Source of the DNA: Enterococcus faecium
Lineage (GTDB): Bacteria; Bacillota; Bacilli; Lactobacillales; Enterococcaceae
Assembly: GCF_029023785.1 (NCBI RefSeq)
Contig: NZ_CP118955.1
Span: 62,001-126,000, forward strand
Direction: 5' to 3'
DNA: 64,000 nt
Position 1 is the first letter of the stretch. Every line of letters begins with the position of its first letter. The notes under the pieces are model-generated. The model did not search any database. It saw only the letters and a program-made list of their open reading frames with translations, and had not been told where the DNA came from. A program made the position numbers and the translations under genes. Below are positions 1 through 64,000 of this stretch, piece after piece.

Positions 1-603
1 GTTGACGAATACATCCCAACTCCAGAACGTGACAACGACAAACCATTCATGATGCCAGTTGAAGACGTGTTCTCAATTACTGGACGTGGTACTGTTGCTA
101 CAGGTCGTGTTGAACGTGGACAAGTTCGCGTTGGTGACGAAGTTGAAGTTGTTGGTATTGCTGAAGAAACTTCAAAAACAACAGTTACTGGTGTTGAAAT
201 GTTCCGTAAATTGTTAGACTACGCTGAAGCTGGAGACAACATTGGTGCTTTACTACGTGGTGTTGCACGTGAAGACATCCAACGTGGACAAGTTTTAGCT
301 AAACCAGGTACAATCACACCTCATACAAAATTCTCTGCAGAAGTATACGTGTTGACAAAAGAAGAAGGTGGACGTCATACTCCATTCTTCACTAACTACC
401 GTCCACAATTCTACTTCCGTACAACTGACGTAACAGGTGTTGTTGAATTACCAGAAGGAACTGAAATGGTTATGCCTGGCGACAACGTAACAATGGAAGT
501 TGAATTAATCCACCCAATCGCTATCGAAAACGGTACTAAATTCTCAATCCGTGAAGGCGGACGTACAGTTGGTGCCGGTGTCGTTACAGAAATCAAAGCT
601 TAA
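1..603 (+). CDS. tuf: Elongation factor Tu, C-terminal part (5' end outside window)
   Basis: The frame is open from base 1 and ends in TAA at 601-603. It gives about 200 residues covering the end of the G domain and domains 2 and 3 of EF-Tu, the GTPase that delivers aminoacyl-tRNA to the ribosome. Recognisable blocks are [20 protein letters not shown] at the start of domain 2, [20 protein letters not shown] in domain 3, and the C-terminal [15 protein letters not shown]. The gene precedes the S10 operon, as is common in Firmicutes where the str operon ends in tuf. The N-terminal GTP-binding motifs lie before base 1. Confidence 0.98.
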
Positions 604-648
604 TTCACTTAAGTTTTAAAGTAAAGCAACATTTATTCGGACGTAATC

Positions 649-690
649 GCTCGGAACGAAGGTCTTAGGATCTTTGTTCCGAGCTTTTTT
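649..690 (+). terminator. Rho-independent terminator after tuf
   Basis: GCTCGGAAC at 649-657 pairs with GTTCCGAGC at 676-684, and a run of six T follows at 685-690. It lies 46 bases after the tuf stop and separates the str operon from the S10 promoter. Confidence 0.9.
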
Positions 691-812
691 GTTTATTGCA
701 GGATCAGGAAAAAAGACAGGAGTATTATAAATAGAAGAAACACGAAATAAAAGAGTCAGTATTTTCTAAATGAAACTTTATGAAAACAAAATGTTTTTTA
801 CAAGAAAAAGCC

Positions 813-1318
<506 letters not shown>

Positions 1319-1348
1319 AACTAAAACAAAAATAATGGAGGTGTACTC

Positions 1349-1978
1349 ATGACCAAAGGAATCTTAGGGAAAAAAGTGGGAATGACACAAATCTTCACTG
1401 AATCTGGTGAATTAATTCCAGTAACTGTTGTAGAAGCTACTCCAAACGTAGTACTACAAGTGAAAACAATGGAAACGGATGGCTACGAAGCTATTCAAGT
1501 TGGTTACCAAGATATGCGTGAAGTTTTATCAAACAAACCTGCGAAAGGTCATGTTGCAAAAGCAAACACGGCTCCTAAGCGCTTCATTCGTGAATTCAAA
1601 AATGTTGAGCTAGGAGAATATGAAGTAGGAAAAGAAATTACAGTAGATGTTTTCCAAGCAGGAGACATTATTGATGTAACAGGTACTACGAAAGGTAAAG
1701 GATTCCAAGGGGTTATCAAACGCCACGGACAAAGCCGCGGACCAATGGCTCACGGTTCTCGTTACCATCGTCGTCCTGGGTCAATGGGTCCAGTTGCACC
1801 TAACCGTGTATTTAAAAACAAACGTCTTGCTGGCCGTATGGGTGGCAACCGCGTAACTATCCAAAACTTGGAAGTTGTACGTGTCGATGCAGAAAGAAAT
1901 GTTATCTTGATCAAAGGTAATGTTCCTGGAGCTAAAAAATCTTTAATTACTATCAAATCAGCTGTGAAAGCTAAATAA
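1349..1978 (+). CDS. rplC: Ribosomal protein L3
   Basis: It encodes 209 aa starting [16 protein letters not shown], the conserved N-terminus of L3, one of the proteins that start 50S assembly. The extension that reaches toward the peptidyl-transferase centre is seen as [20 protein letters not shown] followed by [11 protein letters not shown] near residues 115-145. Ribosome binding site TGGAGGTG at 1335-1342. It lies 30 nt after rpsJ. Confidence 0.97.
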
Positions 1979-2005
1979 TTGTAGGAAGAAAGGAGGAACT
2001 AAGGA

Positions 2006-2629
2006 ATGCCGAATGTAGCATTATTCAAACAAGATGGAAGCCAAAACGGTGAAATCACACTTAACGAAGAAATCTTCGGAATTGAACCTAATGAAAGTGT
2101 TGTTTACGATGCAATCGTAATGCAACGTGCGTCATTAAGACAAGGAACACACGCGGTTAAAAACCGTAGCGCTGTTCGCGGCGGCGGACGTAAACCATGG
2201 CGTCAAAAAGGAACAGGTCGTGCACGTCAAGGATCTATCCGCTCACCACAATGGCGTGGAGGTGGCGTAGTCTTTGGACCAACACCACGTTCTTACAGCT
2301 ACAAACTTCCTAAAAAAGTTCGTCGTTTAGCAATGAAATCTGTATTGTCAGAAAAAGTTGCTGAAAACAACTTGGTAGCAATCGAAGGCTTGAACTTCGA
2401 CGCACCAAAAACAAAAGAATTCAAACAAGTTCTTGCTAACTTATCTATCGACTCTAAAGTATTGGTTGTTCTAGAAAAAGGTAACGACTTTGCTGCTTTA
2501 TCAGCACGTAACTTACCAAACGTTTCTGTAGTAACTTCTGATAATGTGAGTGTGCTAGACGTTGTATCAAATACAAAAGTGTTAGCAACACAAACTGCTC
2601 TTACTCAAATTGAGGAGGTGCTTGCATAA
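2006..2629 (+). CDS. rplD: Ribosomal protein L4
   Basis: It encodes 207 aa of L4, which lines the peptide exit tunnel. The tunnel loop is visible as [20 protein letters not shown] near residues 57-76, followed by [10 protein letters not shown]. In several bacteria L4 represses its own operon through the S10 leader; whether the leader seen upstream works this way is unknown. Its TAA overlaps the ATG of rplW by one base (TAATG), indicating translational coupling. Confidence 0.97.
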
Positions 2630-2919
2630 TGAACTTACTAGACGTAATCAAACGCCCAGTGATCACTGAAAAATCAATGCTTGCCATGGATGACAAGAAA
2701 TACACTTTTGAAGTGGACACTCGCGCAAACAAAACTTTAGTAAAACAAGCGGTAGAAGCTGCTTTTGACGTTAAAGTCAAAAACGTGAACATCGTGAACG
2801 TACGTGCGAAATTCAAACGTATGGGCAAATATGCAGGATATACAAAAAAACGTCGCAAAGCGATCGTTACATTGACTGAAGATTCAAAAGAAATCCAATT
2901 ATTCGAAGCTGCTGAATAA
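2629..2919 (+). CDS. rplW: Ribosomal protein L23
   Basis: It encodes 96 aa starting [20 protein letters not shown], the standard L23 N-terminus. L23 sits at the exit-tunnel mouth and is a docking site for trigger factor and the signal recognition particle. The start codon overlaps the rplD stop, with GAGGAGGTG just upstream inside rplD. Confidence 0.97.
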
Positions 2920-2957
2920 GCACTAATAGATAACTCATTAAATTAGGAGGGAAAAAC

Positions 2958-3791
2958 GTGGCGATTAAAAAGTACAAACCTACCTCAAATGGTCGTCGTA
3001 ACATGACAGGTTCTGATTTTGCTGAAATCACAACATCAACACCTGAAAAATCATTGTTACAACCATTGAAAAACCATGCTGGACGTAACAACAACGGCCG
3101 CATCACTGTACGTCATCAAGGTGGCGGACACAAACGCCAATATCGCGTGATCGACTTCAAACGTAACAAAGATAACGTTGTTGCAACTGTTCAAACGATC
3201 GAATATGATCCAAACCGTTCAGCTAACATCGCGTTAGTACACTATGAAGATGGAGTGAAAGCTTACATCTTAGCACCTAAAGGACTAGAAGTGGGTATGA
3301 AACTTGTTTCAGGTCCAGAAGCAGATATCAAAGTCGGAAATGCTCTTCCATTAGAAAACATTCCAGTTGGTACTGTTATCCACAACATTGAAATGAAACC
3401 TGGTAAAGGTGGACAATTGATCCGTTCTGCTGGTACAAGTGCTCAAGTACTTGGTAAAGAAGGCAAATACGTATTGATCCGCTTGAACTCTGGTGAAGTT
3501 CGTATGATCTTAGCTGCATGCCGTGCTACAATCGGTTCTGTAGGTAACGAACAACACGAATTAATCAACATCGGTAAAGCTGGACGCTCTCGTTGGATGC
3601 GTAAACGCCCAACTGTACGTGGTAGCGTAATGAACCCTAATGATCACCCACACGGTGGTGGTGAAGGTAAAGCTCCTATCGGACGTAAAGCACCAGTTTC
3701 TCCTTGGGGTCAACCAGCTCTTGGTTACAAAACTCGTAACAAAAAAGCTAAATCAGACAAACTTATTGTTCGTCGTCGCAAAAATAAATAA
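2958..3791 (+). CDS. rplB: Ribosomal protein L2
   Basis: It encodes 277 aa from a GTG start with TTAGGAGGG upstream. L2 helps form the peptidyl-transferase region and the 30S/50S bridge. The C-terminal block [20 protein letters not shown] contains the highly conserved histidine region, and [19 protein letters not shown] is the N-terminal RNA-binding segment. Normal length for bacteria. Confidence 0.97.
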
Positions 3792-3833
3792 TTACTTTGA
3801 CCATGTGTCGCACATTTTGAGAGGAGGTTCACC

Positions 3834-4112
3834 ATGGGTCGTAGTTTAAAGAAAGGACCTTTTGTCGATGAGCATTTAATGAAAAAAGTTGAAGCTCAAG
3901 CAGGGGTTGAAAAGAAAAAAGTTATCAAAACTTGGTCACGCCGTTCAACAGTTTTCCCAAGTTTTGTTGGATATACCATCGCAGTTTATGATGGACGTAA
4001 ACATGTACCAGTTTACATCCAAGAAGACATGGTAGGACACAAATTAGGTGAATTTGCACCTACAAGAACTTATCGTGGACATGCTGCTGACGATAAGAAA
4101 ACGAAACGCTAA
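3834..4112 (+). CDS. rpsS: Ribosomal protein S19
   Basis: It encodes 92 aa starting [20 protein letters not shown] and including [20 protein letters not shown]. This is typical S19 of the 30S head, contacting S13 and the A-site finger. GAGAGGAGG lies just before the ATG. Confidence 0.97.
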
Positions 4113-4134
4113 TTTGAGGGGAGGATAAATCCAA

Positions 4135-4482
4135 ATGGCAGAACAAATCACATCAGCTAAAGCAACTGCAAAAACAGTTCGCACTTCACCTCGAAAAGCC
4201 CGTTTAGTAATTGACCTTATCAGAGGTAAAAGTGTCGCAGATGCAATTTCAATCTTGAAATTCACACCAAACAAATCTGCTGGAATCATTGAAAAAGTAT
4301 TGATGTCAGCAGTTGCGAATGCAGAAAATAACTTTGACTTAGATGTTGAAAACTTGGTAGTAAGCGAAGCTTTTGTTAACGAAGGACCTACAATGAAACG
4401 TTTCCGTCCTCGTGCAAAAGGATCAGCTTCTCCAATCAACAAACGTACAAGTCATATCACGGTAGTCGTATCAGAAAAATAA
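4135..4482 (+). CDS. rplV: Ribosomal protein L22
   Basis: It encodes 115 aa of L22, whose long hairpin lines the exit tunnel. The hairpin is seen as [20 protein letters not shown] near residues 83-102; changes in this loop are known to affect macrolide binding in other bacteria. The N-terminus [20 protein letters not shown] is standard. Cotranscribed with rpsS and rpsC. Confidence 0.97.
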
Positions 4483-4495
4483 GGAGGGATAATCA

Positions 4496-5152
4496 GTGGG
4501 TCAAAAAGTACATCCAATTGGAATGCGTGTAGGCATCATCCGCGACTGGGATGCTAAATGGTATGCTGAAAAAGAGTATGCTGAGTTCTTACACGAAGAT
4601 TTAAGAATCCGTAAATTTATTTCAACTAAACTTGCTGATGCTGCTGTATCAACAGTTGAAATCGAACGCGCAACAGGTCGCGTAAACATTTCAATTCACA
4701 CAGCTAAACCAGGTATGGTTATTGGTAAAGGCGGTTCTGAAGTCGAAAGCCTAAGAAAAGAATTAAACAAATTAACTGGTAAAAGAATCCATATCAATAT
4801 CGTGGAAATCAAAAAACCAGATCTAGATGCAAAATTAGTAGGTGAAGGAATCGCACGTCAATTAGAAAACCGTGTTGCTTTCCGTCGCGCTCAAAAACAA
4901 GCCATCCAACGCTCAATGCGTGCTGGCGCTCAAGGGATCAAAACTCAAGTATCTGGTCGTCTAAACGGAGCAGATATCGCTCGTTCAGAAGGATACTCAG
5001 AAGGAACTGTTCCTCTTCATACTTTACGTGCGGACATTGATTACGCATGGGAAGAAGCAGATACAACATACGGAAAACTAGGAGTTAAAGTGTGGATCTA
5101 TCGTGGAGAAATTCTTCCAACTAAAAAAAACACTGAGAAAGGAGGGAAATAA
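4496..5152 (+). CDS. rpsC: Ribosomal protein S3
   Basis: It encodes 218 aa from a GTG start preceded by AAGGAGGG. The KH RNA-binding motif [18 protein letters not shown] is near residue 73. S3 is part of the mRNA entry site of the 30S subunit. Only two bases separate its stop from the rplP start, so the two are probably coupled. Confidence 0.97.
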
Positions 5153-5154
5153 TC

Positions 5155-5589
5155 ATGTTAGTACCTAAACGTGTAAAACACCGTCGTGAATTCCGCGGAA
5201 AAATGCGCGGGGAAGCTAAAGGCGGAAAAGAAGTAGCATTCGGTGAATACGGTTTGCAAGCTGTTGATTCACATTGGATCACAAACCGCCAAATCGAAGC
5301 TGCTCGTATCGCAATGACTCGTTACATGAAACGTGGTGGGAAAGTATGGATTAAAATTTTCCCTCACAAATCTTATACTGCCAAAGCAATTGGGGTACGT
5401 ATGGGTTCTGGTAAAGGGGCACCTGAAGGATGGGTTGCACCAGTAAAACGTGGTAAAATCATGTTTGAAATCGCAGGCGTTCCTGAAGAAGTAGCTCGTG
5501 AAGCGTTACGTCTAGCTTCTCACAAATTACCAATGAAAACTAAGATCGTAAAACGTGAGGAAATGGGTGGTGAATCGAATGAAGGTTAA
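5155..5589 (+). CDS. rplP: Ribosomal protein L16
   Basis: It encodes 144 aa starting [20 protein letters not shown], the conserved L16 N-terminus. L16 binds near the A site and the elbow of A-site tRNA. The ribosome binding site GAAAGGAGGG lies inside the end of rpsC. Its last 11 bases overlap the start of rpmC. Confidence 0.97.
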
Positions 5590-5767
5590 AGAAATCAGAG
5601 AATTAACCACTGCCGAAATGCTTGATCAAGAAAAACAATTAAAAGAAGAATTGTTTAATCTTAGATTCCAATTAGCAACAGGTCAATTAGAAAACACTGC
5701 ACGTATTAAAGAAGTACGTAAATCGATTGCACGCATCAAAACTGTGTTGCGTGAACAAGCTAAGTAA
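5579..5767 (+). CDS. rpmC: Ribosomal protein L29
   Basis: It encodes 62 aa, [20 protein letters not shown] onward, a two-helix protein at the exit-tunnel rim. The ATG at 5579 was chosen over an upstream in-frame ATG because it gives the normal L29 length and N-terminus and has GGGTGGTG at 5565-5572 in front. It overlaps rplP by 11 nt. Confidence 0.95.
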
Positions 5768-5791
5768 TTATGGAAGGAGGCCATTAAGCGT

Positions 5792-6058
5792 ATGACTGAA
5801 GGAAGAAATCAACGCAAAGTTTATCAAGGTCGCGTGGTTTCAGACAAAATGGATAAAACAATTACCGTTGCTGTCGAAACAAAGAAAAACCACCCTATCT
5901 ATGGCAAACGCATGAACTATTCTAAGAAATACAAAGTGCATGATGAAAACAACACAGCAAAAGTTGGCGACATCGTGAGAATTATGGAAACTCGTCCATT
6001 ATCAGCTACAAAACGTTTCCGTTTGTTGGAAGTAGTCGAAGAAGCAGTTATTATCTAA
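5792..6058 (+). CDS. rpsQ: Ribosomal protein S17
   Basis: It encodes 88 aa with an OB-fold signature, [18 protein letters not shown] near residue 14 and [20 protein letters not shown] near the end. S17 is a primary 16S rRNA-binding protein. GGAAGGAGG precedes the ATG. Confidence 0.97.
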
Positions 6059-6061
6059 TAA

Positions 6062-6484
<423 letters not shown>

Positions 6485-6520
6485 TCTTGAGACACTTATC
6501 AAAGGAGGTGCGAAACAGTT

Positions 6521-6829
6521 ATGTTTGTTAAAAAAGGCGATAAAGTTAAAGTTATCACTGGAAAAGACAAAAACAAAGAAGGCGTTGTACTAGCAGCGTT
6601 CCCGAAAAAAGATAAAGTTATTGTCGAAGGTGTAAATGTCGTTAAAAAACACCAAAAACCTTCTCAAGCTGCTCCTCAAGGTGGAATTGTTGAGATGGAA
6701 GCGCCAATTCATGTTTCTAACGTGATGGTGGTTGACTCTACTGGTGTAGCTGGCCGAGTTGGCTACAAAGAAGTAGACGGCAAAAAAGTCCGTGTTTCTA
6801 AAAAAACCGGTGAAGTTTTAGATAAATAA
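6521..6829 (+). CDS. rplX: Ribosomal protein L24
   Basis: It encodes 102 aa with an N-terminal KOW motif ([20 protein letters not shown]) and the [13 protein letters not shown] C-terminus typical of L24, an assembly-initiating 50S protein. AAAGGAGGTG lies upstream of the ATG. Confidence 0.97.
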
Positions 6830-6856
6830 AAGTTTAAGGAAGGAGGGTCTTACTGA

Positions 6857-7396
6857 ATGAACCGCCTAAAAGAAAAATATCTTAAAGAAGTAACTCCATC
6901 ATTGATGGAAAAATTTAACTATAGCTCTGTTATGCAAACACCTAAAGTTGAAAAAATCGTCATCAACATGGGTGTTGGTGATGCGGTATCAAACGCTAAA
7001 AACTTAGATAAAGCAGTTGAAGAATTAACTTTGATCACTGGTCAAAAACCAATGATTACAAAAGCTAAAAAATCAATCGCTGGATTCCGTTTACGTGAAG
7101 GAATGCCAATTGGTGCAAAAGTTACATTGCGCGGAGAAAGAATGTACGAATTCTTAGACAAATTGGTTTCTGTTTCACTACCACGTGTACGTGACTTCCA
7201 TGGTGTAAGTAAAAAAGCCTTTGACGGTCGTGGAAACTATACTTTAGGTATTAAAGAACAATTGATCTTCCCAGAAGTAGATTATGATTTAGTAGATAAA
7301 GTACGTGGTATGGACATCGTTATTGTAACAACAGCAAACTCTGATGAAGAATCTCGTGAGTTGTTGACACAATTAGGCATGCCATTCCAAAAATAA
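6857..7396 (+). CDS. rplE: Ribosomal protein L5
   Basis: It encodes 179 aa with the L5 blocks [20 protein letters not shown] and [21 protein letters not shown]5 binds 5S rRNA and contacts P-site tRNA. GGAAGGAGGG upstream, with normal length. Confidence 0.97.
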
Positions 7397-7414
7397 TTAA
7401 AGGAGGCGAACTAC

Positions 7415-7600
7415 GTGGCTAAAAAATCAATGATTGCTAAAAACAAACGTCCTGCAAAATTTTCAACACAAGCTTATACTCGTTGCGAACGTTGCGGACG
7501 TCCACATTCAGTTTATCGTAAGTTCCATCTTTGCCGTATTTGCTTCCGCGAACTTGCCTATAAAGGTCAAATTCCCGGCGTGAAGAAAGCTAGCTGGTAA
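7415..7600 (+). CDS. rpsZ: Ribosomal protein S14, zinc-binding type
   Basis: It encodes 61 aa from GTG at 7415 with AAAGGAGG upstream. The four zinc ligands are visible as CERC at residues 24-27 and CRIC at 40-43, so this is the short C+ form (also called rpsN1 or type Z), not the long zinc-free paralogue that many enterococci carry elsewhere. Confidence 0.96.
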
Positions 7601-7635
7601 AAAGTAAATTCGCATAAGAAGGAGGTAAAAGATCA

Positions 7636-8034
7636 ATGGTCATGACAGATCCAATTGCAGATTTTCTAACTCGTATCCGTAACGCAAACATGGTTAAACA
7701 TGAGTCTTTAGAAGTACCTGCATCAAAAATTAAACGTGACATCGCTGAAATCTTGAAACGTGAAGGTTTCGTTCGTGATGTTGAATACATCGAAGATGAC
7801 AAACAAGGCGTGATCCGTGTTTTCCTAAAATTTGGTAAAAACGGCGAACGTGTTATCACAAACTTAAAACGTATCTCTAAACCAGGTTTGCGTGCTTATG
7901 TCAAAGCTGACGAAGTACCAAAAGTATTGAACGGTTTAGGTATCGCAATCATTTCGACTTCTGAAGGTGTTGTCACTGATAAAGAAGCTCGTGAAAAAAA
8001 TATCGGCGGCGAAGTTATCGCTTACGTATGGTAA
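7636..8034 (+). CDS. rpsH: Ribosomal protein S8
   Basis: It encodes 132 aa with [20 protein letters not shown] at the start and the conserved [20 protein letters not shown] at the end. S8 binds 16S rRNA helix 21 and is the translational repressor of the spc operon in E. coli. A second ATG three codons in (7642) would also be acceptable. AAGGAGG upstream. Confidence 0.97.
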
Positions 8035-8065
8035 TCAAGTAGAATCTACAAGGAGGTGTCTTTAA

Positions 8066-8602
8066 GTGAGCCGTATCGGAAATAAAGTCGTTGTTATCCC
8101 TGAAGGAGTAACAGTTACTCAAGACGGAAACAACGTTACAGTTAAAGGACCAAAAGGTGAATTGACTCGTACTTTTTCAGCAGATATCAAAATGAATATC
8201 GAAGGAAACGAAGTAACTTTCACTCGTCCAAACGACAGTAAAGAAATGAAAACAATTCATGGAACAACTCGTGCGAACTTCAACAACATGGTTGTAGGTG
8301 TCAGCGAAGGTTTCCAAAAAGCGTTAGAACTAATCGGGGTTGGGTACCGTGCACAATTACAAGGATCAAAACTTGTATTGAACGTTGGTTACTCACATCC
8401 AGTAGAAATCACACCACCAGCTGGAGTAACTGTTGAAGTACCAGCTAACACACAAGTAATTGTTAAAGGTGCGAACAAAGAAGAAGTTGGCGAATTAGCT
8501 GCAAACATTCGTGGAACTCGTCCTCCAGAACCTTATAAAGGTAAAGGTATTCGTTATGTTGGCGAATATGTACGCCGTAAAGAAGGTAAAACTGGTAAAT
8601 AA
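8066..8602 (+). CDS. rplF: Ribosomal protein L6
   Basis: It encodes 178 aa starting from GTG with AAGGAGGTG upstream. The C-terminal signature [20 protein letters not shown] is complete. L6 binds near the sarcin-ricin loop. The gap to the next gene is 160 nt, far longer than elsewhere in this operon, and holds an inverted repeat. Confidence 0.97.
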
Positions 8603-8609
8603 TCGTTTA

Positions 8610-8707
8610 GAAAAATTGCATAGAAGCCAGCAGCAGGAAAAAGGCATTTGGCTGAAGTTTACCTTCAAAAAAATACATTTTTACTTGTGCCGCAGCTTCT
8701 ATTTTTC
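8610..8707. repeat. Inverted repeat in the rplF-rplR gap
   Basis: TAGAAGC at 8621-8627 pairs perfectly with GCTTCTA at 8695-8701. Outside a 5-nt bulge, GAAAAA at 8610-8615 pairs with TTTTTC at 8702-8707, and a small inner hairpin TGAAG/CTTCA lies at 8653-8667. No ORF of its own and no U-tract. Other gaps in this operon are about 15-50 nt, so this looks like an inserted small element or a regulatory or processing structure. Confidence 0.6.
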
Positions 8708-8762
8708 GAAACGTATTTACTGCTTGAAATAGTAGTACAATAAAAATAAAGAGGTGACAATT

Positions 8763-9119
8763 GTGATTACAAAACCAGATAAGAACAAAACACGTCAAAA
8801 GAGACATCGTCGTGTACGTAACAATATCTCTGGTACTGCTGAGCGCCCACGCTTGAACGTTTTTCGTTCTAACAAAAACATCTACGCTCAAATTATTGAT
8901 GACGTAGCGGGTGTAACGCTAGCAAGTGCCTCTACCTTGGATAAAGAAATTTCAGGTGGAACAAAAACAGAAGCAGCACAAGCTGTCGGTAAACTAGTTG
9001 CTGAACGTGCAGCTGAAAAAGGCATTAAAGTAGTAGTCTTTGACCGTGGTGGATACCTTTACCATGGCCGTGTGCAAGCTTTAGCTGAAGCTGCTCGCGA
9101 AAATGGACTAGAATTTTAG
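8763..9119 (+). CDS. rplR: Ribosomal protein L18
   Basis: It encodes 118 aa, [20 protein letters not shown] onward, including [21 protein letters not shown]18 binds 5S rRNA. GTG at 8763 is chosen because AGAGGTGA at 8750-8757 is a good ribosome binding site for it. An upstream in-frame GTG at 8754 lies inside that site. Confidence 0.95.
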
Positions 9120-9139
9120 AAGAAGGAGGAATACCATTC

Positions 9140-9640
9140 ATGGTTTATATCGATCCAAAACATTTGGAATTAGAAGACCGCGTTGTTGCAATTAACCGTG
9201 TAACAAAAGTTGTTAAAGGTGGACGTCGTCTACGTTTTGCTGCTTTAGTTGTTGTCGGTGACAAAAACGGACACGTAGGATTTGGTACAGGTAAAGCTCA
9301 AGAAGTTCCTGAAGCAATCCGTAAAGCAATTGAAGATGCGAAGAAAAACTTAGTTGAAGTACCTATGGTTGGTTCAACAATCCCACACGAAGTAATCGGT
9401 GCTTTTAGTGGTGGTAGAATCCTAATGAAACCTGCTGTAGAAGGTTCTGGGGTTGCTGCTGGTGGACCAGTTCGTGCCGTATTAGAATTAGCTGGGGTAG
9501 CAGATATCACTTCTAAATCTTTAGGCTCAAATACACCAATCAACGTTGTTCGCGCAACAGTTGAAGGTTTGAAACAATTGAAACGTGCAGAAGAAGTTGC
9601 AGAACTTCGCGGCAAATCAGTTGAAGAATTAATCGGATAA
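9140..9640 (+). CDS. rpsE: Ribosomal protein S5
   Basis: It encodes 166 aa with the S5 double-stranded RNA-binding domain, including [20 protein letters not shown] near residue 24 and the loop [21 protein letters not shown]5 affects decoding accuracy and mRNA helicase activity. GAAGGAGG upstream. Confidence 0.97.
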
Positions 9641-9654
9641 GGAGGACAACAATA

Positions 9655-9834
9655 ATGGCTGAATTAAAAGTTACTTTAAAACGCAGTATTATCGGACGTC
9701 CTCAAAACCAACGCGATACAGTTAAAGCGTTAGGTCTTACAAAGATTAACAGTTCAGTGGTTAAGCCTTCTAATGAAGCAATTAAAGGCATGATCAATAC
9801 TGTTTCTCACCTAGTGGACGTTGAAGAAATTTAA
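9655..9834 (+). CDS. rpmD: Ribosomal protein L30
   Basis: It encodes 59 aa, [20 protein letters not shown] onward, ending [10 protein letters not shown]. Normal length and position for L30 between S5 and L15. It lies 14 nt after rpsE with AAGGAGGAC in between, so it is cotranscribed and probably coupled. Confidence 0.95.
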
Positions 9835-9877
9835 TTTAGAAAAATCATAACTAGAACATTAAGGAGGTGCCAAACCT

Positions 9878-10318
9878 ATGAAACTTCATGAATTAAAACC
9901 TGCTGAAGGTTCACGCCAAGTACGTAACCGTGTTGGTCGTGGTACTTCATCTGGTAACGGAAAAACTGCCGGACGCGGACAAAAAGGACAAAAAGCTCGT
10001 TCAGGCGGCGGTGTGCGTTTAGGATTTGAAGGGGGACAAACACCATTGTTCCGTCGTTTACCAAAACGAGGATTCACAAACGTGAACCGTAAAGACTATG
10101 CAGTCATTAATCTTGATGTATTGAACCGCTTTGAAGACGGAGCTGAAGTAACTCCTGTTGCTTTAGTTGAAGCTGGAATCGTGAAAAACGAAAAAGCTGG
10201 AATCAAAGTATTAGCTAATGGGGAACTAAACAAGAAATTAACTGTGAAAGCAGCAAAATTCTCTAAAGCAGCTCAAGAAGCAATTGAAGCGGCTGGTGGA
10301 TCAATCGAGGTGATCTAA
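9878..10318 (+). CDS. rplO: Ribosomal protein L15
   Basis: It encodes 146 aa with the glycine-rich N-terminus [20 protein letters not shown] then [20 protein letters not shown] that threads into 23S rRNA. Its stop overlaps the secY start by one base (TAATG), so secY translation is probably coupled to it. Confidence 0.97.
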
Positions 10319-11613
10319 TGTTTAGACTATTAAAAGATGCTTTTAAAGTAAAAGACATTAGATCGAAAATCCTATTTACTGTATTTGTGTTGTTTGTATT
10401 TCGCCTAGGTGCACATATTACTGTACCAGGCGTAAATGCTGCTTCATTGCAAAACCTTTCTTCTTTGCCATTTTTCAACATGTTGAACTTGGTAAGTGGT
10501 AGTGCGATGCAAAACTTTTCCATTTTCTCAATGGGGGTTTCACCATACATTACTGCTTCTATCGTCATTCAGCTTCTTCAAATGGACATCGTGCCTCGAT
10601 TTGTTGAATGGTCGAAACAAGGGGAAGTTGGTCGTAAAAAACTGAATCAAGCGACTCGATATCTGACATTAGTATTGGCATTTATCCAATCTGTCGGTAT
10701 CACTGCTGGATTCAATCAATACGCTCAATTAGGTTTCGTGAATAATCCTAACGTAGCAACTTACGTAACGATCGGTTTGATTCTAACAGCCGGTACGATG
10801 TTTGTTACTTGGCTAGGAGAACAGATCACAGAAAAAGGTATCGGAAATGGCGTATCAATGATCATTTTTGCAGGTATCATTTCTAGATTGCCTGAAAGTA
10901 TCAGAGAAATTTATGAAGATTACTTTATAAATATTGATCCTTCAGACATATGGAAATCTGCTATTTTTGTGGCCATTTTACTAGTAGCGGTCTTGTTGAT
11001 CGTGACATTCGTAACATTTTTCCAACAAGCTGAACGCAAGATCCCGATCCAATATACGAAACGCGTAGCTGGCGCGCCTACAAGCAGCTATCTGCCGTTG
11101 AAAGTAAATGCAGCTGGAGTTATTCCAGTTATCTTTGCTAGTTCGTTTATTGCTACGCCAAATGCTGTTTTACAAGCATTGAGCGGTAGATTCGGTTCTG
11201 AAAACTGGTACAAAGTGATGATGGAGATCTTTAACTATAATACAGCACCTGGTGCTACGATTTATACGATTCTGATCGTTGCCTTCACTTTCTTCTACGC
11301 CTTTGTTCAAGTAAACCCTGAGAAATTAGCGGAAAACTTGCAAAAGCAAGGAAGTTATATACCAAGCGTACGCCCTGGTAAGGGGACTGAAGAGTATGTC
11401 TCAAGATTACTGATGCGTTTAAGTACAGTTGGTGCAGTCTTCCTTGGTTTAGTGGCATTGCTTCCAATCATTGCTCAAATGGTTTGGGATCTTCCACAAT
11501 CAATCGGATTAGGCGGTACAAGCTTACTGATCGTTATCGGTGTAGCTTTAGAAACTGCGAAACAGTTAGAAGGCTTAATGCTGAAACGTAAATATGTTGG
11601 ATTCATTGAGTAA
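10318..11613 (+). CDS. secY: Preprotein translocase subunit SecY
   Basis: It encodes 431 aa with about ten hydrophobic membrane segments, the channel of the Sec translocon. FVLFVFRLGAHITVPGVNAA is in the first segment, the cytoplasmic loop carries AERKIPIQYTKRVAGAPTSS, and the C-terminal loop has VNPEKLAENLQKQGSYIPSV. Normal length. The partner genes secE and secG are not in the window. Confidence 0.97.
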   Translation: MFRLLKDAFKVKDIRSKILFTVFVLFVFRLGAHITVPGVNAASLQNLSSLPFFNMLNLVSGSAMQNFSIFSMGVSPYITASIVIQLLQMDIVPRFVEWSKQGEVGRKKLNQATRYLTLVLAFIQSVGITAGFNQYAQLGFVNNPNVATYVTIGLILTAGTMFVTWLGEQITEKGIGNGVSMIIFAGIISRLPESIREIYEDYFINIDPSDIWKSAIFVAILLVAVLLIVTFVTFFQQAERKIPIQYTKRVAGAPTSSYLPLKVNAAGVIPVIFASSFIATPNAVLQALSGRFGSENWYKVMMEIFNYNTAPGATIYTILIVAFTFFYAFVQVNPEKLAENLQKQGSYIPSVRPGKGTEEYVSRLLMRLSTVGAVFLGLVALLPIIAQMVWDLPQSIGLGGTSLLIVIGVALETAKQLEGLMLKRKYVGFIE

Positions 11614-11618
11614 GAAAG

Positions 11619-12322
<704 letters not shown>

Positions 12323-12361
12323 CACGATTGCCCGTAGCCGACTTGCATTATGCAGTTACTC

Positions 12362-12390
12362 TTGTCAAGTTCAATAAATTATGATAGAAT
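12362..12390 (+). promoter_or_regulatory. Promoter upstream of infA
   Basis: TTGTCA at 12362-12367 and TAGAAT at 12385-12390 are 17 bases apart. This gives infA-rpmJ-rpsM-rpsK-rpoA-rplQ its own transcription start in addition to read-through from the spc operon. Confidence 0.65.
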
Positions 12391-12404
12391 ATGTCAGTCC
12401 GACT

Positions 12405-12422
12405 TCTAGAGAATCCTCTAGA
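12405..12422 (+). promoter_or_regulatory. Hairpin at the start of the infA transcript
   Basis: TCTAGAG at 12405-12411 and CTCTAGA at 12416-12422 form a perfect 7-bp stem with loop AATC, starting about 8 bases after the expected transcription start. It is followed by about 90 nt of leader and may stabilise the 5' end. Confidence 0.45.
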
Positions 12423-12512
12423 TGATCCATTTTGAGAATTTTGAGGTGGGAACTGCAGTTTCCGCCATTTTATCGTGTGAAAATGCGAAACAAGTACAAG
12501 GAGGTACTGTGC

Positions 12513-12731
12513 GTGGCAAAAGAAGATATGATTGAAGTCGAAGGTACAGTCGTCGAAACTTTGCCGAATGCAATGTTTAAAGTTGAACTAGAAAACGGAC
12601 ACCAAGTTCTTGCTACTGTTTCAGGTAAAATTCGTATGCATTACATCCGTATCTTACCTGGTGACAAAGTAACGGTTGAATTGTCTCCATACGATCTTAA
12701 CCGTGGCCGTATTACTTATCGCTTTAAATAA
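12513..12731 (+). CDS. infA: Translation initiation factor IF-1
   Basis: It encodes 72 aa, [20 protein letters not shown] onward, the exact usual size of IF-1, an S1-like OB fold that blocks the A site during initiation. GTG at 12513 follows CAAGGAGG at 12497-12504. A longer frame from 12432 contains only leader sequence and was not used. Confidence 0.96.
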
Positions 12732-12763
12732 TTGTACTCCGTAAAACTACAGGAGGTATTATC

Positions 12764-12880
12764 ATGAAAGTAAGACCATCAGTAAAACCAATGTGCGAAC
12801 ATTGTAAAGTAATTCGTCGTAAAGGACGCGTTATGGTGATTTGCCCAGCAAATCCAAAACATAAACAACGTCAAGGATAA
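12764..12880 (+). CDS. rpmJ: Ribosomal protein L36
   Basis: It encodes 38 aa: [20 protein letters not shown], then [18 protein letters not shown]. Three cysteines (C11, C14, C27) and H33 form the zinc site of the C+ type. AGGAGG precedes the ATG. Position between IF-1 and S13 is conserved. Confidence 0.96.
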
Positions 12881-12897
12881 TTGGAGGTGCTATAAAT

Positions 12898-13263
12898 ATG
12901 GCTCGTATTGCAGGAGTAGATATTCCTCGTGATAAACGTGTAGTAGTTTCACTTACTTATATCTATGGTATTGGTAACACTACTGCTAAAAAGATCTTAG
13001 CTGATGCTGGTGTATCTGAAGATGTTCGCGTTCGTGAATTAACGAATGAACAAACAGATGCTATCCGTGCAGAAGTAGATAAATTAAAAGTTGAAGGGGA
13101 TCTTCGTCGTGAAGTGAACTTGAACATCAAACGTTTGATGGAAATCGGTTCTTACCGTGGAATCCGTCATCGCCGTGGATTGCCTGTTCGTGGACAAAAC
13201 ACGAAAAACAATGCACGTACTCGTAAAGGCCCAGCTCGCGCTATCGCTGGCAAGAAAAAATAA
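12898..13263 (+). CDS. rpsM: Ribosomal protein S13
   Basis: It encodes 121 aa with [20 protein letters not shown] and the C-terminal block [21 protein letters not shown]13 contacts P-site tRNA and bridges to L5. GGAGGTG upstream, 17 nt after rpmJ. Confidence 0.97.
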
Positions 13264-13290
13264 TTCTTAAGTGAAGGAGGTTAAAACTTC

Positions 13291-13680
13291 ATGGCAGCAA
13301 AAAAAGTGAATCGTAAACGCCGTGTGAAGAAGAATATAGAAGCAGGTATTGCACATATCCATTCTACATTCAATAACACTATCATCATGATCACTGATAC
13401 TCACGGAAATGCATTAGCGTGGTCATCAGCTGGTTCATTAGGTTTCAAAGGAAGCAAAAAATCAACTCCTTTTGCCGCTCAAATGGCAGCAGAAACTGCT
13501 ACAAAAGCAGCAATGGAACACGGATTAAAGACTGTTGAAGTAACAGTTAAAGGACCTGGTTCTGGACGTGAAGCAGCAATTCGTTCATTACAAGCTACAG
13601 GTTTAGAAGTGACTGCAATTCGTGACGTGACTCCAGTTCCTCATAATGGTGCCCGCCCTCCAAAACGCCGTCGTGTTTAA
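13291..13680 (+). CDS. rpsK: Ribosomal protein S11
   Basis: It encodes 129 aa including [20 protein letters not shown] and the C-terminal [17 protein letters not shown]11 lies on the 30S platform near the mRNA exit. GAAGGAGG upstream. Confidence 0.97.
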
Positions 13681-13759
13681 TGAGTGCCGCTCATTTTGAG
13701 TTTTATCAGTAACGTCATTGAACAAGACACTTTTCGTTTTGAAAGGGGTAAAGATAAGA

Positions 13760-14698
13760 ATGATTGAGTTCGAAAAACCAAGAATCGCAAAAATTGATGA
13801 AGAAAAAGATTATGGCAAGTTCATCGTTGAACCTCTTGAAAGAGGGTATGGGACTACTTTAGGGAATTCCCTACGTCGTATTTTATTATCTTCTTTGCCA
13901 GGTGCTGCCATCACTAATATTCAAATCGATGGTGTACTGCATGAATTCTCTACCATCAAAGGTGTTAGAGAAGACGTCACTCAAATCATCTTGAACATTA
14001 AAGGCTTAGCGCTGAAAATGTATGGCCAAGAAGAAAAAACCCTTGAAATCGATATTACCGGACCTGCTACAGTAACTGCTGGCGATATTATCGTTGATAG
14101 TGATGTAGAAATTCTTAACAAAGATATGTACATCTGTAGTGTCTCTGAAGGAGCTACGTTCCATGCTCGCTTAACAGTGAAACCTGGACGTGGTTATGTT
14201 CAAGCAGATGAAAATAAAAAAGAAGATATGCCAATTGGCGTTCTTCCAGTCGATTCAATCTACACACCTGTTCGTCGTGTGAACTATCAAGTTGAGAACA
14301 CACGTGTTGGACACCGTGAAGATTTTGATAAATTGACGATGGAGATTTGGACAGATGGTTCAATTGAACCGTTGGAAGCAATGAGTTTGTCTGCGAAAAT
14401 TATGACTGAACATTTGGATATTTTTGTGAACTTAACTGATGAAGCAAAAAATGCTGAAATCATGGTCGAAAAAGAAGAAACACAAAAAGAAAAAATGTTG
14501 GAAATGACGATCGAAGAGTTAGACTTGTCTGTTCGCTCTTACAATTGTTTGAAACGTGCAGGAATCAATACTGTACAAGAACTTACAAATAAATCTGAGC
14601 CTGAAATGATCAAAGTCCGTAACTTAGGACGTAAATCATTAGAAGAAGTTAAAGCAAAATTGCACGACTTAGGTTTAGGTTTACGTAAAGAAGATTAA
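13760..14698 (+). CDS. rpoA: RNA polymerase alpha subunit
   Basis: It encodes 312 aa, [20 protein letters not shown] onward. The N-terminal assembly domain has [20 protein letters not shown]. The C-terminal domain near 245-312 has [20 protein letters not shown], which contacts upstream promoter DNA and activators. ATG at 13760 is used because it gives the normal alpha N-terminus and GAAAGGGG lies upstream. An in-frame TTG at 13718 would add 14 non-conserved residues. Confidence 0.97.
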
Positions 14699-14725
14699 AA
14701 CCTTTTACGAAGGAGGGAAACCAAC

Positions 14726-15106
14726 GTGAGTTATCGTAAACTAGGACGCACATCTAGCCAACGTAAAGCGATGTTGCGTGATTTAACAACTGATTTATTA
14801 ATCAACGAACGTATTGTGACTACTGAAGCTCGTGCGAAAGAAGTTCGCTCAACTGCAGAAAAAATGATCACTTTAGGTAAACGCGGAGATTTGCATGCAC
14901 GTCGTCAAGCTGCGGCTTTCGTACGTAATGAAGTTGCCAGCGTGCGTGAAGAAAATGAGGACATCGTCATTGAATCAGCTTTACAAAAACTGTTCAACGA
15001 TATTGCACCTCGTTACGCAGAACGTCAAGGCGGATACACACGCATTTTGAAGACAGAACCAAGACGCGGTGATGGTGCACCAATGGTTGTCTTAGAACTT
15101 GTCTAA
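14726..15106 (+). CDS. rplQ: Ribosomal protein L17
   Basis: It encodes 126 aa from [23 protein letters not shown] onward, with GAAGGAGGG upstream. L17 sits near the exit tunnel. It is the last gene of the array and is followed by a large terminator. Confidence 0.97.
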
Positions 15107-15123
15107 AATCACACTAATAACAT

Positions 15124-15247
15124 CACTTTATAGATGATTCTTTTAGAGTGTTATGATGTTGGAAGATATTTTTCCGAGTCTAGCTCAGCGCTGCTCCTCA
15201 AGCGAATATCGCTTGGGGAGTAAGCACTCATCATAAAGTGTTTTTTT
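15124..15247 (+). terminator. Terminator of the alpha operon, nested stems
   Basis: CTCCTCAAGCG at 15194-15204 pairs with CGCTTGGGGAG at 15210-15220. An outer arm CACTTTATAGATGA at 15124-15137 pairs (one bulge) with TCATCATAAAGTG at 15228-15240, and seven T follow at 15241-15247. The combined structure is unusually large. Confidence 0.8.
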
Positions 15248-15297
15248 ATACCTTCAATTACCTGTCATGACAGATATGTTTGAAGGCATAAAAAAAC
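15241..15297. repeat. Extended palindrome between rplQ and ecfA1
   Basis: TTTTTTTATA-CCTTCAA at 15241-15257 is mirrored by TTGAAGG-CATAAAAAA at 15280-15296, around a central perfect palindrome CTGTCATGACAG at 15262-15273. It begins with the U-tract of the alpha-operon terminator. It may be a bidirectional transcription barrier or a protein-binding site upstream of ecfA1. Confidence 0.5.
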
Positions 15298-15377
15298 ATT
15301 TTAAGCGAGAAATAATTGAAAATTTTGTCTTTTTTTGATAGTGTTAGTAGGAACTTTAGGATGAAGAAGGAGTAATC

Positions 15378-16217
15378 ATGGAGCCAATTATTGAATTAGA
15401 AAAGATAAATTATAAATACCAGCCAGATGATCTTCGCCCCGCATTGAAAGATGTCTCCTTTACAATTGATAAAGGTGAGTGGATCGCTATTATTGGACAC
15501 AATGGTTCAGGAAAATCGACACTTGCCAAAACGATCAATGGATTGCTTCTGCCAGAATCAGGGATCGTGAAAGTGGGAAATCAAATATTGGATGAAGAAA
15601 ATATTTGGACGATCCGACAGATGGTTGGAATGGTTTTTCAAAATCCAGACAATCAGTTTGTTGGTTCGACAGTAGAAGATGACGTTGCTTTTGGTCTTGA
15701 AAATCAAGGGATTCCCAGAGAAGAAATGCTAGTGCGTGTGAAAGATGCACTTGAGAAAGTTAGAATGGCTGAGTTTGCTTCACGCGAGCCTGCTCGTTTA
15801 TCAGGAGGGCAAAAACAACGTGTTGCCATTGCCGGCGTGGTTGCCTTACGACCTGATATCATTATTTTAGATGAAGCAACCAGTATGCTAGATCCAGAAG
15901 GTCGTGAAGAAGTGATCTCTACGATCAAGAAGATCAAAGAAGAAAGTCAATTGACCGTTATATCTATCACTCATGATATTGATGAAGCAGCTAATGCCAA
16001 TCGGATACTAGTGATGAGACAAGGCGAACTTGTCCGTGAAGGTACACCAAAAGAAATTTTTTCTGCTGGTCCTGAACTGATCGACTTAGGTCTAGATCTA
16101 CCATTTCCTGAAAAACTGAAGAGCGCACTGAAAGAACGTGGGGTTGATGTGCCCAGTGAATATATGACAGAAGAAAGGATGGTGGATTGGTTATGGACAT
16201 CCGTTTTGAACAAGTAG
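15378..16217 (+). CDS. ecfA1: Energy-coupling factor transporter ATPase EcfA1
   Basis: It encodes 279 aa of an ABC ATPase: Walker [10 protein letters not shown] at residues 40-48, signature LSGGQKQR, Walker [14 protein letters not shown]. With EcfA2 and EcfT it forms the shared energising module that drives many separate substrate-binding S components for vitamins and metals. GAAGGAG upstream. Its 3' end overlaps ecfA2 by 25 nt. Older name cbiO1. Confidence 0.95.
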
Positions 16218-17062
16218 ACTTCACTTATCAGCCGAATACACCATTTGAACAAAGAGCCTTATTTGACATCAATATGACGATCAAAGAAAACAGTTATACT
16301 GCATTAGTAGGGCATACCGGAAGCGGGAAATCAACCTTACTTCAGCATTTGAATGCGCTTGTTAAGCCAACAAGCGGTACAGTCCATATTGGAGAACGAG
16401 ATATTCAGCCGGATACGGATAATAAGAATTTAAAGCCCATCCGAAAAAAAGTTGGCATCGTCTTTCAGTTTCCAGAAGCACAGCTATTCGAAGAAACGGT
16501 AGCAAAAGACATTGCTTTCGGTCCTAAAAACTTTGGTGTCAGCGAAGAAGAAGCACTAGTCCTAGCAAAAGAAACATTAGAACAAGTTGGGCTGGATGAA
16601 AGCTATTTGGAACGTTCGCCATTTGAACTTTCAGGAGGGCAAATGCGTAGAGTAGCAATCGCTGGTGTGCTTGCCATGAGGCCGGAAGTACTTGTATTGG
16701 ATGAACCAACGGCAGGACTTGATCCCCAGGGTAGAAAAGAAATGATGGAGATGTTTTGGCGTCTTCATAAGGAACAGCAGATCACTATTGTATTAGTTAC
16801 GCATTTAATGGATGATGTAGCCAATTTTGCAGATTATGTCTATGTGCTGGAAAAGGGACGAATTGTTAATAGCGGGGAGCCGCAAGAGGTCTTTCAAAAC
16901 ATTGAATGGCTAAAAGAAAAACAACTAGGCGTACCTACTGCCACCGAGTTTGCAGAAGAATTAATGGCTAAAGGGATGAACTTTGCTACCTTGCCTTTGA
17001 CAGCTGAAGAATTAGCAGACGCTATCGTCCATTATGCTGGAGGAAATGCCCATGATGAATAA
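16193..17062 (+). CDS. ecfA2: Energy-coupling factor transporter ATPase EcfA2
   Basis: It encodes 289 aa, [20 protein letters not shown] onward. Walker [10 protein letters not shown] at 40-48, LSGGQMRR signature, Walker [19 protein letters not shown] at 16193 is chosen because AGGATGGTGG at 16176-16185 is the ribosome binding site. An in-frame TTG two codons upstream is less likely. It pairs with EcfA1 as an asymmetric ATPase dimer. Confidence 0.95.
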
Positions 17063-17849
17063 ATTGATATTTGGTCGTTATATGCCTGGAGATTCCTTGA
17101 TCCATCGATTGGATCCCCGAGCTAAATTATTAGCCAGTTTTTATTTTATCGGAATCATTTTTTTAGCAAATAATTGGGAAACGTACCTTTTGTTGGCATT
17201 TTTCACATTACTTTCTGTCTTCTTGTCAAAAGTAGATTTGAAATTTTTTATCCGAGGCATTCGCCCATTGATCTGGCTAATCCTCTTCACTGTAGCATTG
17301 CAGGTCTTGTTTACAAGTGGCGGAGAAACTTATTGGAGTTGGGGTGTTTTCCATATCACTGAATTTGGTGTGATGAACGGCCTCTTTATTTTCTGTCGAT
17401 TCGTGTTGATCATTTTTATGTCGACTCTACTCACGCTTACTACACCGCCTTTGGAATTATCGGATGCGATTGAGTACTTGCTTCGTCCATTGAAAGCCGT
17501 ACGGTTCCCAGTCCACGAAATTTCATTGATGCTGTCGATTGCTCTTCGTTTTGTGCCTACATTGATGGACGAAACAGAAAAGATCATGAACGCTCAGCGC
17601 GCTCGCGGTGTTGATTTTGGTGAAGGAAACCTAGTTCAGAAAATGAAAGCAGTCATTCCTTTGCTGATTCCTTTATTTGTCAGCAGCTTCAACCGTGCGG
17701 AAGATCTTGCGACTGCTATGGAAGCAAGAGGCTACAAAGGTGGGGAAGGAAGAACGAAATATCGTGTATTGCATTGGCATAATAGAGACACGATGGTTAT
17801 CATTGCTTTTGTATTATTAACTGTGCTACTGATCTTTTTAAGAGGATAA
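17052..17849 (+). CDS. ecfT: Energy-coupling factor transporter membrane subunit EcfT
   Basis: It encodes 265 aa with about five to six membrane segments and the two Ala-Arg-Gly coupling motifs that dock on EcfA1/A2, seen as AQRARGVDF and [12 protein letters not shown] at 17052 lies 7 bases after GGAGGA (17039-17044); a reading from 17034 has no ribosome binding site. It overlaps ecfA2 by 11 nt. Confidence 0.94.
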
Positions 17850-17875
17850 ACGTTCAGTGGGCCGCTATCTATTCT

Positions 17876-17901
17876 TTTCTTGCTGATCTGTTTGCAAGAA
17901 A
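17876..17901 (+). promoter_or_regulatory. Hairpin after ecfT
   Basis: TTTCTTGC at 17876-17883 pairs perfectly with GCAAGAAA at 17894-17901. It has no U-tract directly after and lies 30-70 nt before a real terminator, so it may be a 3' stabilising stem. Confidence 0.4.
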
Positions 17902-17932
17902 GGATGCGAGCAGTGTATGACAAGAAATATTA

Positions 17933-17971
17933 GGGTCTGTGGCAGACTAAGGTCACAGGCCTCTTTCTTTT
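17933..17971 (+). terminator. Terminator between ecfT and truA
   Basis: GGTCTGTGGC at 17934-17943 pairs with GTCACAGGCC at 17952-17961 (two GU pairs), followed by TCTTTCTTTT. It ends the ecf operon about 80 nt before truA. Confidence 0.75.
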
Positions 17972-18051
17972 ATCTGAAAAGAAAGAACGAAAAAATTTTA
18001 TAAAAAAATCATTATTCCAGATAACCTTTTAGGAACAAAGGAGAGAAAAAC

Positions 18052-18798
18052 ATGGTACGTTACAAAGCAATCATTGCGTACGACGGAACAAATTTTAATG
18101 GATTCCAAAAACAGCCAAATGGGCGTACTGTTCAAGAAGAAGTAGAAAAAACATTACAAAAAATGGCAAATGGAAAAGAAATCACGGTCTTTGGTTCGGG
18201 AAGGACAGATGCCGGAGTACATGCGATCGGGCAAGTAATCCATTTTGATTATCCAGAGGAGCGTCCGTTAGAACGAATGCGTTTCGCGCTAGATACCCAG
18301 TCACCAGAGGATATTGCTGTAAGACAAGTAGAAGTTGTTTCAGAAGACTTCCACGCAAGATATTTGGTCACAGAAAAGACGTATCAATTTCGAGTGGATA
18401 TAGGGAAACCACGCAGTCCTTTTCGACGCCATTATGCAAGTTATTTTCCTTACCCTCTTGATTTGGAAAAAATTCAGCGGGCACTTCCTGATTTATTAGG
18501 GACTCACGATTTCACCTCTTTTTGTGCATCAGGAAGCTCGATAGAGGATAAAGTACGTACGATCTACGAGGCTAAGATGGAGGTAAATGAAACAAAAGAC
18601 GAATTGTTGTTTACATTTAGGGGAAATGGCTTCTTGTATAAGATGATACGGATCTTAGTAGGAACGCTTTTGAAAATTGGAAATGGCCGATTGCCTGAAG
18701 ATAGTATCCCAGCGATTATTGCGAAAAAAGATCGTAATGCAGCAGGACCTACAGCACACCCTGAAGGACTTTATTTGTATGAAGTGAAATATGAATAA
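18052..18798 (+). CDS. truA: tRNA pseudouridine synthase A
   Basis: It encodes 248 aa. The catalytic aspartate is in GSGRTDAGVHAIGQ (D53), and YDGTNFNGFQ and FRGNGFLYKMIRILVG are further family blocks. It makes pseudouridine at positions 38-40 of tRNA anticodon stems. AAAGGAG upstream. The stop codon (18796-18798) is directly followed by the first unit of the hairpin-repeat array. Confidence 0.96.
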   Translation: MVRYKAIIAYDGTNFNGFQKQPNGRTVQEEVEKTLQKMANGKEITVFGSGRTDAGVHAIGQVIHFDYPEERPLERMRFALDTQSPEDIAVRQVEVVSEDFHARYLVTEKTYQFRVDIGKPRSPFRRHYASYFPYPLDLEKIQRALPDLLGTHDFTSFCASGSSIEDKVRTIYEAKMEVNETKDELLFTFRGNGFLYKMIRILVGTLLKIGNGRLPEDSIPAIIAKKDRNAAGPTAHPEGLYLYEVKYE

Positions 18799-19236
18799 GA
18801 GGTTATGATAGAAGTGGTCAGCTTCAAGAAATAAGAAGGAATTTACGAAAATTACTTCTCAAAATTTTGCAAAATTTCGGCTTATTTTCGAAGGAGCTAC
18901 TTCTGGAACACCGTGAATCAGAGGTTGTGAAAAAGCTGTCCTGCATCAAGTAATAAGAACAGCCAAACAAAAATAGCTTCTCATATTTTTCGTTTGGCTG
19001 GGCTTATTGCCGCAGATGCAAGCTTTTGAACACCGTTTAAGGAAGAGGTCGTGAAATCAGCGTTTTGACCTGAGTATTAGAGAAACAAACGGGAAAATAG
19101 CTCCTCATATTTTGCCGTTTGTTGAGCTAATACCGAAGGTCAGCTGATTGAACACCGTTTAAGAAAGAGGTCGTGAGCCTGTCATTTAACTCTGAGTCAC
19201 AAAGAGCAATTTCAAAAAACAGCTTCTCATCTTTGA
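18799..19236 (+). repeat. Tandem hairpin-repeat array A (3 full units and a truncated fourth)
   Basis: Units begin with a conserved GAGGTYRTGA at 18799, 18921, 19045 and 19167 (about 122-124 nt each). The fourth breaks off near 19236. Linkers such as GAACACCGTTTAAG are conserved. Between them each unit folds into one long imperfect hairpin with conserved loop CTTCTCA. Arms differ but stay complementary: unit 2 has CAGCCAAAC/GTTTGGCTG, unit 3 has AACAAACGG/CCGTTTGTT. The array starts directly after the truA stop. Confidence 0.85.
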
Positions 19237-19389
19237 TGAATATCGCGACTTGTGAACGAAGCATGGATAAGTGAACCTTCTTTTTTCCATGCTACTTTTT
19301 TTGTAACCAAAAAACGATGGAACGTTGTTTTGATTGCCCTTAATGAGGACAGTCGGAACAGGTTTGTCATTATTATATTTAAATGGCAC
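19186..19389 (-). other. Unrecognised short ORF reading inward from a transposon end
   Basis: It has 67 codons, starting inside the transposon-end copy at 19365-19453 and reading away from its tip, with Lys/Arg-rich sequence (GYKKSSMEKRRFTYP). The last part overlaps the truncated repeat unit. Its position fits the first gene of a transposon that has been cut off, but no family was recognised and coding is doubtful. Confidence 0.25.
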
Positions 19390-19453
19390 AAATTTTTCTA
19401 ATTATTTGTCATTTAGCGCTGAAAATTTTTGCTATTTATCTAAAAAAGTGATA
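19365..19453 (-). mobile_element. Orphan transposon end, 89 nt, tip at 19453
   Basis: The reverse complement of this segment matches 21366-21454 over 89 nt with only four differences. The tip reads TATCAC here against TGTCAC in the other copy. The tip faces right, so the element interior was to the left and is now lost or replaced by repeat array A. Confidence 0.8.
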
Positions 19454-19462
19454 ACTACTTAA

Positions 19463-19726
19463 GATGAAGCAGAATATTTACGCCATACGGCATACAACCG
19501 CGAAGAATATAAAAAAAAGAAAACGATTGAACGCGTTTTTGCAGTCGCAAAGGAAAAGCATGGAATGCGCTACATCAAGTATCGAGACTTGGAAAACAAT
19601 CAGGTGTATACGCTGATTGTTTTTGCTGCAATGAATCTGAAAAAGTTGTCCACTTGGCAGTTGGAACATATGTCTTCATATCTTTTATTATACAAAAATA
19701 GCAAAAGCACCAGTCTACACTCTTAG
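19463..19726 (+). pseudogene. IS1182-type transposase, C-terminal fragment
   Basis: An open frame of about 87 codons reads EAEYLRHTAYNREEYKKKKT, IERVFAVAKEKHGMRYIKYR, then VYTLIVFAAMNLKKLSTWQL, ending in TAG at 19724-19726. The pattern ERVFA.AKEKHGMRY..YR...NLKKL is the C-terminus of DDE transposases of the IS1182 group. The N-terminal catalytic part is missing and the fragment starts 10 nt after a transposon tip, so it is a decayed remnant. Confidence 0.8.
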
Positions 19727-19760
19727 TAAAGAGGAAACTGATCCTTTTGTCTACATTCTT

Positions 19761-19791
19761 AAAGTACTTAAACTAAGTACTTTATTTTACT
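19761..19791 (+). terminator. Possible weak terminator after the transposase fragment
   Basis: AAAGTACTT at 19761-19769 pairs perfectly with AAGTACTTT at 19775-19783, followed by ATTTTACT. The T-tract is interrupted, so this is tentative. Confidence 0.4.
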
Positions 19792-19844
19792 CTTTAGGAT
19801 TGATACAGTAGCATCTATCCCTTTATTAATAATCTTTTATTTTT

Positions 19845-20621
19845 TTAAATAAAGATGTTGTCTCCATCTTCAGGCACTAAAACTTTTTCGGAAATTCCTT
19901 TTTCTTTATTGAAAGACTTTAATTCTTCTCTTGACAGTCCCCAATGGTTTACAGCTTCCATATGAACGGCAATAATTGTGGAATCTGGTATTGCTTTATG
20001 CAATTCATATAAATCGTCTTTCCCCATAATAAGAGATTCTCCAACTAAAAAATGATTATCTCCAGCATTTGCTACTATGATTTCTGGCTTATACTGATCA
20101 ATAGTTTGTTTAACAGCTTCATACCAAACTGTATCTCCTGTAAAGTATAGTGTCTTCTCAGTCGAATGTTTGAAAACAATACCGCAAACATTACCTACAT
20201 AATTCAAGATTTCTCCTCTGCCATGTTTGCCTTTTGTTTTAACCAATTGTATAGATTCAAAAACTGTGTCTTCTCGTAGTACCTCCACATTTTTAAAACC
20301 ATATAGTCGAATTTCATTCGCATCATTTTCATCTTGCACAAATAATTTTATTTCTTTAGGTAGGACCTCTTTCGCTATATCGTCCCAATGATCTAGATGT
20401 AAATGTGTTACAATAACAGCATCAATACCGTTGATAATATCTTCGACTGGCATTGGCAAATCAACTAGAGGATTCATTTGATCTTTTCTTGGTGATGGAA
20501 AAGGACCTTTCGAAATAAATGGTGGAAGTGTTCCTTTTTCCGCTAACATTGGATCAATTAAAAATTTTTTACCTCCATAGTCTAAGATAGCTGTTGCATT
20601 ACGAATGTGATGTATATTCAT
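19845..20621 (-). CDS. Metallo-beta-lactamase-fold hydrolase
   Basis: It encodes 258 aa with the metal-binding motif THLHLDHWDD near residues 92-101, a further histidine region around IAVHMEAVNH, and FTGDTVW. This is the layout of UlaG-like cytoplasmic MBL hydrolases. There is no signal peptide, so it is not a secreted beta-lactamase. The substrate cannot be told. GGAG lies about 9 nt upstream of the ATG. It is divergent from an Lrp-type regulator that probably controls it. It lies outside the transposon ends on both sides. Confidence 0.85.
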   Translation of the reverse strand: MNIHHIRNATAILDYGGKKFLIDPMLAEKGTLPPFISKGPFPSPRKDQMNPLVDLPMPVEDIINGIDAVIVTHLHLDHWDDIAKEVLPKEIKLFVQDENDANEIRLYGFKNVEVLREDTVFESIQLVKTKGKHGRGEILNYVGNVCGIVFKHSTEKTLYFTGDTVWYEAVKQTIDQYKPEIIVANAGDNHFLVGESLIMGKDDLYELHKAIPDSTIIAVHMEAVNHWGLSREELKSFNKEKGISEKVLVPEDGDNIFI

Positions 20622-20743
20622 AAACGTTGTCTCCTTTTTGTTGATATGAAATATTTTTAGTATAATTCAATTCCATACAATAAATAAACCGAACAAAAAA
20701 AGTCTTTTACTATTTTTACTTAATTTATGAAAGGTTGTTTACC

Positions 20744-21151
20744 ATGTTAGACCAAACAGATATAAATATCATTGAGGAACTATCAAAAAATAGTCGAATC
20801 ACAATGAAAGAACTTGGAGAAAAAGTACATTTGACTGGACCCGCTGTCTCGGCGAGAGTGACAAAACTAGAGGAAAGTGGAGTTATTGAAAATTATACAG
20901 TAAAATTAAATATGGAAAAGCTAGGGTTTTCGATTCACGCTTTTTTAATTATAATTACGCAAAATTTAAATCATAAACCCTATTTATCATTTATTAAAAA
21001 TCATGAAAAATTCTTGATTAGAAATTATAAGATTAGTGGAGGGGGCTGTTATCTTTTGGAATGTAGATTTACTTCAAAAAAATCAATGAACAGCTTTTTG
21101 GAACAGCTTAATGAATATGCGAATTATAAATTATCTATTGTTATAGATTAA
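20744..21151 (+). CDS. Lrp/AsnC-family transcriptional regulator
   Basis: It encodes 135 aa, MLDQTDINIIEELSKNSRIT onward. The N-terminal winged helix-turn-helix (residues about 4-50) includes MKELGEKVHLTGPAVSARVT. The C-terminal ligand-binding RAM-like domain has CYLLECRFTSKKSMNSFLEQ. It is divergent from the MBL hydrolase with 122 nt between them, a typical regulator-target pair. ATG at 20744 is preferred over TTG at 20735, which is closer to AAAGG. Confidence 0.88.
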   Translation: MLDQTDINIIEELSKNSRITMKELGEKVHLTGPAVSARVTKLEESGVIENYTVKLNMEKLGFSIHAFLIIITQNLNHKPYLSFIKNHEKFLIRNYKISGGGCYLLECRFTSKKSMNSFLEQLNEYANYKLSIVID

Positions 21152-21264
21152 TAATAAAACTAGCAGATGGTAAAAATACTAATATGCGAGACACACATTC
21201 AACCATAACTATATAACTTATCAATTTATATAACTTATCAATTTAAAACTAAACTGATGGAAAC

Positions 21265-21308
21265 AAGTAAGGCAAAAACATTTATATTTTGCCCTACTTA
21301 TTTTTTTA
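21265..21308 (+). terminator. Terminator after the Lrp-type regulator
   Basis: AAGTAAGGCAAAA at 21265-21277 pairs with TTTTGCCCTACTT at 21287-21299 (one mismatch), followed by ATTTTTTTAA. Confidence 0.8.
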
Positions 21309-21365
21309 ATTAAATTCATTGATGATTCATATTTAGAAAATTCTATGAAGGCCAAATGAGTATCC

Positions 21366-21454
21366 TGTCACTTTTTTAGATAAATAGCAAAAATTTTCAG
21401 CGTTAAATGACAAATAATTAGAAATATTTGTGCCATTTAAATATAAAAATGACA
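21366..21454 (+). mobile_element. Transposon left end, 89 nt
   Basis: It begins TGTCACTTTTTTAG at 21366. The first 47 nt run from TGTCAC to AAATGACA and match the 47-nt right end at 23183-23229 read on the other strand. A second block ending AATGACA follows. Such multi-block ends are typical binding sites for DDE transposases that work with an AAA ATPase. Confidence 0.75.
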
Positions 21455-21475
21455 TCCAAGTATATCATGAACGCA

Positions 21476-21508
21476 CAAAAAGTCCAACAGGGTATACCCT
21501 GTTGGACT
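21476..21508 (-). terminator. Terminator for the secreted-protein operon (reverse strand)
   Basis: A perfect 28-nt palindrome covers 21481-21508: AGTCCAACAGGGTA and its exact complement. On the reverse strand it is followed by TTTTTGTGC. It lies 42 nt past the stop of the ArsD-like gene. Confidence 0.85.
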
Positions 21509-21549
21509 AAATAAATGTCAAATTCCGTTCTCAACTGTGCATATTCATT

Positions 21550-21888
21550 CTATGTCCCATTTACCCCATTATCCTCCTGAATACTCATTCCAATGTTAGT
21601 TAATTTTTCTAATTCTTCTACGCTTAGATAAGCGCCATATTTTACAATTTCCTCATCAATGACAATAATCGGTAAACTTTTCAAATCTTTTGTCTGCAAC
21701 AAGTTAAGAATTTTAGGGTTGCTAATAAAAGGCAAGATAGAGTCACTTAAAAAATATAAATTTGTTTCTATCTGTTTATTCTTAATCCGATTATAAAACT
21801 CTTTTAGCATCGTATCCTCATGTAATGATTGAAAAACGAAGAGTCCTTCATCATCACTTCTATTTAAGACATAGTAAGAAATTATCAT
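21550..21888 (-). CDS. Small ArsD-like (thioredoxin-fold) protein without cysteines
   Basis: It encodes 112 aa, MIISYYVLNRSDDEGLFVFQ onward. The C-terminal half, with NPKILNLLQ and LPIIVIDEEIVKYGAYLSVE, resembles the ArsD pattern LPxxxVDGEVVKxGxYPxxEE. There is no cysteine, so it cannot bind arsenite like ArsD or act as a redox thioredoxin. The ATG at 21888 overlaps the stop of the secreted-protein gene by 4 nt (ATGA), so translation is coupled. An accessory or self-protection role for the secreted partner is inference. Confidence 0.65.
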   Translation of the reverse strand: MIISYYVLNRSDDEGLFVFQSLHEDTMLKEFYNRIKNKQIETNLYFLSDSILPFISNPKILNLLQTKDLKSLPIIVIDEEIVKYGAYLSVEELEKLTNIGMSIQEDNGVNGT

Positions 21889-22424
21889 TTTCCTATTGTC
21901 AATCCTCCCGCAGTGCAAGAGACTGACCCTACACCAAATGTATTATAAACTTGCATAGCTAATTTTACACTGTAATATTGTCTTTTCCAAGTAAATGTAA
22001 AATACATTCCTCCACCATAACCATAAGAATTAGCTAGATTTACTGTTTGAGTATATGATTTTGCACTACCTAAACTCAAGCGTGTAGAAATACGATACAT
22101 CGCCGAATTGGGACTTGTTATAATATATTCTGTCCGCCCCTGCGTATTAGTAATTTTTTTAGTAGATGCGGTTAACCGCAATACATTTGCAGAAAAACGT
22201 GTTTTCGGATCTTGAGGCTCTATCTTTTGAGTGTAAAAAGTATCTTTATCACTAAATCCTTTGGATTTGAAGTAACTTTGTTCTTCTGGTGTTAATTGAC
22301 TAAAAGTTTTTGCCATTTCACTTGTTTGTTCAACCATCGTGCTAGCTTTAACTATATTTCCAGAAGTCCCAATACCAATAAAACCAAATAACAGAATAAA
22401 AAGTGCGCTAAATAATTTTTTCAT
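21885..22424 (-). CDS. Secreted protein of unknown function in a transposon
   Basis: It encodes 179 aa, MKKLFSALFILLFGFIGIGT onward: a classic signal peptide with likely cleavage near KAS (residues 26-28), then LTPEEQSYFKSKGFSDKDTF. The C-terminal half is rich in Tyr, Ser and Gly (NSYGYGGGMYFTFTWKRQYY) and has one cysteine near the end. No family was recognised. Size, secretion and coupled partner allow a bacteriocin-type or surface role but do not show it. ATG at 22424 is used because AGGAAG lies 8 nt upstream; GTG at 22433 overlaps that site. A cre-like site lies upstream. Confidence 0.75.
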   Translation of the reverse strand: MKKLFSALFILLFGFIGIGTSGNIVKASTMVEQTSEMAKTFSQLTPEEQSYFKSKGFSDKDTFYTQKIEPQDPKTRFSANVLRLTASTKKITNTQGRTEYIITSPNSAMYRISTRLSLGSAKSYTQTVNLANSYGYGGGMYFTFTWKRQYYSVKLAMQVYNTFGVGSVSCTAGGLTIGK

Positions 22425-22455
22425 AGTAATCACTTCCTAATTCATTAAATTTTGA

Positions 22456-22483
22456 GGAAAACGCTTTCTCAATCTCGATTATA
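22456..22483 (-). promoter_or_regulatory. -10 box and cre-like CcpA site before the secreted-protein gene
   Basis: On the reverse strand TATAAT is at 22483-22478. AGAAAGCGTTTTCC at 22469-22456 follows, matching 12 of 14 bases of the CcpA operator form TGAAAGCGTTTTCA. The -35 region is weak. A cre just downstream of the start would repress when preferred sugars are present. Confidence 0.6.
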
Positions 22484-22535
22484 CATCTCCTTTTAAAAAT
22501 GTACACCGTTATTTTTTGAATATTCAGACTTTTTC

Positions 22536-23156
22536 TTGTTCTTGATAAATGCAACAGATGAAATATTAAGTGTAAATAAAGTTTTTTATACTGTACCAGC
22601 TGAAAAGATGTCTCGTGTCAGTTCGGATATTAACACAATAACTAGTAGAATAGGTCTGACTAAAGCAATGCATATGGTACTAAAATACAATCAAGAAGAT
22701 CCTCCTGTGCCTAAAACCTATGAAGCAATTGACTTAATTATTGTCGATGAAATTGATCGTTTAAAGCTTCAGCATTTAGAACAGCTAAGAGATATTTACG
22801 ATAGAAATGATCTGGCAATGGTTCTTATCGGTATGCCTGGTATTGAAAAAAGATTGTCTCGTTATCCGCAGCTTTACTCTCGCATAGGATTTGCACATGA
22901 ATTTGATAACCTTAGTAAGGACGAAACACATCATATTTTGGAATACAAATGGGCAGATTTAGGAATTGATATCAAGCTAGAAGATTTTTCTGATTATGAG
23001 GCTATCACAACTATCATTAAGATCACAAAAGGAAATTTTAGGCTTATTCATCGTTTATTTGCGCAGATTGATCGGATTTTAAGAATCAATCAAATGGATA
23101 AGATCACTGTAGAAGTTGTCGAAGCAGCAAGAGATAGTTTAGTCATAGGTATATAA
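22536..23156 (+). pseudogene. Transposition ATPase (TniB/TnsC-like AAA), 5'-truncated
   Basis: About 206 residues with Walker B LIIVDEIDRL near residue 70, sensor-like VLIGMPGIEKRLSRYPQLYS, and a C-terminal helical part. The Walker A P-loop that should precede KVFYTVPAEKMSRVSS is missing, and the only available start is a TTG without ribosome binding site. ATPases of this kind help a DDE transposase choose targets. The gene ends 26 nt before the right transposon end, as expected for the last gene of such an element. Confidence 0.7.
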
Positions 23157-23183
23157 AAAACCACCAAAAATCAGGTGGTTTTT
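23155..23183. terminator. Bidirectional terminator
   Basis: AAAAAACCACC at 23155-23165 pairs with GGTGGTTTTT at 23174-23183 around loop AAAAATCA. The flanking A and T runs let it work for the ATPase gene from the left and for yfhO from the right. Confidence 0.8.
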
Positions 23184-23229
23184 GTCATTTAAAGATTGAA
23201 ATTTTTGCCATTTAAATAGAAGAGTGACA
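23183..23229 (-). mobile_element. Transposon right end, 47 nt
   Basis: Read on the reverse strand it starts TGTCACTCTTCTATTTAAAT and ends AAATGACA after 47 nt, aligning with the first 47 nt of the left end at 21366. The bracketed element is therefore 21366-23229 (1.86 kb), much shorter than an intact element of this type. Flanking 5-mers (TATCC and CAGAT) do not match, so no target duplication is visible. Confidence 0.75.
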
Positions 23230-23246
23230 CAGATTCCATCGTTTCT

Positions 23247-25916
23247 TTATTTTCTTCGTCTTCTTCTGTGTGTATTTCGCGGTTTTTCTTCTATTGCTGG
23301 ATCAATCGTGCCATAAAAGGGGCGATTGCGGTCAAGGTACCAGACATAAAGAATAAACAATGCAATACATAGGACAAAAAGGATTGCACCTATCGTAAAT
23401 CCTTCAGGCAAGTAACTGAAAGTGACAGTATGTTTACCTGCTGGAACTTTTATCATCAAGAATGCGTCTTTGAAATTGCTGACCTTGACTGGTTTCCCAT
23501 CAATTTTAGCTTTCCATCCTTTGTCATAAGGAATAGTTGTCACCAACATGGAATCTTCAGCGGTATTTACAGTCCCAGAAGCTTTTCTGCCAGTGGCTTC
23601 CATTTCGACACCTTTTTCTTTGATCTGATTCATTGCGGCTTGATAGGCTACAACATCTAGACCAACGACTTTAGGCTCCATGAAACTTACTTCTTTCGTT
23701 CCATAAAAACTTGCAGTAAATGTCACTGTTGTCTCTTGAGGATAATAGCCAAGATCATAGTATTGACCAGAAATGTTGATTTGCGTTTTTCGCGATGTAC
23801 CATTGACAGTGATCGTCGCACTAGAACTTTCTAATTGTGCAAAATTGGTTGGGAACAAACTTAAGTAAGCTTGTGTATTTGCAGGCACATGGACTTCCCA
23901 AGTGAGCTCTTTTGGCTGGTTATCTGCTGTTTCTGAGTAAGTGACGCCAGTCGTTGTCTTTGTGATCGTCGTATTCAACTGATTCTTCAAAGTAGGTGTA
24001 TAGAATGTAAAATACTGTTCATTTAAACCAGACAATGTATTGATCAAGTTTGTCTGACTGGTCAAATTATCTGTCACTGGCTGCTCAACATCATTAACGG
24101 ACAACGGTGCAGTAAATGCTAGTGGCAATGCATTGACATTCTGATACAGTGTATAGTCGCCGCTTTGACCAGCTTGGCGGAAGCCATATTTACTGAACGT
24201 GCTTTCGTTTTTAGAAATGTTATATTTGATTCCTGTAAACCCATCCATCAGCAAAGTATTATTGTTATAACGGATATTCAAATTTGTCCCTCTTGAACGG
24301 AAACCTAATTTATCCAGGTAAGAGGAAGAATTACGATTTCTTATAGAAGAAAACAAACTGATACCACTGTAACCGTAGTTGATCGAATCGTTTGCAGATA
24401 CTGGATCCAGATTTTCCAAGCGGTAAAACGAGTCGGAATCTTTTTTTGTTTCATTTACAAGAGCTTTCAAGTCAGGATAAGGATCAGTATATAAACTGCG
24501 GGAAGCATAATTCCAATCATCAAGAATGCCATGGATCATACTGTTTGTATTGACCAGTGCTTCAGCAGACATGATCAATAATAACAATATACTCAGATGA
24601 TTGAATGAAAGTTTTTTATGCTGATAAAATCCCACAGCAAAAGCATAAATCCCTAAGAAAACCACTGTCAATACAAAGGAAGTCATCGTCACATAGGTGT
24701 AGCTTCCTTCAGGTTTGATGCCCCATGCCACCGCAAAGAGAGCAGCTACGACCAAAATGATTCCTAACAACAGCCCACGATCGTCTTGTTCTATCTTTTC
24801 CCATCCTTTTCCTGCAAGCAGGAGCACTAAGAAAGAGAACAGATAGGCATAACGGAATAAAAACATATTCGGTGCATGCATACCATGCCAGAACAAATTC
24901 AATGGAACAAGATAAAAACTTGCGATAAGTATGGCGAAAAGACTGCCGTACAAAAATTTATTTTTCAACGGTACTTTCCGACTGGCAAAATAAAACAGAC
25001 AGAGGACTAACGGGAGCAGACCTGCGTAAACGAACGGAATCGATCCGTATTTTGTCGTGTCATAAACACCAATCATATTTTTCATGATTAGATCCAGATA
25101 AGAAGTCGCTTCTGTTTTCAACGTAGTGATCTGACTCAGTGCCTCGCCATTTGACCGAAGATCCAGCACTGCTGGCAATACAATGATCATTGAAGCGCCG
25201 CCTGCCAGTAAAGAAGTGATACCATAAGGAACAATCGTTTTTTTATATTCTGACCAGTTTGTCAATAGACGGGCGATAAAATATAAGAAAGAAAAGACGC
25301 CAATCATAAAACCCATATAAAAACTGGATAAAAACAAGAGTAAATAACTGATAAATAAAAGTTTCGGCCGTTTAAGATCCATAACACGATGAATCCCCAA
25401 AATCACTAATGGAAGATAAACAAATGCATCCAGCCACATGATGATCTCCGAATGTGCAGTGATAAATGAGATCAATGCGTAACTGACGCTAAGTGCAACA
25501 TGCCCCCAGCGAGGAATCTTGAACGTACGTGCAAGAAACCAAAAAGCCAATCCGGCACAGCCGACCTTAAGCAAAGTCAGAACGTACAGTGCATCTGGCA
25601 TCATCTGGTTTGGAAAAAAGAACACCAGTGGCGTGAAGATCCCGCCTAGATAGTAAGAAATTAAAGATAAATAATTCAATCCTAGAGAAGCATTCCATGT
25701 ATAAAAAATACTTTGCTTTCCAAGAAGAACATTTCGGAAGCTGGCATGAAAATTAGAAAACTGTGAAAAGGCATCACTTGCCAAAATACTTCTGCTGCTT
25801 CCAGGATAGATTCCGATACTTAGATAAACAAGTGCTAAAATCAAAAACGGAATCAGGAAACTAGCTGCTGCGTAGCGTCCGTTTTCTCTAAAGAATGACT
25901 TTAAATTTTTTTTCAT
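23247..25916 (-). CDS. yfhO: YfhO-family membrane protein (lipoteichoic acid glycosylation type)
   Basis: It encodes 889 aa with about 12 or more membrane helices in residues 15-460, a large extracytoplasmic domain at about 470-835, one last helix (FTIGAILFVLCIALFILYVW) and a basic C-terminus RNTHRRRRRK. YfhO/GtcA-type glycosyl transferases move sugars from a lipid carrier to wall polymers outside the cell; in Bacillus YfhO decorates lipoteichoic acid. LPEGFTIG before the last helix is typical. Normal length for the family. It is transcribed alone, leftward. Confidence 0.88.
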   Translation of the reverse strand: MKKNLKSFFRENGRYAAASFLIPFLILALVYLSIGIYPGSSRSILASDAFSQFSNFHASFRNVLLGKQSIFYTWNASLGLNYLSLISYYLGGIFTPLVFFFPNQMMPDALYVLTLLKVGCAGLAFWFLARTFKIPRWGHVALSVSYALISFITAHSEIIMWLDAFVYLPLVILGIHRVMDLKRPKLLFISYLLLFLSSFYMGFMIGVFSFLYFIARLLTNWSEYKKTIVPYGITSLLAGGASMIIVLPAVLDLRSNGEALSQITTLKTEATSYLDLIMKNMIGVYDTTKYGSIPFVYAGLLPLVLCLFYFASRKVPLKNKFLYGSLFAILIASFYLVPLNLFWHGMHAPNMFLFRYAYLFSFLVLLLAGKGWEKIEQDDRGLLLGIILVVAALFAVAWGIKPEGSYTYVTMTSFVLTVVFLGIYAFAVGFYQHKKLSFNHLSILLLLIMSAEALVNTNSMIHGILDDWNYASRSLYTDPYPDLKALVNETKKDSDSFYRLENLDPVSANDSINYGYSGISLFSSIRNRNSSSYLDKLGFRSRGTNLNIRYNNNTLLMDGFTGIKYNISKNESTFSKYGFRQAGQSGDYTLYQNVNALPLAFTAPLSVNDVEQPVTDNLTSQTNLINTLSGLNEQYFTFYTPTLKNQLNTTITKTTTGVTYSETADNQPKELTWEVHVPANTQAYLSLFPTNFAQLESSSATITVNGTSRKTQINISGQYYDLGYYPQETTVTFTASFYGTKEVSFMEPKVVGLDVVAYQAAMNQIKEKGVEMEATGRKASGTVNTAEDSMLVTTIPYDKGWKAKIDGKPVKVSNFKDAFLMIKVPAGKHTVTFSYLPEGFTIGAILFVLCIALFILYVWYLDRNRPFYGTIDPAIEEKPRNTHRRRRRK

Positions 25917-26062
25917 ATTTATTTTCCACCAAATTTCTATGAAGTTGTATTCAGTTTATCATATCCTTGTTTTTCTCTGCTTAAAAAGAGTCTAGTTTTC
26001 ACAAAAAAATAAAATTTAGAATAAATAACTTCATAATTTGTTCGTATAACAAAAATAAACGC

Positions 26063-26095
26063 AAAAAAAGGGTAGGAATCAAAAGTCCCACCCTT
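26063..26095 (-). terminator. Terminator, reverse strand, downstream of rpmB
   Basis: AAGGGTAGGA at 26068-26077 pairs with TCCCACCCTT at 26086-26095 (one mismatch). On the reverse strand a run of seven U follows. It is the second of two tandem terminators for rpmB. Confidence 0.75.
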
Positions 26096-26111
26096 AAAAA
26101 TTTTTATTAAA

Positions 26112-26138
26112 TAAAAAACCGTTCACTATCTGAACGGT
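26112..26138 (-). terminator. Terminator directly after rpmB, reverse strand
   Basis: ACCGTTCA at 26118-26125 pairs with TGAACGGT at 26131-26138. On the reverse strand TTTTTT follows directly. It lies 16 nt past the rpmB stop. Confidence 0.85.
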
Positions 26139-26153
26139 CCAAGTATCATTCAA

Positions 26154-26342
26154 TTAAACGCGTTCAACTTTTCCTGATTTCAAAGCACGAGTTGACACCC
26201 AAACTTTTTTAGGTTTTCCGTCGACCATAACGCGAACTTTTTGTAAGTTAGGTTTAACAGTACGTTTTGTTGAGTTCATAGCGTGTGAACGGTTGTTTCC
26301 ACTTTTTGTCTTGCGACCTGTAAAGTAACAAACTTTTGCCAT
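26154..26342 (-). CDS. rpmB: Ribosomal protein L28
   Basis: It encodes 62 aa, [20 protein letters not shown] onward, ending [15 protein letters not shown]. This is the zinc-free form of L28 since only one cysteine remains. ATG at 26342 has GGAGG upstream; a longer frame from 26375 adds residues not in L28. It is divergent from the asp23-family gene, an arrangement shared with Bacillus (rpmB-yloU). Confidence 0.96.
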
Positions 26343-26401
26343 GGTAATTTCCTCCTTTGCCTTGATTTGGAGCAATAGAATAATTCAGCTCATACCAGAC
26401 T

Positions 26402-26430
26402 AACATATCATATAGAATGGGAATTTGCAA
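26402..26430 (-). promoter_or_regulatory. Candidate promoter of rpmB
   Basis: On the reverse strand TTGCAA (26430-26425) and TATGTT (26407-26402) are 17 bases apart, about 60 nt upstream of the start codon. Confidence 0.45.
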
Positions 26431-26450
26431 GTACATTTTCATAGATACAA

Positions 26451-26479
26451 TTGACAATTGAGAAGAATAATTGTAAATT
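26451..26479 (+). promoter_or_regulatory. Candidate promoter of the asp23-fakA-recG genes
   Basis: TTGACA at 26451-26456 and TAAATT at 26474-26479 with 17 bases between. It lies 130 nt before the asp23-family gene, so a closer start is also possible. Confidence 0.45.
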
Positions 26480-26611
26480 AAACAAGGTTATACCTGAAAT
26501 TTTGCAAGGTTTTTGAGTACTTTGGGTAACTGCCTTTTATTTCAAGTTACGCTATGATAAAATATGATAGAAGAAAAATGGGAGTTTTTTACCCGTTAAG
26601 GAGGCTCATTC

Positions 26612-26974
26612 ATGGCTGTAAAAATTCAAACGTCAGCTGGAACCATTGAAATTACCAATGATGTAATTGCAACAGTTGTTGGTGGCGCCGCGACAGATGT
26701 GTTCGGTGTTGTAGGAATGGCCAGCAAAAATCAAATTAAAGATAATATTACTGAGATTTTGCGTAAAGAAAATTACTCAAGAGGAGTAGTTGTCCGCCAA
26801 GAAGATAATGGTATTGCTGTAGATGTTTATACGATTATCAGCTATGGTACGAAAATCTCTGAAGTTTCCCGCAACGTCCAAGAAAAAGTGAAATACAATC
26901 TAGAGGCATTATTAGGCGTAACTGCCAATTCAGTTAATGTCTTTGTACAAGGTGTTCGTGTACTGCCAGACTAG
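26612..26974 (+). CDS. Asp23/Gls24-family protein (YloU-like)
   Basis: It encodes 120 aa, MAVKIQTSAGTIEITNDVIA onward, ending VNVFVQGVRVLPD. It is a single Asp23 (DUF322) domain. In Staphylococcus and enterococci relatives sit at the membrane or respond to envelope stress; the YloU type is always next to the DAK2 fatty acid kinase gene, as here (51 nt upstream of it). AAGGAGG before the ATG. Its own function is not settled. Confidence 0.9.
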   Translation: MAVKIQTSAGTIEITNDVIATVVGGAATDVFGVVGMASKNQIKDNITEILRKENYSRGVVVRQEDNGIAVDVYTIISYGTKISEVSRNVQEKVKYNLEALLGVTANSVNVFVQGVRVLPD

Positions 26975-27025
26975 GCAGGAGACTGGCTGGTAACTCAGCA
27001 GTCGATCTGAAGGAGGATTATCTAG

Positions 27026-28708
27026 GTGAGTGTAACAGAAATAAGTGCAAGCCAGTTCCAGGAAATGGTCCAGGCAGGTGCGAATCGTCTGCAAGTAAAT
27101 GCAGAATACGTCAATTCATTAAATGTATTCCCTGTGCCAGATGGCGATACGGGAACAAATATGAATCTATCTATGACTAGTGGAGCTAAGGCAGTAGTAG
27201 ATTCAACCTCAGAAAAAGTAGGAGAATTATCAGCAATGCTTTCAAAAGGATTGCTGATGGGTGCGCGCGGAAATTCCGGCGTTATTTTGTCTCAATTGTT
27301 TCGTGGATTTTCTAAGCAAATTCCAGATGTTGTCTCATTAGATGCTTCTGATCTTGCTGCAGCCTTCACTCATGGAGTTGAAACTGCGTATAAAGCAGTA
27401 ATGAAACCAGTAGAAGGAACGATTTTGACAGTAGCTAGAGAAGCAGCGAAAGCTGGAGAAAAGAAAGCAAAAAGTACTGATGATGTCGTTGAAGTAATGA
27501 CAGCTGTTGTAAAAGGGGCAAAGCGTGCTTTAGCTAAAACTCCAGACTTGCTTCCAGTCCTAAAAGAAGTCGGTGTCGTAGACAGTGGAGGGCAAGGACT
27601 GCTGTTTGTTTATGAGGGCTTTTTAAGTGCATTGAATGGAGAATTCCAAGCGGATGAAACATATGAACCTTCTCCAGCAGAAATGGATGATATGGTCAAT
27701 GCAGAACATCATCGCAGTGTCCAAGGTCAAATGGCGACAGAAGATATCCATTTTGGTTACTGTACAGAAATCATGGTAAAAATCGGAGAAGGACCTACAG
27801 TCGATAGTACATTCGATTACGAAGAATTCCGTAACTATTTAGATGGTATAGGAGATTCTTTACTTGTGGTCAATGATGACGAGATCATCAAAGTCCACGT
27901 GCATACAGAAAACCCAGGAGAAGTCTTGAATTATGGACAAAAATTCGGTTCATTAGTCAAAATCAAAGTCGACAACATGCGCTTGCAGCATGAGACGATT
28001 TTGGAACACGATGAAGAAGTGAACGAGTTTGCGAAAAAAGAAATACCACGTATCCCGTATGGTATCGTAGCGATCGCTGCTGGTAAAGGCGTCCAAGAGC
28101 TGTTTGAAAGTTTAGGCGCTAATTATGTTATCAGTGGTGGGCAAACAATGAATCCAAGTACGGAAGACATTGTTAAAGCGATTCAAGAAGTAAACGCAGA
28201 TAAAGTGATTGTCTTGCCAAACAATAAGAACATCTTCATGGCAGCTGATCAAGCAGCAGAAGTAGCAGATATCCCAGTAGCAGTTGTTCCTTCAAGAACG
28301 ATTTCCCAAGGATTGACAGCTATGCTTTCATTCAATGATCAAGCTTCTTTAGAAGAAAACAAAGAAACGATGACAGAAATGTTGTCTAGCGTTGTGAGCG
28401 GTCAAGTCACTCACGCGATCAGAGATACCTCAATTGACGGTGTAGAGATCAAAGAAGGAGACTTTTTGGGCATGATCGATGGAAAAATCCTGATCTCTAA
28501 CCCAGATATCACAGCAACAGCGTTAAGTACACTAGAACAAATGATCAATGAGGACACAGAGATCGTAACGATCTTGGCAGGTGATGAAGGAACAGTTGAA
28601 CAAGCAAATGAATTTGCTGAGAAACTAACAGAAAAACATCCTGATTTGGAAATCGAGATCCACCAAGGAGATCAGCCTGTCTATCCTTATCTATTTTCTG
28701 CTGAATAA
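27026..28708 (+). CDS. fakA: Fatty acid kinase FakA (DAK2 domain)
   Basis: It encodes 560 aa from GTG with GAAGGAGG upstream. The N-terminal DAK2 nucleotide-binding domain (about 1-200) contains FPVPDGDTGTNMNLSM. The middle is a DUF1949-like linker and the C-terminal half is DegV-like. FakA phosphorylates fatty acids bound to FakB so that PlsX/PlsY can use exogenous acids. Nearby plsX and acpB fit this pathway. Confidence 0.92.
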   Translation: MSVTEISASQFQEMVQAGANRLQVNAEYVNSLNVFPVPDGDTGTNMNLSMTSGAKAVVDSTSEKVGELSAMLSKGLLMGARGNSGVILSQLFRGFSKQIPDVVSLDASDLAAAFTHGVETAYKAVMKPVEGTILTVAREAAKAGEKKAKSTDDVVEVMTAVVKGAKRALAKTPDLLPVLKEVGVVDSGGQGLLFVYEGFLSALNGEFQADETYEPSPAEMDDMVNAEHHRSVQGQMATEDIHFGYCTEIMVKIGEGPTVDSTFDYEEFRNYLDGIGDSLLVVNDDEIIKVHVHTENPGEVLNYGQKFGSLVKIKVDNMRLQHETILEHDEEVNEFAKKEIPRIPYGIVAIAAGKGVQELFESLGANYVISGGQTMNPSTEDIVKAIQEVNADKVIVLPNNKNIFMAADQAAEVADIPVAVVPSRTISQGLTAMLSFNDQASLEENKETMTEMLSSVVSGQVTHAIRDTSIDGVEIKEGDFLGMIDGKILISNPDITATALSTLEQMINEDTEIVTILAGDEGTVEQANEFAEKLTEKHPDLEIEIHQGDQPVYPYLFSAE

Positions 28709-28751
28709 TTTCTGTGTCAGAATATCTTTCTAACACAGTATTCATTCATAA

Positions 28752-28801
28752 AAGGCCTTCGGTTAGTGATCAGGTATGATCGCTGACCAAGTCCTTTTTT
28801 T
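28752..28801 (+). terminator. Terminator after fakA
   Basis: GGTTAGTGATCA at 28761-28772 pairs with TGATCGCTGACC at 28777-28788 (two GU pairs). An outer AAGG/CCTT arm and a T run (28794-28801) follow. It overlaps the region just before recG, so recG may depend on partial read-through or its own start. Confidence 0.75.
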
Positions 28802-28824
28802 GTTAAAGGAGGGAGGAAAAATTT

Positions 28825-30861
28825 ATGCGTTCTTTAGATGATCCAATCACTATGCTGGCAGGAGTCGGAGAAAAAAGAGCAGCTAGTCTTGCCAGCTTGG
28901 GCATCCAAACGATTGAAGACTTACTGACTTATTATCCTTTCCGCTACGAAGATATTCAGGAAAGAAATCTAAACGAGATCCAAGATCAAGAAAAGGTTAC
29001 TTTGAAAGGAATCGTAGTCTCGCCTCCTGTGATGAATCGATTTGGTTATAAAAAAAGCCGATTGCAATTTCGTATGATGCAAGAACATGATGTGTTCAAC
29101 GTTTCTTTTTTTAATCAACCTTATCTAAAAGAAAAAGTCATTTTATCGGAGGAAATCGCCGTATACGGTAAATGGGATGCAAAGCGTAAAGCCTTGAACG
29201 GGATGAAGATTTTAGGTTCTCAAACAATGGATGACTTTTCCCCGATATATCACGTCAACAAATCAATTCGTCAAACGACATTAGTTGATCTAATCAAAAA
29301 AGGGTTTCAAGAATACGGCACATTGATTGAAGAAAATCTGCCAAACAACCTTGTGGAGAAATATCGACTGCTTGACCGAGCTTCTGCTGTAAGAAGTATG
29401 CATTTTCCAAAAGACCACGAAGAAAACCATCAAGCCAAACGACGTGTCGTTTTTGAAGAGTTCTTTTTATTTCAAATGCGTCTTCAAGGATTGAAAAAAG
29501 CAGAAAAAGCAGAAACGAATGGTTTGGAGATCCTTTATGATGTCCAAAAATTGAAAGAATTTACTCAAAAGCTACCTTTTGAACTGACAAATGCACAAAA
29601 ACGTGTAACGAATGAAATCTGTCGGGATCTTCGCAGTCCGCAGCATATGCAGCGACTTTTGCAGGGAGATGTAGGTAGCGGAAAAACAGTGGTTGCCGCG
29701 ATTGCGTTATACGCTACCGTTACAGCAGGTTTCCAAGGTGCGTTGATGGTGCCTACAGAAATCTTGGCACAACAACATATGGAAAGCTTGCAACAGCTGT
29801 TTGATCCCAATGAAGTAACCATCGCATTGCTTACGGGGTCAACGAAAGCAAAAGAACGACGTGAGCTCCTTGAAAAACTAGGGCAAGGGGAAATTAACGT
29901 CGTGATCGGCACACATGCATTGATCCAAGATGGAGTCGAATTTCAGAATTTAGGTCTAGTTATTACGGATGAGCAGCACCGTTTTGGCGTGAACCAGCGG
30001 AAAGTACTTCGTGAAAAAGGCTGGCGACCAGATGTCTTATTTATGACAGCGACTCCGATTCCTAGAACATTAGCTATTACAGCATATGGTGAGATGGACG
30101 TATCTATCATTGATGAACTTCCAGCTGGACGTATCCCGATCGAAACACGCTGGGTAAGAACACCTCAATTGGACAGTGTACTGGATTGGACGAAAAAAGA
30201 ACTGGCAAGAGGACATCAAATGTATGTCATCTGTCCGCTGATTGAAGAATCAGAAGCATTAGATGTAAAAAATGCAGTGGAAATCTATGAAAAACTTCGT
30301 GAACTATTTGCACCAAAATATGAAGTTGGCTTGTTACATGGTAAAATGAAGAATCAGGAAAAAGAAGTAATCATGGAAGCCTTCAAAGACAACCAGATGC
30401 AGATATTAGTTTCGACTACTGTAATTGAAGTAGGGGTAAACGTGCCGAACGCGACCGTCATGCTGATCATGGATGCGGATCGATTTGGATTGGCACAGCT
30501 GCATCAACTTCGTGGACGTGTTGGACGCGGAAGTGATGCTTCCTACTGTATCTTAGTTGCTAATCCTAAAAATGAACTAGGTGTGGAACGGATGAAAATC
30601 ATGACAGAGACCACCAATGGTTTTGTACTAAGCGAAAAAGATCTGGAATTACGTGGTCCTGGTGAAGTATTTGGCTTCCGTCAATCTGGTCTGCCTCAAT
30701 TTGCGATTGCTGACTTGGTGACGGATGGAAATGTTTTGGAGGTAGCCAGAGAAGAGGCTGCAGCCCTTTGGCAGATAAAGGATTGGCAGATGCTTCCTGA
30801 GTATCAGCCTTTAGCGCAAAGCCTCCAAATAGAAAATCAGGATAATCGTTATTTCGATTAG
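28825..30861 (+). CDS. recG: ATP-dependent DNA helicase RecG
   Basis: It encodes 678 aa: an N-terminal wedge/OB domain (about 1-230), helicase motifs LLQGDVGSGKTVVAAIALYA near residue 285, TDEQHRFGVNQR, MTATPIPRTL, and the C-terminal QLRGRVGRGSDASYC. RecG remodels stalled replication forks and Holliday junctions. AAAGGAGGG upstream. Confidence 0.96.
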   Translation: MRSLDDPITMLAGVGEKRAASLASLGIQTIEDLLTYYPFRYEDIQERNLNEIQDQEKVTLKGIVVSPPVMNRFGYKKSRLQFRMMQEHDVFNVSFFNQPYLKEKVILSEEIAVYGKWDAKRKALNGMKILGSQTMDDFSPIYHVNKSIRQTTLVDLIKKGFQEYGTLIEENLPNNLVEKYRLLDRASAVRSMHFPKDHEENHQAKRRVVFEEFFLFQMRLQGLKKAEKAETNGLEILYDVQKLKEFTQKLPFELTNAQKRVTNEICRDLRSPQHMQRLLQGDVGSGKTVVAAIALYATVTAGFQGALMVPTEILAQQHMESLQQLFDPNEVTIALLTGSTKAKERRELLEKLGQGEINVVIGTHALIQDGVEFQNLGLVITDEQHRFGVNQRKVLREKGWRPDVLFMTATPIPRTLAITAYGEMDVSIIDELPAGRIPIETRWVRTPQLDSVLDWTKKELARGHQMYVICPLIEESEALDVKNAVEIYEKLRELFAPKYEVGLLHGKMKNQEKEVIMEAFKDNQMQILVSTTVIEVGVNVPNATVMLIMDADRFGLAQLHQLRGRVGRGSDASYCILVANPKNELGVERMKIMTETTNGFVLSEKDLELRGPGEVFGFRQSGLPQFAIADLVTDGNVLEVAREEAAALWQIKDWQMLPEYQPLAQSLQIENQDNRYFD

Positions 30862-30909
30862 CAGACTGTGCTATACTTTATACTGATGACGGAAAAAGGA
30901 GTGGAAACA

Positions 30910-31911
30910 ATGAAAATTGCCGTAGATGCAATGGGCGGAGATCACGCACCTCAAGCAATTGTAGAAGGCGTGGCTTTAGCGCAGCAAGATTTTCCAGAAG
31001 TAGAATTCTTACTTTACGGAAAAGAAGCAGAAATCAAGAAATACTTAACAAATGAAAAAAACATCACGATTATTCATACAGACGAAAAAATCAATAGTGA
31101 TGATGAGCCAGTAAAAGCAATTCGACGAAAAAAGACTGCATCAATGGTCCTTGCTGCACAAGCAGTGAAAAACGGTGAAGCAGATGCTGTATTTTCAGCA
31201 GGGAATACAGGCGCGCTACTAGCAGCAGGGTTGTTCATCGTAGGACGTATCAAAAATATCGAACGCCCTGGCTTGATGTCTACCTTGCCAGTAGTAGGGA
31301 AAGAAGGTGCCGGTTTCGATATGCTGGATCTTGGCGCTAACGCAGAAAACAAACCAGAACATTTGTTGCAATACGGTATTTTAGGTTCTTTTTATGCACG
31401 TAAAGTCCGAGGTATCGGACGTCCTCGTGTCGCACTCTTAAACAATGGAACAGAAGCAACAAAAGGTAGTGAAGTGACGAAAAAAGCCTATGAACTCCTT
31501 CAGAATGAAACAAGCTTGAATTTTATTGGAAACGTAGAAGCTCGTGAGCTACTCAATGGTGTGGCTGATGTAGTGGTCACAGATGGATTTACAGGCAACG
31601 CTGTTTTGAAATCTATTGAAGGAACAGCAATGAATATGATGAATCTATTAAAATCTGCTATTCTAAATGAAGGGATCAAAGGAAAAATGGGCGCTATGCT
31701 TTTAAAAGACGGCTTACGTTCTTTGAAAGCAGAAATGGATTATTCCAAACATGGCGGTGCCGTTTTGTTTGGCTTGAAAGCACCAGTCATTAAAACTCAT
31801 GGAGCAACAGGCCCCGATGCTGTTCGCTATACGATCCGCCAAATCCACACAATGCTTGAGACAGATGTAGTTGGACAATTAGTCGAACAATTTGAAAAAA
31901 GCGAAGAATAG
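30910..31911 (+). CDS. plsX: Phosphate acyltransferase PlsX
   Basis: It encodes 333 aa, [20 protein letters not shown] onward, with [13 protein letters not shown] and [11 protein letters not shown]. PlsX converts acyl-ACP to acyl-phosphate, the first step of phosphatidic acid synthesis with PlsY. ATG at 30910 follows AAAGGAG at 30896-30902; the frame extends to 30868 but without family similarity. It lies 48 nt after recG and upstream of an acyl carrier gene. Confidence 0.95.
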
Positions 31912-32032
31912 TATTTGGATATCTGAAGCGATCCGTTCCATTGAAAAAAAGGTGGACATTCCTGAAAAATGCCAGTAAAATTAGCCATGGTGTAGGTAAT
32001 TGACAAGTGTATGATTCTTGGAGGTGAAAAAG

Positions 32033-32275
32033 TTGACTCGCGAAGAAGTATTTAACAAAGTAGCGAAAATTATTTCAAATCATTTTGAGATAGATACCGA
32101 TAAAGTGACGGATGAATTGAACATCAAAGATGATTTAAAAGCTGATTCAATTAGTATTATGGAATTCGTTTTAGAGCTTGAAGATGAATTCGGTACGGAA
32201 ATTTCAGATGAAGACGCTGAACAAATTGAAACAGTCGGTGGCGCAGTAGATTATATCAGCAGCCATCTTAAATAA
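32033..32275 (+). CDS. acpB: Acyl carrier protein, auxiliary (AcpB type)
   Basis: It encodes 80 aa from a TTG start, MTREEVFNKVAKIISNHFEI onward. The phosphopantetheine serine is in ADSISIMEFV; DSI replaces the usual DSL. TGGAGGTGA at 32019-32027 is the ribosome binding site. It follows plsX. Enterococci are known to have a second ACP beside plsX that supports use of exogenous fatty acids; this gene fits that, and no other ACP gene lies in the window. Confidence 0.9.
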   Translation: MTREEVFNKVAKIISNHFEIDTDKVTDELNIKDDLKADSISIMEFVLELEDEFGTEISDEDAEQIETVGGAVDYISSHLK

Positions 32276-32290
32276 TTTCAAATAAAAGCA

Positions 32291-32335
32291 AAGAAGGATA
32301 AAAAGCTGCATGTAGCTTTTTATCCTTCTTTTTTT
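32291..32335 (+). terminator. Terminator after acpB
   Basis: AAGAAGGATAAAAAGCT at 32291-32307 pairs perfectly over 17 bp with AGCTTTTTATCCTTCTT at 32314-32330, followed by five more T. Confidence 0.95.
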
Positions 32336-32395
32336 AATCTTTTTGACACGTAAAAGTCATTTTTCTGATAATTCTGGCGATAAACAGAAATTATG

Positions 32396-32424
32396 TTGCA
32401 AAGTAAAACGGTTTTCTATATAAT
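32396..32424 (+). promoter_or_regulatory. Promoter of the opp operon
   Basis: TTGCAA at 32396-32401 and perfect TATAAT at 32419-32424 with a 17-base spacer. A second weaker pair, TTGACA at 32343-32348 and TGATAA at 32366-32371, lies upstream. Confidence 0.8.
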
Positions 32425-32435
32425 TATTAATAATT

Positions 32436-32496
32436 CATTACACAAAGATAAGGATAACCTTTGTTATAAAACGCTTTATTCTGTGTAATGTCCTTT
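32436..32496 (+). terminator. Terminator-like hairpin in the opp leader (possible attenuator)
   Basis: CATTACACA at 32436-32444 pairs perfectly with TGTGTAATG at 32482-32490, followed by TCCTTTTTT. It lies between promoter and oppD. CAAAG (32443-32447) can instead pair with CTTTG (32459-32463), so alternative folds exist. Premature termination that is relieved by an unknown signal is possible. Confidence 0.6.
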
Positions 32497-32542
32497 TTTA
32501 TTAAGAAAAACTTCCATTTAGGAAGCAGAGAGGGGTATTCGA

Positions 32543-33547
32543 TTGTCCGATAACCAATTATTAGAAGTTCAGAACCTACATACAGGATTCCGACTCAAAG
32601 ATGACTATTACGATGCAGTAGATGACGTTTCATTTACTTTAGACAAAAACGAGATTTTAGCAATCGTTGGGGAATCTGGGTGCGGGAAAAGTACCTTGGC
32701 TACTACGATTATGGGATTACTTGATCCTAATAACACAAAAATTACAGGTGAGATTTTATATAACGATCTGAATTTAATCGACCTGAACGAAACGCTCTAT
32801 AATAAAATCCGCGGAAATGATATCGGAATGATTTTCCAAGATCCGTTGTCTGCATTAAATCCTCTCATGAGAATCGAAGACCAGATCAAAGAAGGACTTT
32901 CCTATCACACAAAGATGAATGCAGAACAGCGTCAAGCTCGTGCACTAGAATTGCTAGAACAAGTAGGGATTCCTAATCCTGCGAGAGTTGGACGCCAATA
33001 TCCCCATGAACTATCAGGCGGTATGAGACAACGTGTCATCATCGCAATCGCAATCGCCTGCAAACCTCCAATCGTCATTGCAGATGAACCGACGACAGCC
33101 CTAGATGTAACCATCCAAGCACAGATTCTTGATTTACTGAAAGACCTTCAGGAAGAAACAAAAACAGGGATCATCTTGATCACTCATGACTTAGGAGTCG
33201 TAGCAGAAATGGCTGATCGAGTGGCAGTGATGTATGGCGGACAGTTCGTTGAAGTAGCAGGTGTAAAAGAACTGTTTGATCATCCTAAGCATCCTTATAC
33301 ACGCTCTTTACTGAACTCTATACCACAAGAAGGAAATCATGATGCAGAACTCCATGTGATCGAAGGTGTCGTTCCTTCTCTGAAAAACATGCCTCGTAAA
33401 GGTTGTCGGTTTGCACCACGTATTCCATGGATACCAGCAAGCGATCATGAAGAAGAGCCTATCCTTCATGAAGTCGCACCGAACCACTTGGTACGTTGCT
33501 CCTGCTATAAGCATTTCCACTTTAGAGACGAAAAAGGAGAGGTGTAG
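32543..33547 (+). CDS. oppD: Oligopeptide ABC transporter ATPase OppD
   Basis: It encodes 334 aa from a TTG start with AGAGAGGGG upstream. Walker A GESGCGKST near residue 47, signature LSGGMRQRV, Walker B IVIADEPTTALD. The C-terminal extension (CRFAPRIPW...VRCSCYKHF) is the oligopeptide-ABC domain; one of the usual cysteines (PRxPY region) is replaced by Ile. First gene of oppDFBCA; its stop directly abuts oppF. Confidence 0.95.
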   Translation: MSDNQLLEVQNLHTGFRLKDDYYDAVDDVSFTLDKNEILAIVGESGCGKSTLATTIMGLLDPNNTKITGEILYNDLNLIDLNETLYNKIRGNDIGMIFQDPLSALNPLMRIEDQIKEGLSYHTKMNAEQRQARALELLEQVGIPNPARVGRQYPHELSGGMRQRVIIAIAIACKPPIVIADEPTTALDVTIQAQILDLLKDLQEETKTGIILITHDLGVVAEMADRVAVMYGGQFVEVAGVKELFDHPKHPYTRSLLNSIPQEGNHDAELHVIEGVVPSLKNMPRKGCRFAPRIPWIPASDHEEEPILHEVAPNHLVRCSCYKHFHFRDEKGEV

Positions 33548-34492
33548 ATGACAGAATTAATCACAATCAAAGACCTGAAAGTTCATTACCCTATTCGCAG
33601 TGGATTCTTCAATCGAGTAACGGATCATGTATATGCTGTAGATGGTGTGGATTTTATTATCGAAAAAGGAAAGACATATGGTTTAGTGGGAGAGTCTGGC
33701 TCTGGAAAATCTACTACGGGAAAAGCCGTTGTGGGATTAGAAAAGGTGACAGCCGGACAAATCATGTATGAAGGAAAAGATGTAACGAAGCGAAGCAACC
33801 GCAAAAAAATGGGTTATAACAAGGATGTGCAGATGATCTTCCAAGATTCAATGTCCAGTTTGAATCCTAAAAAGCGAGTGTTGGATATCATTGCTGAACC
33901 CATCCGAAATTTTGAACGGTTAAGCGATCAAGAAGAAAAGAAAAAGGTAAAAGGACTGCTAGATATCGTTGGGATGCCGGAAGATGCGCTATATAAATAT
34001 CCTCATGAATTTTCAGGCGGACAACGTCAACGTCTAGGAGTAGCCCGTGCTGTTGCTACCAATCCAAAACTGATCGTAGCCGATGAACCTGTATCTGCTC
34101 TGGATCTATCTGTTCAAGCGCAAGTATTGAATTTCATGAAACGAATCCAGCAAGAATACGGCCTCAGCTATTTATTCATTTCACATGATTTAGGTGTAGT
34201 AAAACACATGTGCGACAATATCGCAATTATGTACAAAGGTCGATTTGTAGAAATCGGTACAAGAGAAGACATTTATAATGACCCGCGACATATCTATACG
34301 AAACGTCTGCTTTCAGCTATTCCGCAAATCGATGTAGAAAATAGGGAAAGCCACAAAGAAAATCGACGAAGAGTAGAACAAGAGTATATCCAAAACCAAA
34401 AAGAATACTATGATGCGACTGGTCGAGTCTACGATTTGCGTACGATCACAACTACACACAAAGTGGCGTTGAAAGATGGAGGTGCAAGCTAA
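33548..34492 (+). CDS. oppF: Oligopeptide ABC transporter ATPase OppF
   Basis: It encodes 314 aa with Walker A GESGSGKSTT near 49, signature FSGGQRQRLGVARA, Walker B LIVADEPVSALDLS. It pairs with OppD to power import. AAGGAGAGG lies inside the end of oppD. It overlaps the oppB start by one base (TAATG). Confidence 0.95.
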   Translation: MTELITIKDLKVHYPIRSGFFNRVTDHVYAVDGVDFIIEKGKTYGLVGESGSGKSTTGKAVVGLEKVTAGQIMYEGKDVTKRSNRKKMGYNKDVQMIFQDSMSSLNPKKRVLDIIAEPIRNFERLSDQEEKKKVKGLLDIVGMPEDALYKYPHEFSGGQRQRLGVARAVATNPKLIVADEPVSALDLSVQAQVLNFMKRIQQEYGLSYLFISHDLGVVKHMCDNIAIMYKGRFVEIGTREDIYNDPRHIYTKRLLSAIPQIDVENRESHKENRRRVEQEYIQNQKEYYDATGRVYDLRTITTTHKVALKDGGAS

Positions 34493-35454
34493 TGTGGAAA
34501 ACGATTCTGCGACGTGTTTTATTGATGATCCCGCAAGTTATTATTTTAAGTGTTCTGATCTTCTTATTAGCCCAAGCGATGCCGGGGGATCCATTTACCG
34601 GTTTGATCAATCCAAATCAGGATCCGGCAGTGATCGAACAGATGCGACAAGCAGCTGGCTTGAATGACCCATGGTATGTCCAGTACTTCCGTTGGATCGG
34701 AAATGCTTTGCAAGGCGATTTTGGTCAAAGTTTCTTATACAAACGCTCTGTTGCTGACTTGATCGGCGAACGGATCATCAACACTTTATATCTATCGATC
34801 TTGACAGTTGTCCTTACTTATTTGATTGCTGTGCCTCTGGGGATGCTTGCTGGCCGGTATCAAAATTCAATCTTGGATAAGATTGTCGTAATCTACAACT
34901 TCTTTAGTTTTGCTGTTCCTTTATTTATCTTCGGCTTGATCATGCTATTTGTTTTTGGTTATCGTTTAGGCTGGTTCCCAACAAGTGGATCACAAACACT
35001 AGGTTTGCAAGGTGGATTTATCACTCAATGGATAGACCGTTTGAAATATATTCTGTTACCATCAATTACCCAAGCATTTTTGGCGACTGCCGTCACAATC
35101 CAATATCTGCGAAGTGAAGTAATCGATTCGAAATCGCTCGATTTTGTCAGAACAGCCCGTTCCAAAGGGGTACCGACGAATAAAGTATTCAGTCGACATA
35201 TTTTCCGAAATGCAGCGTTGCCGATGGCTTCTCAAATGGGGTATGAAATCACTTCGTTGATTGCTGGTTCTGTAGTTATCGAAAAGATTTTTGGTTATCC
35301 GGGAGTCGGAAAACTATTTATTGATTCCATCGGCCAACGGGACTATACCGTGATCACATCCTTAGTATTGATTTTAGGAATCGCGACGCTAGTGGGGACA
35401 TTACTTTCAGATATCATCATGAGTATCGTTGACCCGCGTATTCGGATTCAATAA
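34492..35454 (+). CDS. oppB: Oligopeptide ABC transporter permease OppB
   Basis: It encodes 320 aa, MWKTILRRVLLMIPQVIILS onward, with six membrane segments and the EAA-type coupling loop DFVRTARSKGVPTNKVFSRH. Family length is normal. Translation coupled to oppF. Confidence 0.95.
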   Translation: MWKTILRRVLLMIPQVIILSVLIFLLAQAMPGDPFTGLINPNQDPAVIEQMRQAAGLNDPWYVQYFRWIGNALQGDFGQSFLYKRSVADLIGERIINTLYLSILTVVLTYLIAVPLGMLAGRYQNSILDKIVVIYNFFSFAVPLFIFGLIMLFVFGYRLGWFPTSGSQTLGLQGGFITQWIDRLKYILLPSITQAFLATAVTIQYLRSEVIDSKSLDFVRTARSKGVPTNKVFSRHIFRNAALPMASQMGYEITSLIAGSVVIEKIFGYPGVGKLFIDSIGQRDYTVITSLVLILGIATLVGTLLSDIIMSIVDPRIRIQ

Positions 35455-35480
35455 AACCAATCAGAAAGGAGAATGGATCG

Positions 35481-36395
35481 ATGAGTGAAAAAAACAATAC
35501 AGCAGTTCAAGAAAGTATTCCTCCTATGGGGATACGAATGATTGCTCGAGAATTTAAAAAAGATAAAATTGCTATTTTTTCATTAGGTTTGCTAGTGGTT
35601 TTATTATTAGTGATCTTTATCGGTGCGATGCTGACCGATCAAGACAAAGTGATGTATGTTAGTATCTTCGACAAATACGCTGCACCAGGAACAGTTTCGA
35701 CACAAGGACAAAAGTTCATTCTGGGAGCAGATGAAGGCGGACGTGATGTATTAGGACAATTGATCATAGGTGCTAGAAACTCTGTTACGATCGGATTTGC
35801 GATCACGATCCTTACTTCGATCATCGGGGTTGGATTAGGGATCATCTCTGGCTACTACGGAGGGATCATTGACAACATCTTGATGCGGATCGTTGATTTT
35901 ATCATGATTCTACCGATCATGCTGATCATTATCGTCTTCGTATCGATTATTTCCAGATACAATGTCTGGTCCTTTATTTTCATCATGAGTGCATTTTATT
36001 GGGTAGCTAAAGCCCGATTATTCCGAAGCAAGACATTATCTGAAGCAAGAAGAGATTATGTCAGTGCCTCAAAAACAATGGGAACGAATGATTTTAAAAT
36101 CATGTTCCGCGAAATCATGCCGAATCTAAGTTCATTAATCATTACTAATTTGACGATGAACTTTGCGGCAAACATCGGTATCGAGACAACTTTGACTTTC
36201 TTAGGTTTCGGCTTGCCGGCAAATGTACCTAGTTTAGGTACATTGATCGGTTATGCAAGTAACGGAGAAGTCTTAGTGAATCGGCAATGGATCTGGTTAC
36301 CCGCATCAATCCTTATTTTAGTTTTGATGTTGAGTATCAATTATGTTGGACAAGCATTCAAGCGTTCTGCAGATGCGCGCCAACGGTTAGGCTAG
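35481..36395 (+). CDS. oppC: Oligopeptide ABC transporter permease OppC
   Basis: It encodes 304 aa with an N-terminal cytoplasmic tail, a first membrane helix (IFSLGLLVVLLLVIFIGAML), the typical ADEGGRDVLGQLIIGARNS motif, and the coupling loop RRDYVSASKTMGTNDFKIMF. GAAAGGAG upstream. Confidence 0.95.
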   Translation: MSEKNNTAVQESIPPMGIRMIAREFKKDKIAIFSLGLLVVLLLVIFIGAMLTDQDKVMYVSIFDKYAAPGTVSTQGQKFILGADEGGRDVLGQLIIGARNSVTIGFAITILTSIIGVGLGIISGYYGGIIDNILMRIVDFIMILPIMLIIIVFVSIISRYNVWSFIFIMSAFYWVAKARLFRSKTLSEARRDYVSASKTMGTNDFKIMFREIMPNLSSLIITNLTMNFAANIGIETTLTFLGFGLPANVPSLGTLIGYASNGEVLVNRQWIWLPASILILVLMLSINYVGQAFKRSADARQRLG

Positions 36396-36420
36396 TATAG
36401 AAGCGAAGGGGGAAATAGGA

Positions 36421-38202
36421 ATGAAGAAAACGATTTTTGGATTTGCAGCGCTGATGTCTGCTGTCGTTCTTGCAGCATGCGGGGGCGGAGGTACAGATAC
36501 CTCTGGAAACAACTCTGGAGGCAACGGCAATAACAAAGAGGAATTAACTTTTCCAATTGCAACAAAAAATAATGATGATGCAATCGAAGACGGCGAATTA
36601 GAAGCTGCGGTCGCAACGGACAGTCAGTTTAAAGGATTGTTCCAGTGGGAGTTTTACCAAGATTCATATGATGCAGCTTTTATGGCTCCTTCTCATGAAC
36701 CGCTATTTGCAAACGATGACGATTTCAGAATCACAGACGACGGAGCTGCAACGCTTGATCTAGATGAAGATACGAAAAAAGCGACAATCAAAGTAAAAGA
36801 CAACGTCAAATGGTCAGATGGTGAAGATGTAACGGCGGACGATGTGATTTTCCCTTACGAAATCATTGGGAATAAAGATTACACTGGTATACGTTATGAC
36901 GACACTTTCCGTAACATCGTAGGTATGGAAGAATATCATGATGGAAGTGCCGACACAATCTCCGGAATCAAAAAAATAGACGACAAAACAGTTGAAATCG
37001 AATATAAAGAAGTAAACCCAAGCATGCTTCAATCGGGTGGTGGTATCTGGTCATATGCAGCACCAAAACATACGTTAGAAGGTGTAGCAATCAAAGATAT
37101 GGAATCAAGCGATCAAGTACGTAAAAATCCAGTAACTTTTGGCCCTTATTACATGAGTAATATCGTTGCAGGAGAATCAGTAGAATACTTGCCAAACGAG
37201 CACTACTGGAATGGTACGCCTAAATTGAAAAAGATCACGATGAAATCTGTACCGATTGCAAGTGCAACTGAAGCATTGAACTCTAAATTATATGATATGA
37301 TTTTCCAAATGCCAACAGATACTTACGATACCTATAAAGAAATTGCTGGCTATACAAACTTAGGCCGTGAACAAACTTCTTATACTTATCTAGGATTCAA
37401 GTTAGGTAAATGGAATGCAGATACAAAGAGTGTGGAATACAATCCAGATTCAAAAATGGCTGATAAATCATTACGTCAAGCAATGGGCTATGCACTAGAT
37501 AATGATGCAGTAGGTGAACGTTTCTATGCAGGTTTGAGAAGCAATGCGACTTCATTGATTCCTCCAGTATTCCAGTCATATCATGATGATGAGATGAAAG
37601 GATTCACACAAGATCTAGACAAAGCGAAAAAACTATTAGATGATGCTGGCTACAAAGATGTGGATGACGATGGTTTAAGAGAAGACAAAGATGGAAATAA
37701 ACTAACAATCAACTTTGCTTCGATGTCCGGTGGGGAAACAGCGCAACCATTGGCAGATTACTATATCCAACAATGGAAAGAAATTGGTTTGGATGTCCAA
37801 TACACAACAGGTCGTCTGATCGAATTCAACTCTTTCTATGATAAATTAGAAAACGATGATCCTGAAATCGATGTTTACCAAGCTGCTTGGAATACAGGAA
37901 CTGATCCAAATCCAAGTGGACTATGGGGACCAAATGCTGCGTTCAACTACACTCGTTATGAATCAGAAGAAAATACAAAATTGATCAACGATATCAGTTC
38001 AAGCAAAGCATTTGATGAAGAGTACCAAAAAGAAGCATATCAAAAATGGCAACAATATGCGTTTGAAGAAGCATTTGCGATTCCAACGTTGTTCCGTAAT
38101 GAAGTATTGCCAGTCAACGACCGTGTCAAAGACTGGGATTGGTCTTATGATGTACCAAACCCATGGGCAAATGTTTCTGTTACAGCAGATTCACGTTCAT
38201 AA
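36421..38202 (+). CDS. oppA: Oligopeptide-binding lipoprotein OppA
   Basis: It encodes 593 aa. The lipoprotein signal ends in LAAC with C20 as the lipidated cysteine, followed by a Gly/Asn-rich linker and a large SBP_bac_5 binding domain (WSDGEDVTADDVIF is the family signature near residue 130). It captures peptides outside the membrane for OppBC. Last gene of the operon. In Gram-positive cocci such systems also import peptide signals; that is not shown here. Confidence 0.94.
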   Translation: MKKTIFGFAALMSAVVLAACGGGGTDTSGNNSGGNGNNKEELTFPIATKNNDDAIEDGELEAAVATDSQFKGLFQWEFYQDSYDAAFMAPSHEPLFANDDDFRITDDGAATLDLDEDTKKATIKVKDNVKWSDGEDVTADDVIFPYEIIGNKDYTGIRYDDTFRNIVGMEEYHDGSADTISGIKKIDDKTVEIEYKEVNPSMLQSGGGIWSYAAPKHTLEGVAIKDMESSDQVRKNPVTFGPYYMSNIVAGESVEYLPNEHYWNGTPKLKKITMKSVPIASATEALNSKLYDMIFQMPTDTYDTYKEIAGYTNLGREQTSYTYLGFKLGKWNADTKSVEYNPDSKMADKSLRQAMGYALDNDAVGERFYAGLRSNATSLIPPVFQSYHDDEMKGFTQDLDKAKKLLDDAGYKDVDDDGLREDKDGNKLTINFASMSGGETAQPLADYYIQQWKEIGLDVQYTTGRLIEFNSFYDKLENDDPEIDVYQAAWNTGTDPNPSGLWGPNAAFNYTRYESEENTKLINDISSSKAFDEEYQKEAYQKWQQYAFEEAFAIPTLFRNEVLPVNDRVKDWDWSYDVPNPWANVSVTADSRS

Positions 38203-38214
38203 TCACTAAAAATG

Positions 38215-38250
38215 ACCGAAAAAGGGCGATGTCCTTTTTCGGTTTTTTAA
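38215..38250 (+). terminator. Terminator of the opp operon
   Basis: ACCGAAAAAGG at 38215-38225 pairs perfectly with CCTTTTTCGGT at 38233-38243, followed by TTTTT. Confidence 0.93.
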
Positions 38251-38253
38251 TAT

Positions 38254-38430
38254 TTTTCTGTTTATTTCTCTAATATTCAGGTCAAGGCGCTGTTTCCATG
38301 ACTTTTCCAATAAACGGTGTACAAAGTCCAGTTTCTCGGTATTAAGTCAAATTTATGCAAAAATATGGAAAGCCATTTTCACAAAATTTTTTCTTCATAC
38401 TCGAAACTAAACGAATTTTTCACAACTTTT
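38254..38430 (-). repeat. Degenerate hairpin-repeat locus B
   Basis: Read on the reverse strand, 38430-38311 is a worn unit of the family: GTTGTGAAAAA start, core AAAATGGCTTTCCATATTTT (17 of 20 matching), ACACCGTTTA linker. 38310-38254 matches the first half of unit 3 of array A: on + it reads TCTCTAATATTCAGGTCAAG here, against TCTCTAATACTCAGGTCAAA in the complement of unit 3. It lies between the opp terminator and the rnc promoter. No gene was found in 38251-38480. Confidence 0.7.
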
Positions 38431-38479
38431 CGACAATCACTAGGATTATTAAAGCTTTACTTACCTTTTGACCGAACCA

Positions 38480-38508
38480 TTTCAAATTTGACAAAAAACC
38501 AGTATAAT
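38480..38508 (+). promoter_or_regulatory. Promoter of the rnc-smc genes
   Basis: TATAAT is perfect at 38503-38508 and TTTCAA at 38480-38485 lies 17 bases upstream. TTGACA at 38488 is too close to serve as its -35. Confidence 0.65.
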
Positions 38509-38549
38509 AAGGAAGTATCGAAAAAATATCCATAAAAGGAATGTGGAAA

Positions 38550-39236
38550 ATGGACAACCAGCTGACAAAAGAACTAAAAGAAAACTATAACATCGTTTTT
38601 CACGATCTAAATTTGCTTGAACAAGCTTTTACCCATTCATCCTATGTGAATGAGCATCGCAATCTGCAATTATCGGATAATGAGCGACTTGAATTTTTAG
38701 GAGATGCCGTTTTAGAACTGATGGTTTCTCAGTATTTATTCCGTTTATATCCTCATTTGCCAGAAGGAAAATTGACAAAAACACGAGCTGCGATCGTTCG
38801 CGAAGACAGCTTGTCGAAATTTGCCAAAGAATGTCACTTTGATCAATATGTTCTGTTGGGCAAGGGAGAAGAGAATTCAGGAGGACGTACGCGACCAGCA
38901 TTGCTTTGCGACCTATTCGAAGCTTTTTTAGGCGCGTTATATCTTGACCAGGGATTCGACACGACCCATGCATTCATCGAAAAAGTGATTTTTCCTAAAG
39001 TCAAAGCAGGTGCTTTTTCACATGAGATGGATCATAAAACAAAACTACAAGAAGTCTTGCAAAAATCAGGTGATGTATCAATCGAATACCGATTGATCAA
39101 TGAAGAAGGTCCAGCTCATGAACGAGTATTTTGGATCGAAGTTTATGTAGATGATCAATTGATTGGCACTGGACAAGGAAAATCGAAAAAATTAGCAGAA
39201 CAAGCTGCGGCGGAAAATGCATTGGCAGCACTGTAA
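38550..39236 (+). CDS. rnc: Ribonuclease III
   Basis: It encodes 228 aa. The catalytic signature ERLEFLGDAVLEL is near residue 45 and the C-terminal double-stranded RNA-binding domain covers about 155-228 (GQGKSKKLAEQAAAENALAA). It cuts rRNA precursors and other double-stranded RNA. ATG at 38550 is 9 nt after AAAGGA; an ATG at 38541 is too close to it. The rnc-smc-ftsY cluster is conserved in Firmicutes. Confidence 0.95.
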   Translation: MDNQLTKELKENYNIVFHDLNLLEQAFTHSSYVNEHRNLQLSDNERLEFLGDAVLELMVSQYLFRLYPHLPEGKLTKTRAAIVREDSLSKFAKECHFDQYVLLGKGEENSGGRTRPALLCDLFEAFLGALYLDQGFDTTHAFIEKVIFPKVKAGAFSHEMDHKTKLQEVLQKSGDVSIEYRLINEEGPAHERVFWIEVYVDDQLIGTGQGKSKKLAEQAAAENALAAL

Positions 39237-39255
39237 AAGTAAGTGAGGGAAAGCT

Positions 39256-42200
39256 TTGTATTTGAAACGAATTGAAATAGCCGGTTTTAAATCATTTGCA
39301 GACAAGACAGTCATTGATTTTGAAAACAGCGTCACAGCAGTGGTTGGACCAAATGGCAGCGGAAAAAGCAATATTACAGAGGCTATCCGCTGGGTATTAG
39401 GAGAACAATCTGCTAAAAGTCTGCGAGGCGGAAAAATGCCGGATATCATCTTTGCCGGTTCCGATACCCGTAAGCAGCTGAATATTGCAGAAGTCACAGT
39501 GATTTTAGACAATAGTGATCATTATCTGCCATTGGAGTACAATGAGATCAGTGTAACCCGCCGTTATCGACGGACTGGGGAAAGCGAGTTTTTCATCAAT
39601 AAACAAAGCTGCAGATTAAAAGATATCCAAGAATTGTTCTTAGATTCTGGATTAGGAAAAGAATCGTTCTCAATCATTTCTCAAGGAAAAGTAGAAGCGA
39701 TTTTCAGTAGTAAACCGGAAGACCGTCGTGGGATCTTTGAAGAAGCAGCTGGTGTCTTGAAATACAAGCAGCGGAAAAAGAAAGCAGAACAGAAGCTTTT
39801 TGAAACAGAAGACAACCTCAGCCGCGTCCAAGACATCATCCACGAATTGGAAGAACAGTTAACTCCTTTGGCCGCCCAGAGTGAGGCAGCAAAGGAGTTT
39901 TTACGGCTAAAAGAAACACTGACTCAAACCGATGTCTCTTTGATGGTTGCCGAAATCAAGACAGCAAAAAAAGATTGGGACAACAAACAAGCACAGCTTG
40001 CGAAATTCAATCTAGAATTAGGCAAACTATCTGAGTCGATCCAAGAACAAGAATCCATTTTGGCGAAGCAGCGTAAAGAAAATGCGCAAGCCGACCGTCT
40101 GATCGAAAAAAATCAGCAAGTATTATTAGATCTTTCGGAAAAACTGAAGCAGACAGAAGGACAAAAAGATGTTTTGCAGGAGCGGACAAAGCATACACAA
40201 AAAAGCTCGCAAGAATATCAAACTTCATTAGCAGAAGCACAAAAAAAGGTTAAACATTTTGAAAAGCTTCAAGAAAGCTTGATGAAAGAAGCAGCAGAAA
40301 AAGAAACAGAGATCCAAAAAGCTGAAGCAAATCTCATAAAAACACAGCAAGAATTAGAAAAATACCAAAAATCAACGAAAGAATTATTGGCAGAATTAAG
40401 AGATCAATATGTTGATTTGATGCAAGAACAAGCAGCTGTAGGAAACGAACTGAAGTATCTAGAACGTCAATATATACAAGAAACAGCAAAAAGCAAGCAG
40501 ACGTTAGCCAAGCAATCGGAAGTAGAAGCATCAGTAGATCGATTGATCTTACAAAAAGAAGAATTGACACAAAAGCAGGCGCAGCTAAAATCATCTTTAA
40601 CTGAAACAAAAGAGAAGTTAGAAATGATCCAACAAAACGGGAAAAAGTTCCAAGAAGCATTAGCAAAAGAACAGCCTAAAATGTATCAATTAATGAATCA
40701 AGTCCAGCAGCTGCGTGCTCGTAAGAAAAGCCTTCAAGAAATCCAAGAAAACTATTTTGGTTTTTACCAAGGGGTACGATTGGTCTTGCAGCATAAACAG
40801 CAGCTTTCGGGTATTGTCGGAGCAGTGGCTGAACTGATCGATGTTCCTGCAGATTTCACGTTAGCTATCGAAACAGCTTTAGGTGGGGCAGCCCAGCATG
40901 TCATCGTTGAAAATGAAAAAGATGCTCGGCAAGCCATCACGTATTTGAAACAGCAAAGAGGAGGAAGAGCAACATTCCTTCCACTGACGACAATCAAACC
41001 AAGACAATTACCGGCTCATATATTGACACAAGCAGCAGCTGTAGAAGGATTTATAGGGATTGCCAGTGAACAAGTCAGTTATCCCGATCAAATCCAAACT
41101 GTGGTTCAAAACCTGCTAGGAACGATCCTTTTAGCCAAAGACTTAACTAGTGCCAATGCAATCGCGCAAACGATCCGCTATCAATATCGAGTGGTTTCCT
41201 TAGAAGGTGATGTGATGAATGCCGGAGGATCCATGACAGGCGGAGCGAATAAACGAGGAAACCAAGGCAGTTTGTTTGTACAAAATCAAGAATTGAAACA
41301 GTTGACTAGTGAATTTGAAGAAGCAGATAAACAACTCCAAGCACAAGAAAAAAAAGTTCAGGAGCTGCAACAAGAAACAGCTCGTATAGCCGAAGAACAA
41401 GAAGTTTTGCGTACACGAGGCGAACAATTACGTTTTGAAGAACAAGAAGCGACAAATCAGCTGCAAAACATCATAAATGAACTTGAACGTTTTGAAAAAG
41501 AAAAGCAAATCTCAACTTTTGAGACACGTGAACTGCAGCAGTTTATCGAAGATTACGAAAAGCAAACGAACGAATTGAAAGACAAACAAACAGATCTTGA
41601 ATCGCAACGACAAAAAATCGACGAAGAAATCAAATCGTTAAGTCAAGAAAGCGACCAGATGGAAGCCAGAAGAGCACAAGTACAAAGTCAAAAAGCACAA
41701 GAACAAGCAGATCTTGCTGTCTTGAAAGAGCAGTTTAATCATCTGCAGATCCAGCTCCGCGGTGCCCGAGTCCAAAAAGCAGAGGCAACCGAACGTCAAG
41801 AAGCGATAGAAAAGCAGTTGGCGACATTGACAGCAGACTTTTCTGATCATGAAGTCACAGAAGAAAGTTTGGAAAAACAAATTAACGAATTATCTGCTCA
41901 GCGAGAAACATTAAAAGCCGAGTTGGCAAAAGCCAAAGAGCAGCGAGATAGAAGGCAAAAGGAGATCGATAAGCTTGAAGCAGTCTTGGCAGAGCGTAAT
42001 CGTGAGCAAAAAGCACGACTGTCGGAACAATCCAAATTAGAAGTCCAAAAAGACCGAGCTGAAATGATTTTAGATAATCATTTGACCTATCTGCAGTCAG
42101 AATATCAGCTGACATTTGAGAAAGCTTCCCAAGACTATCAAGAAACAACCGATATCGAAGACAGTAGAACAAAGGTTTCATCCTTAAAAGAACAGATTGA

Positions 42201-42837
42201 AAAACTGGGACCAGTAAACTTAAATTCAATCGAACAATACGAACAAGTCAGTGAAAGACATACATTCTTAGCAACACAGCGAGATGATCTGTTAGCAGCG
42301 AAAAACCAATTGTTTGAAACGATGGATGAGATGGATGATGAAGTGCGGACAAGATTCAAAGAAGTATTTGAAGCTATCCGTCAAGAATTCAAAATTGTCT
42401 TTCCAAATATGTTTGGCGGCGGTAAAGCTGAATTAGTACTGACAGAACCAACTGATTTGCTGAAAACAGGTATTGAGATTGAAGTACAACCTCCTGGCAA
42501 AAAACTGCAAAGTCTAAGTTTGCTTTCTGGAGGAGAACGAGCACTTACAGCCATCGCGTTGCTCTTTTCCATTATCCGTGTCTGTCCTGTTCCGTTTTGT
42601 ATCTTAGATGAGGTAGAAGCAGCGTTAGATGAAGCCAACGTGAAACGTTTTGGTCGTTACTTGAGCGATTTCCAAGATGACACACAATTTATCGTAGTCA
42701 CACACCGCAAAGGAACGATGGTCGCAGCAGATGTACTGTACGGAGTGACGATGCAGGAATCCGGTGTATCAAAAATCGTTTCTGTACGGATGGAAGATAT
42801 CAATGAAGAGGCGAAAATCAACGAAACGAAAGTGTAG
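39256..42837 (+). CDS. smc: Chromosome segregation protein SMC
   Basis: It encodes 1193 aa from a TTG start with GTGAGGGA upstream. Walker A VVGPNGSGKSNITEA near residue 32. Two long coiled coils (about 165-505 and 670-1010) surround a hinge (about 515-640, with GGSMTGGANKRG at its end). C-terminal signature LSGGERALTAIALLFSI and Walker B FCILDEVEAALDEANV. It compacts and segregates the chromosome with ScpA/ScpB, encoded elsewhere. Confidence 0.97.
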   Translation: MYLKRIEIAGFKSFADKTVIDFENSVTAVVGPNGSGKSNITEAIRWVLGEQSAKSLRGGKMPDIIFAGSDTRKQLNIAEVTVILDNSDHYLPLEYNEISVTRRYRRTGESEFFINKQSCRLKDIQELFLDSGLGKESFSIISQGKVEAIFSSKPEDRRGIFEEAAGVLKYKQRKKKAEQKLFETEDNLSRVQDIIHELEEQLTPLAAQSEAAKEFLRLKETLTQTDVSLMVAEIKTAKKDWDNKQAQLAKFNLELGKLSESIQEQESILAKQRKENAQADRLIEKNQQVLLDLSEKLKQTEGQKDVLQERTKHTQKSSQEYQTSLAEAQKKVKHFEKLQESLMKEAAEKETEIQKAEANLIKTQQELEKYQKSTKELLAELRDQYVDLMQEQAAVGNELKYLERQYIQETAKSKQTLAKQSEVEASVDRLILQKEELTQKQAQLKSSLTETKEKLEMIQQNGKKFQEALAKEQPKMYQLMNQVQQLRARKKSLQEIQENYFGFYQGVRLVLQHKQQLSGIVGAVAELIDVPADFTLAIETALGGAAQHVIVENEKDARQAITYLKQQRGGRATFLPLTTIKPRQLPAHILTQAAAVEGFIGIASEQVSYPDQIQTVVQNLLGTILLAKDLTSANAIAQTIRYQYRVVSLEGDVMNAGGSMTGGANKRGNQGSLFVQNQELKQLTSEFEEADKQLQAQEKKVQELQQETARIAEEQEVLRTRGEQLRFEEQEATNQLQNIINELERFEKEKQISTFETRELQQFIEDYEKQTNELKDKQTDLESQRQKIDEEIKSLSQESDQMEARRAQVQSQKAQEQADLAVLKEQFNHLQIQLRGARVQKAEATERQEAIEKQLATLTADFSDHEVTEESLEKQINELSAQRETLKAELAKAKEQRDRRQKEIDKLEAVLAERNREQKARLSEQSKLEVQKDRAEMILDNHLTYLQSEYQLTFEKASQDYQETTDIEDSRTKVSSLKEQIEKLGPVNLNSIEQYEQVSERHTFLATQRDDLLAAKNQLFETMDEMDDEVRTRFKEVFEAIRQEFKIVFPNMFGGGKAELVLTEPTDLLKTGIEIEVQPPGKKLQSLSLLSGGERALTAIALLFSIIRVCPVPFCILDEVEAALDEANVKRFGRYLSDFQDDTQFIVVTHRKGTMVAADVLYGVTMQESGVSKIVSVRMEDINEEAKINETKV

Positions 42838-42845
42838 GAACGAAA

Positions 42846-43655
42846 ATGATCAAATTAGTAGCAATCGATTTGGACGGTACATTATTAAATGAACAAAAGC
42901 TGATTTCAGATGAGAATAAACAAGCATTAGCACAAGCAAAACAGCAAGGGGTCAAGATCGTTCTATGTACAGGACGCCCCTTAGCTGCGATGGCGCATTA
43001 TCTGCAAGAATTAGGACTGGTAGATGAAGGTGACTACAGCATCACTTTCAACGGCGGTTTGGTACAAAAAAATGATACTGGTGAAATCATGGAAAAGAAA
43101 GTGATGGAAGTATCAGATATCCAACGCTTATACAAACTGGCTCAGCAATTGGATCTGCCACTAGATGTTTTGTCTGACAATGTGGTTTTACAGCTGCCTA
43201 GTGCCCCAAGGAAGCAATCCTTGTACAATGTGTTGAATAAGCTGCTGCAATTCCAACCAGCGGATATAAGCGATATTACAGATGAATTTGTGCTTAATAA
43301 GGCAGTAATCGCTTATGACCAAGAAGAATTAGATCCTAAAATCAAAGAAATACCAGCAGAATTCCATGAAATGTATGAGATCATCAAAACGAGAAGTATG
43401 CTTTTGGAATTTATGCCAAAAGGTGTTACAAAAGCTTATGGTATTTCTTTATTGGCAAAAGATCTTGGTTTGAAACAAGAAGAAATCATGGCAATCGGTG
43501 ATGAAGAAAATGATTTACCGATGATCCAATATGCTGGACTAGGCGTAGCGATGGAGAATGCTGTGCCTTTCGTCAAAGAAGCAGCAGATTTCGTGACAGC
43601 CAGCAATGAAGAAAATGGCGTAGCCAAAGTGATCCAAAAATTTGTATTAGAGTAG
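42846..43655 (+). CDS. Cof-type HAD phosphatase (YidA-like)
   Basis: It encodes 269 aa with the HAD motif DLDGTLL at residues 8-14, motif II CTGRP near 41, and IGDEENDLPMIQYAGLGVAM as motif IV. The cap domain in the middle is type C2B. Members remove phosphate from sugar phosphates and related compounds; the substrate cannot be read here. It lies 8 nt after smc and 11 nt before ftsY, so it is cotranscribed. Confidence 0.92.
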   Translation: MIKLVAIDLDGTLLNEQKLISDENKQALAQAKQQGVKIVLCTGRPLAAMAHYLQELGLVDEGDYSITFNGGLVQKNDTGEIMEKKVMEVSDIQRLYKLAQQLDLPLDVLSDNVVLQLPSAPRKQSLYNVLNKLLQFQPADISDITDEFVLNKAVIAYDQEELDPKIKEIPAEFHEMYEIIKTRSMLLEFMPKGVTKAYGISLLAKDLGLKQEEIMAIGDEENDLPMIQYAGLGVAMENAVPFVKEAADFVTASNEENGVAKVIQKFVLE

Positions 43656-43666
43656 GGGGGAGTCAA

Positions 43667-44665
43667 ATGGGATTTTTTGATAAAATCAAGCGTGCTTTTA
43701 CTGGCGAAGAGAAAACAGAAGAAGTTGAAGTACAGGAGAAGTACGACAAGGGTTTAGAAAAGACGCGTAAAACATTTGGTGAACGGATGAATGAGTTGTT
43801 TGCCAATTTTCGAACAGTCGATGAAGACTTTTTTGAAGAATTAGAAGAAACACTTATCGGTGCAGATGTAGGTTTTGAAACAGCGATACGAATCACCGAA
43901 GCATTACGTCAAGAAGTGAAACTCAGAAATGCGAAAAAATCGGCAGAAGTCCAAAATGCGATCATCGAGAAACTTGTGGATCTCTATGAAGCGGAAGGAA
44001 TTAATGAAGTAAATGAACTAAATATCCAAGAAGACGGACTAACAGTTATTTTGTTTGTCGGTGTTAATGGTGTAGGGAAAACAACAAGTATTGGTAAACT
44101 TGCCCATCAGTTCAAAAACGAAGGTAAAAAAGTATTGATGGCAGCAGCAGATACCTTCCGCGCTGGAGCAATCGACCAGTTAGTTGTCTGGGGCGAACGC
44201 GCTGGTGTTGAAGTTGTTCGTGGCAATGCAGGCGGCGATCCAGCAGCTGTCGTATTCGATGCTTTGGAAAAAGCAAAGACAGAGCAGGCAGATGTTTTAC
44301 TAGTTGATACTGCAGGCCGACTGCAAAATAAAGTGAACTTGATGAACGAATTAGAAAAAATAAAACGAGTAATCCAGCGGGAATTACCAGAAGCACCCCA
44401 AGAAACACTTCTTGTACTAGATGCAACCACTGGTCAAAACGCGATGGTTCAAGCAAAACAATTCAAAGAAACAACAGATGTGACCGGTCTTGTTTTGACA
44501 AAATTAGATGGTACAGCAAAGGGCGGTATCGTACTTGCTATCCGTAATGAATTGCATTTACCAGTGAAATTGGTCGGTCTTGGTGAAGGAATCGATGACT
44601 TGGAGCCGTTTGATCCAAATGATTTTGTCGTTGGATTGTTCAAAGGATTACTAAAAGAAGAATAA
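43667..44665 (+). CDS. ftsY: Signal recognition particle receptor FtsY
   Basis: It encodes 332 aa: an acidic N-terminal A region (about 1-35), N domain, and SRP-GTPase G domain with GVNGVGKTTSIGKL near 131, DTFRAGAIDQL, DTAGRLQNK, TKLDGTAKGG, and GLGEGIDDLEPF. It receives SRP-ribosome complexes at the membrane. AGGGGGGAG upstream. Confidence 0.96.
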   Translation: MGFFDKIKRAFTGEEKTEEVEVQEKYDKGLEKTRKTFGERMNELFANFRTVDEDFFEELEETLIGADVGFETAIRITEALRQEVKLRNAKKSAEVQNAIIEKLVDLYEAEGINEVNELNIQEDGLTVILFVGVNGVGKTTSIGKLAHQFKNEGKKVLMAAADTFRAGAIDQLVVWGERAGVEVVRGNAGGDPAAVVFDALEKAKTEQADVLLVDTAGRLQNKVNLMNELEKIKRVIQRELPEAPQETLLVLDATTGQNAMVQAKQFKETTDVTGLVLTKLDGTAKGGIVLAIRNELHLPVKLVGLGEGIDDLEPFDPNDFVVGLFKGLLKEE

Positions 44666-44680
44666 CCCATGTCTAAAAAG

Positions 44681-44720
44681 CAGGAGCTGTGACAAAAGTT
44701 GCAGCTCCTTGTTTGAATGA
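44681..44720 (+). terminator. Probable terminator after ftsY
   Basis: AGGAGCTG at 44682-44689 pairs with CAGCTCCT at 44702-44709. The T-rich tail (TGTTTGAATGATTGTTTTT) is interrupted, so it is a modest terminator. Confidence 0.6.
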
Positions 44721-44851
44721 TTGTTTTTAACATAGCTGTGTTTTTGATGCCTTCATTTTTATACTTATTTGTAAGCGGTTCTCAAACAATTTCGTTCTTT
44801 TTCTTAGACTTTTTGATTATAATTAGATTCATATGAATTGGAGGTCACTTA

Positions 44852-47119
44852 ATGATGAATTTTAAGCAATTATTATTGCATGTCAATGCGCGCCCTTTTA
44901 TCGACCAAGCTCGATTTGGTATAGAACGGGAAGGACAGCGGGTTGATCTTGCAGGAAATCTAGCAAAAACCGATCATCCAGCAATCTTTGGCGATCGATC
45001 CTATCACCCCTATATCCAAACAGATTTTAGCGAAACACAGACAGAGATGATCACTCCTGTTACCGATTCTATTCCCGAATTATTTCAGTATCTCGCTGCT
45101 GTTTATGATGTGACTGCTCGTTCTATACCGAAAGAAGAGATGATCTGGCCATTAAGTATGCCACCTGCCTTACCGGAAAAAGACGAAGCGATCATTATTG
45201 CAAAATTAAAAAATTTCGAAGATGTCTTGTATCGACGTTATTTAGCAAAAGAATACGGGAAGCGAAAACAGATGGTAAGCGGTATCCATTTCAATTTTGA
45301 ATTTGGCGATGAGTTGCTAAGAACATTGTTCAGCCATCAGGAAGAATTTCAAGATTTTTCCGAATTCAAAACAGAACTTTATTTGAAAACGGCGAGAAAC
45401 TTTATGCGCTATCGCTGGATGATCACTTATTTATTCGGTGCTTCACCAATGAGTGAGAAGAACTACTTTTTAGATGAATCACATCCGCAAGAACCTGTTC
45501 GCAGTATTCGTAACAGTGCGCTGGGCTATACGAATCATCCAAATGTGAAAGTTTCCTATGCTTCTATGAAACAGTATTTAGCAGATATCGAGCGAATGAT
45601 CGAAGAAGGGAAACTTTCGGAGGAGAAAGAATTTTATACACCGCTTCGTTTCCGAGGCGGAAAGAAAGTCGCAGATTTAGCAACAACAGGTGTTCGTTAT
45701 ATTGAATTGCGGAATATCGATTTGAATCCTTATGCAAGATTGGGTATCAATCCAGAGCAAGTTCGGTTCTTACAATTATTCCTGATGTACATGTTATGGA
45801 CAGAAGAAAAAGAAGACTGTGACCAATGGGTAGCAGAAGGTACGACTCGAAATAACAAAGTAGCACTAGAACAACCATCAGATCAAACAGAATTTCATCA
45901 AGAAGGTAGAGAAATTCTTGAAGGGATGAAGCAAATGCTGGTTGAATTGGATTGGTTGGATTCTCTTTATTTAGTAGAGGAAGCATTGACTCAAATGGAT
46001 CATCCTGAACAAACGTTAGCAGCGAAACTCTATCAAGAAGCACAGCTATCGAGTCAGCAAGAAGTTGCTGTGGCATTGGGACATCAATATTATAAAGAAA
46101 GCCATGAACGTCCCTATCAGTTGGCCGGTTTTCGCGAAATGGAACTTTCTACTCAGATATTTATGTTCGATGCCATCCAAAAAGGTGTCCAAGTCAAAGT
46201 ATTAGATGAGTCGGATCAATTTTTGCGTCTGCAATTCCAAGACCATGTAGAATATGTGAAAAATGCAAACATGACAAGTAAGGACAGCTATATCGTCCCA
46301 CTTATCATGGAAAACAAAACAGTAACGAAAAAAGTCTTAAAAGAAGCTGGGTTCCGGGTACCAGGAGGCGCAGAATTTTCATCCATGGAAGAAGCGGTAA
46401 AAGCTTATCCGAGATTTGCCGAGCAGGCATTTGTGATCAAACCTAAATCAACCAATTACGGGTTAGGTATCACGATTTTCAAGGAAGGAGCTAGTCTGGA
46501 AGATTATCAAGCAGGTTTAGCCATTGCTTTTCGTGAAGACAGTTCGGTTTTAGTAGAAGAATTTATGCCGGGAACGGAATATCGTTTCTTTGTGATCGAC
46601 GGAGAAGTCCAAGCCATCATGTTGCGAGTCCCTGCTAATGTTATTGGTGACGGTATCCGAACAGTGAAAGAACTTGTTGAAGAAAAAAATAGTGACCCTT
46701 TGCGTGGAACGAATCATCGTGCACCTTTAGAATTGATCCAATTAGGTGAATTAGAACAATTGATGTTGAAAGAACAAGGGTTGACGATCGAATCAGTTCC
46801 CCAAGCCAATCAAATTGTTTATCTAAGGGAGAACTCAAATATCAGTACAGGTGGTGATTCGATCGATATGACTGATGAATTTTCTGAAGCTTACAAAAAA
46901 ATCGCCGTTTCTGCGGTAGAAGCACTAGGAGCTAAGATTAGTGGTATCGATTTGATTATACCAGATAAAGAAATCGATCCTACAACTGATAAAAAAGCAT
47001 ATGGGATCATCGAAGCAAATTTCAATCCAGCCATGCATATGCATGTTTATCCCTTTGCAGGAAAAGGCAGAAGATTGACGATGAATGTATTGAAATTGTT
47101 ATATCCTGAAGTATTTTAA
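44852..47119 (+). CDS. gshF: Bifunctional glutamate-cysteine ligase/glutathione synthetase GshF
   Basis: It encodes 755 aa, fusing a gamma-glutamylcysteine ligase (about 1-440; RFGIEREGQRVDL is near the start) to an ATP-grasp glutathione synthetase (about 485-755; FVIKPKSTNYGLGITIFKEG and the C-terminal GIIEANFNPAMHMHVYPF). It makes glutathione from Glu, Cys and Gly in one protein, known from enterococci, listeriae and some streptococci. GGAGG lies 7 nt before the first of two adjacent ATGs. TATAAT at 44818-44823 is a likely -10 box with a weak -35. Confidence 0.95.
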   Translation: MMNFKQLLLHVNARPFIDQARFGIEREGQRVDLAGNLAKTDHPAIFGDRSYHPYIQTDFSETQTEMITPVTDSIPELFQYLAAVYDVTARSIPKEEMIWPLSMPPALPEKDEAIIIAKLKNFEDVLYRRYLAKEYGKRKQMVSGIHFNFEFGDELLRTLFSHQEEFQDFSEFKTELYLKTARNFMRYRWMITYLFGASPMSEKNYFLDESHPQEPVRSIRNSALGYTNHPNVKVSYASMKQYLADIERMIEEGKLSEEKEFYTPLRFRGGKKVADLATTGVRYIELRNIDLNPYARLGINPEQVRFLQLFLMYMLWTEEKEDCDQWVAEGTTRNNKVALEQPSDQTEFHQEGREILEGMKQMLVELDWLDSLYLVEEALTQMDHPEQTLAAKLYQEAQLSSQQEVAVALGHQYYKESHERPYQLAGFREMELSTQIFMFDAIQKGVQVKVLDESDQFLRLQFQDHVEYVKNANMTSKDSYIVPLIMENKTVTKKVLKEAGFRVPGGAEFSSMEEAVKAYPRFAEQAFVIKPKSTNYGLGITIFKEGASLEDYQAGLAIAFREDSSVLVEEFMPGTEYRFFVIDGEVQAIMLRVPANVIGDGIRTVKELVEEKNSDPLRGTNHRAPLELIQLGELEQLMLKEQGLTIESVPQANQIVYLRENSNISTGGDSIDMTDEFSEAYKKIAVSAVEALGAKISGIDLIIPDKEIDPTTDKKAYGIIEANFNPAMHMHVYPFAGKGRRLTMNVLKLLYPEVF

Positions 47120-47121
47120 AA

Positions 47122-47177
47122 GAAAAAGCTTTTGACAGATTGTCCTATTTGATGTCAATCTGATCAAAAGCTTTTTT
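47122..47177. terminator. Bidirectional terminator between gshF and yueI
   Basis: GAAAAAGCTTTTGA at 47122-47135 pairs with TCAAAAGCTTTTTT at 47164-47177. CAGATTG/CAATCTG extends the stem inward. A and T runs at both ends serve gshF from the left and yueI from the right. Confidence 0.9.
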
Positions 47178-47206
47178 GCATGTAAAAATTTATGTGTTTT
47201 TTCGTT

Positions 47207-47659
47207 TTAAAATAAACGATCCCAGAAGCTTTTTTTCTTTTTTGGTTTTTCTTTTTCAACTGGCGAAGAGTTTTCTTCTGGGTATTTTTTTTCGATATCA
47301 ATCACAGGTTCATTTACTGCTTCTTTTGCTGTTAAGAGCAATCCGAATTCCTCAGGATTTGCAGTGACGTAATCGTTGACTACAGTAAATCGGCTATTGT
47401 TTTTCGTTGCTAGCTGGATATATTGGTTTTGGACAGAAAGGGGTAGAGCCCCATTCAAGAGTATGGAAGCATCTGGATGTTTTTTGAGTTCTTTTAAAAA
47501 GTTTTCTTTGTTTTTTGGTTGGATCATTTCAGCAACAGTCATACTAAGATAGCAGCGTTCCCTGAATGTCCCTAAATATTTATGCTGTTCTTCAGGGTTC
47601 ACTAAAGGTGTACCATAAAGTCCCTTATCCAAATGGCTTTTTACATCATCTTGTGCCAT
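47207..47659 (-). CDS. yueI: YueI-family protein
   Basis: It encodes 150 aa, MAQDDVKSHLDKGLYGTPLV onward, including RTFRER-like GTFRERCYLSMTVAEM. This DUF1694 family is known from Bacillus YueI; its role is unknown. The C-terminus is Lys-rich (EKPKKKKSFWDRLF). ATG at 47659 has AAGGAGGG upstream; the frame is open 44 codons further but lies in the promoter region. Confidence 0.88.
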   Translation of the reverse strand: MAQDDVKSHLDKGLYGTPLVNPEEQHKYLGTFRERCYLSMTVAEMIQPKNKENFLKELKKHPDASILLNGALPLSVQNQYIQLATKNNSRFTVVNDYVTANPEEFGLLLTAKEAVNEPVIDIEKKYPEENSSPVEKEKPKKKKSFWDRLF

Positions 47660-47696
47660 AAAAAATACCCTCCTTCTTCTCTTTGTCTTTCTTACG

Positions 47697-47725
47697 ATTA
47701 TAGCATATTCCCAATAATACCTAAA
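47697..47725 (-). promoter_or_regulatory. Promoter of yueI
   Basis: On the reverse strand an extended -10, TGCTATAAT, has TATAAT at 47702-47697 and a weak TTTAGG -35 17 bases upstream (47725-47720). Confidence 0.65.
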
Positions 47726-47741
47726 ACATATGAAAAAGCGG

Positions 47742-47770
47742 TTGCTTTTGTTCAACGATTCACTTAAAAT
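47742..47770 (+). promoter_or_regulatory. Promoter of the ferric-siderophore transport operon
   Basis: TTGCTT at 47742-47747 and TAAAAT at 47765-47770 are 17 bases apart. The Fur-type operator starts right at the -10 end. Confidence 0.75.
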
Positions 47771-47790
47771 AAGAATGAAAATCATTCTCA
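47770..47790. promoter_or_regulatory. Fur-box operator
   Basis: The reverse complement of 47776-47790 is TGAGAATGATTTTCA, 13 of 15 matches to the 7-1-7 Fur box TGATAATNATTATCA. GAATGA/TCATTC at 47773-47787 is the inner inverted repeat. Position over the transcription start implies iron-dependent repression of the downstream operon. Confidence 0.82.
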
Positions 47791-47809
47791 ATTAGAAAAG
47801 GTGGATTGG

Positions 47810-48760
47810 ATGCGCTACGGACGACTAGTAGCATTATTAGTTATTTTAAGTAGTATTTCATTGTTCATCGGAGTATCGAATGTACAATTGTCAGAACTGC
47901 TCCAGTTAGATGGGCAAAGCTTACAAATCTTGCTAGTGACTCGTTTGCCACGAACGATTTGTTTGATCCTTGTGGGAGCGACCAGTAGTATTTGTGGGTT
48001 GATCATGCAACATTTGACCCAAAATAAATTTGTTTCACCAACGACTGCGGGCACGATGGATAGTGCGCGTTTAGGTATTTTAGTGGCTATGATTTTCCTA
48101 CCTGGTGCATCCTTGATTGTCCGATCCTTGACAGCATTTTGCTTTGCTTTTGCAGGAACATTGCTTTTTTTATCCCTTACGCGATTGTTCCCCCAGAAAA
48201 ATCAATTGATGCTTCCGTTGATTGGAGTCATGTTAGGGAATATCATTGGTTCAGTTGCTACTTTTTTTGCTTATCAATTCCAGTTGGTACAAAATATGAC
48301 TTCATGGCTTCAAGGGAATTTTGCAACTGTGATACGAGGAAATTATGAGTTATTGTATGCTGTTGTTCCATTGTTGCTCTTGGTTTGGCTATTTGCTTAC
48401 CGATTTACGATCATTGGTCTGGGCGAATCGTTTGCAGTAAATTTGGGAATAGATTACCAGAAGATGCAGTTTTTAGGCATTGGCTTAGTATCATTGGCTA
48501 GTGCAGTCATGTTGATCATGGTAGGAAGCATTCCTTTTATCGGAGTGATCATTCCGAATCTTGTCTCTAGAATATATGGAGATCAAGTGCACAAAACAAT
48601 TGGCGTAACTGCTTTAGCAGGTAGTTTGTTCTTAGTATTTTGCGATCTTGTCGCTCGCGTGTTGATTTTTCCTTATGAAATACCAGTCAGTGTGATCGTT
48701 GGAATCATCGGTGGGGCTATCTTCCTTTATCTTCTGATAAGGGGGCGACGATATGCTTAA
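47810..48760 (+). CDS. Ferric-siderophore ABC transporter permease 1 (FecCD family)
   Basis: It encodes 316 aa with about nine membrane segments and the FecCD blocks LPRTICLILVGATSSICGLI and VGSIPFIGVIIPNLVSRIYG. ATG at 47810 follows AAAAGGTGG; an in-frame GTG at 47801 overlaps that site. Gene order permease-permease-ATPase-binding protein is that of the Bacillus Ycl/Fpb and Campylobacter Ceu catecholate-type importers; specificity here is inferred only from order. Confidence 0.9.
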   Translation: MRYGRLVALLVILSSISLFIGVSNVQLSELLQLDGQSLQILLVTRLPRTICLILVGATSSICGLIMQHLTQNKFVSPTTAGTMDSARLGILVAMIFLPGASLIVRSLTAFCFAFAGTLLFLSLTRLFPQKNQLMLPLIGVMLGNIIGSVATFFAYQFQLVQNMTSWLQGNFATVIRGNYELLYAVVPLLLLVWLFAYRFTIIGLGESFAVNLGIDYQKMQFLGIGLVSLASAVMLIMVGSIPFIGVIIPNLVSRIYGDQVHKTIGVTALAGSLFLVFCDLVARVLIFPYEIPVSVIVGIIGGAIFLYLLIRGRRYA

Positions 48761-49712
48761 AAAAAAGCCATCTATTTTTATTGGTATGCTTGTTCTTGTT
48801 TTATTTGTTACAGGAATGTACTTGACGATCCATACATATGGAAACTGGCATTTTGCATGGGCATTGAGGAGTAAGAAAATTTTTGCATTTATCCTTGTCT
48901 CGCTAGCTGTCAGCAGTGCCACAATCAGCTTTCAGACAATTACGCATAACCAGTTTTTGACTCCTTCAGTATTGGGACTTGAGTCGTTATATGTCCTTGT
49001 CCAAACGGTCCTTTTCTTCTTTATCGGAGGAGTGACGATGCTTCAGCAGACAGGTACAGGTTTTTTCTTATTGAACGTTGGGCTGATGGTCGGGCTGAGT
49101 CTATTGTTATTTTTCTTTCTTTTGAAAAAAATGAGAGCGAATCTTTTTTTATTACTGATGTCAGGGATGATTTTAGGTACGCTTTTTGGTAGTGTCAGTA
49201 CCTTTTTACAAGTCATCATGGATCCGAATGAGTATGATTTGCTTCAAGGCAGATTATTTGCAAGCTTTGGCAATATCCAGAGTCAGTATCTTTTGCCTGC
49301 TTCTTTGATCATTATCGGCTGCTGGTGCCTGTTATTTCGATATCGACATGTGCTAGACGTTTTCCATCTCGGAAATGAACAAGCAGTAAACCTCGGGATA
49401 GACACAGATCGTTTTGAATTTTTGATTTTATGTTGTGTCAGTCTTTTGACAGGGACATCAACGGCTCTTGTGGGTCCAGTTACTTTTTTAGGGTTTATTG
49501 TCGCAAATATCAGTTATCGTGTCTTTTCTACTTATCGTCATGGTCAGCTATTTATCGGAAGCTTTCTGGTAGCTATGCTGTTTCTGACAGGAGGACAGCT
49601 CGCAGTAGAGCAGATTTTCGGCTGGAATACAACAGTGAGTGTCGTCGTTGAATTTGTCGGAGGAATTTATTTTGTCACAAAATTGATTCGCGAAAGGAAG
49701 AGTATCCTATGA
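48753..49712 (+). CDS. Ferric-siderophore ABC transporter permease 2 (FecCD family)
   Basis: It encodes 319 aa with about nine membrane segments; GPVTFLGFIVANISYRVF is the FecCD coupling-loop region, and LGNEQAVNLGIDTDRFEFL precedes it. It forms a heterodimer with permease 1. The start overlaps the previous gene by 8 nt and the end overlaps the ATPase gene by 4 nt (ATGA). Confidence 0.9.
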   Translation: MLKKKPSIFIGMLVLVLFVTGMYLTIHTYGNWHFAWALRSKKIFAFILVSLAVSSATISFQTITHNQFLTPSVLGLESLYVLVQTVLFFFIGGVTMLQQTGTGFFLLNVGLMVGLSLLLFFFLLKKMRANLFLLLMSGMILGTLFGSVSTFLQVIMDPNEYDLLQGRLFASFGNIQSQYLLPASLIIIGCWCLLFRYRHVLDVFHLGNEQAVNLGIDTDRFEFLILCCVSLLTGTSTALVGPVTFLGFIVANISYRVFSTYRHGQLFIGSFLVAMLFLTGGQLAVEQIFGWNTTVSVVVEFVGGIYFVTKLIRERKSIL

Positions 49713-50464
49713 TTGATTTACAAAAGGTCAATAAACTGTACCATGGAAAATCAGTGGTTAAAGATGTACAGTTAACGATTCCTGAAAAGAAGTTGACTGC
49801 TTTTATCGGTCCAAATGGTGCTGGAAAGTCAACGGTGTTGTCGATGATCAGTCGTTTGATACCAAAAGATACAGGTGAAATCTATTTAGACCATAACGAA
49901 GTAAAGGCTTGGAAATCCAATGAATTAGCAAAAAAATTATCGATCCTACGACAATCGAATGAAATAAATGTCCAAATTACCGTGAAAGAATTAGTAGAAT
50001 TTGGACGATTTCCTTATACGAAAGGAAAATTGACGACAAAAGACGAGGAAATCGTTCAGGAATCACTGGAACACCTTGGGTTAGAAGAAATAGCGGATCA
50101 ATCGATTGACACCCTTTCAGGCGGTCAACTCCAACGTGCGTATATTGCAATGGTGCTAGCGCAAGACACGGATTATATTTTACTGGATGAACCTTTGAAC
50201 AATCTAGATATGAATTTTGCGGTTCAAATCATGCAGATTTTAAAAAATTTAGTACAAGAAATCGGGAAAACAATTGTTATTGTTCTTCATGATATCAACT
50301 TTGCTGCAAGTTATGCAGACGAAATTGTTGCGATGAAAGATGGACAGTTATTCACGCAAGGAACGACCCAAGAAATGATAAAAAAAGATGTATTGGACGA
50401 ATTGTACGAAATGGACATACGGATTTGTGAGATTGAAGGCCGCAGATTCTGTCTTTATTTCTAA
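49709..50464 (+). CDS. Ferric-siderophore ABC transporter ATPase
   Basis: It encodes 251 aa with Walker A GPNGAGKST near residue 34, signature LSGGQLQRAYIAMVLAQ, and Walker B YILLDEPLNNLDM, the FepC/FhuC-type pattern. It powers the two permeases. GAAAGGAAGAG upstream within the previous gene. Confidence 0.92.
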   Translation: MIDLQKVNKLYHGKSVVKDVQLTIPEKKLTAFIGPNGAGKSTVLSMISRLIPKDTGEIYLDHNEVKAWKSNELAKKLSILRQSNEINVQITVKELVEFGRFPYTKGKLTTKDEEIVQESLEHLGLEEIADQSIDTLSGGQLQRAYIAMVLAQDTDYILLDEPLNNLDMNFAVQIMQILKNLVQEIGKTIVIVLHDINFAASYADEIVAMKDGQLFTQGTTQEMIKKDVLDELYEMDIRICEIEGRRFCLYF

Positions 50465-50486
50465 AACTAACATTAGGAGAGAAGAG

Positions 50487-51440
50487 ATGAAAAAATTAGT
50501 AGTAGGTATCTTGATTCTAGCATCATTTGGTTTAGCAGCATGTGGAAATAGCAACAACACCAGTCAGGCAGATACAAAGAAAAGCAGCACACAAACTGAA
50601 ACTACATTGACGATAACAGATAGTAATGGAGACCAAATCGAGGTGCCAAAGAATCCTGAAAAAGTCGTCGTATTCGACAATGGTTCTTTAGATACGATGG
50701 ATGCTCTTGGTGTTGGAGATAAGGTAGTTGGAGCAGCTACGAGCAGCCTTCCTGAGTATCTTTCCTCCTATAAAAAAGTGGAATCAGCAGGTGGAATAAA
50801 AGAACCAGACTTAGAAAAAATTAATCAGCTTCAGCCAGATCTAATCATCATTTCTGGCCGACAAAGAGATTTTCAAAAAGATCTAAGTCAAATTGCTCCG
50901 ACCATTTTCCTTTCTTTAGATGCGAAAAAGCCATGGGAATCTTTCCAGCAAAATGTCACTGCTTTAGGGGAGATCTTTGGTAAGCAAGAAGAAGCTAAAA
51001 CTCAATTAGAGGAATTATCTAGTGCAATCGATCAGACGAAAAAGAAAGCAGAAGCGTCTGATAAAAAAGCACTAGTCACACTTGTGAATGAAGGGCAATT
51101 GTCAGCCTACGGATCTGGTTCTAGATTCGGTTTCATCCATGATTTATTTGGCTTTGAACAAGCAGATGATCAAATCGAAGCATCCACTCACGGTCAAAGT
51201 GTTTCTTATGAATATGTGCTAGAAAAAAATCCGGATATCTTATTTGTGGTAGACCGAACAAAAGCTATTGGTGGAGACGACAGCAAAGATGATATTTCTG
51301 CCAATGAACTGGTAGCACAAACGAATGCTGGTAAAAACCAGCAGATCATCTCCCTTGAACCAGATGTCTGGTATTTAAGCGGGGGCGGTTTAGAATCAAT
51401 GAAACTGATGATCGAAGATGTGAATCAAGCATTTAAATAG
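50487..51440 (+). CDS. Ferric-siderophore-binding lipoprotein
   Basis: It encodes 317 aa. The lipoprotein signal ends in LAAC with C19, then a Ser/Thr/Asn linker and a FecB-type periplasmic-binding-protein domain (ALGVGDKVVGAATSSLPEYL; INQLQPDLIIISGRQRDF; LEKNPDILFVVDRT). ATG at 50487 has TAGGAGAG upstream; the longer open frame before it overlaps the ATPase gene. It captures the iron complex outside the membrane. Confidence 0.92.
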   Translation: MKKLVVGILILASFGLAACGNSNNTSQADTKKSSTQTETTLTITDSNGDQIEVPKNPEKVVVFDNGSLDTMDALGVGDKVVGAATSSLPEYLSSYKKVESAGGIKEPDLEKINQLQPDLIIISGRQRDFQKDLSQIAPTIFLSLDAKKPWESFQQNVTALGEIFGKQEEAKTQLEELSSAIDQTKKKAEASDKKALVTLVNEGQLSAYGSGSRFGFIHDLFGFEQADDQIEASTHGQSVSYEYVLEKNPDILFVVDRTKAIGGDDSKDDISANELVAQTNAGKNQQIISLEPDVWYLSGGGLESMKLMIEDVNQAFK

Positions 51441-51532
51441 CATAAATAACAGAGGATTAAACTCTCATACTATGTAACAATAATGTTTCTTACATTCTTA
51501 AATAGCAAGAGCCTATCCTCAAAGAAGTTATC

Positions 51533-51578
51533 AAAAACCATCCGTAAAATCGTATTGATGATTTTACGGATGGTTTTT
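51533..51578. terminator. Bidirectional terminator after the iron operon
   Basis: AAAAACCATCCGTAAAATC at 51533-51551 pairs perfectly over 19 bp with GATTTTACGGATGGTTTTT at 51560-51578. It can end the iron operon from the left and the 35-codon ORF from the right; the ORF stop codon lies inside the stem end. Confidence 0.9.
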
Positions 51579-51684
51579 ATTTATTTGGGAAATCTTTTTT
51601 CAACGTGAATTCATTCTCTACATCATACGGGTTGATTCTAGAATGGGGAGTGGCAAAAAATAGTGTGATCCATTTTTTCAGCAT
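51577..51684 (-). CDS. Small ORF, 35 aa, unknown
   Basis: It reads MLKKWITLFFATPHSRINPY then DVENEFTLKKDFPNK. The ribosome binding site AAAGGAGG lies 9 nt before the ATG. It has a basic N-terminus and a short hydrophobic stretch (WITLFFAT) and could be a membrane-associated or exported peptide. The site is embedded in a 20-nt palindrome (51696-51715). No family was recognised; ribosome binding site, start and a terminator directly at its end argue for real expression. Confidence 0.5.
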   Translation of the reverse strand: MLKKWITLFFATPHSRINPYDVENEFTLKKDFPNK

Positions 51685-51695
51685 CAAGATCGCCT

Positions 51696-51715
51696 CCTTT
51701 GATTTGAATCAAAGG
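51696..51715 (-). promoter_or_regulatory. Palindrome that can hide the ribosome binding site of the 35-aa ORF
   Basis: CCTTTGATT and AATCAAAGG form a perfect 9-bp stem around TG. On the reverse strand the 3' arm ...AATCAAAGG continues into AGG, so the Shine-Dalgarno AAAGGAGG lies half in the stem. It could be a translational switch or a protein operator. Confidence 0.5.
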
Positions 51716-51767
51716 TACAAAGCGAAACTTAGATAAAACTTAAATTTAGATATTTTTATTTTGTACC

Positions 51768-52215
51768 GATCTCTTCTTTAAACGATGTTCCATCTGCTGC
51801 TTCTCGGCAATAAGTCCACTAGACATTAGACTAGAAAATATGAGAAGCTATTTTCTGTCCAGCGTTCTTATTACTCAAAGCAAATCGTAGTTGTCACAAT
51901 CTCTTCTAAACGATGTTCCATCTGCTGCTTCTCGGCAATAAGTCCACTAGACTAGAAAATATGAGAAGCTATTTTCTGTCCAGCGTTCTTATTACTCAAA
52001 GCAAATCGCAGTTGTCACAATCTCTTCTAAACGATGTTCCATCTGCTGCTTCTCGGCAATAAGTCCACTAGACATTAGACTAGAAAATATGAGAAGCTAT
52101 TTTCTGTCCAGCGTTCTTATTACTCAAAGCAAATCGCAGTTGTCACAATCTCTTCTAAACAATGTTCAATCAGCTGACCTTCGGTATTAGCTCAAAGCAC
52201 TGATTTCACAACCTC
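51768..52215 (-). repeat. Tandem hairpin-repeat array C (3 near-identical units and a short fourth)
   Basis: Units on + coordinates are 51768-51897, 51898-52017, 52018-52146 and a shortened 52147-52215. The first three are nearly identical; the middle one lacks about 10 nt (ACATTAGACT). The 20-mer AAAATATGAGAAGCTATTTT is the exact complement of the core in array A unit 2 (18970-18989). Read on the reverse strand the array starts 3 nt after the stop of the 98-aa gene. The short unit has lost its middle but matches array A unit 3 at both ends. Confidence 0.85.
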
Positions 52216-52218
52216 TAT

Positions 52219-52515
52219 TTAGGCATGTGTCTCAGCAAGCGGTTGATAGTTGATGATCTGCATTTTTCGATAAAAATCGGCGGGAAGCTTACTCCACCGT
52301 TTTAATAATTGATAGAAATAACTCTCTTCTGCTTTGATTTTATACTCGCTTAATATCAATCCAAAACTATTCGTTTTTTTTGAAGCTAATTTTTTATAAA
52401 TATCCAATGCTTTGGTTTTATCTTCATTGACAAAGAGTGTTTTTACTTCAATATAAGAACCCTCGATATTTTGTGTTTCTTCGATAAAATAGATGTTTTT
52501 TATATATTCCTTCAT
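52219..52515 (-). CDS. Hypothetical protein, 98 aa
   Basis: It reads MKEYIKNIYFIEETQNIEGS onward: no signal peptide, no membrane segment, mixed charged residues, with a helical middle (DKTKALDIYKKLASKK). GGAGG lies 7 nt upstream of the ATG. No family was recognised. The hairpin-repeat array follows its stop codon by 3 nt, so the repeats would be in its 3' untranslated region. Confidence 0.65.
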   Translation of the reverse strand: MKEYIKNIYFIEETQNIEGSYIEVKTLFVNEDKTKALDIYKKLASKKTNSFGLILSEYKIKAEESYFYQLLKRWSKLPADFYRKMQIINYQPLAETHA

Positions 52516-52870
52516 AGTGATTCCTCCAAAGAAGTCTTTTTATTTGATAAGTTTACTCTACCGAAGAGTTGTTAATAATCCGTGAACAAAAAGTAATTCT
52601 TTTTCCAATAGTTGTTAAAGGTTTTTTATTTTTTATAGTATTTTTTGTTATTTAAGAAAGGAATAAGGTTAAACAAATAACAGGTTGCTTTTTGGGTCTT
52701 TTTCCGTTCAAGAAACTGAACGAAGAAAAGGGAAAGTTGTCTCTTTTGTGATAAGAGAAATCATAATAAACGAATGACTTACTTTCCAATAAATTGAGAA
52801 CAGTCAGAACCAGACAAATTAGTTGCATCTGATGAATAAAGTGATTATTCTATGACATGAGGTGATACAG
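52516..52870. other. 355-base gap with one possible hairpin
   Basis: No gene was found. TGTTATTT at 52646-52653 can pair with AAATAACA at 52675-52682, followed after six bases by TTTTT. CGTTCA/TGAACG forms another short stem near 52710-52727. Neither clearly belongs to a gene; the gap separates the divergent 98-aa and HesB-like genes and must contain their promoters, which are weak by eye. Confidence 0.35.
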
Positions 52871-53227
52871 ATGAAATTAGAAGTGACAAAAGAAGCACAA
52901 GAAGTATTGAAGAATAAATTAGAAGCAGACGATCAACTTTTATTAGATATCGAAAACGGTGACGGTCCATTTGCAGAAAGCCAAGTCAGTTGCCAATTGG
53001 ACACGGCATTTCGATTGATCATTGTCAAAAAAGATACACAAACAGATCTAAGTCTTTATTCTGTAGTGGCTGATACACCAGTTGGACCAATCAAAATCAA
53101 AGACAGTGCAATACTTTACATGGATGATCCATCCACACTTGCTTTAGAACCAACTTATAATAGTTTACAATTAAAAGGACCAAGCGGCTTGAGAAAAGGC
53201 AACTTGCAAGTTGTTCGAAAAGACTAG
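52871..53227 (+). CDS. HesB/IscA-like iron-sulfur biosynthesis family protein
   Basis: It encodes 118 aa, MKLEVTKEAQEVLKNKLEAD onward, with the HesB-like fold order and the segment LYMDDPSTLALEPTYNSLQL. It has only one cysteine (VSCQLD), so it lacks the three-cysteine cluster site of IscA and belongs to the YqkB-like branch. ATG at 52871 lies 5 nt after AGGTGA; GTG at 52862 is inside that site. Confidence 0.78.
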   Translation: MKLEVTKEAQEVLKNKLEADDQLLLDIENGDGPFAESQVSCQLDTAFRLIIVKKDTQTDLSLYSVVADTPVGPIKIKDSAILYMDDPSTLALEPTYNSLQLKGPSGLRKGNLQVVRKD

Positions 53228-53236
53228 AGGGATAAA

Positions 53237-54136
53237 ATGGGAAAATTGGCGATCATCAGCGACCTACATGTGGACATCAATAAATTCGGCGAATCAGAGC
53301 TGATGCAGCTTTGGCAAGTTTTGCAAAAGCACAAGATCACTCGGCTTCATCTAGCCGGAGATACGGCTAATAAAGTAGACCGTTGCCTAGCTGTTGTCGA
53401 ATTTTTCGTCAATAAAGGATTATCTACGACATTTCATTTCGGCAATCACGAGTTGGCAGATGTGCCCAATGAACAGATGATGGACCATTTTCCAGACCCA
53501 CATTTTTTAAATGAACGGTATATTGCTTTAAATGAGCAGACCGTTCTTTTAGGGATGAATGGCTGGTACGACTATCAGTTTTCCGAATTGAAAGATTACG
53601 AGGCAATCGTACGAATGAAGCGTTTGTATTGGTATGATCGGTTCATCCAGCGTGGGAAAACAGATCTCGAGGTCAATGCAGAAATGCTTGCAGCTGCAAA
53701 AAATTTGCTAGACCAGCTGGAAGCAAAAAAACTTGAGGTGATTTTATCCACTCATTTCGTTCCTAAACGGGCATTTATCATGTATCAATCTGCTCCTTAT
53801 GAGCGTTGGAACAAATTAAATGCATTTTTAGGATCAGAATCATTCGGAGAATTACTTGACCGTTATTCAAATATCAAACAAGTAGTTTTTGGCCATACGC
53901 ATCGTCGCTTTGAAGATAAATCCATCGGTCACACGATTTACAGCTGCAGACCTTTTGGTTATTATTATGAATGGCAGCTGACCCGAGATTTTGTCTTGAA
54001 AGAACAGCTGTTAGATAGCTATGAACCCATGAAATTACGTGTCCTCTTGCGTGCCCATCATCCGGCCTTTCAAGCCTATCAAACACAACATTTGCAAGAG
54101 GAATTTGAACAGGCGATGACAATCGTTCCGTATTGA
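53237..54136 (+). CDS. Calcineurin-like metallophosphoesterase
   Basis: It encodes 299 aa with the motifs in order: ISDLHVD near residue 7, HLAGDTANK near 38, FGNHE near 67, STHFVP near 174 and VFGHTHRRF near 216. This two-metal phosphoesterase set is complete. It starts 9 nt after the HesB-like gene, so the two form an operon. The substrate is unknown. Confidence 0.92.
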   Translation: MGKLAIISDLHVDINKFGESELMQLWQVLQKHKITRLHLAGDTANKVDRCLAVVEFFVNKGLSTTFHFGNHELADVPNEQMMDHFPDPHFLNERYIALNEQTVLLGMNGWYDYQFSELKDYEAIVRMKRLYWYDRFIQRGKTDLEVNAEMLAAAKNLLDQLEAKKLEVILSTHFVPKRAFIMYQSAPYERWNKLNAFLGSESFGELLDRYSNIKQVVFGHTHRRFEDKSIGHTIYSCRPFGYYYEWQLTRDFVLKEQLLDSYEPMKLRVLLRAHHPAFQAYQTQHLQEEFEQAMTIVPY

Positions 54137-54192
54137 GACAGCATTAGTAATGTGTAAAAGAAAATACCTTGTAAAACATAAGGATAAGTAAG

Positions 54193-54232
54193 AGCAGTAG
54201 ATCCATTTATCGTGGATATGCTGCTTTTTTTG
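54193..54232 (+). terminator. Terminator after the phosphoesterase gene
   Basis: AGCAGTAGATCCA at 54193-54205 pairs with TGGATATGCTGCT at 54213-54225 (two mismatches), followed by seven T. Confidence 0.8.
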
Positions 54233-54312
54233 TGGAAAATAATCAGCGAATGTTTATTTGATCGGATGATTTGTAACTCGCAGAGTACTAGATGCAAGCG
54301 TTTATTCTTTTT

Positions 54313-54342
54313 TTGAACGATAATCACAAAAAAAAATATAAT
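54313..54342 (+). promoter_or_regulatory. Promoter of the WxL operon
   Basis: TTGAAC at 54313-54318 and perfect TATAAT at 54337-54342 with an 18-base spacer rich in A. Transcription from here leaves a leader of about 300 nt before the first gene. Confidence 0.65.
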
Positions 54343-54349
54343 ATACATT

Positions 54350-54652
54350 TTTTATTTAATTATAATTAATATTGATTGAAGTCTAGGCAGTCAAGTCACA
54401 TTTTGATAGATAGGAGGGGGACTTACGAATTATTTTAAAGGCTATGACAGCTGTATTTCTAGATTGTGTTTGCATCAAGTTGCAATAAAAACTAGAAATC
54501 AAATCGGGCTGATAATCATTTATAACTAATCGATACATAGGACCAAATATAGGTCTATGTTCTTTTATTTCATAAGTATCGTAAAACAGAATTTTGCTAT
54601 GGATTAATCCAATCGACTGATATGTTTAGTAAATAAAGAAAGAGGAATGTCA
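54350..54652 (+). promoter_or_regulatory. Long structured leader of the WxL operon
   Basis: ATTTCTAG at 54455-54462 pairs with CTAGAAAT at 54492-54499, with an inner TTGCA/TGCAA. A second stem, ACATAGGACC with GGTCTATGT (54535-54560, one bulge), is followed by TCTTTTATTT and resembles a terminator. A strong ribosome-binding-like AGGAGGGGG at 54412-54420 has no good start codon after it. A short ORF of 14 codons (54444-54488) overlaps the first stem. Attenuation is possible. Confidence 0.45.
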
Positions 54653-55384
54653 ATGATGAAAAAAGAAATCGTATTAACAGCAACAACGATGTTATTCAGC
54701 ATGGTAGCAAGTACGACTTTTGTTTCTGCAACTGAAGTATACCCAAAGGAATATAACACAGAAGGAACGATTACATTTGAAGCAGGAGATGAGGGTGTAA
54801 CTCCTCCTGTTGATCCAGAGAATCCTGATCCCAATAAACCTGTCGATCCATCAGATCCTCCAAGCCCTGGAACAGGAGGGGCATTATCGATTGATTATGG
54901 ATCAAAATTCAAATTTGGGACTCAAAAAATTTCTACTGCGGATAAAACGTATTATGCAGCTGCTGATGTGATGAACGATGGGTCTAGAAAACCGACATAT
55001 GTCCAAGTGACAGATAGGAGAGGTACCTTATCTGGGTGGAAATTAAGTGTCTCTCAACCAGAACAGTTTAAAACTGCCAGTGGGGATGAACTAGTTGGAG
55101 CACAGCTGAAATTTACGAAAGGGCAGGCTGTTTCTTTGGTTGATCCAACATATACACCGCAAACGGTGAATTCTGAATTAACGTTGACACCGGGAGGAAA
55201 CAATACGTTAGCAATTAATGCTAAATCAGGAACAGGTGTGGGGACTTGGGTCTATCGATTTGGTGCAAATGAAAATGAAAATCAAGATGCGGTACAGCTT
55301 TCGGTACCCGGTAAATCTGTCAAGTTAGCGCAACAATATTCCACTAAATTAGTTTGGACATTAGAAGATACACCTAACAACTAG
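54653..55384 (+). CDS. Small WxL-domain surface protein
   Basis: It encodes 243 aa with a signal peptide cleaved near VSA (about residue 25), a Pro/Asp-rich linker (PVDPENPDPNKPVDPSDPPS), and a WxL domain from about 80. The two motifs are LSGWKLSVSQ and the terminal YSTKLVWTLEDTP. WxL domains bind peptidoglycan non-covalently. ATG at 54653 is 6 nt after AGAGGA; ATG at 54647 is too close. First gene of a WxL-WxL-DUF916 cluster. Confidence 0.92.
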   Translation: MMKKEIVLTATTMLFSMVASTTFVSATEVYPKEYNTEGTITFEAGDEGVTPPVDPENPDPNKPVDPSDPPSPGTGGALSIDYGSKFKFGTQKISTADKTYYAAADVMNDGSRKPTYVQVTDRRGTLSGWKLSVSQPEQFKTASGDELVGAQLKFTKGQAVSLVDPTYTPQTVNSELTLTPGGNNTLAINAKSGTGVGTWVYRFGANENENQDAVQLSVPGKSVKLAQQYSTKLVWTLEDTPNN

Positions 55385-55528
55385 TTTACTGAAAAGAACT
55401 GTTAAAAATAAATACGTAGTCATATTGTCTTGCGAGGTAATCGAGCAAAAATTGTCAAAGGCTAGGCTAAATTTGTTTGGATACGAATAGTTCATCTAGG
55501 AATTTAACGATCAGGAGGAAAAGATATA

Positions 55529-57556
55529 TTGAAAAAGAGGAGGATCGTGCTCATTTTAAGCAGTCTCTTAGTGACTAATATCTTTCCGATCATAGGGTAC
55601 TCTTTGGAATTGAATCAGTTGGAGCATGGAAATAGAAGAGACGAAGAAAGCAAACTCACTTCGACATTCGACAGTTTAATAGAATCCAACCAGACACAAG
55701 AAAGCAGTGAGGATTTAAGTATTTCGAGTAGTGGAGAGACCACTGACAACGTAGAAGCTGAGGGTTCGGACAAACAAGGACTGGAAGATGCACCAATTTC
55801 TGCGGTTGAGCTGCCTGACGATCCCAATATTATTTCTATCGATAAAATTTTTCAAACACCTATCGGTACTAGCACGTCCATATTGGAAAATGGGAAGTTA
55901 CTGCAGTTGAACCCAGCAGAAAGGTCTCAAAGAGGTGCTATTTGGTCAAATAAGAAGATTAGTTTACTCTCGGATTTTACATTTAAATCTTATTTATACT
56001 TAGGAAATCAACGAGATAGAGCGGGAGATGGCATGACCTTTACATTGACTGGCGATCCTAGAATGGCTAGTAATCCCAGTCAAGTTATTGGATCGCCAGG
56101 TATGGGAATTGGCTCATATTCTACTCGTTCTGGCCAACCTTACATTGCGAATGCGCTCTCGATTGAGTTTGATACGTATAAAAATAGTGGTTCTTCTGAT
56201 CGAATGGATCGAGAGATAACTGCTGATAATAGAGGGCATGGACATGTCGCTTTTGTCACGCCTAAACCAAATAATAATAATTATTCTGGAGAGCATACTG
56301 GCGTGACGGTAGCTCCTACATTTCTTTCTAATGGCACATGGCGCTTGTTAATAATTAAATGGGACGCGGAGCAAAGAAGTCTTACTTATGATTTGGAAGG
56401 TGTCGGTCGCTCTTCTCGGATTATACCTGATCTCATTAGGCAGTTTGGTTCTACAGAAGTAAATTGGGGGTTTACTTCTTCAACAGGTACTTTTTTTCAA
56501 GAAAATGCTGTCGCTGTCACGCGACTTCCATCGAATGTCACATCAACAGCTGATGTAAAAGTCAACGATAGTGATTATGGGGCCATCGCTGAAGCTGGAG
56601 GAAACGATAAGATAACTATCAGAAATACATTGAAGGTCGAGGGGGATTTTCTTGAATATAAGAAAATGCAGACTAGTATCGACCTCCCACAAGAATTAAC
56701 TATTCCCGAGCATATCTTGATCAATGGAAATCAAATTGATGCCAAAGATATCTTGATAACCGGAAATCGAGTCACGCTAAATCTGACAGATTATTTTATT
56801 GCTGGAGATACGTTAATAATCGAATTGGAGACAACTTTGCAGGAAGTAATTCCTGAAAAAGTACTCACTATGCATTTTGAATACCTTGAAAACGAGAATT
56901 TGATTGAGCAATCGAATGAAATAAACCTAAAGATCGCAAAGCTGAAGGAGATAGATATCCATGTTTATTATAAAGATAAAGACAGTCAGATTGATATTGC
57001 TGAAATGAAAACAATCACTGGGAAAATAGGAGAGAAGTATAAAGAAACTCCTATTGATATTGAAGGGTATGTTTTTGACTCGGATTCAGCGAATACAGAA
57101 GGCATCTTCTCCGAAAATACAGAGGATATCTATTTTTATTACAGAAAAGGCAAACTTTATCTCTCAACTGCTCCTCAATATGTCAATTTTGGAAAACATA
57201 AAATATCCAGTAGACCATTAAGTGAATTCGGACAGTTTTCAGGTGGGTTGAAAATTATAGATGAACGGGCTTTTGGAAGTTGGAAATTACAATTGAAACA
57301 AGAGAAAGTTCTTACAAATGGAGATTTTGAGCTTCCAGAAGCTCTTTCCTTTGTTACCTCTGAAAATACAACGGTTATAGGGACATCCGCTGTTACGATT
57401 TTCGAAAGTAATCAAAAGGGTGAAAGCGATTTGTCCTCTCTTTTAGATTCTACAGCTCATCGTGGAATCAGAATAGATATTCCTGTAGAAAACCAAAGAA
57501 TCGGAACCTTTGAGGGGAAACTATCTTGGATACTTGCAGATGTCCCAGGAAATTAA
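55529..57556 (+). CDS. Large WxL surface protein with lectin-like and MucBP domains
   Basis: It encodes 675 aa from TTG at 55529 with AGGAGG 10 nt upstream. Order: signal peptide (1-25), Ser/Glu-rich stretch (35-95), L-type lectin-like domain (about 100-345; GDGMTFTLTG and LSIEFDTYKN), a second beta-rich part, a MucBP-like domain (about 475-540; IDIHVYYKDKD), and a C-terminal WxL region with FGSWKLQLKQ and KLSWILADVPGN. It is probably an adhesin for sugars on host or bacterial surfaces; ligand unknown. Confidence 0.88.
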   Translation: MKKRRIVLILSSLLVTNIFPIIGYSLELNQLEHGNRRDEESKLTSTFDSLIESNQTQESSEDLSISSSGETTDNVEAEGSDKQGLEDAPISAVELPDDPNIISIDKIFQTPIGTSTSILENGKLLQLNPAERSQRGAIWSNKKISLLSDFTFKSYLYLGNQRDRAGDGMTFTLTGDPRMASNPSQVIGSPGMGIGSYSTRSGQPYIANALSIEFDTYKNSGSSDRMDREITADNRGHGHVAFVTPKPNNNNYSGEHTGVTVAPTFLSNGTWRLLIIKWDAEQRSLTYDLEGVGRSSRIIPDLIRQFGSTEVNWGFTSSTGTFFQENAVAVTRLPSNVTSTADVKVNDSDYGAIAEAGGNDKITIRNTLKVEGDFLEYKKMQTSIDLPQELTIPEHILINGNQIDAKDILITGNRVTLNLTDYFIAGDTLIIELETTLQEVIPEKVLTMHFEYLENENLIEQSNEINLKIAKLKEIDIHVYYKDKDSQIDIAEMKTITGKIGEKYKETPIDIEGYVFDSDSANTEGIFSENTEDIYFYYRKGKLYLSTAPQYVNFGKHKISSRPLSEFGQFSGGLKIIDERAFGSWKLQLKQEKVLTNGDFELPEALSFVTSENTTVIGTSAVTIFESNQKGESDLSSLLDSTAHRGIRIDIPVENQRIGTFEGKLSWILADVPGN

Positions 57557-57684
57557 CAGGAAGAGAAGAATATAACAAAATTATTGAGTTTCAAGAAGGG
57601 CACAGGTACCATAGGCTCTTGTGTCCCACAGAGACAAGATTTTGTTATAGTCTTCTCTTACATATGATTAAAGGAGCGATTTTC

Positions 57685-58761
57685 TTGAGACCAAAACAAC
57701 AATTATTTATAACACTCCTAGTTATTTTAGGGGCACTTTTTAACAATATATCAGTGTCAGCTAGTGCATTTAATTTTTCAGTGACGCCGATAACTTCAGA
57801 GAATCAAATCGACAAGAGAAAAACTTACTTCGATCTTCAACTTGATCCGGATCAGGAAGTAGAAGTAAAAGCGGAATTGAGAAATGATACAGAAAAAGAA
57901 GTGAAAATCGATATTTCTGTGAATAGCGCAACCACCAATTCAAATGTGATGGTTGAATACGGAAAAAACGAGATTGAAAAAGACATGAGCCTGATCTTTG
58001 ATCTGGTAGATTATGTGAGCTATCCACAGATAGTGACGCTAAAACCTAAAAGTGTCCAAACCGTTGCTTTTCATGTCAGGATGCCGAATGAGCGATTTGA
58101 TGGTGTATTGGCTGGTGGGATCACATTCCAAGAAATCCAGACGGAAAAGGACCAAACAGAAACTAAGGATCAAAGCTTATCGATTGAGAATGAATACACC
58201 TATATTATTGCTTTGTTGATGCGACAGACACTGAACGAAGTTGCTCCGAACCTTACTCTTCATGAAGTTAAACCAGATCAAATCAATGCAAGAAATGTCA
58301 TCTTAGCAAACGTTCAAAATGATCAAAAAACCTATATCAATCAAGTAGTTATTGAAACAAAAATTACAAAAAAAGGACATTCTGAAGTTTTATATCAAGA
58401 GGAAAAAGAAGGATTGCAGATTGCGCCGAATACAAATTTTTCTTTTCCAACTGCTTTAAATGGTCAACCGCTAACCCCAGGTGAATATCACCTTACAATG
58501 ACTGTTTTAGGAAATGAAAATGAAAATGGAAAATTTTCGAGAAAAAATGGAAATACTACGATCAACTATACCAATCAATGGGTATTTGAAAAAGATTTTA
58601 CAATAGACGGAAAAGTAGCCAAGGAATTGAACACGACGGATGTTACGATTAAAAAAGACAATAATTGGATTTATATCTTAGTAGCTTCACTTTTCTTATT
58701 GTTTATTTTATTATGCATACTTTTGTTTGTTTTGAGAAAAAAAGAAGAGAAAGAAAAGTAA
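57685..58761 (+). CDS. DUF916/DUF3324 membrane-anchored WxL-partner protein
   Basis: It encodes 358 aa from TTG at 57685, 8 nt after AAGGAGC. Signal peptide (1-30), extracellular DUF916 (about 32-150, with FDLQLDPDQEVEVKAELRND) and DUF3324 (about 165-300), then one membrane helix (WIYILVASLFLLFILLCILL) and a charged tail RKKEEKEK. Such proteins are always encoded with WxL proteins and bind them. A longer in-frame reading back to 57526 overlaps the previous gene and lacks a ribosome binding site. Confidence 0.9.
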   Translation: MRPKQQLFITLLVILGALFNNISVSASAFNFSVTPITSENQIDKRKTYFDLQLDPDQEVEVKAELRNDTEKEVKIDISVNSATTNSNVMVEYGKNEIEKDMSLIFDLVDYVSYPQIVTLKPKSVQTVAFHVRMPNERFDGVLAGGITFQEIQTEKDQTETKDQSLSIENEYTYIIALLMRQTLNEVAPNLTLHEVKPDQINARNVILANVQNDQKTYINQVVIETKITKKGHSEVLYQEEKEGLQIAPNTNFSFPTALNGQPLTPGEYHLTMTVLGNENENGKFSRKNGNTTINYTNQWVFEKDFTIDGKVAKELNTTDVTIKKDNNWIYILVASLFLLFILLCILLFVLRKKEEKEK

Positions 58762-59067
58762 GGTTAAGATAACAAATAGTAAATTTTTATTATTGTAGGA
58801 TGGTTGGGCTCTTTTTATAACAATATAAAATATACCATTTTATTAATAAAAATGCATACTAGTAAATGATATAATTATTATAACAGGTTTGATCGCGAGA
58901 AAGGCCAAATAAAACGCTCTCCAAAATGTTAAAAAAAAGACAGGACGATGTATATTATACAAACAAGAATCGCTGACAACAGTGACTCGGATCCAGGAAA
59001 TCAGTTTTATCCCCAGCTAATTGGTGAATGCATGGAAAGTAATATACGTAGAAAGAGCTGATGACTA
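58762..59067. other. 306-base gap before the Mga-like regulator
   Basis: No gene. A TATAAT at 58870-58875 has no good -35. TTATTATAACA-like AT-rich blocks continue to 58885. The last 40 nt carry AGAAAGAGC before the ATG at 59068. The gap separates the WxL operon from the regulator and no clear terminator was seen for the operon. Confidence 0.4.
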
Positions 59068-60537
59068 ATGAATTATGAGTTTTTTTTAAGCAAAGAAGAT
59101 CACAGAAGTTATTCATTACTTAAATATTTAGAAGCAAGCTCAAATTTATCAGAGTCAATATCGAATGTTCAAGAAGAGTTGTCGCTATCGACATTTCTCT
59201 TGAAAAAAACGATCGATAAGCTGAAACATGATTTACAAAAGTTCGATCTAGAGAAAAATTTGCGAGTAACCGTCAGTGAATTGGATATATGTCTGGAAAT
59301 TAATGGAAAATGTTCTAGCAAAGCTTTGTTATCTCGTTATATAACGGATTCTTTATCTATGAAAATGGTATTGGCTTTCTTTCAGGAAAAATATATCTCA
59401 GTAGAAAATTTTGCTAAACAGCATCACGTGAGTTATTCTGTGGCTTATAAAGTATTACAAAGACTAAAAAGAAATCTAAAAAAATATCAAATTTTTTTTG
59501 AAAAGAGAAAGTTGACAGGGAATCCTAAAAACATTCGGCTTTTTTTATATAATCTTTTTAACTCAACAGAGATAAGTTTTGTGGAATTGTATACGCTACC
59601 TATAATTATAAAAACAGAAAAAATGTTAAAAGATTTAAAACAGTATTATCCTCTGTCTGCTTATGAAAAAAAGAAATTATTCCACTTTTTAGCAATCAAC
59701 CTGTTGGCTGAACAAGCTGATTCTTTAGATATTGCTAGCAATCAGTCGCTATTTTTTTCGGATATAGGATTTTACCACTTAAAAGGAGTATTAGGAGAAA
59801 AATCCGTTATTTTTATCAATAAGACACTCTCTTGGCTTTATCTTCATGATAAATTGGATCAAAAATACTTGAGAAAAAATGAAGATGAAACAATCGAATG
59901 GTTGAATGAACGATTCATTGAAAGTTTTGAAAATCAGTTTAATCTGTTGCGAGAAGAGACGAGCCAATTGATCCGAAGAGAGTTAACCAAAATACATTTT
60001 AAACTTTTGCATTACACTATTAATAAAGCTGATGAATTTCCACTTGATGTTTCTTTTTTTAGAGAAAACTATCCAGCATTTTATTGCTATTTGATAGAGT
60101 ATATAAATGATCTAACGTCAAAACGCAAAGAGTTGCTTCAAGATAAATTTTTTCTTTTTTTCAGTTATTTATTATTATTGATCAATCACATACCCATTCA
60201 ACTGATTTCTGAACCAGTAAAGATCATCATCGATTTTTCTTATGGTGCTGCCTATAATCAATTTATCAAGAAAAATTTAAGCTTGTACATTAATCTGAAC
60301 ACGGAAGTGATAGAGGCAGGAAAGCCTGAGTTCCCGGATGTTATAATCACGAATAGGAATAATCTATATGAAGAAAGTGCATCTCAAGTAGTGGTTTGGC
60401 TCGATCCGCCAAGAGCAGTAGACTGGGGGAATCTTACAAAGATTTTGTTGACTATCCAAGAAGAGAAATACAAAGACAGCAAAATTGACAAGCAAATAGA
60501 CGATTTTCCTGAAGAAATCATCGACAGGATCGAATAG
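59068..60537 (+). CDS. Mga-like helix-turn-helix regulator
   Basis: It encodes 489 aa. N-terminal winged-helix segments (about 20-75 and 105-150, including SVENFAKQHHVSYSVAYKVL), a PRD-like helical middle, and an EIIB-like C-terminus (about 390-470, PVKIIIDFSYGAAYNQFIKK). This is the build of Mga/AtxA-type virulence regulators. It follows the WxL operon on the same strand and may control it; PRD-like domains would link it to sugar uptake. Confidence 0.83.
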   Translation: MNYEFFLSKEDHRSYSLLKYLEASSNLSESISNVQEELSLSTFLLKKTIDKLKHDLQKFDLEKNLRVTVSELDICLEINGKCSSKALLSRYITDSLSMKMVLAFFQEKYISVENFAKQHHVSYSVAYKVLQRLKRNLKKYQIFFEKRKLTGNPKNIRLFLYNLFNSTEISFVELYTLPIIIKTEKMLKDLKQYYPLSAYEKKKLFHFLAINLLAEQADSLDIASNQSLFFSDIGFYHLKGVLGEKSVIFINKTLSWLYLHDKLDQKYLRKNEDETIEWLNERFIESFENQFNLLREETSQLIRRELTKIHFKLLHYTINKADEFPLDVSFFRENYPAFYCYLIEYINDLTSKRKELLQDKFFLFFSYLLLLINHIPIQLISEPVKIIIDFSYGAAYNQFIKKNLSLYINLNTEVIEAGKPEFPDVIITNRNNLYEESASQVVVWLDPPRAVDWGNLTKILLTIQEEKYKDSKIDKQIDDFPEEIIDRIE

Positions 60538-60578
60538 TGAACTTCTTTTAGAAAGTCCGACTGCTTTTTCTAAAAATA

Positions 60579-60617
60579 AAAAAACTTGGTACGCAATCGC
60601 TGTACCAAGTTTTTTTA
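60579..60617. terminator. Bidirectional terminator between regulator and glpF
   Basis: AAAAACTTGGTAC at 60580-60592 pairs perfectly with GTACCAAGTTTTT at 60602-60614, with A and T runs at both ends. It serves the regulator from the left and glpF from the right. Confidence 0.93.
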
Positions 60618-60629
60618 TTTAGCTTTTGA

Positions 60630-61364
60630 TTAAGCCATAAATAATAATTTATATAAGAATACTGCTACGACACCAGCACAGATAGGTGCTACAACTGGTA
60701 CCCATGCATATCCCCATTGAGAAGAACCTTTATGTTTCAATGGAAGAAGTGCGTGTACAAGACGTGGAGCAAAGTCGCGGGCTGGGTTTAGTCCAGGACC
60801 TGTAGGACCACCAAGTGAAGCAACTAATGTCCATACAAGGAAACCGAGTGCTAAGTGAGCTGTACCAAGATTATCTTGGAAGAATGGTGCTTTTGTAATA
60901 CCTAAGGCACCAAAGAATAAAACGAATGAACCAAAGAATTCATTGACGAAACCATTGAATTTAGAACCAACGCTGTTGATTGTTGAGAATGTACCTAACA
61001 CATGGTTCACGTCTTCTGTTTGGTCGTAGTAAGGTTTGTAACAAGCTACTACGATCAATTGTCCAATCGCTGCACCAATCAATTGTGCAATGATATAAGG
61101 AACAACTTCAGCCCAAGGGAATAGACCATTAGATGCTAAAGCAATTGTAAATGCTGGGTTGATGTGGTTACCGCTGATTCCACCAAAAATCATTGCTGGC
61201 ATCATAACCCCGAATCCATACCCGACAGCAATCAGCATCCAGTCACTGCCATATCCTTTTGTACCTTTTAAATCTACGTTTGCTACAGCACCGTTACCTA
61301 GAACGATTAGTAATGCTGTACCAATCATTTCCGCCGCAAGACGGGTCATTAGTGAGTAATCCAT
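60630..61364 (-). CDS. glpF: Glycerol uptake facilitator GlpF
   Basis: It encodes 244 aa with six membrane helices and the two pore motifs GNHINPAF (near 65) and GLNPARDFAP (near 195); Asp after the second NPAR marks the glycerol-conducting subfamily. It passes glycerol through the membrane. ATG at 61364 is 6 nt after GGAGG; a TTG at 61376 overlaps that site. glpK and glpO, often adjacent in enterococci, are absent here, so it stands alone on the reverse strand. Confidence 0.92.
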   Translation of the reverse strand: MDYSLMTRLAAEMIGTALLIVLGNGAVANVDLKGTKGYGSDWMLIAVGYGFGVMMPAMIFGGISGNHINPAFTIALASNGLFPWAEVVPYIIAQLIGAAIGQLIVVACYKPYYDQTEDVNHVLGTFSTINSVGSKFNGFVNEFFGSFVLFFGALGITKAPFFQDNLGTAHLALGFLVWTLVASLGGPTGPGLNPARDFAPRLVHALLPLKHKGSSQWGYAWVPVVAPICAGVVAVFLYKLLFMA

Positions 61365-61390
61365 AAATACCTCCAAAAGTTATAAAAATG

Positions 61391-61440
61391 CAAAAAAAAA
61401 GAAACATCAACACGAAAAGCATCGGTGCAGTGTTTCGTGT
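61391..61440 (-). promoter_or_regulatory. Terminator-like hairpin in the glpF leader
   Basis: On the reverse strand ACACGAAA (61440-61433) pairs perfectly with TTTCGTGT (61417-61410) around 15 bases, and after TTGATGTTTC a run of nine U follows (61399-61391). The U-tract is about 10 nt from the stem, so it is either a weak terminator or a leader stem. It lies 46-76 nt before the start codon. Confidence 0.5.
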
Positions 61441-61577
61441 CGGAAGGATTTCTGCAGTCTTAACAAATGTGAATAAAAAAATGAATTCCATTACTTATAA
61501 GAAACCAGACCAACAGTAAAACTCCAACTCTTTTTAAAAGTTCTCCACAAACCACCAAGCTTAACTATAAATATACC

Positions 61578-61597
61578 AAAAAAAAAACGTTTTTTTT
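61578..61597. promoter_or_regulatory. A10-CG-T8 palindrome between glpF and lrgA
   Basis: Ten A, CG, then eight T form a perfect palindromic tract. It should bend DNA or extrude, and its centre AAAACGTTTT resembles the core of CcpA sites without their outer bases. The remaining gap (61441-61577 and 61598-61650) holds no gene. Confidence 0.5.
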
Positions 61598-61628
61598 CTC
61601 AAAAATTGTATCTTAGAAACAGCATGTT

Positions 61629-61658
61629 TTGAAACTTTCAGAAAAGGTTTGTTAGTAA
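61629..61658 (+). promoter_or_regulatory. Promoter of lrgAB
   Basis: TTGAAA at 61629-61634, then TAGTAA at 61653-61658 with an extended TG (TGTTAGTAA), 18-base spacer. It starts about 25 nt before the lrgA start codon. Confidence 0.6.
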
Positions 61659-61689
61659 AATGAAAGCTATACGTAAGGAGTGTTGTTTG

Positions 61690-62100
61690 ATGAAATTTTT
61701 TCAAGAGTTTTTCATTATTATTTTCTTTTCTGTATTAGGAGAAGGCATACGGATTTTTGCTCATTTACCTATTCCTGGAAGTATCTTAGGTATTCTTTTT
61801 TTATTTTTAGCATTTGAAATGCATCTTGTTGATCCTGAAAAAATCGGAGCAACTGGTGATTTTTTATTGAATAATCTAGCTATTTTATTTGTTCCTGCTG
61901 GTGTAGGTTTATTGGAATATTTTGATGATATTGCTTCGATATGGCCTGTTTTACTGGGAGCAGTCGTCGTGTGTTCCATCGTCACGATGGTTGCAGCGGG
62001 AAAAACGGCAGAAGGTGTAGAAGCTTTGCTGGGCTATGTCCGTAAGAAAAAAGCAGGAAGGGTATCTGTAAACGAAATGGAGGAAAATCAAATTGACTGA
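61690..62100 (+). CDS. lrgA: Holin-like protein LrgA/CidA
   Basis: It encodes 136 aa, MKFFQEFFIIIFFSVLGEGI onward, with four membrane helices and the family signature LPIPGSILGILFLF. LrgA/CidA proteins affect autolysis and, in recent work, pyruvate or other metabolite export. ATG at 61690 is 9 nt after AAGGAG; the frame is open 10 codons further. Overlaps lrgB by 8 nt. Confidence 0.92.
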   Translation: MKFFQEFFIIIFFSVLGEGIRIFAHLPIPGSILGILFLFLAFEMHLVDPEKIGATGDFLLNNLAILFVPAGVGLLEYFDDIASIWPVLLGAVVVCSIVTMVAAGKTAEGVEALLGYVRKKKAGRVSVNEMEENQID

Positions 62101-62794
62101 GTTTTTTGTGAATCCACTATTTGGCTTAAGTTTGACTTTAGGAGTGTATGTATTATCTGATAAATTTTTGCGGAAATATAAACTGCCTGTTTTGAATCCT
62201 CTCGTATTATCGATTGTTGTTATTATCTTATTTTTGCATTTTTCTGGGATCAGCTATAAAGACTATAATATCGGGGGCAATTTTTTGACTATGCTGATTA
62301 CTCCTGCGACAGTGGCACTTGCCATCCCTCTTTATAAAAACTTCCGTTTACTGAAAGAGAATTTTTATCCTGTAATGGCTGCGATTTTAGCAGGAATAGT
62401 CGCAAATTGCTTGGTTAGTGTAGGGTTCGGTTACTTCTTCTCTCTTCATAAAGAGATGGTGATCTCATTACTACCTAAATCTGTAACGACGGCTATTTCT
62501 GTCGATTTATCTCATACGATGGGCGGGGTGAATGCCGTGACACTTGCTATTGTTGTCTCTACAGGTATTTTTGGTTCGCTGATCGCCACTCATATTTTCC
62601 GCCTATTCAAGATCGAAAGTCCAGTTGCTCGCGGTGTGGCGTTAGGAAGTACTTCTCATGCTATCGGTACAGCAAAAGCAATCGAGATTGGCGAAATAGA
62701 AGGAATCATTTCCGGACTTGCGATATGCGTAAATGGGATATTGACCGTTTTGTTGCTGCCGTTATTCTTTCAGCCTTTTGCTGGCTTGTTTTGA
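62093..62794 (+). CDS. lrgB: LrgB family protein
   Basis: It encodes 233 aa from TTG at 62093 (TGGAGGA upstream inside lrgA). Multi-spanning membrane protein with LLPKSVTTAISVDLSHTMGG and GVALGSTSHAIGTAKAIEIG, the LrgB signatures. It acts with LrgA. No lytSR two-component genes are visible here; an Mga-like regulator gene follows instead. Confidence 0.92.
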   Translation: MTEFFVNPLFGLSLTLGVYVLSDKFLRKYKLPVLNPLVLSIVVIILFLHFSGISYKDYNIGGNFLTMLITPATVALAIPLYKNFRLLKENFYPVMAAILAGIVANCLVSVGFGYFFSLHKEMVISLLPKSVTTAISVDLSHTMGGVNAVTLAIVVSTGIFGSLIATHIFRLFKIESPVARGVALGSTSHAIGTAKAIEIGEIEGIISGLAICVNGILTVLLLPLFFQPFAGLF

Positions 62795-62813
62795 TGCGAA
62801 AACCACTATTTTA

Positions 62814-62822
62814 TGCTACAAT
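62814..62822 (+). promoter_or_regulatory. Extended -10 promoter before the second Mga-like regulator
   Basis: TGCTACAAT at 62814-62822, a TGn-extended -10 box, lies 38 nt before the GTG start. No good -35. Confidence 0.45.
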
Positions 62823-62859
62823 AACCAAAACGTTCGAGCATAAAAAAGGAGGGAAAGAC

Positions 62860-64000
62860 GTGTATTTGTCTTCCGAGTATCTTAAACAATTTGATAAAGA
62901 TCTATATTATAAGATTCTCCTCCTAGAAAGTTTTGAGGATCAAGCTTGGCATACCGCTGCACAATTAGCGCAAGTTGTTCAGCTGGATGCCCGCAGCGTG
63001 TCGAAATACCTGAACGAGCTGTCTAAAAACTATCAGCAGTTTAGCGGTAAGACACACCCTTTGTTTACAAAAAATCACCGTTCTGGTTATAACTTTTATG
63101 ATACGCTCGATTCAATTGAACATGAGCGTTTTTTGATCTATCTCGTGCAAAGTACGCTGAAATTCCAGTTGCTGCACGACATTTTTTTTGAAGAATTCCA
63201 TACAATGTACCAATTTGCGCAAAAGCATTACATTAGTGAATCTACTGCTCATCGAAAAATCAATGAATGGAAACAGCAACTGCAAACTTACGGAATTCGG
63301 CTGCAACGAGGTACATATATCGCTCAAGGCGAAGAAGAAATCATTCGACTTTACTTGCATATGACATTCTGGCAGTTGTTTCGAGGGAAAATCTGGCCAT
63401 TTGAAACGATTTCTCAAATGGACGTAAAGAATATGGCAGAACATATCATGGCTTTTTTTAATGTTCGTCTGAACGAGATCAAAAAAAGACGATTGGAATA
63501 CATGCTAGGTGCCTTTTTTTTAAGAAAATCACAGAAGCATTATGTTGTATTGAATGAGAAAAAAAGACGGCTGATTTCTGACAATCTGTTGTTCCAGCGA
63601 TTTTGCCAAGTCATGGAGCCGGTATTTCCTAATTATTTTCAAGTAGAAGACGAGTTAGGCGCATTATTTCTTGTACTGATGACTCGTGAAGAATATTATA
63701 GTGATCCTAAGATACGGAAGAAAATTTTTGATTTTCATCAACAAGCAAAAACACCGCCCTTTACAGCCCTTTCAGAAGCAAAAGCCGCTCTTTCTCTTTA
63801 TCAGGAAGAGCAGGGGCTGCCAGCAGAAAATCTAACCTTCGAGGCAGAAAACTATTTATTCAGCAGTCATTTTTTCGCCTATCTTTTTCCTAATGCGAAA
63901 GAAACGATTGATGGCAATAGTAGTGATTTTATTAATCATTTAGTTATTGAAAACAAGGAATTGAAACAATGGCTCGTACATTTTTTTGAAAGTAGACACA
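62860..64000 (+). CDS. Mga-like helix-turn-helix regulator (3' end outside window)
   Basis: It starts at GTG 62860 with AAAGGAGGG upstream and stays open for 380 codons to the last base. It reads MYLSSEYLKQFDKDLYYKIL, then a helix-turn-helix HTAAQLAQVVQLDARSVSKY (residues about 38-57) and a second one around YQFAQKHYISESTAHRKINE (about 118-137). This double HTH and the helical remainder match the Mga/PRD-like family of the regulator at 59068. It lies 65 nt after lrgB, on the same strand. Confidence 0.85.
   Translation, partial: MYLSSEYLKQFDKDLYYKILLLESFEDQAWHTAAQLAQVVQLDARSVSKYLNELSKNYQQFSGKTHPLFTKNHRSGYNFYDTLDSIEHERFLIYLVQSTLKFQLLHDIFFEEFHTMYQFAQKHYISESTAHRKINEWKQQLQTYGIRLQRGTYIAQGEEEIIRLYLHMTFWQLFRGKIWPFETISQMDVKNMAEHIMAFFNVRLNEIKKRRLEYMLGAFFLRKSQKHYVVLNEKKRRLISDNLLFQRFCQVMEPVFPNYFQVEDELGALFLVLMTREEYYSDPKIRKKIFDFHQQAKTPPFTALSEAKAALSLYQEEQGLPAENLTFEAENYLFSSHFFAYLFPNAKETIDGNSSDFINHLVIENKELKQWLVHFFESRH

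Follow-up and report, generated by a model that had tools for sequence, protein, structure and literature searches.

Enterococci harbour palindromic repeats without coding capacity, the EFAR elements, which De Gregorio et al. are said to have described in 2009. Their size reportedly varies through the assembly of 16 sequence types; most are said to measure about 170 bp and to form two independent stem-loops, and they reportedly insert at stem-loop targets, of which the stem is partly retained. The BIME/REP elements of enterobacteria are mosaic tandem palindromic arrays with typed linkers that lie outside genes, and BOX and RUP are modular or terminal-repeat, non-autonomous, intergenic sequences, of which RUP has a known IS partner. 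In integrons, the bulges of attC sites mark the strand that is bound by the recombinase. In excerpts of PMC2267715, Efa-1 of E. faecalis appears as an intergenic element of 163 bp with 65 copies (18 bracketed in the table) that forms an adjacent stem-loop pair. BOX and RUP of pneumococcus are listed in excerpts of PMC2267715 and PMC3733652, the latter of which names the EFAR elements Enterococcal MITEs and has De Gregorio et al. 2009 (FEMS Microbiol Lett 292:7-12, pmid 19222577) in its reference list.

Here, we analyzed a 64,000-nt stretch of enterococcal DNA (the window), in which a first-pass annotation had noticed hairpin repeats at three loci. All three arrays were found at these positions in a sequence read-out, and a calibrated covariance model, for which 36 units of the genome (G000) were used, five of them from the window, gave nine unit matches there at E <= 5e-8. 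Array 1, on the forward strand, begins at the stop codon of truA with a type A unit that forms a full hairpin (18798..18917; 104.2 bits). This is followed by a type B unit (18920..19039; 122.7 bits) and a type C unit (19044..19161; 112.4 bits), for both of which the fold was computed, and by a half unit of type D lacking the right arm (19166..19284; 61.2 bits; typed D/-). A terminator-like hairpin on the same strand, GCATGGA...TCCATGC with a T run, was recognized by eye 3' of the array (19260..19302). Array 2, on the reverse strand, is flanked by an SBP_bac_5 gene and the RNase III gene (rnc) and is antisense to both. It comprises a type E unit (38311..38430; 103.7 bits) and, by eye, the left half of a type C unit ending at the apical loop (about 38251..38306); its 3' end adjoins the hairpin terminator of the SBP_bac_5 gene (38213..38248, no strand assigned, by eye). 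Array 3, also on the reverse strand, begins a few nucleotides past a stop codon with a type C remnant whose hairpin middle is absent (52156..52216; 43.6 bits) and continues with three type F units (52028..52153, 98.5 bits; 51907..52025, 116.7 bits; 51779..51904, 93.9 bits), the first and third of which carry a 7-nt insertion.

The arm sequences and complements quoted in the first-pass annotation are present in the sequence. The conserved linker that it described holds as a pattern, which with up to three mismatches (GAACACCGTTTAAGNAAGAGGTYRTGA, derived from the window itself) occurs twice in the window compared to 0.00 times in 100 shuffles, but not as a uniform sequence, array 3 reading GAACATYGTTTA-GA-AGAGATTGTGA. 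Likewise, a loop is kept at the position of the proposed constant CTTCTCA, whereas its sequence is mostly GYTYYYCA. The suggested Rfam search revealed no matching repeat family above the curated gathering threshold: the sole match in the window above threshold was L17DE at 15145-15218, and the array 1 stretch gave two matches named after microRNA families, both far under threshold.

The family is far larger than the three loci. Units of about 120 nt gave at least 150 covariance-model matches in this genome, and a single-unit blastn query gave 75 matches, partial and opposite-strand matches counted. The genus-wide search proposed in the annotation detected the family in 15 of 15 genomes of the genus, the source genome included, and among Enterococcaceae 37 of 58 genomes contain it at the search threshold. 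Each cassette consists of a bulged hairpin flanked by AGAGGTTGTGA and GAACACCGTTTA, and one to seven such units, belonging to six arm types and their hybrids, follow each other in an array. The repeats are palindromic, lie outside genes and have no coding capacity, traits observed here that agree with those reported for EFAR in Enterococci. As in EFAR, size varies through the mixing of types, six here versus the 16 reported. The EFAR form of about 170 bp, reportedly the commonest one in E. faecalis, has a counterpart in the E. faecalis record NZ_CP143580.1, where a 120-nt unit (L272:20006-20125) is followed by a terminal hairpin of about 50 nt, with similarity over 20001-20182; this form was seen in two places. 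Kinship with the E. faecalis repeats, which the annotation could only raise, is thus supported by covariance-model matches in that record. In contrast to EFAR, likened here by its reported description, the arrays reach seven units and use other arm types. The likeness to Efa-1, an element defined in E. faecalis, is by description. BIME/REP arrays are mosaic and tandem as well and may work alike without the present repeats being members, which are about three times longer and have conserved bulges. The likeness to RUP is also by description, and no IS partner was found here among the IS256-type transposases checked. EFAR-type repeats already have a published structural description, and the repeats analyzed here fit that reported family. 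We consider it likely (probability about 0.72) that the units are EFAR-type modular mobile palindromic repeats of Enterococci that lodge at transcription terminators, and we place most confidence in the EFAR-type identity and the single-strand fold.

The arrays are mostly found at gene ends. In G000, 57 of 71 arrays are in sense to the preceding gene, at a median of 11 nt past its stop codon, and 44 of these 57 begin within 40 nt of it; at codirectional gene pairs of G000 and G009 taken together, 18 of 60 arrays are antisense. Among the 59 of 71 arrays with uncut first and last units, 46 are followed on their 3' side by a strong hairpin (<= -14 kcal/mol), compared to 14/59 and 7/59 at control positions +400 nt and -700 nt, respectively; the median over the terminal hairpins is -20.8 kcal/mol. 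The other 13 array ends have no hairpin of -14 or better, and T-rich sequence where the hairpin ends was seen in only 27 of 59. In the E. faecalis record, unit and hairpin together span the whole gap between two convergent CDS. Arrays that split the stem of a terminator should have complementary flanks. Cases at 628.9 kb and 698 kb had suggested such complementarity as a general property, which failed the shuffle test in G000 (950 of 2000 shuffles as low; 53 of 71 arrays, those with intact end units) and was marginal in G009 (35 of 2000; 30 of 39 arrays, selected alike), and we therefore do not claim it. The idea that TGTGACA hairpins occur mostly independently of arrays was also rejected, 21 of 24 listed positions in G000 lying within 152 nt of an array in stretches that had been chosen for arrays.

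The sense orientation near stop codons is also compatible with a 3'-UTR RNA module that serves the host, in which recognition of the hairpins by a nuclease or another protein of the host (RNase III, KhpB or other) would either protect transcripts or yield small RNAs, the copies being kept for this function. The preserved bulge and loop, the single-strand wobble signature (both described below) and the presence of the family in every genome of the genus searched point in the same direction. To our knowledge, no protein partner of the repeat hairpins has been described. According to excerpts of PMC3733652, bacterial MITEs are generally transcribed, and their folds stabilize or destabilize mRNA, a general effect that would suit such a module. 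On the other side, the main text of an enterococcal RNA map (PMC7724050) contains the words "repeat" and "EFAR" 0 times, and a Grad-seq paper (PMC10117718) contains "palindromic" 0 times and "repeat" in one method line only.

Comparison with a sister genome speaks further against host function, since unit content at fixed genomic sites changes rapidly. Among 33 sites located in both genomes, at most three keep their unit content: at 2491 kb the unit list is the same, at 132 kb one arm label differs, and at 791 kb a decayed unit is common to both. The remaining 38 of 71 arrays had no located ortholog in the sister-genome stretches compared. Because the sister genome is a draft of about 70 contigs, some absent units could reflect assembly collapse. 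Single units were gained or lost at 599.9, 641, 851.9 and 2391 kb and 3' of truA, and at 641 kb the linker moves together with its unit. After truA, inspection by eye showed an array in 2 of 16 genomes, plus one decayed copy, which also counts against such a module. We consider host service as the main cause possible, but doubtful. In place of the G000 arrays at 2455.8, 858.8 and 2404 kb, the sister genome contains no unit but an unrelated hairpin; at the first two of these sites, both genomes share the flanking A-tract and T-tract. If the arrays are the younger state at these sites, the hairpins could be stem-loop targets of the kind reported for EFAR; the flank complementarity of G000 arrays was not significant. 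Two partial units at 2459 kb that occur in G000 alone are flanked by two copies of TATATCAGAGGTTGT, of which the second is the left arm of the terminator. Contigs labelled "Listeria phage LM 4-11-1/4-14-1" were considered as strain variants, and those that match share 99-100% identity with long parts of the window. Since these contigs look like short-read assemblies, the array 3 differences in H121 and H128 could stem from assembly collapse and were excluded from the analysis.

While unit content changes, the fold with its bulges and loop is conserved across divergent arm sequences. One representative of each of the six arm types adopted the same fold (z -5.4 to -7.0). Covariation exceeded that obtained with shuffled columns, with slid partners and under a tree-based null, for which 4 of 74 alignment rows (A2) were left out, and thus lies above phylogenetic expectation. 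The conserved unpaired parts are a GYYY bulge, a GA/CGA inner loop and a GYUYYYCA apical loop. In an alignment fitted to the covariance model (A3; n = 142 units, 8 of 150 rows with fewer than 112 letters left out), the one-sided 4-nt bulge is kept in 141 units, the 8-nt apical loop in 140, and an inner loop unable to close by two facing pairs in 138.

The first-pass annotation had concluded from compensatory change that the fold is selected. Selection on the fold is upheld by these comparisons, but compensatory change alone would not have sufficed, as in a quasi-palindrome either arm can be rewritten from the other. The units might accordingly be unselected DNA palindromes in which template switching or gene conversion copies one arm from the other. 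Two neighboring units at about 1.2127 Mb of G000:C1 (L003) with near-perfect arms, where most others keep the inner loop, fit this process, as do hybrids of two types, which make up 16 of 243 units and of which at least two, as judged by eye, have their junction at the loop. However, rewriting would erase mismatches, yet bulge, apical loop and unclosable inner loop are all kept, which disfavors it as the sole cause of covariation. Moreover, under rewriting G-U should not exceed A-C on one strand in particular, and such an asymmetry was seen. Taken as the whole explanation, arm rewriting is therefore very improbable.

This asymmetry is evident from transitions within types. At paired sites, G-U was found 209 times versus 82 for A-C, compared to 156 versus 234 for the same classes at unpaired sites; counted as unique events, the numbers are 97/57 and 46/60, respectively (Fisher p 0.0023). 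Of the two forms that the annotation had offered, RNA or cruciform, the tolerance of G-U over A-C on one strand favors a folded single strand, most likely RNA, as the constrained form. A folded single DNA strand would likewise tolerate G-T over A-C. Single-stranded DNA recombination sites similar to attC, in which one-sided bulges mark the recombinase-bound strand and the units are exchanged cassettes, would explain the one-sided bulge, the one-strand wobble tolerance and the cassette-style gain, loss and reordering, including the linker that travels with its unit at 641 kb. The resemblance to integron attC sites is one of logic only: the units carry no genes, and recombination between common linkers accounts for the shuffling as well. 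We regard such sites as unlikely.

With EFAR-type mobile repeats as the preferred reading, the arrays would be present in transcripts as the 3' ends of mRNAs, and the units would be non-autonomous elements that spread by lodging at terminator hairpins, an arriving array replacing or preceding the terminator stem. Units may then be gained, lost and exchanged via common linkers. The main reason for the retention of the fold would be that copies which fold incorrectly are not propagated, effects on host mRNA stability being secondary; we give roughly even odds that copying of correctly folding units underlies the fold constraint. No transposase or other mobilizer was recognized in a check of IS256-type transposases, the only insertion sequence class considered, in four genomes. 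Three of these gave seven matches, and at the five loci examined no AGAGGTTGTGACA-like ends were found near the transposase gene; one AGAGGTTGTGACA-like motif with three mismatches lies 1.4 kb from the IS256-type gene at L279. At these loci, an origin of the units as MITEs of an IS256-type transposon through shared ends received no support. More speculatively, the family might represent an Enterococcaceae-wide structured RNA without an Rfam entry that spreads as swappable 3'-UTR cassettes, the folded sense transcript being the substrate of a putative unit-copying protein, so that the RNA fold would be the replicating part of the mobile element; we rate this version as rather unlikely.

In the open-licence papers searched, outside which the defining EFAR paper lies, neither a specific function nor an RNA model of EFAR-type repeats was found. 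The present analysis adds a calibrated model, the sense strand and a conserved recognition surface composed of bulge, inner loop and apical loop, as well as a species pair that differs in nearly all of the arrays compared. Two questions thereby become testable, namely which factor recognizes the folded unit and whether the arrays influence the 3' ends of mRNAs or are simply carried along by terminators. As many 3' ends would bear one to seven such structures, the hairpins would have to be annotated in enterococcal transcript maps and small-RNA catalogues. Overall, the evidence for a single-strand fold provides a route to the function of these repeats.

With a covariance model built from 36 units of the Enterococcus genome that carries the window (G000; 2.67 Mb, two contigs; the window is 62001-126000 of contig C1), five of them from the window itself, we found nine unit matches at three loci of the window (E ≤ 5e-8), which bears out the hairpin repeats that the first-pass annotation had described there. 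By ribosomal protein L17 alone, the closest named relative among the loci listed is Enterococcus ratti (98%), in a comparison that may lack records of G000 itself or its immediate kin. Array 1 lies on the plus strand, starts at the truA stop codon and contains units of arm types A, B and C followed by half a D unit. Array 2 (38251-38430, minus strand; E and half C) is located between a gene for an SBP_bac_5 solute-binding protein and the RNase III gene rnc, is antisense to both and lies directly upstream of rnc; neighbouring genes were assigned with Pfam. RNase III is also an obvious candidate for cutting such long hairpins. Array 3, on the minus strand a few nucleotides past the stop codon of a 98-aa ORF, comprises the remnant of a C unit followed by three F units that are almost identical. 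Weak further matches were found at window positions 8600 (31 bits), 32278 (21 bits) and 47123 (16 bits). The first (8600-8719) sits in a ribosomal-protein gene cluster and could be either a degenerate copy or an intergenic hairpin unrelated to the family. The window also holds an L17 downstream element (Rfam RF01708; 15145-15218), 3' of rplQ.

Units measure about 118-126 nt, span AGAGGTTGTGA to GAACACCGTTTA and are separated from each other, where readable, by linkers of 0-7 nt; comparison of the site at 641 kb between G000 and its sister genome G009 showed that the linker travels with the unit 3' of it. The six arm types share a general fold (z -5.4 to -7.0; one representative each, 200 shuffles each), from which type A departs most. 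Its outer part consists of a GGU.GU/ACACC stem, a stem of ~7 bp, a one-sided 4-nt bulge and a stem of ~6 bp, followed inwards by a small inner loop and a 7-9-bp stem; above a second inner loop, the long upper stem ends in an apical loop of 8 nt. In full-length units aligned to the model, a fit that biases bulge and loop sizes towards it, the bulge was unopposed in 141 of 142 and the apical loop had 8 nt in 140 of 142, the first inner loop set GA against CGA in 81 of 139, and the second could be closed by two facing pairs in only 4 of 142. At L003:1390-1630 (G000 contig C1, ~1212632-1212872), directly 3' of an apparent tRNA gene, two adjacent units have nearly perfect arms, as if in both one arm had been copied from its partner; elsewhere most units keep an open inner loop. 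Among the G000 and G009 arrays that have at least two units, type A, counting partial copies, stood first in 16 of 21 cases, last in 5 of 21 and never internally.

The fold is supported by covariation. Among 149 distinct G000 units, taken from the best 150 of the 158 matches that the examined stretches gave, 91.6% of pair cells held standard pairs, compared to 39-45% once the partners were shifted by 1-3 columns, and two-sided changes occurred in 35 of 39 pairs; none of 500 shuffles reached these values. For 74 matches that come from further genomes of the genus, the values were 93.1% versus 42-50%, with two-sided changes in 36 of 39 pairs. Both alignments were fitted to the model; in the unfitted first MAFFT alignment of 36 units, 30 of 39 pairs changed on both sides. 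We additionally applied our own R-scape-like test (70 of 74 rows; APC-corrected G statistic; 60 null alignments with substitutions redistributed on a FastTree tree). Eleven pairs reached E ≤ 0.05, all within the structure and none outside, and of the 40 pairs that covaried most strongly, 29 belonged to the structure. Covariation thus exceeds phylogenetic expectation under a tree-based null.

Were constraint to act on the duplex or on both strands alike, G-U and A-C would be expected at equal frequencies. We counted 326 G-U to 88 A-C and 193 to 35 in the two alignments, compared to 584 to 378 and 313 to 184 in their shuffled columns. Within types, single transitions at paired sites of G000 and G009 units made G-U 209 times (C>T 119/2531, A>G 90/4425) and A-C 82 times (G>A 59/2470, T>C 23/4374); the corresponding counts at unpaired sites were 156 and 234. 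When each combination of type, column and change was counted once, the figures were 97/57 versus 46/60 (Fisher p 0.0023, a guide value because copies share ancestry). The first-pass annotation had proposed a fold selected as RNA or as a cruciform: selection on the fold is supported, and the choice between the two forms leans to one strand, the sense strand of the units. Folded RNA is the natural reading of the constrained form, and a folded single strand of DNA may be another.

The proposed search across Enterococcus genomes gave model matches in all 15 genomes of the genus examined, G000 included, at 15 to at least 150 per genome. A blastn search with unit C matched 11 of the 14 other genomes and, outside the genus, one further genome in the family (E 1.3e-5) and one in the order (E 9.1e-4). 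A family survey with stricter filters and at most 62 matches scored per genome recovered the repeat at E ≤ 1e-8 in 37 of 58 genomes, G000 included, and 13 of 17 genera. In E. faecalis NZ_CP143580.1, two stretches (40 and 50 kb) contained one unit each, one of which fills, with its 3' hairpin, the gap between two convergent CDS. The outer stem there is GGTCGGGA...TTCTCGCC, and TGTCCCACGCTC occurs in the terminal hairpin; the G000 counterparts are mostly GGTTGTGA...ACACC and TGTCACA. Units are also present in plasmid records of Klebsiella pneumoniae (CP069367-CP069369), Pseudomonas aeruginosa (NZ_CP151545.1) and Escherichia coli (OL539428.1), a sign that the sequence there may be mixed, cloned or mislabelled. 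Records filed as 'Listeria phage LM 4-11-1' and 'LM 4-14-1' (OR846xxx-OR849xxx) and as 'Enterococcus phage Efs 1-1-1' (OR846588, OR846589, UNVERIFIED_ORG; ~78-80% match to the window) hold Enterococcus-like chromosomal DNA, and 13 and 15 phage-filed records match two 24-kb stretches of the window at ≥99%.

The position of arrays was surveyed in 575,605 bases of G000 and 398,810 of G009, mostly picked for containing arrays. A profile search found 71 arrays with 165 units in G000 and 39 arrays with 78 units in G009; the covariance model gave 158 and 74 units, respectively, above its threshold. With genes called as plain ORFs of at least 80 aa, the gene 5' of the array was on the same strand for 57 of 71 G000 arrays (median 11 nt past the stop codon; 44 of 57 within 40 nt), and the other 14 lay 30-193 nt 3' of an opposite-strand gene. 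The G009 arrays were divided into 30 same-strand, 8 opposite-strand and one that lacked a gene, at a median distance of 8 nt. Orientation is informative for arrays that lie between codirectional genes, and these were sense to antisense 29 to 11 in G000 and 13 to 7 in G009. The best hairpin within 80 nt 3' of the last unit had a median of -20.8 kcal/mol and reached -14 kcal/mol or lower in 46 of 59 arrays; the control positions at +400 and -700 nt did so in 14 and 7 of 59, respectively. A stretch rich in T ended the hairpin in 27 of 59 (controls 11 and 9), so that many array ends are not clear intrinsic terminators. The fold may have a general role at mRNA 3' ends, whichever gene carries the array.

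G000 has 75 TGTGACA-N2-14-TGTCACA hairpins, G009 has 68 and G013 has 36; ten further genomes have 0-11 each (control pattern 0-1 per genome). In the G000 stretches examined, 21 of 24 listed positions were within 152 nt of an array and three were not; there, the hairpin mostly accompanies arrays. A GTGRGACA-class hairpin terminates three G000 arrays of the GGGA kind and is also found at two ordinary GTGA arrays, 641053 in G000, which faces GGGA array 641357 across the hairpin, and 74689 of C9 in G009. On these small numbers, the start of a unit tends to agree with its terminal hairpin.

Matching G009 sites were located for 33 of the 71 G000 arrays through flanks of 86-100% identity. The unit list was identical at one site (F A, 2491 kb); one arm label differed at 132 kb (B A), and at 791 kb, where no G009 unit had been listed, reading revealed the same decayed unit in both. 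Other sites differed (G000/G009) by gain or loss (B C E / B E; C B / C D B; E C D / E C; E C D / E D), order (D B C / C D B), replacement of a whole unit at equal length (767 kb, B / C) or an arm hybrid (2383 kb, B E / B/E); since G009 is a draft of ~70 contigs, assembly collapse could mimic loss, not reordering or replacement. Eight sites listed without a G009 unit, 791 kb among them, were read individually. At 858.8, 2455.8 and 2404 kb, G009 has an unrelated hairpin instead of a unit, with A-rich and T-rich flanking tracts common to both genomes at the first two. At 2459 kb, G009 has only a remnant and the terminator, while G000 alone has two partial units flanked by two copies of TATATCAGAGGTTGT, the second being the left arm of the terminator hairpin; unit start and terminator arm thus read alike. 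G009 has half a C unit at 114 kb (the array 3 site), a partial model match at 641.4 kb (L193:17215-17280) and one C unit at 1914 kb. Downstream of truA, G009 has B, C and half D, compared to A, B, C and half D in G000; by eye, the other 14 genomes showed no array within 700 nt there but frequently a short hairpin, and G005 has a decayed unit that resembles type A. A fold kept for a host function at particular genes predicts conservation at those genes, which we rarely saw.

EFAR elements are reportedly 42-650 bp long and built of 16 sequence types, and are said by De Gregorio et al. to be mostly of 170 bp with two stem-loops and to insert at stem-loop targets. A passage of PMC3733652 counts 'EFAR elements in Enterococci' among bacterial MITEs, citing De Gregorio et al., and an excerpt of PMC2267715 gives Efa-1 of E. 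faecalis as 163 bp, 65 copies and two adjacent stem-loops. The present units are consistent with both descriptions, which places the window arrays with a repeat kind already described. The main text of an RNA map (PMC7724050) mentions neither 'repeat' nor 'EFAR', and a Grad-seq study (PMC10117718) has no mention of 'palindromic' and one of 'repeat', in its methods. In the literature searched, the EFAR-defining paper not included, we found no earlier description of the single-strand signature, of the conserved bulges, of the range across the family or of the near-total turnover between sister genomes. The strong constraint on the fold, together with the weak constraint on its sites, would be explained most easily by a fold that serves to spread the units.
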